From Amblyomma americanum (Eukaryota; Arthropoda; Arachnida; Ixodida; Ixodidae), in the NCBI RefSeq assembly GCF_052857255.1, contig NC_135497.1:542614207-542678206 (forward strand): 64,000 nucleotides of DNA, written 5' to 3'. The number at the start of each line of letters is the position of its first letter. The first letter of the stretch is position 1. Shown in pieces: positions 1 through 64,000 of the stretch. Below the pieces are notes generated by a model. The model did no database searches and was not told the origin of the DNA. It saw nothing but the letters and a program-made list of their open reading frames with translations. The position numbers and the translations under genes were made by a program.

Positions 1-1030
1 ATATATGACCCCGCGGATCTGGCCGGAGCGAATGGTTTCATAGGCTTGTATAGATGTAGGCTTTCCAGAAATTGAGACAGACTGCAGTCCGAGAAGATGG
101 TCCCTGTCATGCGTATGCGATACGTCGACCGCAAACTGATTGCTTCTTTCAAGAGGCCGTACTTGAAAGCCTGAGTGAAAATGGATTTTTTGAAGCTCAT
201 CGGCAATGGCTCTGTGCAGCCAGTGTGCGGGGAGTGAGCCTAGTTGTCCAGGTGAAGTTGGCTTCATTATCACAGTATGTTTAACACAGGTTGGATCGGC
301 AGCTGTAGCTTTGTTCTTTCGCCTAACAGGCTGCCAGTCATCCTCTTCAGAGTGGTCATTATCAGCCGAGTGATCGGTTCTGCCGAATGTGGTGACCATG
401 GGGGCCGAGGAAGGGTCCCGCGATTGAAAATGCGTATCCGCGTAGCAACCATTTATTGCTGTCTGCGAGCGGCCAAATTTTACGCCGTGTCGTTTGTTCA
501 CCAAGCGAGCGTTTTCTTGAGTTATCTGAGAAGTGCCTAACCCCATCCTAGGCTGCTTGGCAAATTTCGAAAATGGAAAAGTGCAAGATCCTACATGAGA
601 ATGGTTATTTCAAGGCATGTTTTCCGTGGAAAGAACAGAGAAGGGATTGGAGGCAGGTATCGCCGCAACCACTTGGCTGGATTCGTCGTCCGTCATGCTT
701 GCGTCGGCGTCAATTACAGCGACAGATTGCGCCGCGTTATCCGTGCCGCTACGAAGCGATGTTGCCTCGGCGGCTTGCTGCGGCTCCCCGGGAGCCATGT
801 TGGCGGCATCGGCGGTGGGCATATCGGATGTATCCGGATGGTTTCCTGTGGTAGTCTTCGACATGGAAGCGTTGAAACTGTTGTCCACAGGTGACAAGGA
901 ACACGATGACACTGGTCCATCCATTTTAGGGAGCCTAGCCCAAAAACGTCTGGGCCAAAAAGCTTCGAAAAGTCGGAGCGATGCGAACGTGCGTCAGTTC
1001 GAGACGGCTGCTTGCAGCGCCCCCTCCATG
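1..1030 (-). pseudogene. 5' end of a LINE, ORF1 fragment (I-like), cut by window edge
   Basis: Read on the minus strand, this starts with a short leader and then an ATG at 922-924 opening a 104-codon frame (924-610), rich in Ser/Thr/Asp and ending near the motif NPFSVLSTENMP. After stops and frame changes, recognisable LINE ORF1-like stretches continue: a DDWQPVRRK segment near 350-320 and a SIQAYETI..GQIRGV segment near the window's left edge, the latter typical of nucleic-acid-binding ORF1 proteins of I-type LINEs. The reading frame changes at least twice, so this copy is dead. Its 5' end coincides with the point where the left arm of the palindrome stops matching the right arm. The rest of the element lies outside the window. 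The assignment to I-like LINEs is inference from residue patterns. Confidence 0.5.
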
Positions 1031-1136
1031 CTGATGATGATTATGATTTAAAGATATGTCTGGCGAGGTCACGTGCTGATTTGGCGGCGTTGTAGGCGTG
1101 ACGCACGCAGCCAGGTTCGTGACTTCATCAAGCTCT

Positions 1137-1412
1137 TTATGAAGGTTCTTTTGCTAATAGTCCGCTCCGGGATGACCAAGCAGAGAAACCTGGGTTAGAC
1201 AGAAGAAGGGTGCGTAACGCCACATGCCTCGGCCTGATGTGTGGAGCCGATTCAACCATAACTTTTATCTCAAAACCCTGCGGCCTCAAGGAGAGAGACT
1301 GTGCAGGTATCGCCGGATGGATACCATCACATTCGAGTATGGAATGTTCAATTTTTTCTGCAGATCTGCCAAACACATCATATGTGTCGTCTTCTTGGCT
1401 GAAATTGAAACT
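1137..1412 (-). pseudogene. LINE C-terminal relic, left-arm copy
   Basis: The minus-strand frame contains an EKIEHSILECD motif followed by roughly 50 residues, resembling the cysteine/histidine tail found after the reverse transcriptase of many non-LTR elements (pattern ETxEHxLLxC). The right arm holds the same relic on the plus strand at about 51,240-51,500, reading ETIEHFLLKCD. It lies directly against an old SINE copy in both arms, so LINE fragment and SINE were already together before the duplication. No other part of this LINE is recognisable nearby, so the clade is not assigned. Confidence 0.5.
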
Positions 1413-2015
1413 CGTTTTGGGAGAAGGAAATGGTGCAGTATCTGTCTCACATATCAGCGGACACCTGACCCGTGCCGTAAGGGAAGGGATAAAGGAGGGA
1501 GTGAAAGAAAGGAAGAAGAGGTGCCGTAGTGGAGGGCTTCGGAATAATTTAGACCACCTGGGCATATTTAACTGCCCCGCCGCGGTGGCTCAGTGGTTAG
1601 GGCGCTCGACTACTGAACCGGAGTTCCCGGGTTCGAACCCGACCGCGGCGGCTGCGTTTTTATGGAGGAAAAACGCTAAGGCGCCCGTGTGCTGTGCGAT
1701 GTCAGTGCACGTTAAAGATCCCCAGGTGGTCGAAATTATGCCGGAGCCCTCCACTACGGCACCTATTCTTCCTTTCTTCTTTCACTTCCTCCTTTATCCC
1801 TTCCCTTACGGCGCGGTTCAGGTGTCCAAAGATATATGAGACAGATACTGCGCCATTTCCTTTCCCCAAAAAACCAATTATTATTATTATCATATTTAAC
1901 GTGCACTGATATGGCACAACACACGAGCATCTTAGCGTTCCCCTCTATCAAAACGTGGCCACCGCGGTCGGATTCGAACACTGGTACTCTGATCAGTAGC
2001 AGGAGTACCCGGGTT
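1413..2015 (-). repeat. Old tRNA-derived SINE, split by a younger SINE (left arm)
   Basis: Two halves of one minus-strand SINE lie at 1,413-1,572 (3' part, ending in the pyrimidine-rich and ACTGCACCATTTCC-like tail region) and 1,891-2,015 (tRNA-like 5' part with a GGTTCGAA-type B box). They are separated by a complete plus-strand copy of the same family. The right arm has the uninterrupted version at about 50,970-51,240. The family resembles the tick SINE Ruka from memory; that name is inference. Confidence 0.8.
1573..1890 (+). mobile_element. Full-length tRNA-derived SINE (Ruka-like), left arm only
   Basis: The head carries an A-box-like GTGGCTCAGTGGTTAGGGC and a B-box-like GGTTCGAACCC, the internal RNA polymerase III promoter of tRNA-derived SINEs. 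It is followed by the family body and a short TTA-repeat tail. It is flanked by perfect 10 bp target-site duplications, CATATTTAAC at 1,563-1,572 and 1,891-1,900. The target was an older copy of the same SINE in the opposite orientation. The right arm is empty at this point, so insertion followed the inverted duplication. The Ruka label is recollection, not a database match. Confidence 0.92.
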
Positions 2016-2380
2016 CGAACACAGGTTTTCCAAGTTCGTGCGTTCAAGGCACCCTGCTTAAAAGAGCAGGGCGCTGCCTCTAAAGTTATCATAGAACCAT
2101 TCCTTCCTGCTCTGCCGTTTTCAATTTCGATATAGCTCACACACTCTTTTTCTACTCAGCTATTCCAGTTTTAATCTTCGGCATGTGTTACTTGTTCTTT
2201 AATGCTCTTTATTTCTCCGTCCTTGTGTCCTGCCTGTTTACTGGTTATCTTCCTAATTCTTTTCCGCTATTCAGAGACGACGCTCTTTCTGTATAATTAT
2301 TTAAAAATCGTAGCTGCACATCTATTATGGTCGCATTTCATCAAGCCCTTTCAAAATTATATTTTACTCTGAGCTTCCCG
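2016..2380. other. Unassigned arm sequence
   Basis: This is shared with the right arm at about 50,640-50,965. No convincing frame, SINE box or terminal repeat was seen. It lies between SINE and LINE relics and may be eroded LINE. Confidence 0.4.
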
Positions 2381-3860
2381 CGCTTCGAAATATGCCCAGG
2401 CCACATTTCACTGTACTGCCTAGTTTTTGGTTTTGCTGTGAGCATCAAGAGCTAATCTTGCAACAGCTCTCTGATTTACTTCTAATCTCGACTCAACATC
2501 TGCCGTTAAACACAAAACCGCGTTATCGAAAGAAAGAACCGGCATCGTCATATATTTCGAAATACCTCTCAGTAATTCATTTTTCTTCTGCCCCCATAAT
2601 GCCTATGTTTCATTAACCCGGCATTTCTGCACCCTTTTGCCCTAATAGACTGTTCGTCGTTTCCGTGCATATAAAACCTTCGTTTGCCCATACCCCGAGA
2701 TATTTGTATTCGGCCACCATGAGGATTTCATGGCTTTGTACTGTAAGCACGTGATCAGTTGTATCGTTTTAAATCAGCACATCTGACGTAATCACAAAAA
2801 ATCTGTCCTAGGGCGTCTCCTTCGTCTTCACAACGAACCAGAGTTTACAAATATTCCTGACCATCTGCTAAGAGTACAATATCACCCGCATGCATTAAAC
2901 CGGGGAGCCCTTGCTCAACTACTTTTCCGCGTGTTATATATGTGACAGATTACACACTGATTACACATCATAAAAAGCACGAACTGCAGAAATGATACAA
3001 GACAAACATGTCCTAATCATCTCTGCACGTCTACAGTTGTACTTTTTATCCATTTTTATGCAATTTAAACTTAATAATGTTGGTATATGTCCTGTAGGAA
3101 ATTATATATTTGACAGCCGGGGAGGCTCTGTGGTTACAGCGCTCATCTGCTGACCCAAAAGATGTGGGTTCGGTCCCGGCCGTGACAGTGGAATTTCGAT
3201 GGAGGCGAAATTGTATTGGTCCGAGTTATGTGCGGTGTCGTTGCGAGTGAAAGAACTTCAGGTGGTGGAAATTTCTGGAGCCATTCAATGCGGTGTCCCT
3301 CATAGCCAGAGTCGCTTTGGATCGTTAAATTCGCATAAACCATAGTCAATCATTTCATGACCGATACTTTCATCTTTTAGCATGTTCCACACGAGTTCCG
3401 TGAGCACGTTGTCGTATGCACCGATTATGTTCAGGAAGGCTAAATACAGAGGTTTGTTTTCCGCCTTGGCTGTTTCTGTGAATTGGGTAGGCATGAACAG
3501 GCGATCATCTGAGCGCCTACCCCTTCTGAACCCGTTCTGAAGTGCTCCAAGAACCTAATTGCTTTCTAACCATGTCTGCATTTTTAATTTCTCTGCCTGC
3601 ATTGCCAGCAGCCTGTATATAACAGATGCTATCGCAATATTTGTGAAGGCTTTTATGTGCATACAAACTACTTGTCCTTTACAAAACAGATTCATTCTAC
3701 TATTCCCCCAGCTGCAAAAAGTTTGCTTATTTCTCATGACTGTTTCCAAGGCTTTATCAACATGATAACTGGAAAACACCGACCCTTGGCACCCAGCGCC
3801 GCGATGAATAAGTTCATAATTGTGTCTTAGAATATTCCACAGTTGCCTCAAAATTAAAAC
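2380..3860 (-). pseudogene. LINE reverse-transcriptase relic, left-arm copy, interrupted by a SINE
   Basis: On the minus strand, 3,851-3,555 and 3,494-3,300 encode pieces resembling a non-LTR reverse transcriptase, including a GALQNGFRRGRR segment and PLYLAFLNIIGAYDNV, which matches the family pattern around the first catalytic aspartate (FLDIxxAYDxV). After the SINE at 3,113-3,306 the relic resumes: around 2,900-2,850 a segment reads LPGLMHAGDIVLLADGQE, equivalent to the YADDIVLLA catalytic box, with Gly in place of the first Asp. Many stops are present. The right arm has the same relic on the plus strand at about 49,140-50,640. The motifs identify a LINE RT; the clade is uncertain. Confidence 0.7.
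3113..3306 (+). repeat. tRNA-derived SINE, second family, left-arm copy
   Basis: The head has GGCTCTGTGGTTACAGCGC (A-box-like) and GGTTCGGTCCCGG (B-box-like), followed by a body ending near 3,306 inside the LINE RT relic. It differs from the Ruka-like copies in its tRNA head and body. The same insertion is at 49,675-49,868 in the right arm, so it predates the duplication. Confidence 0.75.
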
Positions 3861-4589
3861 TCATGTTCAAGAAAGTGGACTTGTGCGGGCATGGGAAAAT
3901 TTAAGTGGAAAAAGAATCACGGTGATGTGGGATTCCAATTAAATCCTTATATCACCGCATCTCTCTTCGTGGATAAAAAAAACAGTATATCACCTTACGC
4001 GCATGCAATAATAATACATGCAATTATAAAGATATTGCTACTCAAAAACTTTCCTCGCATGAATACTGCCGATTCGCCATGTGTGCTCCGCGATGTTTGT
4101 TAAGTAACGGCGCCTCTTGTTTACAGAAGCCCTTCTTGTCTAGGCAGATCATCACCTTTAGAAATATGCACTGGGTACCTAATCAGAACTGCGCGGTCAC
4201 GATCGTGCAATCCTTGCAGTACAGCTTGGAAACTTCCTGCCCCTGTGAACATTATTTCCTGCTGGCACCAGAAAACCCAAGCAATGACCCTTAGCAGTTC
4301 CTTTAAGATCTTTAGGTGCTCCTTTAAGTTCATGAATGGCAGTTTACCTATATCCCGCAAGATAAAAGTGTACCATCGCGATGGAAAGTAACGCGAACAG
4401 CGCGTCGTTTACGCGCTCGGCTGTTCGAATTTCTGCTGATCGCGGTTTTGCCCGGCAGGTAAAATAAAGACATTAAAGTCGCCTTAGAATGCATCACGGA
4501 CGACTCTAGCATCTTTTTGCTAATACAAATTTAAAAGCCTGATGAAAAAAAATGCGAAAAAGGGAGCGCCTAGGATCCGCTCTGTTCGC
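3861..4589. other. Unassigned arm sequence
   Basis: Shared with the right arm at about 48,421-49,139. Short open frames occur on both strands but none shows a domain or is convincingly conserved in frame between the arms. Confidence 0.4.
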
Positions 4590-5065
4590 GGTTCTTTCCA
4601 TCGCCCCTGTACAACAGCTGGATCTTACCAGTGCTCCTACGGGGCAGAAACTTGGAAGCTAACGAGAAGGGCTTAACTTAAGTTAAGGACAACGTAACGA
4701 GCCATAGAAAGAAAAAAGATAGGGGTCACGTTGAGAGACCGGAAGAGGACAGGGTGGGTGAGGGAAAAAATGCGGCTTTATTACATTTTATCGAAATAAA
4801 GAAGAATAAATGGGCTTGGGCAGGGCATGTCATGCGAAGGCAAGATAACCGCTGATCCTTAAGGGTAGCGGAGTAGTTTCCAGGAGAAGGCAAGCGTAGC
4901 AGGGGCCGGCAGAAGGATAGGTGGGCGGATGAGATTAGGAAGTTCCCAGGCGTTGCGTGGGCGAAGCTGGAAAAGAGAGGGCTAATTGGATACATTTGGG
5001 AGAGGCCTTTCCTCTGCAGTTTTCTTGCTCATGCTGATGATGGTGATGGTGATGAAAAGATCTCA
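4590..5065 (+). pseudogene. RTE-like LINE 3' end, left-arm copy
   Basis: The plus strand encodes, with several stops, the C-terminal end typical of RTE/BovB-type LINE polyproteins: KKNKWAWAGHVMRRQDNR (4,800-4,855), then RSRGRQKDRWADEIRKFPG (about 4,890-4,950). A tail of ATG/GTG-type repeats follows near 5,030-5,060. No endonuclease or RT core remains upstream, so this is a heavily 5'-truncated copy. The right arm carries it on the minus strand at 47,895-48,420. Clade assignment follows from the WAGHxxRRxDxR and GRxxxRWADEIR patterns known in RTE elements. Confidence 0.75.
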
Positions 5066-6295
5066 TCATCCAAACATCCATGCGGAAGCGCTCCTAAGAT
5101 AACGGATCGCCTATCTCCTTAGGGAGCAAACATCAATGTAAGAGGGGTTGCAAGATGCACTTTTAAAGGAACACGCAAAAAACTACAATTTTTTTGGTAT
5201 TGTTGAGAGAATACTTTAGTTCGGATTTGCGGGCTTGTCTGCGTTTCTTCGGAACGAAAGATAAATTAATTAAAAAGGAAGAAAATTTTTCCCTCTGCTC
5301 TGTGTCAAACTATAGGGACTCTCTTTTTATATGCAATACACGAAAAGTGACGTGAACCAACGGAAACGCGGACTCTTTGATTGTTGGCGGCGAGCGGTGC
5401 GGCCTACCAGCAGCTGAAATGAAAGTTACCGACGGCCGGTGGTTGAAGGCATCAGCCGTCGATACCGTGGCTTTGTTTACGTTTACACCTGCGTTAAGAT
5501 GAACCCCGTTCTCGATCTTGAGAAAGAATTTCTCTCGGAGAAGTCCGGCCGGCCCTTTACCGACCTCAGGTCCACGGATCATGCGATGCTTTTGAGGGCT
5601 GAGGCATCATGACTGCCTGGACATCAATAATGTTCGAGTGGCGAGCTAAGTCGGCAGTGTGGGCAGCAAACCAAGCTACCGGTGCGGCAGCTGTCATCGC
5701 CGAGCCACCGTAGCGAATGATGAGTAGACACTGGTACGCACTAACATCTTTGAATTACGTAATAACAGTCCTCGTATCACTAGTTATGCAGCCCATCGTA
5801 TTGGTACAATCACGAAGCGAACACTCCGAACGGTGCGTTTGCTGACGATGTCTTCTGCAACATCGGCATGACATAGGTGTTTTCCCCTGCCTTCTCTGAA
5901 TAGTAGCTGTGATAATAAATACTCCCATTTATACCTGCGGGACGCTTCCCTCACGAGTAATCAGGTTAGCGTTGGTAAAGACTTCTTCCTAGTATGGCGC
6001 TGTCGCAGTATGTTCGCGTAGCTTGGCTGGGAGCGCCACAAACGGAGGCACGAAGGCGCGCGCACTGCTCTGTACCATATGGTAAACTAGCCACCACAAA
6101 ATGCCTCGCAGGAGCGTGGCGGGGCATGAACTTCGTTCGAGGAGCACTTAGAGGGGAACTTGGAATTTCTCTGCTGCTCCGCACTTGCAAATCGAGGCAC
6201 GTAAAAAACGAAACCACGTGGTCACACAAAGCGCATAGCTGGGAACGCCGCGAAGCACCAAATCATACAGAGACGGAACTGGCCACCTGTGGCGC
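5066..6295. other. Unassigned, weakly diverged arm sequence with small open frames
   Basis: This is shared with the right arm at about 46,685-47,895, with only a handful of mismatches per 200 bp by eye near 5,600-6,000. A 121-codon plus-strand frame (5,994-6,359) is kept in the right arm as 111 codons (46,956-46,621, minus), with a frame difference at its start. It has no recognisable domain and an equally open shadow on the other strand, so I do not call it a gene. On the minus strand near 5,935 is a TATAAAT box in a plausible promoter setting, preserved in the right arm near 47,044. Confidence 0.4.
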
Positions 6296-7214
6296 CAACA
6301 AGTATGGCTTTCTTTGGCTTCCAACATTCAGATTGCCTTCATTTCGTCTTTTTGTGTAACGAAAGCGCACAAGCGGTACGGTGGCTAGATAAGTAGGTGT
6401 GCCGAGAGGCATGGGATAGAGCGTTGTTCCGCGCGCCTCCGCGCGGCGCTCGGGTGCGGATTGTTTGCTACGCGCCGCATTTGCATTTAGCTTTTCCCTC
6501 GCCTGGGTTTTGGCCCAAAACTTTACTTTTTTTGTTAACTATCTCTGGCCACTACCTATGAGGGAGATATTCACTATTTGGCAACGAAACGCTAATGGTA
6601 AGGCAAAGCAACTGCTTTATCTGCTTCTGCTTCCGTCAGCTATAACGCAATGCAGTTTGCAATGGACCTAGTGCTTTACGGTAAAAATGAAAAAAGAAGC
6701 TTATAGCAAGCTGGCATCCGTCGTGGAAGGGGCCTGAATTTTCATATTTCTGTGCTGTGGTGTCCCAAATTGTTTTGCAAATTCGAGTTGACCGTCATCT
6801 GGCCAAGTAGGTACTGCAGTCCGCTTTTGTGCGTTAATGCTACTTGGAGCACCAGTACGTACGACACATTTGTCATTGATGGTAATGCTCTTACGCTATC
6901 AAAATCATTTTTTTCGTGGCACGCTATCCAGCGTAGATGGAATGGGGAGTGCTAGCGTTTTTTTGGAAGGCAGCACTTCCGTTCTAGCTGTGACCGCGGC
7001 CACATGACAGCCTGCGTCAACATGGAAGCCTCCTACTCAAACCTGCTGCTGCAAATGGCCCCTTCGCGACTGCTTGCACGTTCGCTCTCTCGGTTAGAGT
7101 GCAAACCATTTAGGCGAGTTTGCATGGCCACTTGGCTATTTTCCGCGGAGCGGCGTTTCCCAAGGAATTAAAATAAGGGGAGAGTGAGAAGGAGGAAGTT
7201 TTAAAGTAGAAAAA
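6296..7214. repeat. Identical block shared by both palindrome arms, left copy
   Basis: Reading this stretch against the reverse complement of 45,766-46,684, I found no mismatch over about 0.92 kb, while sequence just outside differs repeatedly (about seven differences in the next 95 bp on the 7.2 kb side). It contains open frames of 68 and 67 codons (6,465-6,671 and 6,752-6,955), which are naturally identical in both arms but show no domain. No LINE, SINE or LTR motif was recognised. Either recent gene conversion between the arms or strong constraint could explain the identity. Confidence 0.8.
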
Positions 7215-8299
7215 AGCGGTACACATTTTAATTTGTGCCATTTATATGCTGCGTAACGTTTAAATTTGTCTCTAACACTCATTAAAAAGATGACAAAAAT
7301 TTCCCGTCGCTTGCAACCAAACGAAATTCGTTAGGAATTTAGGGGGTGCCTTACTTAAGGAACAAAGGTGGGTTGAGGTTGGGCTGAGCGGAAATTACTG
7401 CCCGCGGCTCAAAGGTGCTATATGAGATCGAATGTGAGCAGAATATAGGACCAGATGACAAATCGCGAGTCAGCAAGCTTCAGTCTATCACGAGCTTTCA
7501 TTTCATTCATGGTTATAAGGCCTCCTTCCTTGAAAAAAAAATGGTGCGTGACCAGCGTGAGGAAACGTAGCGCTGAGACGCGCGCTAATCTGCATGGACA
7601 CGTAAGTCGTTACTTCACTGCAAGCGCTGATAAACACTCCTATATGTGCATGTATCCATGATTTACTTTGTTCGTTCATTCATTGGCTTCAGTATCGAAT
7701 GTAAGTATAAGTTCGTATTCTATCCATCCCTTCCAATTCGTCAGATCCCTGTGCATTGTGTAAAATGACTAAGCGTGCGCTTCCTTAAAATGCATGGAAT
7801 ATGGTTACATGATACTGCAGACAATTTCAAAGAAAAACTATTAAAAATTGCCGCAATATGGCTTTTGAACTTTCCTCAAGGTGGAGCTTTATATCACACA
7901 TTAGTGAAGGGGAAATTGATACTACACCTACGGCCGAGCTTAACGGGTCAGATATTCCAAACTCTGCATCCCTGCAAGTATAATATGCACACGTCTCTGT
8001 CTTTTTTCCTTGTGCATTTTACTCACCATAAGGTCATATACGCAGTAATATCGATAGCAATACTGATGTGTATTGGCTTCATATATGCATAGCAAAGGGC
8101 GGAGGAAACGGGCGCGAAGCGGTCTTTCAACGGTTGCGCCACCGCTGCGTCATGAAAAAAAGGCGCGTGCTTCCCACACGGGTCGGCACACCTAGCCATC
8201 TAGACATGATACTAAGGGTTTCAAAGCAGAACTTACTTCAATATCCAGACGCGAAATCTTCGTTTGTCACCTGCAGATTTCCCTGATGACGTGAAAAAT
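7215..8299. other. Unassigned arm sequence
   Basis: Shared with the right arm at about 44,710-45,765. Short frames, for example 7,775-8,092, are not domain-bearing. AT-rich; no terminal repeats seen. Confidence 0.4.
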
Positions 8300-8530
8300 A
8301 AAAGTCACAAAATACAACGGACAAGAGAAGGAGTGTTCACGCCACAACGACTGGACTATCAAGTGTGATTTATTAGGCAGAGCATAGTCCCAGCAAAGCC
8401 AGCAGAGCATGCGCAACAGCCGCATCACAACTCACAGCGCATAGGGCACACAAGATACACATCTACCGTGACCGGCCTAAGAAAGCGAATTCCCTCTCGA
8501 GTAAGCGCACCGAGGTTGTGCTAATGCAAT
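8300..8530 (+). repeat. Possible Penelope-like element terminal fragment (left arm)
   Basis: The segment beginning GACAAGAGAAGGAGTGTTCAC and running through CAACGACTGGACTATCAA resembles, from memory, terminal sequence common in tick Penelope-like elements. No reverse transcriptase or GIY-YIG frame is attached. The same segment lies in the right arm at about 44,450-44,690 on the minus strand, so it predates the duplication. Low confidence: recollection only. Confidence 0.3.
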
Positions 8531-8659
8531 CCTGACCTGAAAAACTGATATGGTATGCTTCCAAGATTTCTCGCTTTATTTTCCCTTGCCTCTACCAAGG
8601 CTCTCTTTCTACCGGTCAGTCGCTCGCTACTTTCGGAAGATAGCGGAACTCGGACGCGC

Positions 8660-11640
8660 CGATCGCCCTATGAGGTGTGAGGGAAGGAAAAAAGGGAAAG
8701 AATCAGCGTAAACCGCGACTCCTGTCCAGACAGCCCTCATCAAAAATATTCCCGTCGCCACGTGGAAGACCTTCAGCGAAACCTTGGGCAGTGATAATTC
8801 GACTCACAATAGGTCTATCTCCACTACTAAAGTCAGGCAGTGGTTTGAGGCACCCTGCATTACAGACGGGGCCAAGCATCACGAATACGTGGACAGAGGG
8901 GAACCTTTTCAGTGCATAGGTGAACGGAGCAAAGCAGTAAAAAGAGCACACAATGACGCCCCAAACGATGTTACAATGCACCCCGTAAGTGCCAGCCGCG
9001 GAGAGGTACCTTCTCCAGCTGTGAGAGGCTAGGCGGATGCTAATCCGGAGATAGTAAAAATAGCGCCTAAGTTGCTCCCTTCGGCTAACGCTTGTTTCCA
9101 TATCCACAGAAGACCAGGATCATGCCGGCCACATCTCCTAGGAAGACTAAAAGGATTTCTGCAAATCACTGCAAGGCACCCTGGGGACCTAAGGTACAAG
9201 GGTGACTTTACGCAGTCTAATAGACCTCACAACTTGTAGTTCTACTTCGAACTGAACACTCAAAAAGAAGGCATATCTCTCCTAGAGACGATGCAGCTTT
9301 GCAGAATGCGTTCTGAGCCAAATAAGCAGGATCATACGTTCCGCGGCGCATAATACAGTACACGGAAACGAGCAACGAGGAACTGGACGCGCCCATTATC
9401 CCAGCTGAAACCCACGCTGCAGCGTGCTCAGCCACCCGCTACACAGCCGCTGGCGCGGAAAAATCACCAACGGAATTATTAGAAATCTGAGCAAAGCCCA
9501 AACACATATTCTCACAAGATACATCAACGATGCCCTGTGGAAAGTATCAGAAGGCCAGGCAGAGTCTAAACACAGAAATGATTAGAGTCCTCAAACCAGG
9601 CAAACCACCCAGCCCGGAGGCTGTCAGGCCTACCTCTCTTACCTCCTGTTAGGGGAGCTGAATGAACGCATCATTCAAACCCGTCTCCAAATTTATTCGA
9701 AGATAATGATAACTTCGCTCCCTCCTTCTAAATGAAAAAGTATTACAAAACATTCCACGTCGTAGAGTACACTTATCTTGGCCGTGGATCTCAAGGATGC
9801 CTTCGACAACGCCTCGAATGAAGCCATTCTCCTGAAGCTAAAGACCATTGGATGTGGCGTATAAACTTTCTACTACATCGCGCCCTGTCATAGCGACCGC
9901 ACGGCCACCCTTGGCCAGGAACAAGTGCGCTCAGCAACGGGACACATGCGCAACAAAGGCAGAAAGGCAGCCCCTCCCCTCCCTGGCTCGATTATCTCCC
10001 TATTACTCTTCAATATCGCTATGATCAGCATGGCCACAGGTCTCGACATAATTCTAGACATCAGATATACTTTGAATGCAGAATAAATCACAATCATTAC
10101 AACTAAAGGCTCCTTCGCCACTAAAGAAGGAACCTTGCAGATAGCGGCTATAAGTGTCGAAAGCCTGGCAGCAAGATGTGGTATCCGATATGCGCTGGAG
10201 AAATTCTAAATCTTTCGCATCATAGGACAAGCATACAAATTCCCGGGTGTGCTCGATGTGCTGTTCGATGGTTCCCTAATAAGACAAGACTGTCTCCTAC
10301 GCATCCTGAGGCTTTGGATTAAAAGGAATAGAAAGGCAAAATATAAGCTACAGCGCCTCCACTCTGCAATTCAACAAATCGCTTCCATGATCAAATGGGT
10401 ACACAGAACCCGCAAGAGAATGCGTCAGGAAGACACCAATACAGGGCCTAGCAATGATTAACCCATCGAATGGACTCCCATACCTCACCCTGCTTAAAGA
10501 AGAAATCAGCAAAGAGAACGCGATCATCCACATGGCCTACAGACAAGCTATCGGCCTCCTTGTTTACACATCCAACGAACACCTCGACGTCAACGGCTTC
10601 ACCATCACCTTCGCCGTGGTCCGAGAAGCTGTCCTCTCCTCACAGAAAGACTATTCGCCACTAAAGCCTGAAGATCCATTCTAGAATGAAGTGACACATC
10701 AGCAGACATTCGGCAAGTACATGACAGTCAGGACCAGGACATCGACACAAATCTTTGCTCTGGCATTCAGGTGACGCTTCTGCCAAACAAACATACAGCG
10801 GGATAATACGAAGACGAAAAAATTGCACGAATACATTACATGCGCCGCACTAAACGACAAACCAAGAAGCGCCGTGTATGTAGTCCCCGCAACACACCCC
10901 AACTCTACGATAGTAGTTGCATTTGTCCTAGACAACAACTATACAGAAATTTCCAGCGCCTTCATCGCAAAAAGTACCCATACTGCAGTCGAAACAGCTG
11001 CAATGGCGCTAGCGATTCAATATGGCGACGCCTCGGACAAATACCTCAAAGTTGTGACAACTCAAATTCTGCGAGTCGGCTCTTCCTCTCAGGCAGCATT
11101 CCCAAATCAGTGGCATCCCTGCTCAACACTAAGCGCCCTCACACGTCTACCAAAAAAGCACCAAATCACTTCCACACCTGAGCACGACGGGCTTGAGGGA
11201 AATGAGGCAGCGAAAAGGCATGCTCGAGGTTGCACTAGCCGAGCCGATTAAGACAATAAGGTCTCCTACGTCTCCCCTACATGCGAAGAAAGACTACTCG
11301 TCCGACGAATGCAGACACAAGTATAACCACTCTCGCACCGTAAAGTAAACCATGGAGAGGCTAGGCATTGCGCAGATTACAAACCTACACTTTCCGAAAC
11401 GTAATTAAATTTGATGTTACCTTTTGAGATCGCAATGACGGGATTGCGCTTCTGGTGGCTAGACTGCCACCACATACTACGCAATATAATAGATGTTCTG
11501 ACAACAAACCCCCGAATTACATATACACACCACTAGGAGGAAATGCTCAGAACTGGCGAGCCAACGCGCACTGGTGTCCCAGGCTAGAGCGACAGCGATG
11601 GCCTTTGGTATCGTGAACTAAGCATTCCACCAGCATGTTC
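8660..11640 (+). pseudogene. Decayed I-like LINE (RT and RNase H relic), left-arm copy
   Basis: Scattered frames on the plus strand spell out an eroded non-LTR polyprotein. Near 9,780-9,850 AVDLKDAFDNASNEAILLK matches RT motif A (Asp in a VDLxxAFD setting). Near 9,960-10,130 is the region of motif B and a decayed YADE catalytic box. Near 10,855-11,215 are RNase H-like pieces, including SSAFIAKSTHTAVETAAMA and a final HDGLEGNEAAKRHA (pattern HxGxxGNExAD). Stops and frameshifts are abundant. Clade resemblance is to the RT-RNase H LINE at 41,751-44,417, which inserted next to the right-arm copy of this same relic. Right-arm counterpart: 38,560-41,700, minus strand. Confidence 0.72.
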
Positions 11641-14600
11641 AGTATTTTCTGTCTCTTCCTGTTTGGTGAAAATAGGCTTCGAACACCAACAACAGGACAG
11701 GATTGCTTGGTGAGATATATAGGCAATTATCCCGTAGTGAGAGTTGTTACGGTGATGTTGATGATGTAACATGCACAGCTTTGAAAAAGAAAATGTGACA
11801 TCGTTTACGCAAGCTGTTGCTAAATTCTGCGATTTAGTAGGCGTAACCGTTGTCACTTTTTGCGCCCTATCTCCAGCGCTCCTTGCCACTTGCTGCCTCC
11901 CTTCAGCTACCCTGATCAGGCTTAGCTCTGCTCCTTGCGCACGTCCAACGACGCCATGATCTCGGCAGTCGAAGCACTCCAATACAAAATTTAGCATTTA
12001 TTTTTCGTTTATATCCTTTTTAGATTTTGCTAACAGTTTTTTATGTCAATTGAGCAGTAATTGAATTTTTTCGACAATATTTTTGGGTACTTCAAAACGA
12101 AACACTTGAGTACATTTGTTGAGTACCTGTTGTTGGGATTCAATTATGCTGACCCTAGCTTATGTAAAGTAGGCCTAATCTAGACACGCCTGATGTGGCC
12201 TGAGTGTTACTCTTTCTGTACTTATGGTCTGTACTTATGCTCTAGGAGAACGCAGCGCCTGTAAATACACTAGTAAGCCGCTCAAGCTCTCCCTACCACA
12301 AGAAAGAAAAGTACTGATACTTCAATACACCCTCAAGCCTACATTGCGTTCGTGGATACGCGGCTCTTACTATTGCTTTTATTTTGGTGTTCTTGAAGAA
12401 ATCGTGGTATTCAACCAAGAAAACATCGCATGTGAACTTGATTAATTGTATGAGAAATAAGATATACCAATAGTGACAACAATAATCTAGATAACTGATG
12501 ATTGGCAGTTCATCACCTGCATCGATGGGCAGACCTTTGTAGAGGAGAATATAAGCCTCGTGTGCAAGCCGTTCCATACCGTGAAATGAGAGGGCTGTGT
12601 ATGTATGCGTGTGTTTGCGTGTGAGCGTGTGCATATCATGCTCTTATGAATGTTTTGAGCACTACATAAGCACCAGCTTGCAATGTTGAAGTGTGAGCAC
12701 CGGTTGCCTCCATTTCTTGCTCCAGGAAATGTACGCGCGAATTGCATCGACATGGGCCTTCCGGCGCAGTAGGAGTGCAAAATATAATTTTTTTTAATTC
12801 ATCCAGTGACTGTTCTGAAAGATCTTAGAATTAAAGAAGACATCAATAAAATAATTGAGAAAAGCAAAAAAAATCAAAACAAAATTTAACAGACAGTACT
12901 CAAAATAATTTCAACTGTATTTCAGTGACCAATAGTCAAGAGATCTCCTGACCCTTAATGTTTCATCAACATTAAGACAAAGTTATTTAAATGTGATCTA
13001 TCATTATTGAACAAAAACAGTTCAAGTATTTTTCAGCTAAAATTTTTGTGAGGGTTCAGAGCTACCGCTCGAGCACTCCACCGAACAAGACACCTGACAT
13101 TACTTTCACGACCGTCTTCGCGCTTCCTACTTTGCATTGGAAATTTGAATTGCAGACCTCAGTGTGTCGCTCAGCGCAGACAGGAAATTTTCTTGCTTTT
13201 TGTTGAAATAAATATGTTTGATGTTGCACCTCAGTACTTCTACTGCGTTTCGGGCCACACAGAAAATGAAAGTTTCAGCCTTGAACATCTATCTGCCTTT
13301 TCGATTAATACCTTTGTGCTCTGACAGTAGTGCCGTCGGATGGTGAGGCTCTTGCCACACAAAATAAAGAGGTCTCTGGTGCGCCGATTTTGTTCGCCGG
13401 TTTGCTTGGGACAAGACGGCCGTAAATGTTCCATTGCGCGAATTATTTGCGTTTGCTGCATTTGCGTATTTGTCGAACGCACAACCACGCTATCGGCAAG
13501 TAGCCTGTGTTTCTTTCGACTCCTACGGCGACCCGCTTTGGGAGAATGCGAGAGCATTGGCATCTAATCTACACTGGTCGCCTCTCTTCGCTTCATTATT
13601 GTGACTTCTAAGCGCTTTATTGTCGTTCGTTTCTGTTTTCAGCATTTTTTTCAATTAATTATCAATTTTTTTGCTTTTACGTAAATTAACACATTTTAAC
13701 CTGACTTACTCTTTTCCAACCTCTTTTGTTTTCGTTTTATACCCTTTGAACGTCCGAGACTGTTGTGATGTGGTCCCACAACATCAACGTTCATGGTTTT
13801 TATTCGCCTCTAAATGATGTACATCAACCATAGCTTTTTTGTTTAATAATCGTTCATTAATCTCCTATTAATCTATTTTAAACATTCATATGGCTTGTTT
13901 GCGTATTTTCCCGCAATTTCGATGACCACGACTCTTTTGACGTCCACCCACTATATCTACGTCCGGCACTATTTCTACGTCTAATCTTCTTTGCAGACTC
14001 TAAATAATTAGTTACTCCACATTAACCAAATTTGCCGCGCATCGTCATTTTGCTATATTCTCTCAGAATCAATCATTTCTTACTGGTAACACATCCTCGA
14101 ACGATGCAGTGGCTGCCGACACAATTTGCGTTCACTTTCTCCTGACACGAAACCGCGATGATAAGTAATGCTTTCGCATGAAAACGCAAGACTGAATCTC
14201 GACTAATTTGCTTTGTGCAAGTGGGCTTTTCCCTGTGTCGTGAATGGAGGATTGACAGGGACAATCGCCGATGCAGTACAACGCTTTGTATCAGGCTTGC
14301 ATCCCTCGTCGTGCACAGACATTCCAATTCGCGTCCTGCACTCCACCCGCAAGCAATACTAGCCCAGTTCCGGCCGCTGCAGCCGCGTTTTAATGTGAAA
14401 TGTGATCAAAATCACCGACTCGCATTCGTGTCCGCGGCCGTGCTTTCGCCTTAGGTTAAGCATAGTGTTATGACTGGGCTTGCAAGCGACCATGAGACGT
14501 TATTCACCGGCGGAGCCGTTCGCTGGATACGGAAGGATGCAAGCTGGTGTGGCAATCTAGGAAGCTAGAAAGTGTCGCATGGAACGGGCATCACTCGGAT

Positions 14601-14750
14601 CCTGCCGTCAACGCAGAGCGCGTGACGAGATTTTCTACACGTGTGCCAGGGCGATTACATTTTTGTCACCTGCAAGGTGGCCGCCTAGCAACCACGTCAC
14701 CACTTGTAAAGACCACGCGTGACTGTGCAAGTGAAGGCATTTTCTACATC
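11641..14750. other. Unassigned arm sequence, about 3 kb
   Basis: Matches the right arm at about 34,990-38,560 (minus strand, interrupted there by a SINE). Frames up to 137 codons occur on both strands, but the arms do not preserve one of them preferentially and no domain is visible. A TG-rich patch near 12,600-12,640 is minor. This may be unique host sequence duplicated with the arms, or unrecognised old repeat. Confidence 0.4.
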
Positions 14751-15430
14751 GGTATTTTTTATTTTTTATTTATTTAGTCCTCAAATGCCCCTTGGAAAGG
14801 GGTTTTGCATGAATGAGGGGTGGGCGGCTTCACAGACGATTTCATGGGTGGGTGGCTTCACAAATGAAAATTTGCAATTGCTGTCCTGCAATTGGTCGCA
14901 CTAGTGCAATGAACCGCTTCTTCAAGCAGATCATTCCAGTCTTTCGCTCTTTGTGAAAAAAACGAGTGAAGGTGCGATGATGTGCTCGCGTGCGGCGGGT
15001 ATACAGACTTGGAATAACTGTCCGGGATGAATGTCCATGAGCGGAAGATATAACGCTGTTATCAAGTGAAAAATGATAGATCATAAGGTACAGAACGAGT
15101 TTGGCTATTTTACGCCGAGTTTCTAGATTGCGAATATTTCATTAGATTTTAGAGCTGTGACACTAGTATAGGCAGAATGGTCATGAAAAAAAACCGAGCT
15201 GCCCGTTATTGGATAGATTCAATGGAGTTAGAAAGATTAGTCTGATGAGGGTGCCAAACTGAGCATGCATATTCTAGCTTGGGCCTTATAAGGGTTTTGT
15301 AAGCAAGGGTTTTTACTGAAGGGGAGCAGAATTGAAGATTTCGCGTTAGAAAGCCGGGAGTGCGGTTAGCCTCGTTAGATATTTTCGCTATGTGAGAGGA
15401 CCATGAAAGATTCTGGGTTTAAATAAGTCC
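14751..15430 (-). pseudogene. CR1/jockey-like LINE 3' end, left-arm copy
   Basis: Minus-strand counterpart of the better-preserved plus-strand fragment at 34,200-34,990. It keeps the region of the SYIYLGL...LSW thumb motif in decayed form, a stretch with IYHFSLDNSVIS, and an A/T-rich end (AATAAATAAA-type) near 14,760. Heavily eroded. Confidence 0.6.
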
Positions 15431-16674
15431 TAGATATTTATAAGATTTATAAGGACACTGGGGACCCTCAGTGGTTTATAAGACCTGCGCCAGACGTAGT
15501 AAGTGTGGACTCGTGGTAGACTCGTTAGGTATGGACTCGGTGGAGAACACTTGATGTGGACTCTCCTTGATGACGCCTTTCTGCGCTCTCTTCGACGCTC
15601 TTGTGAAAAACATAAAAATTTCTTACTACGTCAACTAAGATTCTATAGTACGTGCTCCTTCCAGGCACAGCCTGGAGCCACCCTGACCATTCATCGTGAG
15701 AGAAATAATTATCTTAACATTCCCTTCTTTTTTACTAGGAGTGGATTACGTCTCCCTGCAACATTGTAGCTCATGAGCTGGCTCATGGCGACTCCAGCAC
15801 TCTTCACCCGAGCCTCAGAATATAGTGGTCGATGCCCCCTTTCTCTATCTAATAGCCTTCACCTCCAAGTCTCCACCAACGCACTCAGCTCGCTTAGACG
15901 AGCGCTCTCATAAGCCTTAGCGCCCTCCCACTTACGTCGATGAAAAACGCAGAGGGCACAACCTTGACCACCGTTCAAACATACTGCCTACTTAAAGCCT
16001 CTCTTACCTACAACACTGGGCGTCGATTGGGTCACCCGCCTTGTGATTGCGGTGACTTTCCTGACACTCCTCCTCTTCTCTAGGACTCTCCACGCCCTAT
16101 GCCACCATTCTTCCTTAATGGCATGGCTGATGGGCACTGCCACTCCGGCCGCCCAGCATGCACCCCTGTATGTAGATCCAGCAGGGAATCTCGGGCAAAA
16201 CTCACCTCCATATACTTGTTCAACTGTGTCCCGGACTTGAGGTATCAATTCTATTAGGCTTTGATCAGATTTTTGCAGGATTGTTTCGACGTCTGAGCAC
16301 ACCACTCAAAACAAAGTTTACGGCGTACAATAAACCAATTAAAGTCACTGCGTCCCCCTAAGAGATTGTCCGTTTATGCACACCTCAATATGATGCACGA
16401 ATACCGCTGAGCGAGACAGCCGACTGGTGGGCATTTAAATACCCAATGTCTTCGCATTCAGCGCAGAGAGCTGTAAAGGTTACGTTAGAATATCTGACAG
16501 CTTTCTTCGCAGCATCCAAGTAGAAGTGTTTTTTTTTTCATTTTCATCATTGAAGCTCTCCCAAAGCGTTCCATCAAACTGTTATTAAGATAAACGTCTT
16601 TTCAGCACAAATGTAAAAACACACTATGGAAGCACCTAACGAATACTTATGATGTGTAATAAGTATAGTATAAT
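15431..16674. other. Unassigned inner arm sequence containing three empty insertion sites
   Basis: Matches the right arm around 30,813-31,045 and 32,956-34,200. It holds the uninterrupted sites corresponding to the LINE fragment (about 16,078-16,092), the Penelope-like element (about 16,366-16,381) and the gypsy element (16,611-16,614) of the right arm. A 105-codon minus frame (16,305-15,988) has no recognised domain, although its start is kept in the right arm at 33,024. Confidence 0.55.
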
Positions 16675-16985
16675 TTGTTTTTGGGGAAAGGACATGGCGC
16701 AGTATCTCTCCCATATACCTTTGGAAGCCTCTACCGCGCCTTAAGGAAAGGGATAAAGGAGGGAGTAAACGAAGAGAGGATGAAAGAGGTGCCGTAGTGG
16801 AAGGCTCCGGAATAATTTCTACTACCTAGGGATATTTAACGTGCACTGACATCGCACAGCGCACGAGCGCCTAAGTGTTTTTCCTTAAAAAAAAACGCAG
16901 CCGCCGCGGTCGGGTACGAAGCCGGTAACTCCGGATCAGTAGCCGAGCGCCGTAAACACCGAACCACCGCGGCGGGTAATGTGTA
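16675..16985 (-). repeat. Ruka-like SINE, innermost copy of left arm
   Basis: A complete-looking minus-strand SINE: tail side GTTTTTGGGGAAAGGA near 16,678, tRNA-like head (CCGCGGCGGG complement) at 16,960-16,978. The right-arm counterpart is at 18,773-19,083 on the plus strand, so it predates the duplication. Target-site duplications resembling GTATAGTATAATT/GTATATTATAATTTG are seen on both sides. Confidence 0.8.
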
Positions 16986-17023
16986 TATTATAATTTGGTC
17001 ACATTCATTTGGACACCAACGCC

Positions 17024-17096
17024 ACGTGGGCGCTCCGCTACTGATCCGGAGAACCCGGGTTGGAACCCGACCGCGGCGGCCGCGTTTTGAAGGGTG
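17024..17096 (+). repeat. Fragment of a SINE tRNA-like head at the palindrome centre
   Basis: GCTACTGATCCGGAGAACCCGGG and the following GAACCCGACCGCGGCGG match the B-box half of the Ruka-like head. The body of the SINE is missing, and the LINE tail begins directly after. It belongs to the non-palindromic spacer. Confidence 0.6.
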
Positions 17097-18738
17097 GTGG
17101 TGGTGGTGGTGGAAATGTGGTAGTAGTGGTTTTTTATTAAAATATTAGGAAAAAGGAAAGAAAAGATTTTTGCTAGCCCCGGCATCTGCCATCGATACCG
17201 AAGCACCTGAGCTGGGGCAGCGTATATAAAGGATAGCAGGCACAATGGAGAAATGAAATGAAAGAGGTGAGGGGACAGGAAGAGAGGATAGGGGAGAAGT
17301 AATATATTCAAACTATTTACACAATAAGAAATGTGTCCAGGTTGTGCGCGTGATTAGTTCATGTTGGAGGAATTAAAACACACGCGCACAGCACTGTGTT
17401 GGCTACAACTGGAGTGGGGCGTCCAGTTATTAATCGTTAAAGGTAGCACTCGCGGAGCGTTCGGTCACTGTGTGTAACTACCTGGTGGGGAACAGACGGG
17501 TCGTCAAGCCCATGCGTTCGAGGAATGCACAGAGGCTCACCAAGGTTCTCTCATGAGTGCGCGCACTGCCCTGCGGCCATAATAGCGTCTTGAGGAAGTC
17601 TGGTAGTATGCACAGCACCATATAGGCCGCAAGCATATCGCACCGAGCATAGCCGAACGCGGCACAGTGAAGGAACAGGTGTTCTAGTGTTTCCACTGCA
17701 CCGCATCCGTCACACACATCACTCGTCACATTTCCGTGTTGCTCCCGTCGTTCCCCGGGCCAAACGCAGCCAATGCGCGCGCGGAGGATGACTACACGTT
17801 GCGACCGTGTAAGTGCGCGACGACCGGTGATACTGTCGATGCGCTCACCTCCTGCGATGCGTGGACCGGGGTGCTGCTATCGGAGGTGGTCGTGGATGGC
17901 CGCGCGCACGTCCTCCAGCGAAAAGGGAGATCGCTGGCAGGTAGTTGATGCGCAGCGGTAGCGAGGTCGTCAGCTTCTTCGTTGCCGGCGATGCCGCGGT
18001 GATCGGGCACCCACTGCGGACGTACGACGAATCCTCTCTGCGCGAGGCGCTCGATGCGCGTGCGAATTTCCCGCACTAATGGGGTATCGCGGCCGTTAGA
18101 TTGCAGGTGGCTGAGGGCGGCGTGGCAGTAGCACGGCAGAGCACTCCCGGGCGGAGGAGGACCGAGGGTGAGCAGCTGGTCCCGCCCGAGCTGGATCCCC
18201 ATGAACTCCGCAGTGGTGGAGGAGCCCAGGAAGGTTGCGCGTTGCTGGCTGTGCTGTCGCAGGGCGGGGATGGTAGCCGCCGCTGCAAGGAAGCAGCTGT
18301 CGCTGGTCACTGAGCCGTCGGTGTACACGAGCAGATGGTCCTGGAGCTCGTGTATGACGGCTCTGGCCAGCTGCTGCATAGCACAGAGGGGTGTGCTGCG
18401 CTTTCCCGCGATGGCGACGATCTTTCACTGTACCTCCGAGGCAGCAGGGTAGGGCGCGCAGGAGCCTTGGGGGGGGGGGGGGGGGGTAGTGCTTGAGTCA
18501 ATTGCTCATACTCGAGTATCGCCGCGCCCATTCGTCAGTGTGGGTGCGAGCGCATACGCTGCAGCAGCGAGCCGCCGTCCGGTGCGCGGTGATGCCAGTC
18601 GATGTGATCCAGTGCCCTGCGCGCTGCTTGGAGCTCAAGTGGCCACGCTCCTGCCTCGGCCAACGTTGCAAGAGGACCGTCTCATGAGTCAAAACACGAG
18701 ACTGCAGCACCACCGCGTACTCACAGCGCGACTTAGGT
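17097..18738 (-). pseudogene. 5'-truncated I-like LINE filling the palindrome loop (RNase H and C-terminal region)
   Basis: On the minus strand, 18,379-17,792 encodes an RNase H domain: LLVYTDGSVT carries the first catalytic Asp, TTAEFMGIQLG the Glu, and WVPDHRGIAGNEEADDLA the final His/Asp region. After a frame change, 17,729-17,478 gives the terminal zinc-binding region CDGCGAVETLEHLFLHC. The RT core is missing, and the upstream frame is broken at an 18-G run (18,469-18,486). The 3' end carries a (CCA)n tail near 17,097-17,115, as expected for target-primed LINEs. The truncated 5' end coincides with the inner end of the right arm. Confidence 0.8.
18469..18486. repeat. Homopolymer run of 18 G
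   Basis: Lies inside the LINE reading frame of the palindrome loop and coincides with a frame change. Length is likely to be unreliable in sequencing. Confidence 0.9.
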
Positions 18739-18772
18739 GTCCACTGACCCAGTGACCAAATTATGCTATACA

Positions 18773-19083
18773 CATTGCCCGCTGCGGTGGCTTGGTAGTT
18801 ACGGCGCTCGGTTACTGATCCAGAGTTCCCTGGTTTTTAACCCGATTGCGGCGGCTATGTTTTTATGGAGAAAAAACGCTTAGGCGCCCGTGCTCTGTTC
18901 GATGTCAGTACACGTTGAAGATCCTTAGGTGGTCGAAATTATCCAGGAGCCCTCCACTACGGCACCTCTTCTTTTGTTCGTTTACTCCCTCCTTTATCCC
19001 TTTCCTTAAGGCGCGGTTCAGGCTTCCAACGGTATATGAGAGAGATACTGCGCCATGTCCTTTCCCCCAAAAACAAATTATAC
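18773..19083 (+). repeat. Ruka-like SINE, innermost copy of right arm
   Basis: Counterpart of 16,675-16,985. Its A-box region (GTGGCTTGGTAGTTACGGC) and B-box region are more mutated than in the young copies. It lies immediately outside the gypsy insertion. Confidence 0.8.
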
Positions 19084-19139
19084 TATACATATTACACATC
19101 GTAAGTATTCGTTAGGTGCTCTCATAGTGTGTTTTGCAT

Positions 19140-19721
19140 TGTGGGAGTTTCGGAGTGCCGTACCCTTCCCGGGCCGGCGGGGCGCGCCGTGGAGAAGCAG
19201 GAAAGCGGAAGCTTTCCTCCTTCCCCACGGGCGAGTAGCCAGATGGTCTGCTCGAGAGCTCTGCTCCGCCTCCTTCCTCAAAAACCGGTCGCAAGCGCGC
19301 ACCGCCAGGTGCCGCCGGAGCGGTCGCTGATTGGCCGAATATGACAACGGGCAAGTGCGCCGAGATCGGCGGGTACCGGTCGTAGCCGGGGCCCGGGGGA
19401 GACTTCAGGGAGCCGCGACAGCGAGAGGACGTGAGGTAATTACCTCGCTTCTTCCCTCTTTGTTGTCGCCATCTTGCCCCGTCAGCCGCACGACCAAGCC
19501 AGACGGCAAGGTTCGCAGATCAAGTTTCAAGCAGCCAGCGACTTGGGAGAAACCAATAAACGTTTGGCCCCGGGCAAAGCGTCCTGTTCCGTGCTGTATT
19601 TATTTCGCATTTCTGCAGCGCCGCCGTGAGAACGGCCGCGCGTGGTGTGCGATACCGGGAGCTCGGAGTTCACGGCCTAGACCTCAAAGGAGGCTCGACG
19701 GCTTAGTAAGAACCCCCCACA
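19140..19721 (+). repeat. 5' LTR of the central gypsy element
   Basis: 582 bp, TG...CA, with an AATAAA polyadenylation signal at 19,555-19,560. Matches the 3' LTR with scattered mismatches and a few extra bases near 19,386-19,400. Confidence 0.95.
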
Positions 19722-19723
19722 AC

Positions 19724-19738
19724 TGGCGCCCAACATGG
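19724..19738 (+). promoter_or_regulatory. Primer-binding site, tRNA-Lys type
   Basis: TGGCGCCCAACATGG begins 2 nt after the LTR. It differs at one position from the known Lys1,2 primer site (TGGCGCCCAACGTGG). Confidence 0.7.
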
Positions 19739-19781
19739 TTCTCACGCGCAGACGCGCTTGAGCAACTCGCTCCCGGCGAAC

Positions 19782-21149
19782 ATGGCGGATCCGCAGTCTA
19801 CACTGCCTGATCTGATGTGGCTCACAGAGCTGGGCCAGGGGCTTAGGGAACGCCCTGCCCCAGGCACTCCTGCAGCGGAATCAGCTCAACGGACGGGACG
19901 ACACACCGTCGCAGGCGCGACGTACGCAACACCGTGGACGCCGGAAAACTCCGCCAGATGCCACGGTACCAGCACGCCAGGCCTTGGCGCTCACCCATCA
20001 TCGGCGCGTGCCGCCTGGGAACAGGCGAGCACATCGCCCTCCGTCTCACACCTGCCAAACGGCACAACCGTGACCGCGCCACATGCGACGAGGTCACCGC
20101 TCATCACGGCTCCTGACAGCGAGACACCCGCAAACGCGGCAAATCTCGCCGAAGTTCTGGCCAGCGCGTTACAGCAAGCGCTGCAATCCGCACAGCCCAG
20201 CCCGCGGATCGGAACTCCGATCCCCAAGTACAGTGGCTACAGCGATCAAACGAGCGCTAACCACTTTTTGCTGGCTCTCGACCAGTACGGTCCGACAACA
20301 GGCACGAGTGAGCGTGATATGCTTCTGAGAGTGATCCCTGTTGCGCTCGGCGATCAGGCCGCTCGGTGGCACCGGTTGGTCGGCCACACCGCGAGCACGA
20401 TGGCCGATTTCCGCAGGATGTTCAGGGAGGAGTTCCTTCCTTACGACTACCATCTGCGGATGCGGCGGGAGTTGGAGCTGCGCCCGCAAGCCCCTGATGA
20501 ATCTCTGGTCGAGTACGTCAGGGCGATGCAGGAGCTTTACGACTACGCCGATCCCGGAGCTTCGAACGCGGAGCGAGTGGAAAGGGTAGTCCGACAGAGC
20601 CACCCCACGTTTGTTCTCTATCTGCGGGGAAATCGCTGCGGAGACTTGAACGAGCTAGCTGTGGAAGCGCGCCGGGTACAAGCCGAAATCTCGGCAGCCC
20701 GCGCGTACCGGCCCCCACCACCTTCATCGGAATCACTGGAGCCCAGCTGCGCCTGGAACGGCAGCACCCGTCCACGAAGCGAGTCCGCTCGGGCACCGGC
20801 TCAAGGCGCGCTTTTCGAAGTCTCGGATCGCGCCTTGGATACCTACTCATACGGGCTCAGGGCAACAGAGGTCACACGGCCGGGAGTCTGGTCAGCCGCT
20901 CGCCAACCGCCCGACAGAGATTCCCAAGGTCGGTCAAACGATCGCGAAGGGATTACGCCTCCAGACGGACAGCGTCACCGGGTAGAAATGCCGGTTCGGA
21001 ACGCGCTCACGGATGGCCGTGCGCGAGAGCAGCCTCGTCCGTCCCGGTACCATGCACGGAACTCTGTGCGCTGTTTCAACTGTGACCAAGCGGGTCACAT
21101 TGCACGGGCGTGCCCTGCCGGGCCGGGAAACGAGGCAGGCCGCCGGTAA
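19782..21149 (+). CDS. gag: gag polyprotein of the central gypsy element
   Basis: The likely start is the ATG at 19,782 (MADPQSTL), giving 455 residues. The frame is open further upstream but only through a TTG. The N-terminal third is Pro/Ala/Thr-rich and probably disordered. A capsid-like region follows around residues 145-290, with the retrotransposon gag pattern of a YSGYSD..ANHFLLALDQY start and RFRRMF-type DFRRMFREEFLP. A single zinc knuckle CFNCDQAGHIARAC (C-x2-C-x4-H-x4-C) lies near the C-terminus for RNA binding. Gag is the structural shell protein and acts in cytoplasmic particles. The frame is intact, in contrast to pol. It ends at TAA (21,147-21,149), overlapping an ATG of the pol frame, 16 nt after a slippery heptamer. 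Confidence 0.93.
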   Translation: MADPQSTLPDLMWLTELGQGLRERPAPGTPAAESAQRTGRHTVAGATYATPWTPENSARCHGTSTPGLGAHPSSARAAWEQASTSPSVSHLPNGTTVTAPHATRSPLITAPDSETPANAANLAEVLASALQQALQSAQPSPRIGTPIPKYSGYSDQTSANHFLLALDQYGPTTGTSERDMLLRVIPVALGDQAARWHRLVGHTASTMADFRRMFREEFLPYDYHLRMRRELELRPQAPDESLVEYVRAMQELYDYADPGASNAERVERVVRQSHPTFVLYLRGNRCGDLNELAVEARRVQAEISAARAYRPPPPSSESLEPSCAWNGSTRPRSESARAPAQGALFEVSDRALDTYSYGLRATEVTRPGVWSAARQPPDRDSQGRSNDREGITPPDGQRHRVEMPVRNALTDGRAREQPRPSRYHARNSVRCFNCDQAGHIARACPAGPGNEAGRR

Positions 21150-21162
21150 TGGCGCCGGCGGC
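21125..21162 (+). promoter_or_regulatory. -1 ribosomal frameshift signal (G GGA AAC plus stem) between gag and pol
   Basis: The heptamer GGGAAAC at 21,125-21,131 is phased as G GGA AAC in the gag frame, the canonical X XXY YYZ arrangement. After a 7 nt spacer an 8 bp perfect stem can form: GCCGCCGG (21,139-21,146) with CCGGCGGC (21,155-21,162), loop 8 nt. The pol frame is -1 relative to gag and is open from the site onwards. The stem also covers the gag stop and an overlapping TAATG, so termination-reinitiation is an alternative. Confidence 0.85.
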
Positions 21163-21251
21163 TGTGGCGGAACCGGGCGATGCAGCCGCAATCGCGGCCC
21201 CTTCGCTGTTCAGGGTTGGAACACCGATCAGTGTGAGTGGTCCGTTCATAG
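21149..21251 (+). pseudogene. pol: Start of pol, cut off by the nested element
   Basis: The pol frame runs from the ATG overlapping the gag stop up to the insertion at 21,251, giving about 34 residues before the protease motif. It resumes after the nested element at 25,458 in the same frame, because element plus duplication (4,206 bp) is divisible by three. The host element's protease is therefore physically split from its gag. Confidence 0.85.
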
Positions 21252-21382
21252 TGCAATATAGCATCACGCAGGAATGACACAACAAGAAAAGAACGATTTA
21301 TTCAGGCAGCCCCTTTTATAGCCCGCCGGTGAGGTGACGTTGTGATCACGTGGTCAAGCCAAGGTTTGCCGACGACGCATCA
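21252..21382 (-). repeat. 3' LTR of the nested element
   Basis: 131 bp; in element orientation it begins TGATGCG and ends TATTGCA. Identical to the other copy. Confidence 0.95.
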
Positions 21383-21393
21383 TCTCTCCCCCC

Positions 21394-23025
21394 TTAAAGA
21401 GGAAAGCGTACAGGTGGCCGTCGCTGTCTGGTTGATCTTCGCCAACCAGGCGGGCCAGTTTCCGTCCCGGATGCTTCTGGGCTATCTTGCGACGTGGTCG
21501 GAGCGTCGTCCGCAGGTTCCCGCTTGCCAACTTCTCCAGAGGCTCTGTCTTCTGATTCAGTCCGACGTCTCAGTTGGTCCAAGTGCCGCCGCTGAAGACC
21601 TTGCTCCGAGTCAACGGAGACCATCCTGGAGCCCTGTTGACCATGCACTACTCCTGGAATCCACCTGCGACCTGCTCCGAAACTGCGCATCCAGACCGGT
21701 TCTCCCACATCCAATTTAGTCGCACCTACTCTTCGCTGGCTTTCTGCCGACTTCTCACCGGGCGTGATGCAATCCATCTTTGTTCTTATCTGGTAGCCGA
21801 ATAAGTGTTCCGCGGGCGACTTGCCATGCTTAACAGGCGTTCGGCGATATCGGAACAAAAACCGAGCTATACGCATTTCCAGGTCTTTTCCAGGGTTTTT
21901 CTTTAGCCCTTCCTTGAGCGTGCGCACAGCTCTTTCGGCTAAACCATTCGATTGTGGGTGATAAGGGGCTGTTGTGAGTTGCTTTACGTTGTTTCGTGCC
22001 AGAAACTCGCGAAAAACGGCGCCCACAAATTGTGGACCGTTATCTGAAACGAAGGTTTTTGGAAGGCCGAAGCGTGCAAATATTGACCGTAGTGCGTTCA
22101 CCGTTGTTTGCGATGTGGCAATTTTCATTGGAATTGCATCTATCCATTTTGTTTCAGAGTCTACGACGACCAATACCATATGTCCGTCCATTGGGCCTGC
22201 GAAATCTGCGTGTAGTCTGCTCCATCTTTCCCCGGTTGCTGGCCACGCCAAAGGTATCTGTGCCGGTGGCATCGCAGCGGCCTGTGCACAAATAGAGCAT
22301 GATTTCACCAGTCGCTCTATGTCAGAATCCAGACCCGGGTACCAAAACAGCGTTCTCGCCGTGCTTTTCATGGACGTCATACCAGGGTGCGTCTCATGGA
22401 GCAGCCCCAACAAACGCTTTGCCGCCGCCATAGGTAGAACAATGCGATGTCCCCAGTACACCAAATTGTGGCTCATGGTTAGCTCTGTTCTTCTGTTGAA
22501 GTACGCCCAGAGATGATCAAGATCCTGCGGTAGATACGGAGGCCATCCGTCGGCAATCCACCTTTTGACCTGTTGAAGAGTGGCGTCTCGGCTTGTCATT
22601 TGTTCAACCTCCCGGGCGCCGACCGCCGTTTCCTCAAGACACTGGGCATACAAAACGTACTCGTCGGGAGCGACATCCCGCGGCTCCGTAACCGGCAATG
22701 GCAAGCGACTGAGGGCGTCTGCATTGCGGTACTGCAATGTGTAGCTGTAGTTGCCAAGGAACAAGGCCCAGCGCTGGATTCTCGCAGCCGCCATCGGTGG
22801 TATTGGTTTGCCTGGATTGAATAAACCAGTAAGAGGCTTGTGGTCGGTTACTAACACGAACCGATGTCCATACAAGTAGTCCTTGAACCGTGCGACGCCG
22901 AACACCAGTGCTAGTGCTTCTTTTTCTAACTGAGAGTAGTTACGCTCTGCCTTTGTGAGTGTCCTGGACCGGAATCCGATGGGGTAGTCAACACCGTTCA
23001 CACGGTGGGACAAAACGGCCCCCAA
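21394..23025 (-). pseudogene. gag-pol: RNase H and integrase part of the nested element, third frame
   Basis: About 543 open codons. RNase H: GAVLSHRVNG and LVTDHKPLTGLF. Integrase: a zinc domain (H..H..CSICAQ), LHADFAGP (first Asp, near 22,210), SDNGPQF (second Asp, near 22,045) and the Glu of SNGLAER at the canonical 35-residue spacing. A basic, Ser/Thr/Pro-rich C-terminus follows. The stop TAA (21,394-21,396) directly abuts the polypurine tract. The first residue of this stretch is not a real start; it continues the polyprotein. Confidence 0.9.
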
Positions 23026-23027
23026 TG

Positions 23028-23522
23028 CTACTGATGACGCATCGCACTCAAGCCGCAGTGGCTTATCCGGTCGTAATGAGCAAGGAACTTGGAAGCCACA
23101 ATTGCCTGCTTAACTTTCTGAACAGCTTTTTCTTGTTCCTTGTTCCACTCCCACTTGGCCCCTTTAGCTAGGAGGGCGTACAGCGGAGCCAGCACAGTGG
23201 CCAGATTGGGCAAGAACTTGCCGTAATAATTTACAAGTCCGAGAAAAGCTTTCAGCTCACTCACTGAAGTAGGTTCTGGGGCTTCGATAACAGCCTTGAT
23301 GTTATCGTCCTTTGGTCGCAGACCCTTAGCGTCGATCCGATGGCCGAGAAAAGTGACTTCGTCTTGCCGGAATTTGCACTTATCCTTGTGCAGTCGGAGA
23401 CAGTACTCCCGCAGGCGTTGCAGCACCCTCTTCAGCCTTGATACATCGTCCTTTTTTTCAGCGATGATAATATCATCCAGGTACACCTGAACTCCTGGAA
23501 TATCGCCCAGCAGCGCGTCCAT
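23028..23522 (-). pseudogene. gag-pol: RT catalytic segment of the nested element, second frame
   Basis: Continues the polyprotein after the first frameshift: QVYLDDIIIAE (catalytic box near 23,490-23,460), then KCKFRQDEVTFLGHRID and FLGLVNYYGKFLP. A second single-base shift at about 23,070 ends it where RNase H begins. Both disruptions are one-base events in an element with identical LTRs. Confidence 0.88.
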
Positions 23523-25272
23523 CCGCCTCTTGGAATATAGCTGGAGCAGAACTTATGCCAAAAGGTAATCGGTTGAAACAGAAGAGGCCTTTCTGAGTGT
23601 TCAGCACTGCTATCTTTTTGGCATCCGCGTCTAAAGGTAGCTGGTTGTAGGCTTGGCGTAAGTCCAACGTCGTAAATACTTCTCCGCCATTCAGCTTAGC
23701 AAAAATGTCGTCCACTCGAGGCAACGGGTACTGTTCCATCACTGTGGCTGCATTCACTGTCATACGAAAGTCTCCGCACACTCGGAGAGACCCATCGCCC
23801 TTTAAAACGGGTACCACTGGTGTTGCCCATTCGGCGGTTTTCACAGGCGCCAGGACATCTTGCGCAACCAGTTGGTCCAGCGCTTCAGACATCTTGTCCC
23901 TCAAAGCGTAGGGAACCGTACGGGCCTTAAAAAACTTTGGACACGCATTCTCTTTCAGCTGCAATGTGACCGGTGGTCCCTTGCATACGCCGAGTCCTGG
24001 AGCAAACACGTCAGCATATTCGTTGAGCAGCTCTTGCAGTTCCGTGCTGTCAGCTTTTATCTCGACTGGTTGCACACTCGCGACCACACGCGACAGCATT
24101 GCCACCCCAGCCTCGTTGAATGCCTTGATTGTGTCTCTGCCGCACAAAGATGGTCCGACGCTGTCGACCACTACGACCGTACCCGGAATGCCTTTCCCGT
24201 CGCATGTAGCCGTCATACTGAGCTGTCCGACAACTGGAAGTTCGCCCAAGAGGCAGGATAGCTTAAGCTGTGATTTGCGCAACGGCGGCCACAGCGCCTC
24301 GTACTTCCGGAACGTCGCTACGGAGATGACACTCACGGGTGATCCTGTGTCCACCAGCATAGTAAGAGGGACGCTATTCCAATTAATGTCCTTGTAAATT
24401 GGCCGAACCTTGCGGATGCTGGCTTCTTGGTGGAGAACCGCTGCAATAGTGTACAGGGCTTCGCTGTCGTCCGAGCTCGTGTCCCCTGCTGCTGCCATTG
24501 CGTAGGAGCCCTGGCGTCGTTGGCCTCCCGGGTGCGATGCGTGCCGAAGGAAACTTGTGCTGGACTGGCACATTCGGCGCAGATGTCCTCGTTTGCCGCA
24601 CCGGTAGCACACCGCGTGAAGGTGTTTGCATTCCGCCTTGGTGTGCGACTCGCCACCACACCTGCCACATGTATCGCCCTTCTCCAGCCTTGGGCGCGGC
24701 TTCGATGAACGACTCTTTTGACGGGCAAAATGTACCTCTCCTGGCTCTGAAGAGTGCATGCTTTTGGCGTTCTGGGAGGCTTTCTGTGCCGAGACAACAA
24801 AGTCTTCCGCCTCTTCTAGTGTAAGCTTCCGTTGAGTCAGTAAGTGTCGCCGGACGTCTTCATCTTGCACACCGCACACAATTCTGTCCCGTAACATGCG
24901 CTCCAGTGACGTTCCGAAGTTGCACTTCTCCGCTAGCCGCCTAATTTCCGCAATGAAGTCCTGGGCAGACTCCCCGTCTTTTTGCGAGCGCCTGAAGAAA
25001 GCATAACTTGCAGCGATCTCGTTAACTTGCGGAGCATAGTGGTCTTCCAAATGCTGGACGACTTCTTGGTAACTCAGCTCATTCACTTGTTTTGGATGAC
25101 ACCGCCCCTGCACCACTCGCACCGCACTGTCTGTGAGCGAAGCTATGAGCAGCGCTCGCTTCTTCGTTGGTTCCGCGATGCTATGGGCTTCGAAGTAAGC
25201 CTCCAGCCGAACACGATACGTAGGCCACGTACCTTCTGCATCCGTGAATTCCGGTGGCCGCCCGGCACTCAT
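23473..25272 (-). CDS. gag-pol: gag-protease-RT part of the nested element's fused polyprotein
   Basis: The likely start is the ATG at 25,272 (MSAGRPPEF). Gag comes first: FTDAEGTWPTYRVRLEAYF and a DFIAEIRRLAEKCNFG capsid-like segment. Two zinc knuckles follow, CGRCGGESHTKAEC and CYRCGKRGHLRRMC. The protease motif MLVDTGSPVSVI lies about residue 325. The RT includes LKGDGSLRVCGDFRM and FTTLDLRQAYNQL (motif A), then LPFGISSAPAIFQ (motif B). Gag and pol share one frame, so no frameshift signal is needed, unlike the two other gypsy elements here. The frame is lost just after motif B, at about 23,523, by one extra base; RT continues in the next frame. Confidence 0.9.
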   Translation of the reverse strand: MSAGRPPEFTDAEGTWPTYRVRLEAYFEAHSIAEPTKKRALLIASLTDSAVRVVQGRCHPKQVNELSYQEVVQHLEDHYAPQVNEIAASYAFFRRSQKDGESAQDFIAEIRRLAEKCNFGTSLERMLRDRIVCGVQDEDVRRHLLTQRKLTLEEAEDFVVSAQKASQNAKSMHSSEPGEVHFARQKSRSSKPRPRLEKGDTCGRCGGESHTKAECKHLHAVCYRCGKRGHLRRMCQSSTSFLRHASHPGGQRRQGSYAMAAAGDTSSDDSEALYTIAAVLHQEASIRKVRPIYKDINWNSVPLTMLVDTGSPVSVISVATFRKYEALWPPLRKSQLKLSCLLGELPVVGQLSMTATCDGKGIPGTVVVVDSVGPSLCGRDTIKAFNEAGVAMLSRVVASVQPVEIKADSTELQELLNEYADVFAPGLGVCKGPPVTLQLKENACPKFFKARTVPYALRDKMSEALDQLVAQDVLAPVKTAEWATPVVPVLKGDGSLRVCGDFRMTVNAATVMEQYPLPRVDDIFAKLNGGEVFTTLDLRQAYNQLPLDADAKKIAVLNTQKGLFCFNRLPFGISSAPAIFQEADGRAAGRYSRSSGVPG

Positions 25273-25321
25273 TCTTGCGCACGTAAGTTCGCCTAGCGCC
25301 GGCGCGCTATCTCGTCGCCAC

Positions 25322-25452
25322 TGCAATATAGCATCACGCAGGAATGACACAACAAGAAAAGAACGATTTATTCAGGCAGCCCCTTTTATAGCCCGCCGGT
25401 GAGGTGACGTTGTGATCACGTGGTCAAGCCAAGGTTTGCCGACGACGCATCA
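25322..25452 (-). repeat. 5' LTR of the nested element
   Basis: 131 bp, identical to the 3' LTR. The element's interior begins with GTGGCGACGAG just inside it (25,321 downwards), where the primer site should lie. I could not match it to a tRNA with confidence. Confidence 0.93.
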
Positions 25453-25457
25453 CATAG

Positions 25458-25912
25458 AACTTGCAATCGCAGGATTTACGTTCAAAGCACTGCTCGACAC
25501 TGGCGCGAGCACATCGCTCATCGGAGACGAGGTCGTCTCTCATCTGAGACGGAAGGGCATTCAGCTGCGAAAGCGCAACGTGCCCCTCCAACTCGCGCGC
25601 GGAGAGGCGTGCTCCGGCGGTGATGCGCGTCTTGTCGTGTGCTGGAATCAGCGTAAACGACGACACCGCTTCATTCACCTGCCTGAACTCACGGTTCCCG
25701 CCATTCTCGGACGAGATTTCTTGGCAAAATCGGGAATCGTAGTTGACATCGGCAACGGCGGCTACCGGGAAAGCCCGTTCACGCCACTCAAGCCGTTCGC
25801 TACCGCGCCCGCCGCGACTGATCGGATGTCTAAACGCCGAAGGGGAGATGAGGAATGCCTCCCGAGAGAACAACGCTCCCCCCCCCCCCCCCCCAGCCGC
25901 TGGAGTCAGTAG
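25458..25912 (+). pseudogene. pol: pol protease region of the central gypsy element
   Basis: It continues the frame from 21,251. LLDTGASTSLI near 25,490-25,525 is the aspartic protease active-site motif (DTGA), and AILGRDFLAKSG near 25,705-25,740 is the conserved second protease segment (ILGxDFL). The frame then runs into a 17-C homopolymer (25,878-25,894), after which RT continues in a different frame. The homopolymer may have slipped biologically or been miscounted in sequencing. Confidence 0.85.
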
Positions 25913-27603
25913 CTGCGGCCTGTCGCCGACCCCGCGCCTTTTGTGCGGACAAGGAAGACAAATTACACGGTCTCCTCGCGAACGCGGGTGACTTGACGGA
26001 GCGTGAGCGCGGCCGCATATGCTCCTTGCTAAGCGACTTCGAGGAGATATTTATGAACCGCCCCGGCTGCACACAACTGGTGCAGCACCGCATCGAAACA
26101 GGGGACGCACAGCCTTGGAAATCCAATCCCAGACCGGTCAGCCCCGCCAAACGGCAGGCGATTGACGCGGCGCTGCAAGAGCTGCTCGATGAGGGCCTTG
26201 TTCGTCGTTCAACGAGTCCCTGGGGGTTCCCAGTCGTACTCGTCCCCAAAAAGGACGGTAGCTCGCGCTTGTGCGTGGACTACAGGCGATTGAATGCAGT
26301 CACGCAGAAAGATGCGTACCCCTTCCCAAGCATTGACGATATCGTCTCAAACCTCGGCGGAGCGAGGTATTTTTCTACTCTGGACGCCAGCAAGGGCTAT
26401 CTCCAGGTAGAGATGCGACCAGGCGACGAGTGCAAAACGGCATTCACATGCCACAGGGGTCTCTACGAGTTCGTTAGGATGCCCTTCGGTTTGTCTGGAA
26501 GCCCGAGCACCTTTCAGCGGCTGATTGACCGTGTGCTCGGCGACGCCAAATGGCATCACGCCCTCGCCTACCTGGACGACATCGTCATCTACTCCCGTAC
26601 CTTCGAGGAGCACCTCGATCATCTCTGGGATATCTTGGGAAAGCTCAGAGAAGCAGGCATCACACTCAACCCCGCCAAAGCGCAGCTGTGCAGAGCGGAA
26701 GTGAGCCTACTCGGCTACCGCGTGCGGCGCGGACAGGTGTCCCCGGACCCGGAGAAGCTTCGCTCGATCCTGTAATTTCCAGCGCCGAACGACGTGAAGG
26801 CCGTGCGCCGCTTTCTCGGGATGGTCGGCTACTACCGCCAGTTCATTCCTAACTGCATACGCCTGCAAACCCCCCTGACAAAGCTGCTAAGGAAGGCAGC
26901 CCCGTGGGAATGGGGAGAGGAGGAGCAGACGAGTTTTCGTCAACTGACTCAGGCCATCGCCGACACCGCGTCAATGAAACTGCCAGACCTAAACAGGCCA
27001 TTCGTGATCCAGACAGATGCCTGCGATTTCGGAGTGGGCGCAGTGTTACTCCAGATGGAGGACGAACAACTCCGACCCGTGGCATTTTCCAGCCGTGCGC
27101 TGACGCCGGCCGAGCGCAACTACTCAGTGACGGAGAAAGAATGCTTGGCAATCATCTACGCACTACGAAAATTCGAGATGTATGTAGAAGGAACCAAGTT
27201 CACGGTCGAAACCTACCCCATGGCATTGACATGGCTAACCCGCCTTCGTGAGCCGAGCGGAAGGCTCGCGCGTTGGGCCCTGATGCTACAGCGCTTCGAG
27301 TTCGAAGTGCGGTACTGAAAAGGGACCACAAACGTGGTTGCTGACGCGCTGTCGCGCGCGCCAGTGAATGACCTCTTCCCAGGCGGTGGAGAGGAGAAGA
27401 CGCCGCAGCAACTTCCCCACGCGTCGGGAGAGCGGAGCCGAGGGGATAAAGATCTCGCTCGATTGCACGCGCATGTCGTTGGTGTGCAGGTCCCCATCGA
27501 GCGGACATTCAGCAGAGAAGAGCTTATCAAGGCTCAGCAGGAAGACTCTGTCGGAGGCTGGTCGCCGGTCTTAGTGAAGAGACGGACCGCCCGACGAATC
27601 TAG
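25855..27603 (+). pseudogene. pol: pol reverse transcriptase and RNase H of the central gypsy element
   Basis: The RT reads from about 26,035. KKDGSSRLCVDYRRLN and STLDASKGYLQV (motif A) precede FVRMPFGLSGSPSTFQ (motif B) and the catalytic box YLDDIVIYS near 26,570-26,596. A TAA at 26,773-26,775 stops the frame, and the same frame continues with FLGMVGYYRQFIP and the RNase H (TDACDFGVGAVL near 27,015-27,050, TEKECLAIIYALRKF near 27,130-27,180). In-frame stops follow at 27,316-27,318 and 27,601-27,603. In place of the usual TDHxxL the RNase H reads TYPMAL, a further sign of decay. Three nonsense codons make it non-functional. Confidence 0.9.
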
Positions 27604-27607
27604 TCAA

Positions 27608-28942
27608 AGGGCGCCTGGGAACCGCAGCAAATGGGTAGGCGCGAGCTCTAGTGCAGCTTGCAGTGCTGCGAGTGAGCTGGAGAGTTTCCTGCTTGATGCT
27701 GACGGAGCTTTGCTGAAATACGTGCCAAGCAAAGAGGACTCAAACGAGTGCTTCAAAGCCGTCATCCCGCACCAGCTCAGGCAAGCTGTGATGCAGCATT
27801 ACCACGATGCTGACGGCCATGGGAGTGCGCCAAAGACATGGAAGAAACTCTGTCGGTTTGCTACCTGGCCTGGAATGAAGGTTGAAGTACGTAAATACGT
27901 ACAAACCTGCCATGTCTGTCAAGAGAGAAAGCCGAGAGGGGGAAGGCCGCCCGGCTTGCTTCAGCCGATCGTGAGCACAAAGCCATGGGAAATCGTGGCG
28001 TGCGACCTGATCGGACCGCTGCCGCGCAGCAAAAGAGGGCACAGATTTGTGCTGGTGGTCACTTGCCACTTCAGCGGGATCGCTGAACTCTATCCGCTGC
28101 GAAAAGCCACTACGAATGAGATCCTGGCGAGAATCTCAGGATTATTCTGCCGTTTTGGGTTCCCCGACCGGTTGATCACCGACAATGCATCGTACTTCAC
28201 GTCAAAGGTTTTTCGTGACACGTGCGCAGCAATGGGAGTACGGCAGCAGAAAACGACGTGCTATCATCCACAGTCCAATGTGACAGAGCGTCGCAATCGC
28301 GATGTGAAACCTTTGCTCGGGGCATACGCCCGGACGCACAGCGACTGGGACGAGCACCTCGACGCCATCACCTTCGCACTGCGAACGAGCGAAAACCGCT
28401 CTACGGGCTTCACGCCGGCTTTCCTGATGTTTGGGAGGGAGTTACAGACGCCAACGGACATTGTCCTTGCCAAAAGGAGGGATGCTGCTCCGGCCCAGAC
28501 GGCAGCTGCCGACTACGCGCGGCGTGTGCGAAAACGCATAGAAAACGCAGTGAAGGAGGCCAGCCGCAATCGCGCGAGAGCCAGGGCGAGCTAGAAGGCG
28601 GCCTATGATCGAACGCATCGGGACTTGGAATTCCAAGTGGGAGATTTGGCTCTCAAACGCAACCACGCGCTCAGCGATGCGAGCACGGGATTTGCGGCAG
28701 GCCTCGCGCCCAAATGGGTCGGCCCATTCATCGTTGCTGAGAAGCTGTCGCCACTGAACTACAAGCTGAGGGGTCCGAACTCGGCTCGGCTCAGCGGGCC
28801 CATCCATGTAAGGGAGCTAAAAAGGTACTTCCAAAGGGAAGTCGCCGTGAAGAGAGAGGTTCCGGCCACGCGAAATCGTGGGAAAAGGTCGCTGACCCCG
28901 ACGCACCCCTACAATACCCGCAGCAAGCGAAAGCGCTGCTAA
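27608..28942 (+). pseudogene. pol: pol integrase and C-terminal region of the central gypsy element
   Basis: The frame is shifted relative to the RNase H part. The zinc-binding N-domain (H..H..CHVCQERK) lies at about 27,795-27,935. The catalytic core shows CDLIGP near 28,005, TDNASYF near 28,180 and TERRNRD near 28,283. Counting residues, the spacing between the second Asp and the Glu is 34, not the usual 35; the Gly of the common NGxxER motif seems to be missing. A TAG at 28,592-28,594 interrupts the frame. The continuation (FQVGDLALKRN..., WVGPFIVAEKLSPLNYKL) is the GPY/F-type C-terminal domain, and the frame ends at TAA 28,940-28,942. Confidence 0.88.
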
Positions 28943-29710
28943 GGGGACAACGGGGCGAAGGTTGCCCGAGCCGTGCCGAAGGCTGATTAGCGGACGAAGG
29001 ATGGAGGGACCCCGGAAGATTGCACCCACCGGCGAAAAGGGGTGGCCGAGGCCGCAGAGAGGTCAATGGACTTCAAAATTCCCAGAAGGGGACCACGCGA
29101 TGACCCCCGCCAACCCCTGCTCCTCAGTCGAACCGTGACTTTTCCAAATGGCAAGCTGCGACATATTAGAACCGAAGGAAAGAGCCAATGGGGATCTCGA
29201 ATGTGTTTCCCAGAGGACACTGCGGGAAGACGGTCGTCAGCCCCAGTGACCGCGGCGCTCACTTCGAACGCACCACCATGGAGGCATCCTGTCAAGTGTC
29301 GGTGGGGCGAGCTTCCGGGCACGAGCGTCCAGCTGACCACCAGCGGCAACGGGCTCGCCGGCCATCGGCACGAAGAACTCGGGACCAGCCGGTGCCGCGG
29401 CCCCACGCAGGACCCTTGCCGCGTCGGACGTGGTGCGACGAGACATCAATCGGCGCAGCGGCCACAAGCAGGGCCACGGCCGCGACCGCGGCAGCACGGA
29501 GGCCGCGGTGCAGCGGAGTACCACGCCGGCGTCCTGCAAGCGCCTGACCCCCATCACCAGCTTTCGGGGGCCGCGCCCGCACCCCGCCACCCAGATCGGG
29601 CAGCCGGGCGCCGAGGACCCGCTTCGGCCGGGACAGCCGGACCCCGGTGTCGGTCCGTCGCCACCTGGGCGCATCAGGCCGGCGATGCGCCACCGCGCTC
29701 ATACGTGAGC
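28943..29710 (+). other. Region between pol and the 3' accessory frame of the gypsy element
   Basis: About 0.77 kb, GC-rich. One plus-strand frame is open from 29,042 and joins the accessory reading frame below, but its early part lacks an in-frame ATG except at 29,066 and has low-complexity Arg/Pro/Ala composition in several frames. It may be leader, splice region or the N-terminal part of a longer 3' protein. Confidence 0.4.
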
Positions 29711-30160
29711 ATGGCGCCGTGGGACCGACAGCTGCAGGTGGAGGCGGGTCTGGCGCGGGAGCGGGTCCCCTCCATTTTCCGGGGCAACACCATCACAGAC
29801 CACCTGGCAGCGCACCCGGAAGCCGTGATGCCACCGGAGCTGACGGCCGCCTACTGCCCGGAGTGCGGCGGCTTGATCGTCAGCCGGCGCACGCACGTCG
29901 CCTCCAGCTACCACCGGCAGCGGCTGGAGGGGAGCAGCCTGGACGCTGAGGTAGTGCGGGCCCGGATGGCGCGGGACCCTGTTTTCGCGGCCAGGGTGCT
30001 TCGGATGGAGGTCGCCCCGGAGTCCCGAGCCCTGGTCGCACCACCCGGGCCAGGGACCGCGCCTTCTGCTGCGACGCCAACCCCAGCAGACGACGACATC
30101 GGAGACCTTGTTATGGATTTCGATCTGCTGGGGGACTTGGAACTTGTAAGCGGCCAATAA
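29711..30160 (+). CDS. Accessory 3' ORF of the gypsy element, C2H2-like motif and acidic tail
   Basis: The 149 residues from the ATG at 29,711 form the only well-composed frame after integrase; the same frame is open further upstream, so a longer protein (up to about 364 residues from the ATG at 29,066) is possible. Residues 49-68 hold CPECGGLI...H.....H, a C-x2-C-x9-H-x5-H arrangement that could bind zinc. The last 25 residues are strongly acidic with spaced hydrophobics (DDDIGDLVMDFDLLGDLELV), a composition known from activation domains. There is no signal peptide and no membrane segment, so it does not look like an envelope protein. The stop overlaps an AATAAA. I do not recognise the family; a nucleic-acid-binding accessory role is inference. 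Confidence 0.55.
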   Translation: MAPWDRQLQVEAGLARERVPSIFRGNTITDHLAAHPEAVMPPELTAAYCPECGGLIVSRRTHVASSYHRQRLEGSSLDAEVVRARMARDPVFAARVLRMEVAPESRALVAPPGPGTAPSAATPTPADDDIGDLVMDFDLLGDLELVSGQ

Positions 30161-30225
30161 AGGTAAAGGCTTTAATGAGATCATTGCAGTCTACAGTCCG
30201 CTGAACTCAGGGGACGTTCGGTCTT

Positions 30226-30238
30226 TAGGGAGGAGGAG
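30226..30238 (+). promoter_or_regulatory. Polypurine tract before the 3' LTR
   Basis: TAGGGAGGAGGAG directly abuts the 3' LTR, the usual site of plus-strand priming in LTR retrotransposons. Confidence 0.85.
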
Positions 30239-30812
30239 TGTGGGAGTTTCGGAGTGCCGTACCCTTCCCGGGCCGGCGGGGCGCGCCGTGGAGAAGCAGG
30301 AAAGCGGAAGCTTTCCTCCTTCCCCACGGGCGAGTAGCCAGATGGTCTGCTCGAGAGCGCTGCGCCGCCTCCTTTCTCAAAAACCGGTCGCAAGCGCGCA
30401 CCGCCAGGCGCCGCCGGAGCGGTCGCTGATTGGCCGAATATGACAACGGGCAAGTGCGCCGAAATCGGCGGGTACCGGTCGTGGCCGGGGGAGACTTCAG
30501 CGAGCCGCGACAGCGAGAGGACGTCAGGTAATTACCTCGCTTCTTCCCTCTTTGTTGTCGCCATCTTGCCCCATCAGCCGCACGACCAAGCCAGACGGCA
30601 AGGGTCGCAGATCAAGATTCAAGCAGCCAGCGACTTGGGAGAACCCAATAAACGTTTGGCCCCGGGCAAAGCGTCCTGTTCCATGCTGTGTTTATTTCGC
30701 ATTTCTGCTGCGCCGCCGTGAGAACGGCCGCGCGTGGTGTGCGATACCGGGAGCTCGGAGTTCACGGCCTAGACCTCAAAGGAGGCTCGACGGCTTAGTA
30801 AGAACCCCCACA
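30239..30812 (+). repeat. 3' LTR of the central gypsy element
   Basis: 574 bp, TG...CA, with AATAAA at 30,647-30,652. It is followed by the ACAT target copy and then right-arm sequence. Confidence 0.95.
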
Positions 30813-31044
30813 ACATTTGTGCTGAAAAGAGGTTTATTTTAATAACAGTTTGGTGGAACGCTTTGGGAGAGCTTCAATGATGAAAATGAAAAAAAAAACA
30901 TTTCGACTGGGATGTTGTGAATAAAGCTGTCAGATATTTTAACTGAGCCCTTATAGCTCTCTGCGCTGAATGCGAAGACATTGGGTATTTAAATGCCCAC
31001 TAGTCGGCTGTCTCGCTCAGCGGTGCTCGTGCATCATATTGAGG

Positions 31045-32955
31045 TGTTCATATTGAGGTGTTGTGTCCGACAAAGAGGGGTACTTCGTTGTGTTACCCGA
31101 ACACTTGTTGAAGAAAAAGGCTTATTCGGCAATGGAAGCACATTTTAGACCTGTTAAAGTCAAAGCTACAAAGTTCAAGGAAAATGCTCTGAAACTCTTG
31201 TCGCGTTTAAACCTAGAGAATTTGCGCTCTAGCGTTAAAAAGGCTGAAGGCCTAAGGCTCGAAGTCTTCTTTTCAGCCAAAACGCATAAGGACGACATAC
31301 CCTTCCGTGCTATTGTCACTGAGCGGTCGACTTGGCAACATGTCGTTTCATGCTTCCTGCAAAAGCACCTAAAAGGTCTTACCTTAGCGGACCCATATCA
31401 GACGCCAAATTCTTTGGCTGTTGTCGACTACCTTAAGAATCATAATCCTAAAGTAGCGTCTGCATTTAGTATTGATGTTAAGGACCTCTTCTACTCGCTG
31501 CCACATGACACACTGATGAAATTTGTTACTGATTGCATTACCGAGGATAATGATGAACAATGCTTTGTCAATGCCTGTGGTGTTTCCGTTCCTTCGTTTT
31601 TAGAAGTGCTGTCGTTTTATCTGGCTTCCACTTTTGTGGACTGGAATGGGCATTTGTTTATTCAAAAGACAGGTGTTTGTATCGGATCCAAAGTAGCGCC
31701 CGTCCTCAGTGATATCTTCCTGTCTCGAGTTGACTCTTATATTGAAAAGAATCAGAGTGGCCTTGCAAAAAAGATTTTCAGGTATGTCGATGATTATCTG
31801 GTGTTTGTTGACCGACATGAATTTACAAGGAGGGTGGTCGACATTATTAAGATTTTTAAAGAATATGGGCGTGGATTACAGTTCACCTTTGAAACTCCTA
31901 CAAACGATTGCCTGCAGTTCCTTGACACAAAACTTCATTTCGTGCAGGATCATGTGTGCTGGAGGTATTCTCCGAGGTCTGATAAACCACTCTTAAATTA
32001 TCAATCAAATCACTCAAAAATTGTGAAGTGCGGCATTGCTGTCTCCTGCCTAGGATCGTCTTTGCTCAAGTCGTGCCCTCACGAAATGAAGGAAAGTTTC
32101 TGCGAGCAAGTGAACAGACTAAAATTGGCTGAATTTCCAGAGGACTTGCTGTTTCTAGCTTCTTGCAAGGTGCTAAAAAAAGTAAAAGAGTTCAATAGGT
32201 CACTTTTGAAGGGTTCTGAGGAGAAAAAGAAAAATGTTGCAGTCATACCTTATGTTCATCGGTTTTCTCATCAACCAAAAAACGTGGGTAACAGATATGG
32301 TGTTAATGTTCTCTTCTATGCCCCTCAGAAAGTTAGTAGTGTTTGTGCGAAGGTTGCCGCGCGCTCTAGCAGCGGTGTATGTGATAAACGAAAGCGGTGC
32401 TGCACTGTGAATCACAAGAACCGCTATGTCAGATGTTCAAAAGGAGTGGTGTATCACATTCCCTTTTCTTGTGGCCGGACCTATATCGGTCAAACGGGCC
32501 GCTGCCTTAATGTGCGCTTGCAAGAGCATTTTTTGTCATTGAATAAGTCGCCTTCATCTAATCTCGCTAAGCACTGTTCGAAATGCAGCGGCTGCAAGCC
32601 TTTGCTTCACCAAACTAAAATCTTGTTCCGACACCCTAATCAGCTAACCAGAGAGATTTCAGAGGCCTATCACATCCGTAAGAATCAGCACACGTGTGTT
32701 GCCGACCCTATGGTGGTTTTGCATGAAAGGGAGTTTTGTTATCTTGACGCACCTGTATGAGCACTTTTCCTGTCACGCCTGCGCGATGGCTTTTGTTTTG
32801 TTTGTGATTGTTCTTCCTTTTGTGTGTTTCTCGAATAAACGCGCAGTTGCGAGTAAGCGCTTGTGTTGTTTGGTCTCCCTTGTCTGTTGTCCTAAGTGCG
32901 CTTTATATAATTTTTGAAAATGAAAAACCAACTAGCTCAGATGTCAATTCTGCTA
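31045..32955 (+). mobile_element. 5'-truncated Penelope-like element, right arm only
   Basis: Its interior encodes RT plus GIY-YIG nuclease (next entry), the defining combination of Penelope-like elements. The left arm preserves the unoccupied site at about 16,366-16,381. At the 5' junction the target sequence TCATATTGAGGTGT appears twice in tandem (about 31,036-31,063), and about 11 bp of target present in the left arm are missing on the 3' side. The 3' region contains AATAAA near 32,835 and ends about 32,955. Boundaries are accurate to perhaps 10-20 bp. Confidence 0.9.
31063..32760 (+). CDS. Penelope-like reverse transcriptase with GIY-YIG endonuclease
   Basis: An uninterrupted frame of 565 codons, opening without an ATG near the 5' truncation point (first in-frame ATG at 31,132), so the N-terminal part of the usual protein is missing. 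Early residues SDKEGYFVVLP match the conserved DKxGxFVV start of Penelope RTs. AFSIDVKDLFYSLPH (motif A), GVCIGSKVAPVLSDIF (motif B) and FRYVDDYLVF (catalytic box, near 31,778-31,806) follow. The C-terminal 130 residues carry VVYHIPFSCGRTYIGQTGRCL, the GIY-YIG nuclease signature, preceded by a cysteine-containing stretch (CDKRKRCC). Penelope elements use this nuclease to nick the target. No internal stop is present, so decay since insertion has been slight. Confidence 0.93.
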   Translation: MSDKEGYFVVLPEHLLKKKAYSAMEAHFRPVKVKATKFKENALKLLSRLNLENLRSSVKKAEGLRLEVFFSAKTHKDDIPFRAIVTERSTWQHVVSCFLQKHLKGLTLADPYQTPNSLAVVDYLKNHNPKVASAFSIDVKDLFYSLPHDTLMKFVTDCITEDNDEQCFVNACGVSVPSFLEVLSFYLASTFVDWNGHLFIQKTGVCIGSKVAPVLSDIFLSRVDSYIEKNQSGLAKKIFRYVDDYLVFVDRHEFTRRVVDIIKIFKEYGRGLQFTFETPTNDCLQFLDTKLHFVQDHVCWRYSPRSDKPLLNYQSNHSKIVKCGIAVSCLGSSLLKSCPHEMKESFCEQVNRLKLAEFPEDLLFLASCKVLKKVKEFNRSLLKGSEEKKKNVAVIPYVHRFSHQPKNVGNRYGVNVLFYAPQKVSSVCAKVAARSSSGVCDKRKRCCTVNHKNRYVRCSKGVVYHIPFSCGRTYIGQTGRCLNVRLQEHFLSLNKSPSSNLAKHCSKCSGCKPLLHQTKILFRHPNQLTREISEAYHIRKNQHTCVADPMVVLHEREFCYLDAPV

Positions 32956-33243
32956 AAGAACAATCCCTTAGGGGGACGCAGTGACTTTAATTGGTTTATT
33001 GTACGCCGTAAACTTCGTTTTGAGTGGTGTGCTCAGACGTCGAAGCAATCCTGCAAACATCTGATGAAAGCCTAATAGATTTGATAACTCAATACCGGGG
33101 CACAGTTGAACAAGTATATGTTGGAGATTTTTGCCCGAGATTCCCTGCTGGATCTAAATACAGGGGTGCATGCTCGGCGGCCGGAGTGGCAGTGCCCATC
33201 AGCCATGCGATTAAGGAAGAATGGGGGCATAGGGCGTGGAGAG

Positions 33244-33627
33244 CCCACGCTCTATCATATAACGTGGGCCTGCCAGAAAATAGAGGTGGCACCAAAAATA
33301 CCAAACCCGAGTGCGGAGCAATGGGAAGGAATGCTCTACAGCGACCGTCAGGACGTCCATCTTGGGGTAATCCGGCGAGCACAACTGGCAGCGGCATCCA
33401 GCGGAGCCCTGGACTAGGGGCAGACGACCATTGCTAAGAAGACGGACGACACACCTGACTCCGCCAAATTGCTCACCTACTCTCTAGAGCTCAATAAACG
33501 TTTTCCTTCCTTCCTTCCTTCCTTCCTTCCTTCCTTCCTTCCTTCCTTCCTTCCTTCCTTCCTTCCTTCCTTCCTTCCTTCCTTCCTTCCTTCCTTCCTT
33601 CCTTCCTTCCTTCCTTCCTTCCTTCCT
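33244..33627 (+). mobile_element. LINE 3' fragment with (TTCC)n tail, right arm only
   Basis: The first part encodes the last residues of an I-like LINE protein (TLYHITWACQ, then SAEQWEGMLYSDRQD to GALD and a stop at 33,415-33,417). This is followed by a short 3' untranslated region ending CTCAATAAACG and the TTCC repeat. The left arm is uninterrupted here (about 16,078-16,092). The insert is only about 0.38 kb, so it is extremely 5'-truncated. The repeat tail merges with the target, hiding any duplication. Confidence 0.85.
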
Positions 33628-33630
33628 TCC
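33503..33630 (+). repeat. (TTCC)n microsatellite, about 32 units, LINE tail
   Basis: A pure tetranucleotide run following the LINE 3' end; open frames through it are artefacts of repetition. Confidence 0.97.
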
Positions 33631-34199
33631 TACAGAAGGGAGGAGTGTCAGGGAAGTCACCGCAATAACAAGGCGGGTGACCCAATCGACGCCCAGTGTT
33701 GTAGGTAAGAGAGGCTGTAAGTAGGCAGTATGTTTGAACAGTGGTCCAGGTTGTGCCCTCTGCGTGCCTCATCGACGTAAGCGGCAGGGCGCTAAGGCTT
33801 ATGAGAGCGCTCACCTGAGTCAGCCGAGAGCGTTGGTGGAGACGTGGAGGTGAGAGTTATCAGATAGAGAAAGGGGGCATCCACCAACATATTCTGTGCA
33901 TCGGGAGTAAGGTGCTGGAGACGCTATGAGCCAGCTCGTTCGCTACAATGTTGCAGGGAGATATAATTAATTTCTGGTAAAAAAGAAGGGAAGGTTAAGC
34001 TATTCATTTCTCTCTCGATAAATGGCCAGGGTGGCTCCAGGCTGTGCCTGGAAGGAGCATGTACTCTGGAATGTTCTTGACATAGTAAAAAATGTTTTTT
34101 TTTTCAAGAGCGTCGAAGAGAGCGCAGAAAGGCGTCATCAAAGAGAGTCCACATCACGAGTTCTCCACCGAGTCCATACCTAACGAGTATACCACGAGT

Positions 34200-34990
34200 C
34201 CACACTTACTACGTCTGGCGCAGGTCTTAAAAACCACTGAGGCTCCCCAGTGTCCTTCGGTATTCGTAGGCCGCACCCGGCACATGATCAATCTTGTGAC
34301 ATCTTATATATATCTAGGACTTATTTTAACACAGAATCTTTCATGGTACACTCACATAGCGAAAATATCTAACGAGGCTAACCGCACTCTAGACTTTCTA
34401 ACGCGAAATCTTAAATTCTGCTCCCCTTCAGCGAAAATCCTTGCTTACAAAACCCTTATAAGGCCCAAGCTAGAATATGGATGCTTAGTTTGGCACCCTC
34501 ATCAGAATAATCTTTCTAACTCCATTGACTCTATCCAATAAAGTGCAGCTCGGTTTTTTTTTCATGACCATTCTGCCTATACTAGTGTCACAGCTCTAAA
34601 ATCTAATAAAAACTTCGGAATCTAGAAAGTCGGCGTAAAATAGCCATGCTCGTTCTGCATCTTATGATCTATCATTTTACAATTGATAACAGCGTTATAT
34701 CTCCTGATCACCGACATTCATCCCGGAGCAGTCATTCCAAGTCTGTATACCCGCCGCACGCGCGGACATCATCACACCTTCACTTGTTTTTTTCCACTAA
34801 CAGCGAAAGACTACAATGATCTGCTTGATGAAGCTGTTCATTACACTAGTGCGACAAATTGCAGGACAGCCATTGCAAATTTTATTTTGTGAAGCCACCC
34901 ACCATTGAAATCGTCTGTGAAGCCGCCCACCCTTCATGTAAAACCCCTGTCCAAAAAGCATTTGAGGACTAAATAAAGATAAAATTAAAA
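34200..34990 (+). pseudogene. CR1/jockey-like LINE 3' end, right-arm copy
   Basis: The plus strand encodes SYIYLGLILTQNLSW, then KILAYKTLIRPKLEYGCLVW. This is the conserved region after the RT palm in CR1/jockey-type LINEs (YLGVxLxxxLxWxxHI ... AYKxLVRPxLEYxxxVW). Stops appear further on, and the element ends in AATAAAGATAAAATTAAAAAA-like sequence near 34,970-34,992. There is no RT palm upstream, so it is 5'-truncated. The left arm has a more eroded copy at 14,751-15,430. Confidence 0.75.
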
Positions 34991-36818
34991 AAATACGGAT
35001 GTAGAAATTGCCATCACATGCACAGTCAGGCCTGGTCTTTACATGTGACGACGTGGTTGCTAGGCGGCCAGCTTGCAGGTGACAAAAATGTAATCGCCAT
35101 GGCACACGTTTAGAAAATCTCGTCACGCGCTCCGCATTGACGGCAGGATCTGAGTGATGCCCGTTCCATGCGACACCTTTGAGCGTCCTTGATTGCCACA
35201 CCAGCTTGCATCCTTCCGTATCCAGTGAACGGCTCCGCCGGTGAATGACGTCTCATGGTCGCCTGCAAGCCCAGTCATAACTCTATGCTTAACCTAAGGC
35301 GAAAGGATGGCCATGGACACGATTGCGAGCCGGTGATTTTGATCACATTTCACTTTAAAACGCGGCTGCAGCGGCCGGAACTGGGCTAGCATTGCTTGCG
35401 TGTGGAGTGCAGGACGCGAATGGGAATATCTGTGCACGACGAGGGACGCAAGCCTGATACACAGCGTTGTACTGCATCGGGGATTGTCCCTTTCAATCCT
35501 CCATTCACGACACAGGGCAAAGCCCACTTGCACAAAGCAAATTATTCGAGTTTCAGTCTAGCGTTTTCATGCGAAAGCATTACTTATCATCGAGGTTTCG
35601 TGTCAGCAGAAAGTGGACGCAAATCTTGTCGGCAGCCACTGCATCGCTCGAGGAGGTGTTACCAGTAAAGAATGATTGATTGTGAGAGAGAATATAACAA
35701 AATGACGATGCGCGGCAAATTTGGTTAATGTGGAGTATCTAATTATTTAGAGTCTGAAAAGTATACTAGACGTCGAAATAGTCCAGGACGTAGATATAGT
35801 GGGTGGACGTCAAAAGAGTCGTGGTCGTCTAACAAGGAGGATGAATGCTTGAAATAGATTAATATGTGATTAATGAACGATTATTAAACAAAAAAGCTAT
35901 GGTTGATGTATAGAAATTAGAGGAGAATAAAAACCATGGACGTTGATGTTGTGGGACGACGTCATAACAGTCTCGGATGTTCAAAGGTTATAAAGCGAAA
36001 AAAATAGGTTGGAAAAGTGTAAGCCAAGTTAAAATGTGTTAATTTACGTAAAAGCAAAAAAACAAATAGATACTTAATAGAAAAAAATGCTGAAAAACAG
36101 AAACGAACGACAAAAAAGCATTTAGAAGTCACAATAATTAAGTGAAGACAGGCGACCAGTGTGGGTGATATGTCAATGCTCTCGCATTCTCCCAGAGCGG
36201 GTCGCCGTAGGGGTCTCTAAATTTTATTAAAGAAAAACACATGCTACTTGCAGGTAGCATGGTTGTGTGTTCGACAGATACGAAAATGCAGCAAACGCAA
36301 ATAATCTGCGCAATGAAAGATTTACAGCCGTCTTGTCCCAAGCAAACCGGCGAACAAAATCGGTGCACCAGAGACCTCTTTATTTTGTGCGGCAAGCGCC
36401 TCACCGTCCGACGGCACTACTGCCAGAGCACAAAGGTATTAATCGAAAAGGCAGATAGATGTTCAAGGCTGAAGCTTTCATTTTCTACGTGGCCCGAAAC
36501 GCAGTAGAAGTACTGAGGTGCAACATCAAACATATTTATTTCAACAAAAAGCAAGAAAATTTTCTGTCTGAGCTGAGCGACACACTGAGGTCTACAATTC
36601 AAATTTCCAATGCAAAGTAGAAAGCGCGAAGAAAGCCGTGAAAGTAATGTCAGGTGTCTTGTTCGGTGGAGTTCTCCAGCGGTAGCTATGAACCTTCACA
36701 AAAAATTTTATTTGAAAAATACTTGAACTCTTATTGTTCAATAATGAGAGATCACATTTAAATAACTTTGTCTTAATGTTGATGAAACATTAAAGGTGAG
36801 GAGATCTCTTGAATATTG
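34991..36818. other. Unassigned right-arm sequence
   Basis: Counterpart of about 12,930-14,750. Small frames only; nothing recognised. A matching unassigned stretch continues at 37,282-38,560 beyond the SINE. Confidence 0.4.
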
Positions 36819-36830
36819 GCCACTGAAATA

Positions 36831-37269
<439 letters not shown>

Positions 37270-38559
37270 GCCACTGAAATACAGTTGAAATTATTTTGAG
37301 TACTGTCTGTAAATTTTGTTTTGATTTTTTATTGCTTTTCTTCAATTATTTTATTGATATCTTCTTTATTTCAGAGATTTTTAAGAACAGTCACTGGATG
37401 AATTAAAAAAAAATTATATTTTGCACACCTACTGCACCGGAAGGCCCATGTCGATGCAATTCGCGCGTACATTTCCTGAAGCAAGAAATGGAGGCAACCA
37501 GTGCTCACACTTTAACATTGCAAGCTCGTGCTTATGTAGTGCTCAAAACATTCAGAAGAGGATGATATGCACACGCTCACACGCAAACACACGCATACAT
37601 ACAAAGCCCTCTCATTTCACATTATGGAACAGCTTGCAGACGAGGCTTATATACTCCTCTACAAAGTCTGCCCATCGATTCAGGTGATGAACTGCCAATC
37701 ATCAGTTATCTAAATTATTGTTGTCACTATTGGTCTATATTATTTCCCATAAAATTAATCAAGTTCACATGCGATGTTTTCTTGGTTGAATACCACGATT
37801 TCTTCAAGAACACCAAAATAAAAGCAATAGTAAGAGCCGCGTATCTACGAACGCAACGTAAGCTTGAGGGTGTATTGAAGTATCAGTACTTTTCTTTCTT
37901 GTGAAAGGGAGAGCTTGAGCGGCTTACTAGTGTATTTACAGGCGCTGCGTTCTCCTAGAGCGTAAGTACAGACCATAAGTACAGAAAGAGTAACACTCAG
38001 GCCACATCAGGCGCGTCTAGATTAGGCCTACTTTACATAAGCTAGGGTCAGCTACATCACCATCCGCATAATTGAATCCCTACAACATCTACTCAACAAA
38101 TGTGCTCAAGTATATCGTTTTGAAGTAGCCAAAAGTATTGTCGAAAAAATTCAATTACTGCTGAATTGACATAAAAAACCGCTAGCAAAAGCTAAAAAGG
38201 ATATAAATGAAAAATAAATGCTAAATTTTGTATTGGAGTGCTTCGACTGCCGAGAGCATGGCGTCGTTTGACGTGCGCAAGGAGCAGAGGTAACCCTGAT
38301 GAAGGTAGCTGAAGGGAGGCCGCCGGTGGCGAGGAGCGCTGGAGATAGGGCACAAAAAGTGACAACGGTTACGCCTACTAAATCGCAGAATTTAGCAACA
38401 GCTTGCGTAAACGATGTCACCTTTTCTTTTTTCAAAATTGTGCCTGTTACATCATCACCATCACCGTAACAACGCCCACTGCGGGATAATTGCCTCTATA
38501 TCTCACCAAGCAATCCTGTCCTGTTGTTGGTGTTCGAAACCATTTTTCACAAAGCAGGA

Positions 38560-41500
38560 AGAGAGAGGAAATACTGCACATGCTGGTGGAATGCTTAGTT
38601 CACGAACCCAAAGGCCATCGCTGTCGCTCTAGATTGGGACACCATTCACGCTGGCTCGCCAGTTCTGAGCTTTTCCTTCTATTGGTTTGTATGTAATTCG
38701 GGTGTTTGTTGTCAGAGCATCTGCTATGTTGCGTGGTATGTGGTGGGATTTTAGCCACCACAAGCGCAAACCCGCCATTGCGATCTCAAAAGATAACATC
38801 AAATTTAATTACGTTTCAGAAAGTGTAGGTTTGTAATCTGCGCAATGCCTAGCCTCTCCCTGGTTTACTTTACGGTGTGAGAGCGGGTAGACTTGTCTCT
38901 GCATTCGTAGGATGAGTAGTCTCTCTCCCTATGTGGAGGAGACGTAGGAGAGCTCACTGTCTTAATCTGCTCGGCTATTGCACCGTCGAGCATGCCTTTT
39001 CGCGGCCTCATTTTAAATTCCCTCGAGCCCCTCGTGCCCAGGTTTGGAAGTGATTTGTTGCTTTTTGGAAGTCGTGTGAGGGCGCTTAGTGTTGAGCAGG
39101 GACGCTACTGATTTTGGGAATGCTGCCTGAGAGGAGGAGCCGACTCGCAGAATTTGAGGTTCACAATTTGGAGGTATTTGCCCGAGGCGTCGCCATATTG
39201 AAACGCTAGCGCGATTGCAGCTGTTTCGATTGCAGTATGGGTACTTTTTGCGATGAAGGCGCTGGAAATGTCCGTATAGTTGTTGTCCTGGATTGCAAAA
39301 GGCAATGCGTACTTTTCCCATATATTCTGAAAGGAAGCGTTCATTTTGTGCACACACCGCATATTTCCTTTTTTGTACAACTAAGACAATTGCAACTACT
39401 ATCGTAGAGTTGGGGTGTGTGGCAGGGACTACATACACGGCGATTCTTTGTTAGTTGTTGAGTGCGGCGCATGTAATGTATTCCTGCCATATTAGGGTCT
39501 TCGTATATATCCCGCTGCATGCTTTTGGCAGAAGGGTCACCTGAATGCCAGAGCAGATTGGTGTTTATGTCCTTGTCCTGGGTGTCATGTACTTGCCGGT
39601 TGTCTGCTGATGTGTCAATTCATTCTAGAATGGCTCTTCAGGCTTTAGTGGCGAATAGTCTTTCTGTGAGGAGAGGACAGCTCTCGGACCACGGCGAAGG
39701 TGTTGGTGAAACCGTTGACGTCGAGGTGTTCGTTGGCTGTGTAAACAAGGAGGCCGATTGCTTGTCTGTAGGCCATGTGGATGATCGCGTTGTCTTTGCT
39801 GATTTCTTCTTTAAGCAGGGTGAGGTATGGGAGTCCATTCGATGGGTTAATCATTGCTAGGCCTTGTATTGGTGTCTTCCTGACGCATTCTCTTGCGGGT
39901 TCTGTGTACCCATTTGATCATGGAAGCGATTTGTTGAATTGCAGAGTGGAGGCGCTGTAGCTTATATTTTGCCTTTATATTCCTTTTAATCCAAAGCCTC
40001 AGGATGCGTAGGAGACAGTCTTGTCTTATTAGGGTACCATCGAACAGCACATCGAGCACACCCGGGAATTTGTATGCTTGTCCTATGATGCGAAAGATTT
40101 AGAATTTCTCCAGCGCATATCGGATACCACATCTTGCTGCCAGGCTTTCGACACTTATAGCCGCTATCTGCAAGGTTCCTTCTTTAGTGGCGAAGGAGCC
40201 TTTAGTTGTAATGATTGTGATTTATTCTGCATTCAAAGTATATCTGATGTCTAGAACTATGTCGAGACCTGTGGCCATGCTGATCATAGCGATATTGAAG
40301 AGTATTAGGGAGATAATCCAGCCAGGGAGGGAGGGGGGGCTGCCTTTCTGGCTTTGTTGGGCTTGTGTCCCGTTGCTGAACGCACTTGTTCCTGGCCAAG
40401 GGTGGCTGTGTGGTTGCTATGACAGGGTTCGATGTAGTTGAAAGTTTATACGCCACATCCAATAGTCTCTAGCTTCAGGAGAATGGCTTTATGCGAGACG
40501 TGGTCGAAGACATCCTTGAGATTTACGGCCAAGATAAGTGTACTCTACGACATGGATTGTTTTGTAATACTTTTTAATTTAGAAGGAGGGAGCGAAGTTA
40601 TCATTATCTTCGAATAAATTTGGAGACGGGTTTCAATGATGCGTTCATACAGCTTCCTCTAACAGGAGGTAAGAGAGGTGGGCCTGAGAGCCTCCGGGCT
40701 GGGTGGTTTGCCTGGTTTGAGAACTCTAATTATTTCTGTGTTTAGACTCTGCCTGGCCTTCTGATACTTTCCATAGGGCATCGTTGATGTATCTTGTGAG
40801 AATATGTGTTTGGGTTTTGATCACATTTCTAATAACTCCGTTGGTGATTTTTCCGCGCTTGCGGCTGTTTAGTGGGTGGCTGAGCGCGCTGCAGCGTAGA
40901 CTTCAGCTTGGATAATGGGCACGTCTAGTTCCTCGTTGCTCGTTCCCGTGTACTGTATTATGAGCTGCGGGACGTATGAGCCTACGTATTTGGCTCAGAA
41001 CGCATTCTTCAAAGCTTCATCGCCTCCAGGAGAGATATGCCTTCTTTCTGAGTGTTCGGTTCGAAGTGGAACTAAACGTTGTGAGGTCTATTAGAATGCG
41101 TAAATTCACCCTGGTACCTTAGGTCCCCAGGGGGCCTCGCAGTGATTTGCAGAAATCCTTTTAGTCTTCCTAGGAGATGTGGCCGGCATGATCTTGGTCT
41201 TCTGTGGATATGGGAACAATCCTTAGCCTAAGGGAGGAACTTAGGCGCTGTTTTTACTATCTCAGCATTAGCATCCGCCTATCCTCGCACAGCTGGAGAA
41301 GGTACCTCTCCGCGGCTGGCACTTACGGTGTGCATTGTAACTCCGTTTAGGGCGTCATTGTGTGCTCTTTTAACTACTTTGCTCCGTTCACTGATGCACT
41401 GAAAAGGTTCGCCTCAGTCGGCGTATTCGTGATGCTTGGCCCCGTCTGTAATGCAGGGTGCCCCAAGCCACTGCCTGACTAGAGTAGTGGAGGTATGCCT

Positions 41501-41700
41501 ACTGAGAGTCGATTTATCACTGCCAAAGTTTTCGCTGAAGGTCTTTCACGTGGCAATGGGAACATTTTTGATGAGGGCTGTCTGGACAGGAGTCGCGGTT
41601 TACGCTGATTCTTTCCCTTTTTTCCTTCCCTCACACCTCATAGGGCGATCGGCGCGTCCGAGTTCCGCTATCTTCCGAAAGTAGCGAGCGACTGACCGGT
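38560..41700 (-). pseudogene. Decayed I-like LINE (RT and RNase H relic), right-arm copy
   Basis: Counterpart of 8,660-11,640 on the minus strand. RNase H remnants lie near 39,440-39,010 and the motif A region near 40,560-40,480. The two copies share many stops, but each also has private indels. Confidence 0.7.
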
Positions 41701-41749
41701 AGAAAGAGAGCCTTGGTAGAGGCAAGGGAAAGCAAAGCGAGAAATCTTG

Positions 41750-41915
<166 letters not shown>

Positions 41916-42089
41916 AAAACTTTATTGAGCGAGTTAGTTTTAGAACCAGCGGGGTCCCTGGGCCACTCCGCAGTTCCGCACTGCATCAAGTAGGTCATGC
42001 CGGGACATGACGTCGGCAGCCCGAGTCACCGCAGCAAGCTGCGATGTCGGGTCTGCAGACATAAGCACGACCTCCCAGTCCTCCCAGCT

Positions 42090-44417
42090 CTAGATGGCGT
42101 GCTGTCCCCGCGGGGTAGGGTCGGCAGGGCAGCCGAAAAGGATATGTGAGAGTGTGGCGTGGGGGTCACCGCATAGGGAGCATGCAGGGGATGTGCCGCA
42201 ATAGTGGGATAAAAGCTGAGGGGATGACAGAGAGCGGGTCTGGAGGCGTCCTAAGAGGATCTGTTGGGAGTGCGTAATACAGGGGTGGGGAGGAGGGTAA
42301 GTCCGACGGTCCAAACGGGGTATTTGCGTGAGCTCCGCAAAGGTGTGCGCCCGCTCCCTCGAGAATCCTGGATCGAGACGGTCCTGAGCCCGGCAAATCA
42401 AACCTCGGGCCAATTTATCGGCAGCCTCGTTTCCAGGGTTCCCAGAGTGAGCCGGCACCCACTGAAGCTCTACCCTGCGCGGTAAATTTTGGGCAGGGGT
42501 GTTGAACAATTGCCAGGCAGGGGCGTGAATCCTTCCTCTGGCAGAGTTGGACAGAGCCGTTTTGGAGTCGCTGAAGATGTATTGGGCCTCTGAATGTGCA
42601 AGGGCTAGGGCGATGGCGGTCTCCTCTGGCTCCTCAGTCGTAGAGCCCGAGGGAAGACGGTGAGTTAGGGGGTGAGGTAGGGTTGGATCGTAGGCAACTG
42701 CTACTGTTTCATGCGCTGTACACGCGGCGTCTACCCAAACGGCATCGTGGGCCTGCCCATAATACTTATGGAGGGCATTAGCGCGAGCTACGCGGCTAGG
42801 GATGTGATATTGGGGATGGACGTTTCGAGGAAGAAGTTTCACATGGAGAGGTGCATGGATGTGTCGAGGGAGGGCTATAAGGGTTGACTGGTTAGCGGGT
42901 AGGTTGATGCGAAGGGAGGAGAGTATATGGCGGCCAGTGGCGCTCCTGGCAAGTCTAAGGTACTGTGTCTGAAGGTGCGCGTCAACTAGTTCCTGAATGG
43001 TGTTATGCATGCCTAGTGTAAGAAGTTTGGGTGTGCTAGTACTACGAGGTAGGTTAAGGGCTACCTTAGTGGCAAATCGGATCATTGCGTTCACGCGTTC
43101 GGTTTCCGTGCGGTTCAATTTGAGATATGGGGTTGCGTATAGAATGCGGCTAAGCGTAAATGCATGCACTACTTTCATGTTGTCCGTTTCGTCTAAACCC
43201 TTGTTAAGGGAGGACACTCGCCGTAGAAGGTGCAACACGGATTGCGTGGAGGCCATGAGTCTTTTAAGGGTGTGTTCATTTCGTCCAGAATCTTGCAAGT
43301 GGAGGCCAAGAATGCGGAGGGCGGGTGCGATGGGGATAGGGGATCCTTTTAAATTAATTTGGATGGGCGAGTTAGCGCCAGATTTTGGCCTAATTAGGAA
43401 GAGCGCGGACTTAGATGGGGAACATTCGAGCCCGATGGATGACACGTGAGAGGAGATGGTGTCTGCTGCTAATTGAAGAGTTTCCTCAATTTCACCGTCA
43501 GAGCCACGAGTGGTCCATGTGGTAATATCATCAGCGTACAGGGTATGCTGTAGGTGTGGGATTAGAGCCAGTTTGTGAGCTAAGGGGATGAGAGCAACGT
43601 TAAAGAAAAGGGGAGAAAGGACCGCCCCTTGAGGGGTTCCGAGCTCTCTGAGTGTATAAGGGGATGTGGTAATCTGATCTATGTGCAGGGAGGCGGTGCG
43701 GCCCGAGAGAAACGCGCGAGCGTAGTTGTAGGTTTTAGGGCCTACCTGTAGAGCCTGCAGTTCCCGTAAGATGGCATCGTGTCGAATTCTGTCAAATGCC
43801 TTGGTGAGGTCAACTGCCAGGATAGCTTTAGTGCGGTGGGGGATGGTATCATCAAGCACGTCATGCGTAATTTGAAGTAGGGCGTCCTGCGCAGATAGAT
43901 GCGCACGAAAGCCGAGCATATTGTGGGGGAAAAGGTGGTTCTCTTCCATGTACGTTGTTAGCCGAGCAAGAATTATGTGCTCGAAGACCTTGCCTAGACA
44001 GGATGCAAGAGAAATGAGCGGATGTTGTCTAGGGTGATAGGCTTGTGAGGTGTTGGAATAAAAATTTTTTCCATGCTTCCACGGGGCAGGGAGAGTACCT
44101 GCCTCCCAACATTCGTTAAAATAGTTGACTAAGTCAGAGATGGAAGCATCGTCAAGATTTCTGATAGCTGCATTGGTAATTTGATCATCTCCGGGAGCGG
44201 TATTCCGTAACTTCAAAAGGGCGGCGCGAAATTCCGATTCGGTAATAAGGGCGTCAAGCTCGGGCTGGGGTGGGCCTGCATAATCAGGATACTTGCAAGG
44301 GAGACCGAGGGTTGTATAGGTGCATTTCACCTGGGTGAGGAAGGCGTCGGTATCCTGTCGATGGTTGTGAGCGAGGCGGCGAATGCTAAGGCGCGTCTGA
44401 GATTTGGATTGCGTGTG
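42090..44417 (-). CDS. LINE polyprotein fragment: reverse transcriptase, RNase H, zinc tail
   Basis: One open frame of about 775 codons. An ATG at 44,421-44,423 is flanking DNA, so it is not the native start. RT domain, roughly residues 90-400: PAPWKHGKN, AILAVDLTKAFDRI (motif A), LGTPQGAVLSPLFFNVAL (motif B), LYADDITTW (catalytic box near 43,545-43,520). RNase H around residues 575-690: FSDSKTALSNS and WVPAHSGNPGNEAADKLA. The C-terminal zinc-like motif CSLCGDPHATLSHILFGC follows. The frame is cut by TAG at 42,090-42,092; the same frame then continues for about 48 codons to 41,940, matching in position the C-terminus of the (TTCC)-tailed LINE. So there is one nonsense mutation in an otherwise intact frame. 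The order RT then RNase H fits the I group. Confidence 0.92.
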   Translation of the reverse strand, partial: HTQSKSQTRLSIRRLAHNHRQDTDAFLTQVKCTYTTLGLPCKYPDYAGPPQPELDALITESEFRAALLKLRNTAPGDDQITNAAIRNLDDASISDLVNYFNECWEAGTLPAPWKHGKNFYSNTSQAYHPRQHPLISLASCLGKVFEHIILARLTTYMEENHLFPHNMLGFRAHLSAQDALLQITHDVLDDTIPHRTKAILAVDLTKAFDRIRHDAILRELQALQVGPKTYNYARAFLSGRTASLHIDQITTSPYTLRELGTPQGAVLSPLFFNVALIPLAHKLALIPHLQHTLYADDITTWTTRGSDGEIEETLQLAADTISSHVSSIGLECSPSKSALFLIRPKSGANSPIQINLKGSPIPIAPALRILGLHLQDSGRNEHTLKRLMASTQSVLHLLRRVSSLNKGLDETDNMKVVHAFTLSRILYATPYLKLNRTETERVNAMIRFATKVALNLPRSTSTPKLLTLGMHNTIQELVDAHLQTQYLRLARSATGRHILSSLRINLPANQSTLIALPRHIHAPLHVKLLPRNVHPQYHIPSRVARANALHKYYGQAHDAVWVDAACTAHETVAVAYDPTLPHPLTHRLPSGSTTEEPEETAIALALAHSEAQYIFSDSKTALSNSARGRIHAPAWQLFNTPAQNLPRRVELQWVPAHSGNPGNEAADKLARGLICRAQDRLDPGFSRERAHTFAELTQIPRLDRRTYPPPHPCITHSQQILLGRLQTRSLSSPQLLSHYCGTSPACSLCGDPHATLSHILFGCPADPTPRGQHAI

Positions 44418-45765
44418 AAGCATACCATATCAGTTTGTCAGGACAGGATTGCATTAGCACAACCTCGGTGCGCTTACTCGAGAAGGAATTCGCTTTCTTA
44501 TTCGGGTCACGGTAGATGTGTATCTTGTGTGCCCTATGCGCTGTGAGTTGTGATGCGGCGGTTGCGCATGCTCTGCTGGCCTTGCTGGGACTATGCCCTG
44601 TCTAATAAATCTCAGTTGATAGTCCAGTCGTTGTGGCGTGAACACTCCTTCTCTTGTCCCTTGTTTTTTGTGACTGTTTTTTTTTAACTTATCAGGGAAA
44701 TCTGAAGCTGACAAACGAAGACCTAGCGTCTGGATATTGAAGTAAGTTCTGCTTTGAAACCCTTAGTATCATGTCTAGATGGCTAGGTGTGGCGACCCGT
44801 GCGGGAAGCACGCGCCTTTTTTTCATGACGCAGCGGTGGCGCAACCGTTGAAAGACCGCTTCGCGCCCGTTTCCTCCACCCTTTACTATTCATGTATGAA
44901 GCCAATTCACATCAGTATTGCTATCGATATTACTTCGTATATGACCTTATTTTGAGCAACCTTCACAAGGAAAAAGACACAGACATGTGCATATTATACT
45001 GTCAGGGATGCAGAGTTTGTAATATCTGACCCGTTCAGCTCAGCCGCAGGTGTAGTATCAATTTCCCCTTCACTAATGTGTGATATAAAACTCTACTCTG
45101 AGTAAAGTTCAAACGCCATATTACGGCAATTTTTAATAGTTTTCCTTTGAAATTGTCTGCAGTATCGTGTAACCGTATTCCACGCATTTTAAGGAAGTGC
45201 ATGCTTAGTCAGTTTTCCCGATGCACCGGGATCTGACGAATTGGAAGGGATGGATAGAATACGAACTTATACTTATATTCGATACTGAAGCCTGTGAATG
45301 AACGAACAAAGTAAAGTAAATCATAGACATGCACATATAGGAGTGTTTATCAGCGCTTGCAGTGAAGTAACGACTTAAGTGTCCATGCAGATAAGCGCGC
45401 GTCTTAGCGCTACGTTTCCTCACGCTGGTCACGCACCATTTTTTTTTCAAGGAAGGAGGCCTCATAACCATTAATGAAATGAAAGCTCGTGATAGACTGA
45501 AGTTTGCTGACTCGCGATTTGTCATCTGGTCTTATATTCTGCTCACATTCGATCTCATATAGCACCTTTGAGCCGCGGGCAGTAATTTCCGCTCAGCCCA
45601 ACCTCAACCCACCTTTGTTCCTTAAGTAAGGCACCCCCTAAATTCCTAACGAATTTCGTTTGGTTGCAAGCGACGGGAAATTTTTGTCATCTTTTTAATG
45701 AATGTTAGAGTCAAATTTAAACGTTACGCAACCTATCAATGGCACAAATTATAATGTGTACCGCC

Positions 45766-46684
45766 TTTTTCTACTTTAAAACTTCCTCCTTCTCACTCTC
45801 CCCTTATTTTAATTCCTTGGGAAACGCCGCTCCGCGGAAAATAGCCAAGTGGCCATGCAAACTCGCCTAAATGGTTTGCACTCTAACCGAGAGAGCGAAC
45901 GTGCAAGCAGTCGCGAAGGGGCCATTTGCAGCAGCAGGTTTGAGTAGGAGGCTTCCATGTTGACGCAGGCTGTCATGTGGCCGCGGTCACAGCTAGAACG
46001 GAAGTGCTGCCTTCCAAAAAAACGCTAGCACTCCCCATTCCATCTACGCTGGATAGCGTGCCACGAAAAAAATGATTTTGATAGCGTAAGAGCATTACCA
46101 TCAATGACAAATGTGTCGTACGTACTGGTGCTCCAAGTAGCATTAACGCACAAAAGCGGACTGCAGTACCTACTTGGCCAGATGACGGTCAACTCGAATT
46201 TGCAAAACAATTTGGGACACCACAGCACAGAAATATGAAAATTCAGGCCCCTTCCACGACGGATGCCAGCTTGCTATAAGCTTCTTTTTTCATTTTTACC
46301 GTAAAGCACTAGGTCCATTGCAAACTGCATTGCGTTATAGCTGACGGAAGCAGAAGCAGATAAAGCAGTTGCTTTGCCTTACCATTAGCGTTTCGTTGCC
46401 AAATAGTGAATATCTCCCTCATAGGTAGTGGCCAGAGATAGTTAACAAAAAAAGTAAAGTTTTGGGCCAAAACCCAGGCGAGGGAAAAGCTAAATGCAAA
46501 TGCGGCGCGTAGCAAACAATCCGCACCCGAGCGCCGCGCGGAGGCGCGCGGAACAACGCTCTATCCCATGCCTCTCGGCACACCTACTTATCTAGCCACC
46601 GTACCGCTTGTGCGCTTTCGTTACACAAAAAGACGAAATGAAGGCAATCTGAATGTTGGAAGCCAAAGAAAGCCATACTTGTCG
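45766..46684. repeat. Identical block shared by both palindrome arms, right copy
   Basis: Reverse-complement partner of 6,296-7,214, with paired coordinates summing constantly to 52,980, so no indel separates the two copies. Confidence 0.8.
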
Positions 46685-47894
46685 GCGCCACAGGTGGCCA
46701 GTACTGTCTCCCTATGATTTGGTGCTTCGCGGCGTTCCCAGCTATGCGCTTTGTGTGACCACGTGGTTTCGTTTTTGACTTGCCTCGATTTGCAAGGGCG
46801 GATCAGCAGAGAAATTCCAAGTTCCCCTCTAAGTGCTCCTCGAACGAAGTTCATGCCCCGCCACGCTCCTGCGAGGCATTTTGTGGTGGCTAGTTTACCA
46901 TATGGTACAGAGCAGTGCGCGCGCCTTCGTGCCTCCTTTGGGGCGCTCCCAGCCAAGCTACGCGAACATACTGCGACAGCGCCATACTAGGAAGACGTCT
47001 TTACCAACGCTAACCTGATTACTCGTGAGGGAAGCGTCCCGCAGGTATAAATGGGAGTATTTATTATCACAGCTACTATTCAGAGAAGGCAGGGAAAAAC
47101 ACCTATGTCATGCCGATGTTGCAGAAGACATCGTCAGCAAACGCACCGTTCGGAGTGTTCGCTTCGTGATTGTACCAATACGATGGGCTGCATAACTAGT
47201 GATACGAGGACTGTTATTACGTAATTCAAAGATGTTAGTGCGTACCAGTGTCTACTCATCATTCGCTACGGTGGCTCGGCGTTGACAGCTGCCGCACCGG
47301 TAGATTGGTTTGCTGCCCACACTGCCGACTTAGCTCGCCACTCGAACATTCTTGATATCAAGGCAGTCATGATGCCTCAGCCCTCAAAAGCATCGCATGA
47401 TCCGTGGGCCTGAGGTCGCTAAAGGGCCGGCCGGACTTCTCTGAGAGAAATTCTTTTTCATGATCGAGAACGGGGTTCATATTAACGCAGGTGTAAACGT
47501 AAACAAAGCCACGGTTTCGACGGCTGATGCCTTCAAACACCGACCGTCGGTAACTTTCATTTCAGCTGCTGGTAGGCCGCACCGCTCGCCGCCAAGAATC
47601 AAAGAGTCCGCGTTCCCGTTAGTTCACGCCAATTTCGGGTATTGCATATAAAAAGAGAGTCCCTATAGTTTGACACAGAGCAGAGGGAAAAATTTTCATC
47701 CTTTGTAATTATTTATCTTTCGTTCCAAAAAAACGCAAACAAGCCCGCAAATCCGAACTAAAGTATTCTCTCAACAATACCAAGAAAAAAATTGTAGTTT
47801 CTTGCGTGTTCCTTAAAGAGTGCATCCTGCAACCCCTCTTACATTGATATTTGCTCGCTAAGGAGATAGGAGATCCGTTATCTTAGGAGCGCCT

Positions 47895-48420
47895 CCGCAT
47901 GGATGTTTGGAGGCTGAGATCTTTTCATCACCATCATCAGCATGAGCAAGAAAACTGCAGAGGAAAGGCCTCTCCCAAATGTATCCAATTAGCCCTCTCT
48001 TTTGCCAGCTTCGCCCACGCAACGCCTGGGAATTTCCTAATCTCATCCGCCCACCTAACCTTCTGCCGGCCCCTGCTACGCTTGCCTTCTCCTGGAAACT
48101 ACTCCGCTACCCTTAAGGATCAGCGGTTATCTTGCCTTCGCATGACATGCCCTGCCCAAGCCCATTTATTCTTCTTGATTTCGACTAAAATGTAATTAAG
48201 CCGCATTTGTTCCCTCACCCACTCTGTCCTCTTCCGGTCTCTCAACGTGACCCCTATCATTTTTCTTTCTATGGCTCGCTACGTTGTCCTTAGCTTAAGT
48301 TAAGCCCTTCTCGTTAGCTTCCAAGTTTCTGCCCCGTAGGAGCACTGGTAAGATCCAGCTGTTGTACAGGGGCGATGGAATGAACCGTGAACAGAGCGGA
48401 TCCTAGGCGCTCCCCTGTTC
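47895..48420 (-). pseudogene. RTE-like LINE 3' end, right-arm copy
   Basis: Counterpart of 4,590-5,065. The same WADEIRKF motif region is on the minus strand, and the CATCATC-type tail is near 47,925-47,945. Confidence 0.72.
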
Positions 48421-49139
48421 GCATTTTTTTTTCATCAGGCTTTTAAATTTGTATTAGCAAAAAGATGCTAGAGCCGTCCGTGATGCATTCTAAGGCGACT
48501 CTAATGTCTTTATTTTACCTGCCGGGCAAAAGCGCGGTCAGCAGAAATTCGAACAGCCGAGCGCGTAGACGTCGCGCTGTTCGCGTTACTTTCCATCGCG
48601 ATGGTACACTTTATCTTGCGGGATATTGGTAAACTGCCATTCATGAACTTAAAGGAGCACTTCAAGATCTTAAAGGAGCTGCTAAGGGTCATTGCTTGGA
48701 TTTTCTGGTGCCAGCAGGAAATAATGTTCAGAGGAGCAGGAAGTTTCCAAGCTGTACTGCAAGGATTGACCCGATCGTGACCGCGCAGTTCTAATTAGGT
48801 ACCCAGTGCATATTTCTTAAGATGATGATCTGCCTAGACAAGAAGGGCTTCCGTAAACAAGAGGCGCCGTTACTTAACAAACATCGCGGAGCACACATGG
48901 CTAATCGGCAGTATTCATGCGAGGAGAGTTTTTGAGTAGCAATATCTTTATAATTGCATGTATTATTATTGCATGCGCGTATGGTGATATACTGTTTTTT
49001 TTTATCCACAAAAAGTGATGCGGTGATATAAGAATTTAATTGGAATCCCACATCACCGTGATTCTTTTTCCACTTAAATTTTCCCATGCCCGCACAAGTC
49101 CACTTTCTTGAACATGAGTTTTAATTTTGAGGCAACTGT

Positions 49140-50640
49140 GGAATATTCTAAGACGATATTATGAACTTATTCATGGCGGCGCTGGGTGCCAGGGGTCGGT
49201 TTTTTCCAGTTATCATGTTGATAAAGCTTTGGAAACAGTCATGAGAAATAATCAAGCTTTGTGAGCTGGGGGAATAGTAGAATGAATCTGTTTTGTAAAG
49301 GAAAAGTAGTTTGTATGCACATAAAAGCCTTCACAAATATTGCGATAGGATCTGTTATATACAGGCTGTTGGCAATGCAGGCAGAGAAATTAAAAATACA
49401 GACATGGTTAGAAAGCAATAAGGTTCTTGGAGCACTTCAGAACTGGTTCAGAAGGGGTAGGCGCTCAGATGATCGCCTGTTCATGCCTACCCAATTCACA
49501 GAAACAGCCAAGGCGGAAAACACACCTCTGTATTTAGCCTTCCTGAACATAATCGGTGCATACGACAACGTGCTCACGCAACTCGTGTGGAACATGCTAA
49601 AAGATGAAAGTATCGGTCATGAAATGATTGACTATGGTTTATGCGAATTTAACGATCCAAAGCGACTCTGGCTATGAGGGACACCGCATTGAATGGCTCC
49701 AGAAATTTCCACCACCTGAAGTTCTTTCACTCGCAACGACACCGCACATAACTCGGACCAATACAATTTCGCCTCCATCGAAATTCCACTGTCACGGCCG
49801 GGACCGAACCCACATCTTTTGGGTCAGCAGATGAGCGCTGTAACCATAGAGCCTCCGCGGCTGTCAAATATTTGATTTCCTACAGGACATATACCAACAT
49901 TATTAAGTTTAAATGGCATAGGAATGGATAAAAAGTACAACTGTAGACGTGCAGAGATGATTAGGACAAGTTTGTCCTGTATCATTTCTGCAGTTCGGGA
50001 TTTTTATGATGTGTAATCAGTGTGTAATCTGTCACATATTTATAACACGCGGAAAAGTAGTTGAGCAAGGGCTCCCCGGTTTAATGCATGCGGGTGATAT
50101 TGTGCTCTTAGCAGATGGTCAGGAATATTTGTAAACTCTGGTTTGTTGTGGGGATGAAGGAGATGCCCTAGGATAGATTTTGTGTGTTTAAGTCAGATGT
50201 GCTGATTTAAAACGATACAACTTTTCACGTGCTTACTGTACAAAGCCATGAAATCCTCATGGTGGCCGAATAGAAATATCTCGGGGTATGGGCAAACGAA
50301 GGTTTTGTATGCACGGAAACGACGAACAGTCTATTAGGGCGAAAGGGCGAAGACATGCCGGGTTAATGAAACGTAGGCATTATGGGGGCAGAAGAAAAAT
50401 GAATTACTGAGAGGTATTTCGAAGTATATAATGGTGCCGGTTCCTTCTTTCGATAACGTGGTTTTGTGCTTAAGGGCAGATGTTGAGTCGAGATTAGAAG
50501 TAAATCAGAGAGCTGTTGCAAGATTAGCTCTTGATGCCCACGGCAAAACCAAAAACTAGGCAGTACAGTGAAATGTGGGTGGGCATATTTCGAAACGCGG
50601 GAAGCTCAAAGCAAAATATAATTTTGAAAGGGCTTGATGA
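49140..50640 (+). pseudogene. LINE reverse-transcriptase relic, right-arm copy
   Basis: Counterpart of 2,380-3,860. The open stretch at 49,261-49,677 contains PLYLAFLNIIGAYDNV. It is interrupted by the shared SINE at about 49,675-49,868, and the decayed catalytic-box segment resumes near 50,070-50,120. The defects match the left copy closely, so the element was already dead when the arms were made. Confidence 0.7.
49675..49868 (-). repeat. tRNA-derived SINE, second family, right-arm copy
   Basis: Reverse-oriented counterpart of the SINE at 3,113-3,306, at the same position inside the LINE RT relic. Confidence 0.75.
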
Positions 50641-50969
50641 AATGCGACCATAATAGATGTGCCGCTACGATTTTTAAATAATTATACAGAAAGAGCGTCG
50701 TCCCTAAATAGCGGAAAAGATTTAGGAAGCTAACCAGTAAATAGGCAGGACGCAAAGACGGGAAAATAAAGAGCATTAAACGACAGGTAACACATGCCGA
50801 AGTTAAAAACTGGAATAGCTGAGTAGAATTAGAGTGTGTGAGCTATATCGAAATTGAAAACGGCAGAGCAGGAAGGAATGGTTCTATGATAACTCTAGAG
50901 GCAGTGCCCCGGTCTTTTAAGCAGGGTCCCTTAAACGCACGAACTTGGAAAACCCGTGTTTGAACCCCG

Positions 50970-51240
50970 GTACTCCTGCTACTGATTCAGAGTACCAGTG
51001 TTCGAATCAGACCGCGGTGGCCACATTTTGATGGAGGCGAAACGCTAAGACGCTCGTGTGTTGTGCCTTCTCAGTGCACGTTAAAGATGCCCAGGTGGTC
51101 TAAATTTTTCCGAACCCCTCCACTACGGCACCTCTTTCTTCTGTTAGTCCCTCCTTTATACCTTCCCTTACGGCACAGGTCAGGTGTCCGCTGATATGTG
51201 AGACAGATACTGCGCCATTTCCTTACTCCCAAAAGCAATT
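50970..51240 (+). repeat. Old tRNA-derived SINE, intact right-arm copy
   Basis: This is the uninterrupted counterpart of the split SINE at 1,413-2,015. It runs from a degenerate tRNA-like head (B box near GTTCGAATC) through the CAGTGCACGTTAAAGAT segment to the CTGCGCCATTTCC tail. The position equivalent to the left-arm SINE insertion, about 51,080-51,089, is continuous. Confidence 0.8.
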
Positions 51241-51500
51241 TCAATTACAGCAAAGACGACGACACATATGATGTGTTTGGAATATCTGTAGAAACAATTG
51301 AACATTTCCTACTCAAATGTGATGGTATCCATTAGGCGATACAGGCACAGTCTCTCTCCTTGAGGCCACAGGGTTAAGAGATAACCGTTATGGTTGAATC
51401 GGATCCACACACCAGGCCGAGTCATGTGGCGTTACGCACCCTTCTTCTGTCTAACCCAGGTTTTTCGGCTTGGCCACGCCGGAGCGGACTATTAGCACAG
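51240..51500 (+). pseudogene. LINE C-terminal relic, right-arm copy
   Basis: Counterpart of the relic at 1,137-1,412. Here the frame reads through ETIEHFLLKCDGIH and is then broken by a stop. It sits between the old SINE (50,970-51,240) and the outer end of the right arm. Confidence 0.5.
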
Positions 51501-51623
51501 CAGCCTTCATATTCATAAAGAACTTGATGATGTCACAAACCTGGCTACGTGCGTCACGCCTACAGCGCCACGAATCAGCACGTGACCTCGCCAGACATAC
51601 CTTTAAATCATAATTATCATCAG

Positions 51624-52020
51624 CCTGACTACACCCGCCGCAAGGCAAAGGCTTCTCCCTTGTCTCTCCAATTAGCCCCCTCTGCCAGCTGCGCCCATCC
51701 TATGCCGGCAAGCTTCTTAATCTCATCCGCCCACCTAACTTTCTGCTGCCCCGTGCTAAGCTTGCCTCCTCTTGGAATTCATTCCGTTACTCATTGGGAG
51801 CAGCGATCATCTTGCCTTTGCATTACATGCTCTGCCGAAGCCGATTTCTTGCTATTGATTTCGACTAAGATATCGTTAACCCGGGTTTGTTTCTTGACCC
51901 AGTCTTCGCTGATGTTACCTCTTAACGTTACACCTGTGATTTGCTTTCCCATAGCTGGCTGCGTTGCCCTTAAGTTGAACATTTTTGTTAGCCTCAACGT
52001 TTCTGCGCTATGGGCGTAAT
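51624..52020 (-). pseudogene. RTE-like LINE 3' fragment outside the right arm
   Basis: Read on the minus strand, the segment gives the RTE C-terminal pattern (WADEIKKLAG, then an Arg/Lys-rich end with a TTTGCCTTGCGGC-like terminus) and its ATCATC tail at 51,612-51,622. Only the tail has a counterpart in the left arm (1,031-1,045), where a different LINE (1-1,030) takes over. The shared arm may thus originally have extended further out. Confidence 0.65.
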
Positions 52021-52345
52021 GTCCACTGAGATGTCAGTTTAAAAATCACGCGGCCTAAATGATTACGGCGCCTTCAATTACTACGTCTCTCGTGGCCTGC
52101 GTACTGCTTGGTGTCGTTAACCTCCTACACCTGCATAGGAGCAGCACCTACACCTGCTCGTACACGTGCTAGCGCAATAAGGATTCGCGTATGCCGCTGT
52201 GTTAGCCGTAAGGCTCCTTGTCAAGCACGTAGCGCAAGCCCTGTCGCGAATGCGGCATTAGAAATATATTGGACCGTGATCTGAGCTCTCGCTGTTGTGA
52301 AAAATTAATCTAACGCATTACTCGCAGCGTGTTTAAGAGGGATGG
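52021..52345. other. Unassigned
   Basis: About 0.3 kb between two RTE fragments; no frame or repeat structure recognised. Confidence 0.4.
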
Positions 52346-53570
52346 GTGACTAGCCGAGTCAGCTCTCCAATGTCTCTTCAGTTTACCCTGTCATTTGCCA
52401 GCGGCGCCCACCGTATGCCGCCAAACTTCTTAATCTTATCCGCCCACCTAAATTTCTGCCGCCTCGTGCTACGCTTGCCTTCTCATGGCATAAACTACGT
52501 TACTCTTAAGGACCAGTGGTTCTCTTGTCTTCTGATTACATGCCCTGTACAAGCTCACTTCCTCCTGATTTCGACAACGATGTGGTTAAACCGGGTTATT
52601 TTCCTCACCCAGTCTGTCCGGTTCCGGCCTCTTAACGTTACACCTCTCATGTTTCTTTCCATAGCTCTGTCCGCTGTCCTTTTCGTTTGCCTCCACGTTT
52701 CTGGCTCGTAGGTAAGATACAGCTGTTGTATACTTTTCTGTAGAGGGGTATTGGTAAACTGCCATTCATGATCTGACAGAACCTACGATATGCGCTTGGC
52801 ACCATTCTTATTCGTGTAATTATTTTCCCATCATGGTCCGGACCAGCGTCACTACCTCCCCTAATTGGACGTTTTTCCTTAGCCAATTCCAGCACCTCGG
52901 TACCAATTGTGAACTGCTGTTGCCTTGCTAAAATGTACATTACTTTCTTTTTCTGGATGTTAATTTTTAAACACACTGGTCTGCTCTACCTGTCTAACTC
53001 AACGATTATGCTTTGCAGTTTATCTGCTGAGTGACTTAGCATAGCAGTGTGATCAGCGAATCGCAGATTATTTAGGCATTTTTCATTAACTCTCAACCCC
53101 AGCTGTTACCATTTCAGGCCTCGGAATACCTATCGTAAAAGTACTGTTATTAGCGTTGGGGATATCCGGTCTCCCTGCCTGGCGCCCTTCCTTATTGGAA
53201 TTTTATTGCTGACTTTATGGAGGACTATAGTAGCTGTGCACTTCCTATATATATCTTCCAGTATTTTCCCATAAGGCTCTTCGTCACCCTGGTATTGCAA
53301 TGCCTGCGTGACTGCAGAGGTTTCCACTGAGTCAAATGCTTTCCCGTAATCAATGACGGCAGTATTGAGAGGTTCGTTATGTTCTGTGCATTTCTCTATC
53401 ATCTCATTGATAGAGCGAATATGATCTATTGTGAGAGATCCTGCTTGATCAATTGGTTTTATTAAAGTGTAAAGTTGCCCTGACTCCATTGGCGATTACC
53501 TTCGCAAATACCTTGTAGGTTATGGACAGTAAGCTGATTGATTTGTAATTTTTCAAGTCCTGGGCGTGTA
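52346..53570 (-). pseudogene. RTE-like LINE fragment with decayed RT
   Basis: On the minus strand, 53,489-53,130 encodes RT motifs (LNTAVIDYGKAFDSVET, motif A; KGARQGDRISPTL, motif B). The catalytic box near 53,060-53,045 reads RFADHTAML, with His replacing the second Asp, so activity is lost. Further on, 52,976-52,650 gives the MNGSLPIPLYRKVYNSCILP region, and the element ends in the GRQKFRWADKIKKFGG region near 52,440-52,350. Internal stops and frame changes are present. 5' truncation is at about 53,570. Confidence 0.82.
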
Positions 53571-53859
53571 AAAATCTCTTTAAATAGCCCACAGCAAACA
53601 TTTAACTTCAGTGGGCTCGGCACCCCACGCAGAGGCACGTGGCCTTAAGCATCCTTCTTCTGCCTTACCCAAGTTAGTGCCTAATATTGTTGATTTAAAA
53701 GTGATTGTGTGGAATCCTGGTTCTGCATTGCTGCCAACAGTGCATTCGTGTCGCATATGACGTATACCTAATGTACGAGTTGATGTTGTGTGGTACGTCG
53801 AACTGAATCCTGGCCCCGAGGCAGGCTCGAACAGTGTGAGCACGCAAGAATTGTTGAAA
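53571..53859. other. Unassigned
   Basis: Short interval between the antisense RTE fragment and the plus-strand LINE fragment. Nothing recognised. Confidence 0.4.
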
Positions 53860-54935
53860 CAAATGATTTTGGGACAGCAATAATTGGGAGAAGAAATTTC
53901 AGCCTTAAGACGCAAAAAGCGAATGTGGAAAAAATGTGCGAATACATCAGCAGGTCAGCCAGCGTTAAAAATCTTCGAAAGAACAGTGAACTTCCCGCGT
54001 GAAAATATTATCGATTTGTGGGACAGACTAGGCATTCTAACTTGGTTGTGTTTGGAGTACAAGAAGAGAGCGATGAAGCAGCATCTGTCCTTAAAAAGAA
54101 GTTATTGAGAGGTTTTTCAATAGAAGCTTGGTGTGACGTGAAGTTAGTTGAAAGGAATCCACCGTATCGGCAGGAATGGAAAAAAGCTACCAGTCATGTT
54201 GTTATTCTAGGAATTTACTGAAAAGTAAAAAGTATTGCGGAAGGTATGCAAGGTTAAAGGAACCCGATTTTCCGATCAAAATTACTATTCGCGTGACACC
54301 GTAGTAAAATTGAAAATTGGTATTGGGGAAAGGAAATGACGCTGTATCTGTCCCACGTCTGGGCGGACACCTGAACCGCGCAGTAAGAGAAGGGATAAAG
54401 GAGAGACAAAGAGATGGAAGAAAGAGTTGGCGTAGTGGAGGGCTTCGGAATAATTTCGACCGACTGTGTATCTTTAACATCCACTGGCACCGCCGAGCAC
54501 AAGAGCGGCTTTGCGTTTCGCCTCCATCGAAACGCAGAAGCCGCGGGCGGGTTCGAACCCGCGGCCGCATAATAAGAAAGCTTTTACGGTGTAGTACAAA
54601 AATCGATAGGAATCAAGGCAATCAGCCCATTTTTCAACGCGAGCAACCAAAAATGAACGGGAAGATTTTTACGTTCTATGAGCACAAGAATTGCAGAATC
54701 TAGATACGCAATGAGCAGAATAAAGAGTGACTAGGATCACCGCTCATCAAGGAACTCATGCTCCTAGACATAAATACTCGCAGCGTGGTGAATATGAGCG
54801 GTCGTCTTGAAGCCATAATTCTAGGGAATCAGCCAGATATCGTTGTAATACAAGAGATTTGGTTGGGCGAAGAAATTGATGATGATGTTTACCCCCTCCT
54901 TTACAGGGTATTCTGTCGGGGCGTGTCTCACTTGT
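53860..54935 (+). pseudogene. CR1/jockey-like LINE 5' fragment: ORF1 end and endonuclease start, split by a SINE
   Basis: Before the SINE, frames near 54,030-54,220 spell LVVFGVQEESDE, resembling the RRM-type ORF1 segment (RRxNLxVxGxxE) of these LINEs. After it, 54,758-54,940 reads LDINTRSVVNMSGRLEAII, then PDIVVIQEIWLGEEIDDDVYP. This is the beginning of the APE-like endonuclease (NARSxxNKxxEL ... PDIVxITETWL). The copy breaks off at about 54,940, before any catalytic core. No RT follows, so it is an internal fragment cut at its 3' side, which is unusual because LINE copies are normally 5'-truncated. Confidence 0.7.
54310..54575 (-). mobile_element. Ruka-like SINE inside the LINE fragment
   Basis: Minus-strand copy: tail side TTGGTATTGGGGAAAGGAAA at 54,317-54,336, B box GGGTTCGAACCCGC near 54,550-54,563. 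The head is shortened and no clear duplication was found. Confidence 0.8.
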
Positions 54936-54949
54936 GTCTCCTCATTTCT

Positions 54950-55215
54950 CTACACTGTAAAAAATAAAACACCTTTAAAGGAGTTTTCAGGGGTCAATAA
55001 CTCACACTCTTTCACCCGGCCCAGAAAGAAGTCTTTTGTTTTCATACACCTCTCACACGAGGTGTTTCGTGAAAGAACCAGCTCGAAGATGACAAGAAGT
55101 GACGTAAAGGTGTTGGTGCGACTCGCACGCTATTACCGCCAAGCAATTGGTGTTTTAGCGCTTCTTACACCCCTACACCTTTCAGGAAAAATCACGCAAT
55201 GGGTTCCTAATTTGT
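54950..55215. repeat. MITE-like stretch built from ACACC/GGTGT units
   Basis: Several inverted ACACCTTT/AAAGGTGT-type units occur, including ACACCTTTAAAGG at 54,968-54,980, a hairpin ACACCTC...GAGGTGT at 55,045-55,064, GGTGTT near 55,110 and ACACCTTTC near 55,175. The layout resembles a small non-autonomous DNA element, but I could not define clean terminal repeats or a target duplication. Confidence 0.35.
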
Positions 55216-56715
55216 TCCCACTTTTATTGCTTTTCTTAAGTGTTCTTTAAATTTACCATTATAATGCTTACATAATGTAATATAACTGCATTACCGGAGC
55301 TCTTCATAGTAGTAGACAGGCTGTGCGCCAAAGAAAAACATTGACACGCAAATCACAACAGTGTAGAAATCTCGGAAATTTTTATTATCAGAAGAAAGAC
55401 ATCCACAAAGCACAAGAAGCTTCGCCAATGAATTCTTTACTGCCATCCAACGAACGACTGCACCATGCCTGCTTTATAATTGTTTTGGTGCTGAAAAAAT
55501 AAGATTCACTTGCAGTTCCACCTCCTAATTTTTTCAGAAGAAACAATCAAACATACATGCCTGTGCTTCATTATAGACCTGCTTGAGGAAGGTTTGGGCT
55601 GTGACACTCGCTACCAGGAACAGATTGTATGCAAACATATGGTAGATTGTGCTGAACATTCATAATCTTGACAGTATGGCAGTTGTGGAGTCAACCGCCG
55701 TGGTGAGCCTGCTCAGTAGTAATCCTCCCTCGAGGAACAGGTTCTCAGCCACCTCAGGATTTCCATCGCAGAATGGCATGCATGATGCGAGTCCGCATTC
55801 TGCGCAGAAACAGTACATTTCTTATCAGTTTACAATGCTCAATGGTTCTTATAAAATGCCAACATACTTCTCATTAATGATATGTGATATTATGGATGCT
55901 AACGCTTACAGAGATAATAAAATCTGCCCATTCGGCGAGCGAGCGCCAGCTAATATTCCCTAAACTATTGCAAGGAGGCCATTGTGGTTTCAGAGAAAAT
56001 GGCTCTAAACGGCAATATAAAAACAATTTTTGAGCTAGAAAGCTACTTGTTAGGAAATGAAGTGAAGGTGGTCAGGCCATCCATTTAATTCCGCATGAAT
56101 TGCTACAGGCTAGTGCGAACCACTGGCCTTGCTGGAGAGTGAACTGACTATAAAAGGCCCAAAACACCACGACAAGAGATGAAAATACAGCGCCCTTCAA
56201 TATGCTTTATAATAATACCAACCAAAAGTCAGGTGCAACATTCACTGTGACAGAAGAAAATATAGTATCTGTGTCAAAGTCAGCGATGCAACCCCTTCCA
56301 TGACAGTGGTCCGCTTCAACACAACACAAAGCATGCATTCAATATTATACCAAGTATGTGACATCTTGAAAGGCAGGCACCAGTACCAAGTTAACATATC
56401 TTCCGTGTCTGCACAAAGCAAACTCAAAAGCCATCAAGAAAAATTTGCACGAGGTCACTAAACTACTTCACAGAAAGCCGCCAGGCCAGTTGGTGCATGA
56501 TTCTTGACAAAACCGCGCAGGGTAACAGTACACCGAAAAGATGACAGATATACAGCGCTGACTAACTGAGGAATTTATTGCTTTGCTCGCAAAAAATACA
56601 GGAAGAATCACCCAAAATACCGAGAACGAAGGTCATGGAATCATCATTTTGTGACATCTGTCGTGATTATCTACACATATATAATCACAGATTATATCCG
56701 TGACTAAGTTATATA
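55216..56715. other. Unassigned, about 1.5 kb, possible unique sequence
   Basis: AT-rich with no recognised element. One curiosity on the minus strand: about 55,820-55,665 gives a short cysteine-rich frame (CFCAECGLASCMPFC, continuing through AENLFLEGGLLL), preceded by a pyrimidine-rich TTTCTGCGCAG that could be a splice acceptor. This could be a decayed exon or transposase fragment; I do not assign it. Confidence 0.35.
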
Positions 56716-59233
56716 TTGCCACGACCTGACGAACCGTCCAGGTAGGCGTCAGAGAGATCCCAAGACCGAGAGCTTTTAATTAGAGAGCCAGGGTCCAGGT
56801 CACAGAGCCATGGCGCCTCGAGAGCCAACCACCGTTTCGTCGTCGTTTCGACTAAGTGTGGAGGCCGCGCGGCGCGTTAGGCACGTGGCATTATTCCTTC
56901 CCCCCCCCCCCCCCCCCCCGCGAAAGAAAACGTCTCGATGTGGAATGGGTTATGCACAGGGAGAGAAGAAAAAAAACAAAAAATAGAGGTGAGGTGAACT
57001 ATACATCTGGCGCTATTTGAGAGCAGAGGAGAGTCAAGTTCGCACGTGGGGTAAGGAGATAGTACGAAACACATCGTGCACACAGCGCTCAGTCACGCGA
57101 AAAGTACGATTTTAGGCGAACTACATGGACGACTTCAGGCCGTTGACGCTGACGGCCGGCGACCACAGTTCCATCGGGAAGAACTTCGTAGTTGACGCTG
57201 TTCAGGCGGCGTAAGACGGGCCGAAATACCTATTGATAAGCTTTTCGCACAACCCCTTGGGGCGCACGGGTGTTCACATCCACACCTTGCAACCCGGCTC
57301 GTAGTGCACGTCCCTGTGCCGAAGATTATAGTGTCGAGCATCGACGGATTGCTGGTCCTTAATGATCAAGCGGGCAAGCTGACGGGCTTCTTCTGCTTGT
57401 TCCACGAAGGGGCCTGCTTGAGGGGTTCCTCTGCATCTCTGTACGGGAGTATCGTGTCCAACATCATGATGGCCTTCTTCCTATAGACGAGACGGAACGG
57501 GGTAAATTGGGTGGTTTCCTGCGTCCAAATATAATATGCGAAGGTGACGTACGGAAAAATCTGATTCCACGTTTTATGTTCAACGTCAACGTACATCGAG
57601 ATCATGTCCGCTAATGTTTCCTTGAGCCGTTCCGTTAGACCATTGGTGTGGGGATGATACGCTGTTGTTGGTCGATGAGCTGTATGGCTGAGCGTTCAGA
57701 CGACACGTAAGAGTCGGGCTGTAAACGCCTTGCCTTGGGCAGTATTGATGACCGATGGGGCGCCGTGTCTAAGCACAATGTCGTGCATAAAGAAGTGGGC
57801 AACTTCGGCGGCAGTGCCTCGCGCAAGAGCCTTCGTTTCGGCGTAACGAGTCAAGTAGTCTGCGGCGACTACGATTCATTTGTGGCCGGTCGGCGGGAGA
57901 GGGAATAACCCCAGAATGTCCGTGCCGACGTTACCGAATGGTATTTGTGGCGGCTCGATGCACAGAAGCAGTCCGAGGGGCTTGAGCGCCGGTTTGTTCC
58001 GCCGCTGGCATTGCCGGCTTGTCTGGACATAACGCTAGACTCTTGAAGCGAGCTGGGGCCAGTAGTAGCTCTGCCGGATTCGCGAGAAGGTGCGTGTAAC
58101 AACTAGGTGGCCGGAAGTCGGTTCATCATGGCAGGGAAGTAGAACTTCCTGTACATCAGACGGTATGACGAGCACGTAAGTTGTCGGACTGGGAGTTCCT
58201 TTTTGTAAAGAACCCCGCTCCGGAGGCAGAACGATGATAGCCCAAGAGCCACGAACCGTGGTATCTCAGGGTGTCCACCATCGAGATGTTCTATGAGCAG
58301 ACGCAGCTAGGCGTCGGCACGCTGTCTGGAAACGAACTGCGACATGCTGACCGTTCGAAGGAAGCTATCGTCGTCAATGTGTCTTGTGGGGGAGGCTCGA
58401 CGGTAGCGCGTGACAGGCTATCAGCGTCGGTGTGTTTCCGGCCGGACTAATAGGTGACGGTGAAATCGATTTCTTGCATGCGTAATGCCCAACGTGCGAG
58501 GCGGCCGAAAAGGTCCTTTAAATTTTTCAGCCAGCACAGCGAGTGGTGGTCGGTGAGGACGCAAAACGGTCTGCCATACAGGTATGGGCGGAACTTAGCT
58601 GCTGCCCAGGCTACCGCTAAACATTCTTTTTCGGTGATAGAGTAGTTCAAATCGGCGCGCGACAGTGAGCGGCTGGCGTAGGCAATTACTCTGCCGACAC
58701 TATCGTGCCGCTGGACGAGAACGGCACCAAGACCGACGTTGCTCGCATCCGTATGTGCCTCCGTGTCGGCATCTTCGTCGAAATATGCTAGGAGTGGCAG
58801 CTATAGGAGTCGGCGTCGTAATTCGTCGAAGGCAGTTCGCTGTTCGCTGCCCCAGAAAAATGATGCATCATCCCGGGTTAGGAGCGTCAGAGGGCTGGCA
58901 AGCTTGGCGAAGTTTCTAATCTATCTACGATAGTAGGAGCACAAGCCCAGGAATCATCGGACTGCTTTTTTATGGACAGGGACCGAAAAAGCAGCAACGG
59001 CAGCAAGCTTCCTTGGGTCAGCTCGGATTCCATGATCACTAATGACGTGCCCGAGATACTTCTATTCGGTGAAACCAAAGTGACATTTTTGTGGTTTGAG
59101 GGAGAGGTTGGCGGAACAAACGGCTTCGAGGACAGTGTGACATTCCGTGTGTGATACGAGGATCCACGTTCGACGGCGCGGCGTAGACGGGGAACCGTGA
59201 CAGCGGCATCATCAATTGCCCAGCCATGCTCTT
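56716..59233 (-). pseudogene. pol: Decayed Ty3/gypsy element: RT end, RNase H, integrase
   Basis: Minus-strand pieces in order: LSLKPQKCHFGFTE (RT thumb, near 59,105-59,065), then YLGHVISDHGIRADP and FLGLCSYYRR (near 58,970-58,915). RNase H follows ([15 protein letters not shown] near 58,755-58,710; the open stretch 58,650-58,447 with [15 protein letters not shown] and [10 protein letters not shown]). A broken integrase follows, with its C-terminal region at 57,605-57,366. Stops and frameshifts are frequent. The 3' region contains a 20-C run (56,900-56,919) and perhaps part of an LTR to about 56,716. The LTR boundaries are not definable, and gag and the RT core are missing. Confidence 0.8.
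56900..56919. repeat. Homopolymer run of 20 C
   Basis: Within the 3' region of the decayed gypsy element; length uncertain in any assembly. Confidence 0.9.
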
Positions 59234-60314
59234 TGAGTGACGACCGGAAAAACCGGTCCCGCCGCCGCCCCGGGGAAACAGGCTTTGTCCTCCCCAATTT
59301 CCGGTTGCATTCCAGGACAGGGGAGCTGTCAGCGGGCCAGAGCGCGCCGTACCACAGCCGACGCTATGCGAAACCGCGAAGACGACATTCTTTCCCTCCC
59401 CCCCTTTGTCGTGGGCTATCGCCGGGAAGGCACCCACAGCTTCCCAGAAGAGCCGCGACGGACACCTGTCATGGCGGACAGGCAGTACTCGCCAAGAAGG
59501 TGGAAAGACAGGCGCTAGTGAATTAGCTCCGAAGAGAGAGCCTGTGTATACTCTCACTTGAGAGAGAGTGGTGGCGTTTTTGTTGTTTATTTAGTTTGTA
59601 TTGTTAACAGACTCTGGGGTCGAGGCTAAGCCCAGCCCAAGGGGTGGTCCCCATCTCGCATGTTATTTTGGATTGGAGAATTGATGCTTTGGGCGGGCCA
59701 CTGGAAATGACCGCCCTTAGTCCTTTGTTAATCAAGTGCTTAAAAGCGCATGTAAACGGATGCAGTTCAGTCTGAGCTGGGGCTCCATGCTTGGCATGTG
59801 ATGTGATGCTGCTTAGGCACTGACCTGCCCGGTCGATGAGTGAAGTGGTGCAAAGTTTGTTCTTTTGTAGATTCAGTTCTGCTTTTTCCAGTTTGGCTCT
59901 CTGTATATGTATGTTGTAAAATTGTGCTCTGCTGTCATCATCTACAAGCTCGCCTCCTGTTCATCTTCCGGGCCGGGCGACACTAGAGGAAGGGTTTGTG
60001 ATCCATCCTCGAAGAAACGGACGACTATTGAAATTCTACTGCATCCACGCTCAGGACGACATCGTTAGCGAAGAGGGCCTTCAGCGCCGAAGCCCGACGG
60101 CGTGCAGCTTCTGCCAGCAACCGCTCGAGCCCAACTCCGGAGCCACTCCATCGCCCCCATGAAGTCATCGGCACGTAAGCTCGGACGCCCCAGCCTCTGA
60201 TGTAATCTTAATCATGTGTAATTATTGAATATACCTGTTTGTTTAAACTGAGCCATACGGTGTCTCTTTGCCTCTCCGTCCCGTGTGGACCTGCGCATTA
60301 TGGGGGTCATCACA
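59234..60314 (+). repeat. Probable 5' LTR of the right-edge gypsy element
   Basis: The 3' boundary is set by the primer site just after ...GGGGGTCATCACA (60,314). A start near 59,234-59,238 is suggested by TGAGTGACGACC, an imperfect inverted match to the end, which would give about 1.08 kb. The second LTR is outside the window, so the 5' limit is inference. The sequence contains several long purine and pyrimidine tracts and no coding frame. Confidence 0.55.
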
Positions 60315-60315
60315 C

Positions 60316-60333
60316 TGGTGTCAGAAGTGGGGT
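60316..60333 (+). promoter_or_regulatory. Primer-binding site, tRNA-Leu type
   Basis: TGGTGTCAGAAGTGGGGT matches from memory the complement of an arthropod tRNA-Leu 3' end (…CACTTCTGACACCA). It lies one base after the LTR end. Confidence 0.75.
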
Positions 60334-60470
60334 CTCAAAAGCAAATGTCCTCTGAATGCGGTGACATTCATGACTTCAAAATTGTAATCAAAAGGGAATC
60401 ACGGGACTGATTGTGGGACTTTTACCCCCATTTGAGAGGCTTGAGGCACCGGAGGGCTTGAAAAAAAAAA

Positions 60471-61412
60471 ATGTCTGTATTTGAGGGAGCTCCCACTCCA
60501 CAGCCGTCGCTCGGAGCAAGCATGCTGGCATTAGGAAGCGTCATTCCGACGTTTACAGGAGATAAGACAGGGGTTCCAATCTGCGATTTCTTTTCCATGC
60601 TAGAAGAGATTGGGAAAATGGGGGGATGGTCCGATGCTCAAATGCTGGGAATGGCGAGGTGTAAGATGGCAGGAGCTGCTCATGATTTTGCATGGCGAGA
60701 CGAAAAAGTAAAATCCACAAAATCATTTGCGGAATTTAAGAAGCTCGCGTTTGAGCATTTCGACACTGAACCACGTCGCGTGCGGGTACAGAGGTTCCGT
60801 GACGCCGAACAGATGGTAGGGGAGGACGTGCGAACATTTGCGTCGCGGCTTCAGCGCCTAGCACGCGATACGTTAAGCAGGGAGGAGGAAGGAGACCAGC
60901 TAAGGAAGAAATACGCGGAGGAACTACTTAAAGAGGAAATGACCGCTTTGTTCGTGGCTGGTCTGCAAGACCCCGTGCGCCGGTTCGTGCTCTCGCGCAA
61001 GCCGAGCAATTTCGACCAAGCCGTGGAGGCCGCATTGGATGAGGAACGAAATGAGGCGTTAACGACAGCCGCAGCGAGAGTACGCGTCATAGAGAGAGAG
61101 GTGCTCAACCCTGAGGTTGCTCTCTTGACAGAGCGATTAGATCGCTTAGAACAGCTGCTATCTCAGCAGGTAGAACACCAGGTTGAAGCGCGCGCTCAAC
61201 AGCGCTCATTCGCTGGAAACCGGAGACCGCCACAAAGCTACAGGCGCGGTATGCGAGATTTTGAAGAAATCGTATGCTTCGCTTGCCAGGGTCGCGGACA
61301 CATCGCCAGGTTCTGCCAAAACGTGCGCCGTGGGGAGCCACAAAGAGAAGCAGGCGAGACATGCCCTAAGCAAGCCTACAGCGGGGCTCCAGATACCGAG
61401 TCAAAAAACTAG
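60471..61412 (+). CDS. gag: gag polyprotein of the right-edge gypsy element
   Basis: An intact 313-codon frame from ATG 60,471, about 155 nt after the primer site. The capsid-like region covers residues 25-200, with IPTFTGDKTGVPICDFFSML and SFAEFKKLAFEHF; this is the retrotransposon gag/capsid pattern. A helical segment LTERLDRLEQLLSQQ near residue 225-240 may form a coiled coil. One zinc knuckle, CFACQGRGHIARFC, is near residue 270. Gag assembles the intracellular particle and packages RNA. The frame ends at TAG 61,410-61,412, immediately after the frameshift heptamer, and the pol frame overlaps it. Confidence 0.95.
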   Translation: MSVFEGAPTPQPSLGASMLALGSVIPTFTGDKTGVPICDFFSMLEEIGKMGGWSDAQMLGMARCKMAGAAHDFAWRDEKVKSTKSFAEFKKLAFEHFDTEPRRVRVQRFRDAEQMVGEDVRTFASRLQRLARDTLSREEEGDQLRKKYAEELLKEEMTALFVAGLQDPVRRFVLSRKPSNFDQAVEAALDEERNEALTTAAARVRVIEREVLNPEVALLTERLDRLEQLLSQQVEHQVEARAQQRSFAGNRRPPQSYRRGMRDFEEIVCFACQGRGHIARFCQNVRRGEPQREAGETCPKQAYSGAPDTESKN

Positions 61413-61445
61413 TTAGTCCTCCCCAGCCTGAGGAGCGTGGGGAGG
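61403..61445 (+). promoter_or_regulatory. -1 ribosomal frameshift signal (A AAA AAC plus stem) between gag and pol
   Basis: AAAAAAC at 61,403-61,409 is phased A AAA AAC in the gag frame and is followed at once by the gag stop TAG. After an 8 nt spacer, CCTCCCC (61,418-61,424) can pair perfectly with GGGGAGG (61,439-61,445) across a 14 nt loop. The -1 frame is open from before the heptamer into pol. All known parts of a -1 signal are present in correct phase and spacing; a pseudoknot was not resolved. Confidence 0.92.
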
Positions 61446-63901
61446 GAGCAGTAGATGATGAGGTGGTGGTAGTTTGTGTGGCCGACGAGGCATGCCCTGT
61501 TGTGCGTTGCAAGTTAAATGGTTGTTGTATGGAATTGTTGATAGATACGGGGTCAAAGGTGACATTGCTTAAGGAGAGCAGTTTTAACACGCTTCGAAGG
61601 AAGGGGGACCGCGAGGTGTTGGAAGCGTCTGGTGGTATGGCAACCAAATTTGTAGGCATAACGGGGGATCCTCTTGGCATAAGTGGACTCTACCGGTTAC
61701 ACTTCTCTCTCGGCGGAATTGCATTGGAGCACCCCTGCTACGTATGCCCGGACACGGTGTCTCTGCCAAACGGAGTGTCAGGTATATTAGGGCAGGATTT
61801 TTTGAGAAAAGGAAAGGTAGTAGTCTCATTCTCTGAGGAAGAGGTTAATGCGGGCGGCTCAAAAGTTCCGTTTTTGAACAGGAGAGGGGCTGAGATTCGC
61901 ATTACCGATATTGACACCCGTCAAACAGTGGGGTCATTGGAGAAGGTATATTCGCGGGTTGCCGTCCGGCTGGTCGAGGAGGCGGTCGTCCTTCCTTGGT
62001 CGGAGCACATTTTGTACGCGTTTGTGCCGTCAGATGTAGAGAGCGGCGCCGTGGGAGTGCTTGAGCCGGTCGACTCTCTCAGCAATGGCCTGAAGGCAGC
62101 CGCGTGCCTCGTGACAGTTAATGACGCCCACAGAGTGCCCCTACGCGTGGTTAACTGTAGCCAGCAGCCACTGAGCCTTCCCAAGAACAAAACATTGGCT
62201 TTCTTCACCTCTGCGATAGAGCAACGTGAGCCCACCGATACGGTACTCGCAACTGTAGAGCATGCTAGTCCTTCGGCTGCTCCAAAGGTGTCGTTCGATC
62301 TTTCTCACGTAAATTCCAGGGAGAGGGAGGCTCTGGCTGGTTTGCTGAACGACTACTCGGAGGTATTCGCCGCGTCCAACCTGGATTTGGGCTGCTGTGG
62401 CGTTATAAAGCACAGGATAGAAACCGGCACTTCATCGCCCGTTTACCAGCGTGCGTACAGGATTCCTTACTCCCAACGTGAGGAGATGGAGCGGCAGGTG
62501 CAGGACCTGATTGATCGCGGCATTGTCGAACACTCAAAGTCACCCTGGGGAGCACCAGCACTATTGGTGGAAAAGCCAGATGGCTCGTATCGATTGGTAG
62601 TGGACTACCGCAAACTAAATGCCGTAACTCGCATCGATCCATACCCCATCCCCAATATACAGGAGACGCTTTCTCAGCTGGGCTCTGCCAGGTACTTCAC
62701 GGTAGTGGACATGGCGGCGGGATTCTGGCAGATAGCAATGGATCCGGCAGATGCCGAGAAAACGGCTTTCAACACGCCCTCAGGGCACTATGAATGGAAA
62801 AGAATGCCGATGGGTCTGGCCAACAGCCCTGCTGTCTGGCAGAGAACCGCTGATGTTATCCTGGCAGGTCTTCTGGGAAGGCTGTGCTTCGTGTATATGG
62901 ATGACATTATCATATACAGTGACAGTTTTGATAACCATTTGCGCGATATTGAGCAGGTTTTGGTGCGACTAAGAGCAGCGGGTCTCAAGCTGAAGCCCTC
63001 TAAGTGCCAATTCCTCAAAAACGAGGTGAAATACCTCGGGCACGTTGTTTCAGCTGACGGCGTGCGACCGGACCCTGAGAAACTAAGGTGTGTCTCGGAT
63101 TTTCCATCCCCGACTAGCGTCCGCCAGGTCCGGCAGTTTCTCGGCCTGATCGGTTACTACCGAAGGCACATAGAGGAGTTCGCCAAGCTCGCTAAGCCGC
63201 TCACCGCCTTAACAGCCAAAAATGTCGCCTTTCGCTGGGACGAAAACGCGGAGAATGCTTTTGGGGCCCTGAAAAGGAAGCTAATGAGTGCACCGCTGTT
63301 GCGCCACCCGGATTTTAGTTTGCCCTTCGTTATGGCCACAGATGCGTCAAAGTTCGCAGTTGGTGCCGTGCTATCTCAGGTTATCGAGGGCAAAGAACAT
63401 CCCGTTGCTTTTGCTAGCCGACAGCTGAGCCCCACAGAGCAAAAGTACGGAGCTACGGAAAGGGAGTGCCTCGCCGTTGTCTGGGCAGTAAAGCACTTCA
63501 GATGCTACCTTTACGGCCGCAAATTCAAGCTAGTCACAGACTGCCATCCTCTGAAATGGGTGATGAGTGTCAGGGACCCTAGCTCGCGACTCGCTAGATG
63601 GAATCTACACCTGCAGGAATACTGCTTTGAAGTTGAGCACAAGTCAGGAAAGACACATCTGAATGCTGATGCACTCAGCCGCACAGCTGCCGTGGCAGCT
63701 ATAGATGAGTTTGTCCCCGTAGTCGACCCCGCCGAATTACGCACAGAGCAGTGCAAAGATCCTGACCTGAAGCGAATAATCGAAAGCTTAGAGGGCGCAC
63801 CGTCTCACCCCGAACAGCTAGGTTATTTCATTGACAAAGACGGCACCCTGTGTCGGCGCACGAGGCCAACCAGGAAAGGGAGATTAGAGAAAACCGCTTG
63901 A
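61407..63901 (+). CDS. pol: pol of the right-edge gypsy element: protease, RT, RNase H (interrupted by one TGA)
   Basis: Expressed by -1 frameshifting from gag; there is no ATG of its own near the start. Protease: ELLIDTGSKVTLL (DTG near 61,548) and GVSGILGQDFL near 61,775-61,805. RT: LVEKPDGSYRLVVDYRKLN, FTVVDMAAGFWQI (motif A), KRMPMGLANSPAVWQR (motif B) and VYMDDIIIYS near 62,890-62,920, then FLGLIGYYRRHIE. RNase H: MATDASKFAVGAVL near 63,333-63,373, TERECLAVVWAVKHF, and VTDCHPLKW in place of the usual TDHxPL. An in-frame TGA at 63,899-63,901 interrupts the frame. Beyond it the same frame continues to the edge with the integrase zinc-domain start (FHDAPCAGHFG). Otherwise undamaged. Confidence 0.93.
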
Positions 63902-64000
63902 GAGATAGTCGTCATACCTCGGTCGTGGACAGAAAGGGTTCTTCGCGCGTTTCACGATGCGCCATGCGCCGGTCATTTTGGCGTAGCGAAGACACGCAGG
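63902..64000 (+). CDS. pol: Start of integrase, in frame after the TGA, cut by window edge
   Basis: 33 codons in the pol frame: EIVVIPRSWTERVLRAFHD and CAGHFGVAKTRR, the HHCC zinc-binding start of a retroelement integrase. The catalytic core is outside the window. Confidence 0.85.

Follow-up and report, generated by a model that had tools for sequence, protein, structure and literature searches.

The DNA analysed here, a 64,000-nucleotide stretch of Amblyomma americanum contig NC_135497.1 (the window), contains a large inverted repeat that most probably represents an old, decaying inverted segmental duplication, lying in a local cluster of duplicons and partly homogenised by ectopic conversion. 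The palindrome is an unusual case of an already known type of genome duplication. Inverted segmental duplications consist of two long inverted copies, more than 1 kb in length and about 90% or more alike, for which a single transposon does not account. Here, the arms are 93.7% alike over 15,603 aligned columns, although some sub-blocks fall slightly below 90%, and the sequence is low-copy and locally clustered, with at least about nine further loci spread across 3 Mb of a single contig.

Structure of the palindrome

The reverse complement of 51,627-18,752 matches 1,027-17,002 in eight collinear inverted blocks, with 982 mismatches in 15,603 ungapped aligned columns (6.29%), a likeness far above chance. 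This bears out an earlier note, made from the letters of the window, that had described a large, old, imperfect palindrome; the coordinates given there (1,031-17,023 against 51,623-18,739, around a loop at 17,024-18,738) are correct to within about 20 bases, and we place the loop at 17,003-18,751. Negative coordinates below lie to the left of the window.

1-1030, minus strand: 5' portion of a LINE that interrupts the left arm; the whole element spans about -4,866 to 1,030
1027-17002, plus strand: left arm within the window, in inverted blocks; extends left past the window edge to -21,094
17003-18751, minus strand: loop, a minus-strand LINE fragment with about 110 bp that look, by eye, like a SINE head
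18752-51627, minus strand: right arm in the frame of the earlier note, including later insertions; homology goes on to 56,785
51628-56785, minus strand: right arm, outer continuation; counterparts of left-arm sequence beyond the window lie at 52,365-54,939 and 54,926-56,785

By contrast, positions 1,031 and 51,623, previously taken as the outer ends, are a LINE insertion site. The LINE interrupts the left arm there, so 1,031 is not a true end, and homology resumes outside the window. The element is flanked on both sides by the 8-bp target-site duplication CTGATGAT, and the right arm shows the empty site, at roughly 51,616-51,623. That the arm continues to the left of the window, where target duplications CTGATGAT and AGACACAAGCGAGA were seen, had been predicted from the presence of a LINE at 1-1,030. 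Beyond the window, -4,905 to -7,530 pairs with 52,365-54,939 (284 mismatches in 2,563 columns) and -19,241 to -21,094 pairs with 54,926-56,785 (145 in 1,853). The outermost ends are therefore at -21,094 and 56,785, for a total of about 77.9 kb and arms of about 38 kb each as assembled; within the earlier frame the right arm measures 32.9 kb because of later insertions. No growth of the palindrome beyond these ends was seen: further inverted matches between -60,000 and 124,000 consist of short repeats and of copies of transposons, some of which bear terminal repeats. More generally, what looks like the end of a palindrome can be a transposon insertion, behind which the arm continues.

The LINE fragment in the loop has an RNase H domain (Pfam) and, by eye, a CCA-rich stretch near 17,110. 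The last 86 bp of the loop (18,666-18,751) are contiguous with the arm in another copy, at 541.05 Mb, and this end of the loop therefore belongs to the right unit.

Insertions and relative age

The claim that each arm has collected its own insertions also holds, and several arm-specific elements face empty sites in the partner. Besides the LINE above, the following repeats were identified:

1573-1890, plus strand: tRNA-Ser-derived SINE, left arm only; sits in an older SINE common to both arms
16670-16976, minus strand: old SINE common to both arms, partner at 18,778-19,081; target-site duplication visible
19140-30812, plus strand: Gypsy-type LTR retrotransposon, specific to the right arm; the left arm shows the empty site at 16,614
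21252-25452, minus strand: second Gypsy-type element, lying within the one above; its 131-bp terminal repeats show 0 differences in 131
31053-32959, plus strand: probable Penelope-like element, right arm only; reverse transcriptase (Pfam)
33247-33627, plus strand: short insertion specific to the right arm, with a perfect (TTCC) array at its end; probably a truncated LINE
36831-37271, minus strand: SINE with an (AAT) array, specific to the right arm and flanked by a 10-bp target duplication; the left arm shows the empty site near 12,920
39288-39380, no strand assigned: 93-bp insertion, right arm only, given no element name
41752-44416, minus strand: LINE with a (GACA) array, specific to the right arm; the left arm shows the empty site at 8,560

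The SINE at 16,670-16,976 is present in both arms and is therefore older than the inverted pair. The larger Gypsy-type element, flanked by a 4-bp target duplication (GCAT/ACAT), has LTRs that differ at 15 of 576 positions (2.6%), to be set against the 7.8-9.3% difference in unconverted arm sequence for relative dating. The probable Penelope-like element includes a stretch, recognised by eye, that we take to be GIY-YIG-like and that fits this assignment. An apparent bias of insertions toward the right arm faded once the left-arm insertions outside the window were counted. Tick SINEs derived from tRNA have been named Ruka (PMC3160391, cited here for the name alone).

A local family of copies

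Whether the palindrome is a single locus or part of a family, a question left by the earlier note, is answered by a genome search: it belongs to a family. With window 2,000-3,000 as query, at least seven further local places were found between 540.95 and 543.91 Mb, with 40 of 2,994 candidates scored, and with 6,298-7,214 at least nine, with 40 of 135 scored, all on the minus strand. Most of the other matches stand at 71-78% and cover dispersed older repeats; the counts are lower bounds. Merging the local matches of both queries by position gives at least about nine other loci that carry arm sequence, spread over 3 Mb of the palindrome's contig (560,970,318 bases in all). Every local match found has the orientation of the right arm; the left arm alone is flipped (plus).

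The comparison at near-full arm length covers one other locus, at 541.047-541.075 Mb, which is homologous with gaps along the arm from 17,000 to 1,981, interrupted by other sequence, and whose homology reaches the outer arm (51,001-52,100). A second copy, at 543.08 Mb, matches arm 13,604-8,599 over 6 kb. From the near-full length at one locus and the part at the other, we infer that duplication involved the whole unit, and not its middle alone, at each of the local loci. At arm positions 1,977 and 8,288, six local copies have flanks in common that are missing from both arms; we read these as insertions, a reading supported on both sides at one locus and on one side at a second. In an unrooted tree of nine sequences, the two arms group with support 100, and six other copies form another group, also with support 100, which indicates that the arms are the closest relatives among the nine; their status as sisters assumes a root outside the arms' branch.

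Gene conversion between the arms

There is a long stretch over which the arms are identical.

6298-7214, plus strand: 917-bp stretch identical in both arms, left member, gene-conversion tract; partner 46,682-45,766
45766-46682, minus strand: right member, partner of 6,298-7,214

The longest identical run between the arms is thus 917 bp, compared with at most 194 in 2,000 shuffles. Across this tract, the arms differ at 0 of 917 positions, whereas the left arm differs from four other copies at 90-105 of 891-916 positions (10-12%). Constraint as the source of the identity is ruled out by this divergence, and arm-to-arm gene conversion has acted in the main tract. A two-state HMM assigned 11 short tracts with 14 mismatches in 3,120 columns, against 968 in 12,483 (7.8%) elsewhere, and conversion is therefore patchy, the tracts making up 20% of aligned columns. 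Outside the tracts, the difference between the arms is uneven (the innermost block shows 12.3%, or 47/382, the outermost 7.8% and another outer block 11.1%), and a single split date is therefore an approximation. Weaker signs than those between the arms suggest exchange between other copies of the local family as well.

GC-biased conversion has been reported for primate X/Y palindromes (PMC8981503), whereas no such bias was seen across arm 1,977-8,288 taken as a whole, a region not confined to converted tracts: arm-specific changes there were 41 weak-to-strong versus 60 strong-to-weak, and changes common to both arms 76 versus 89.

Gene content

At an E-value of 0.01, Pfam gave no match in the 18 of 52 listed arm ORFs that were searched or in two left-flank ORFs, and in this part of the in-window set the arms so far appear to carry no recognised gene. 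The longest ORF kept open in several copies (5,979-6,356) has 126 residues, of which five other copies retain 104-125 without a stop, with amino-acid identities of 84-93%; the ORF showed no sign of constraint across these five and had no homologue at an E-value of 0.001. Rfam returned two tRNA-like SINE heads and nothing else, and the two tRNA-Ser genes called by ARAGORN are these same SINEs.

Origin and alternative explanations

Taken as an inverted segmental duplication, the palindrome probably arose as follows. A transposon-rich duplicon of about 20 kb, with no gene recognised so far, would have given rise to several copies, all facing the same way, across about 3 Mb, and one copy, the left arm, would have ended up flipped beside its closest relative, the right arm. 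Each arm would then have gained its own transposon insertions and diverged to about 8-9% where unhomogenised, while non-reciprocal gene conversion would have overwritten short tracts, mainly from arm to arm and more rarely among other copies, in one case recently enough to leave 917 bp identical.

Within this scheme, the flip itself may have come about through inverted duplication in the course of replication or repair, or through tandem duplication and later inversion of a unit. One variant is direct birth of the palindrome by fold-back or template switch, as in the inverted copy-number variants attributed to ODIRA, a possible birth route for a palindromic junction (PMC10766186). We give this variant a little under even chances. 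Two observations agree with it: the arms are closest relatives, and they adjoin a loop of 1.7 kb, the geometry that the model predicts (PMC10766186). However, as a junction signature the 8-bp match just inside both loop ends is weak and read by eye; ODIRA starts from an inverted triplication, of which no trace was seen; and, given the cluster of direct copies, it is equally possible that a tandem duplication came first and one of its units was then inverted.

The palindrome could instead be an assembly artefact, a head-to-head join of two haplotypes or of two units from the local cluster. Assemblers are prone to such errors in clusters of similar copies, no local match other than the left arm is flipped, and the 17,002/17,003 join is known from the assembly. 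We nevertheless consider a misassembly at the junction unlikely. There is no N across the 184 kb from 542,554,207 to 542,738,206, which speaks against a scaffolding misjoin, though not against one within a contig. The arms differ by 6-9% along most of their extent, and each has insertions of its own, which we judge to be too much for two haplotypes of one locus. Moreover, the arms group together among the nine sequences, and they have in common the identical 917-bp tract that the four copies examined lack.

The earlier note had also pointed to ampliconic, sex-chromosome palindromes of the mammalian type, in which selection preserves genes through arm-to-arm conversion. That comparison stands for geometry and conversion: human Y palindrome P8 has arms of 38.0 and 37.4 kb around a 3.4-kb spacer, similar in size to the tick arms, and P8 and other primate X/Y palindromes likewise combine long inverted arms, a short spacer and arm-to-arm conversion (PMC6790999, PMC8981503). 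It gains no support from gene content so far: P8 carries genes (PMC6790999), and the tick arms have no recognised gene in the part searched. Primate arms are more than 99% identical (PMC6790999, PMC8981503), whereas the tick arms have 6.3% mismatches overall and only patchy conversion. The signs of conversion between direct copies further suggest that conversion needs no palindrome, and a selected ampliconic origin is in our view very improbable.

Least credible of all is a single giant transposon, of foldback or other type, with the arms as its long inverted ends: inverted arms around a loop and several related copies nearby would fit, but all local matches bar the left arm are on the minus strand with no second inverted pair, older repeats lie inside the arms, and no target duplication was seen at -21,094/56,785.

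Comparison with other systems and implications

The inverted segmental duplication favoured here has partial counterparts elsewhere. In the springtail Folsomia candida, 11 of 15 within-scaffold collinear blocks are palindromic and span a wide range of divergence (PMC5490193); these are likewise inverted segmental duplications in an arthropod, but the blocks are defined by genes and the species is parthenogenetic (PMC5490193). Long inverted repeats in Caenorhabditis are also old, with arms more alike within a genome than expected (PMC1803023); they are, however, kilobase-sized, lie between or include genes and are kept in several species (PMC1803023), whereas the tick palindrome is longer and mostly decaying. 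No tick palindrome was found in the literature searched, from which most subscription journals were absent.

More speculatively, and at rather long odds, the locus might belong to a field of duplicons exchanging actively on a very large chromosome, in which a flipped unit and its neighbour exchange more than direct copies do, orientation or nearness sets the rate of conversion, and insertions break the symmetry so that the palindrome persists.

Large palindromes have usually been studied where they bear genes and are near-perfect, whereas the present one is decaying and has no recognised gene. The about nine direct copies on the same contig, carrying part or all of its sequence, act as built-in outgroups. 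They make it possible to separate conversion from constraint and to set inverted neighbours against direct ones, in an arthropod whose genome is large and rich in repeats.

Structure and extent of the palindrome

When the window was compared with itself, eight inverted collinear blocks connected 1,027-17,002 (left arm, plus) with 51,627-18,752 (right arm, minus), bearing out to about 20 bases the palindrome and coordinates of an earlier note (arms 1,031-17,023 and 51,623-18,739, loop 17,024-18,738). Pooled over the eight blocks, the arms mismatch at 982 of 15,603 ungapped columns (6.29%). The window is C1:542,614,207-542,678,206, C1 being a contig of 560,970,318 bases in the searched assembly (2.56 Gb, 429 contigs), and no N occurs in the assembly across the 184 kb examined around the palindrome.

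Positions 1-1,030 resemble the 5' portion of a LINE lying on the minus strand, and the left arm was therefore predicted to go on past the window edge. With 60 kb added on either side (negative positions lie to the left of the window), the outer end previously placed at 1,031/51,623 proved to be a LINE insertion, with arm homology resuming outside the window and reaching -21,094 and 56,785. The stretch from -7,530 to -4,905 pairs with 52,365-54,939 (284 mismatches in 2,563 columns), and that from -21,094 to -19,241 with 54,926-56,785 (145 in 1,853). In the left arm, CTGATGAT brackets the LINE and AGACACAAGCGAGA brackets an 11.7-kb insertion farther out; the right arm has the empty site in both cases. 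Past -21,094 and 56,785, the inverted matches left are transposon copies or short repeats. The full palindrome spans C1:542,593,112-542,670,991; as assembled, its arms measure 38.1 and 38.0 kb and share about 20 kb.

A young Gypsy-type element lies at 59,134-66,969, extending beyond the window; its 1,181-bp LTRs (59,134-60,314 and 65,789-66,969) differ at 0 of 1,181 positions, and further copies, 97-99% alike, are found at -51,085 to -45,282 and 114,120-121,959.

Insertions in the arms

In the aligned part within the window, the left arm carries one insertion and the right arm six.

Loop and arm insertions (window positions; the sign is that of the arm)
17,003-18,751, loop
1,573-1,890, left arm (+), SINE
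41,752-44,416, right arm (-), LINE with Pfam domains
39,288-39,380, right arm (-), 93-bp insert
36,831-37,271, right arm (-), SINE with AAT array
33,247-33,627, right arm (-), short piece with TTCC array
31,053-32,959, right arm (-), probable Penelope-like element with Pfam domains
19,140-30,812, right arm (-), Gypsy element with another nested inside, Pfam domains

Every insertion site is uninterrupted in the opposite arm, give or take a few bases, and target duplications are visible at both SINEs and at the outer Gypsy. Between the two LTRs of the outer Gypsy, 15 of 576 positions differ, and between the ends of the nested element 0 of 131, so both inserted after arm divergence began. A SINE near the inner end is present with its target duplication in both arms and is therefore older than the inverted pair.

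Searched as protein, the LINE at 42,093-44,423 gave 148 matches; among the 120 listed, 32 name an organism, of which 28 are hard ticks (Ixodes, Haemaphysalis, Dermacentor, Rhipicephalus and Amblyomma) and four are pseudoscorpions and crustaceans, while the top-scoring matches come without an organism name. Three long microsatellite arrays, perfect or close to it, of TTCC (33,503-33,631), AAT (36,827-36,967) and GACA (41,750-41,915) each stand at a right-arm insertion end, and look as though retrotransposon tails had expanded.

A local family of copies

The earlier note had left it open whether the palindrome is a single locus or part of a family, and a genome search decided for a family, with about nine other local loci as a lower bound. 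Query 2,000-3,000 gave at least 41 matches, both arms included (40 of 2,994 candidates scored). Seven further places are local (540.95-543.91 Mb), all of them minus and 81-89% identical, and one has an additional short piece; another 31 matches are distant, 75-77% identical, and fall on an old dispersed repeat. Query 6,298-7,214 gave at least 50, both arms included (40 of 135 candidates scored), with nine more local matches at 79-88%, all minus, and distant matches mostly at 71-78%, plus short extra pieces up to 88%. The nine loci result from merging matches by position; in two of them the matches combined lie 24-31 kb from each other. Since the right arm too is minus, the left arm is the only flipped copy among the eleven found.

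When ten-kb pieces of seven copies were compared, six matched the arms only at 1,977-8,288, dispersed repeats aside, and these six (L021-L026) have a common flank, absent from the arms, adjoining arm positions 1,977 and 8,288. The 543.91-Mb piece instead tracks the arms in the outward direction as far as 53,140, with an identity near 80%. The comparison covered nearly the whole arm length at one of the nine other loci and part of it at a second. With 18 kb added to the 541.06-Mb copy, homology picks up on both sides, inward to arm position 17,000 and outward to 52,100; about 2.9 kb at the outer limit is absent from the arms, and 2.3 kb at the inner limit compares with 0.3 kb in the arms. From the 543.08-Mb copy, six kb align with arm 13,604-8,599, and the alignment breaks off at the same place. 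Inward, the 541-Mb copy keeps to the right side for the first 86 bp of the loop, reaching 18,666, so that this loop end is part of the right unit and the break lies where the left arm ends inward. An unrooted tree (2,944 columns, nine sequences) groups the two arms with support of 100, and likewise six other copies; the longest branch leads to the 543.91-Mb copy.

Exchange between the arms

Mismatches between the arms cluster: counted per 250 columns, their variance-to-mean ratio is 4.5, a value that stayed at or below 1.7 in all 5,000 shuffles. Unbroken identity extends over as much as 917 bp, and no run in 2,000 shuffles exceeded 194. With a two-state HMM, 11 low-difference tracts of 3,120 columns together were delimited. 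Outgroup statistics come from four copies and one 6.3-kb part of the arm (1,977-8,288), over which the arms differ from each other at 244 of 6,298 positions, from the four copies by 11.3-13.3%, and the four copies mutually by 7.9-10.5%. In the 917-bp tract (6,298-7,214), the arms show 0 differences in 917, either arm shows 90-105 in 891-916 against the four copies, and the copies mutually show 83-102 in 927-954. Constraint as the source of this identity is ruled out, because the arms differ from the copies there and the copies from each other.

Identical runs of 322 bp between the 543.09- and 543.15-Mb copies and of 161 bp between the right arm and the 542.89-Mb copy, with 63-106 bp in the other 12 pairs (arm pair aside), point to sequence exchange beyond the two arms. 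The 543.09- and 543.15-Mb copies, which are direct, are 96.7% alike across 1,963 bp and 86-90% elsewhere, which suggests gene conversion among direct copies too. No GC bias appeared across 1,977-8,288 as a whole, with converted and other sequence pooled, either in arm-specific changes (41 weak-to-strong, 60 strong-to-weak) or in shared changes (76 and 89).

Coding potential and origin

Pfam gave no match for the 18 of 52 arm ORFs tested (arm up to 51,627) or for two left-flank ORFs. In five other copies, the ORF at 5,979-6,356 reads without a stop through 104-125 of its 126 residues; a homologue search was empty, and the copies compared gave no sign of protein-level constraint. By eye, some arm stretches resemble old LINE coding remnants. 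The likeness to sex-chromosome palindromes proposed earlier holds for arm-to-arm conversion, as in primates, but not for the near-identity along the arms that primate palindromes have, given 6.29% mismatches here; no genes were found here (18 of 52 arm ORFs tested).

Either fold-back copying or the inversion of one tandem unit may have given rise to the inverted arrangement, and it is unlikely that an assembler misjoin produced it. The parts of the palindrome fit a segmental duplication, inverted beside its closest relative inside a local cluster of direct copies. Such a duplication would be old enough for an 8-9% arm difference outside converted tracts, and its arms would have exchanged sequence after duplicating.
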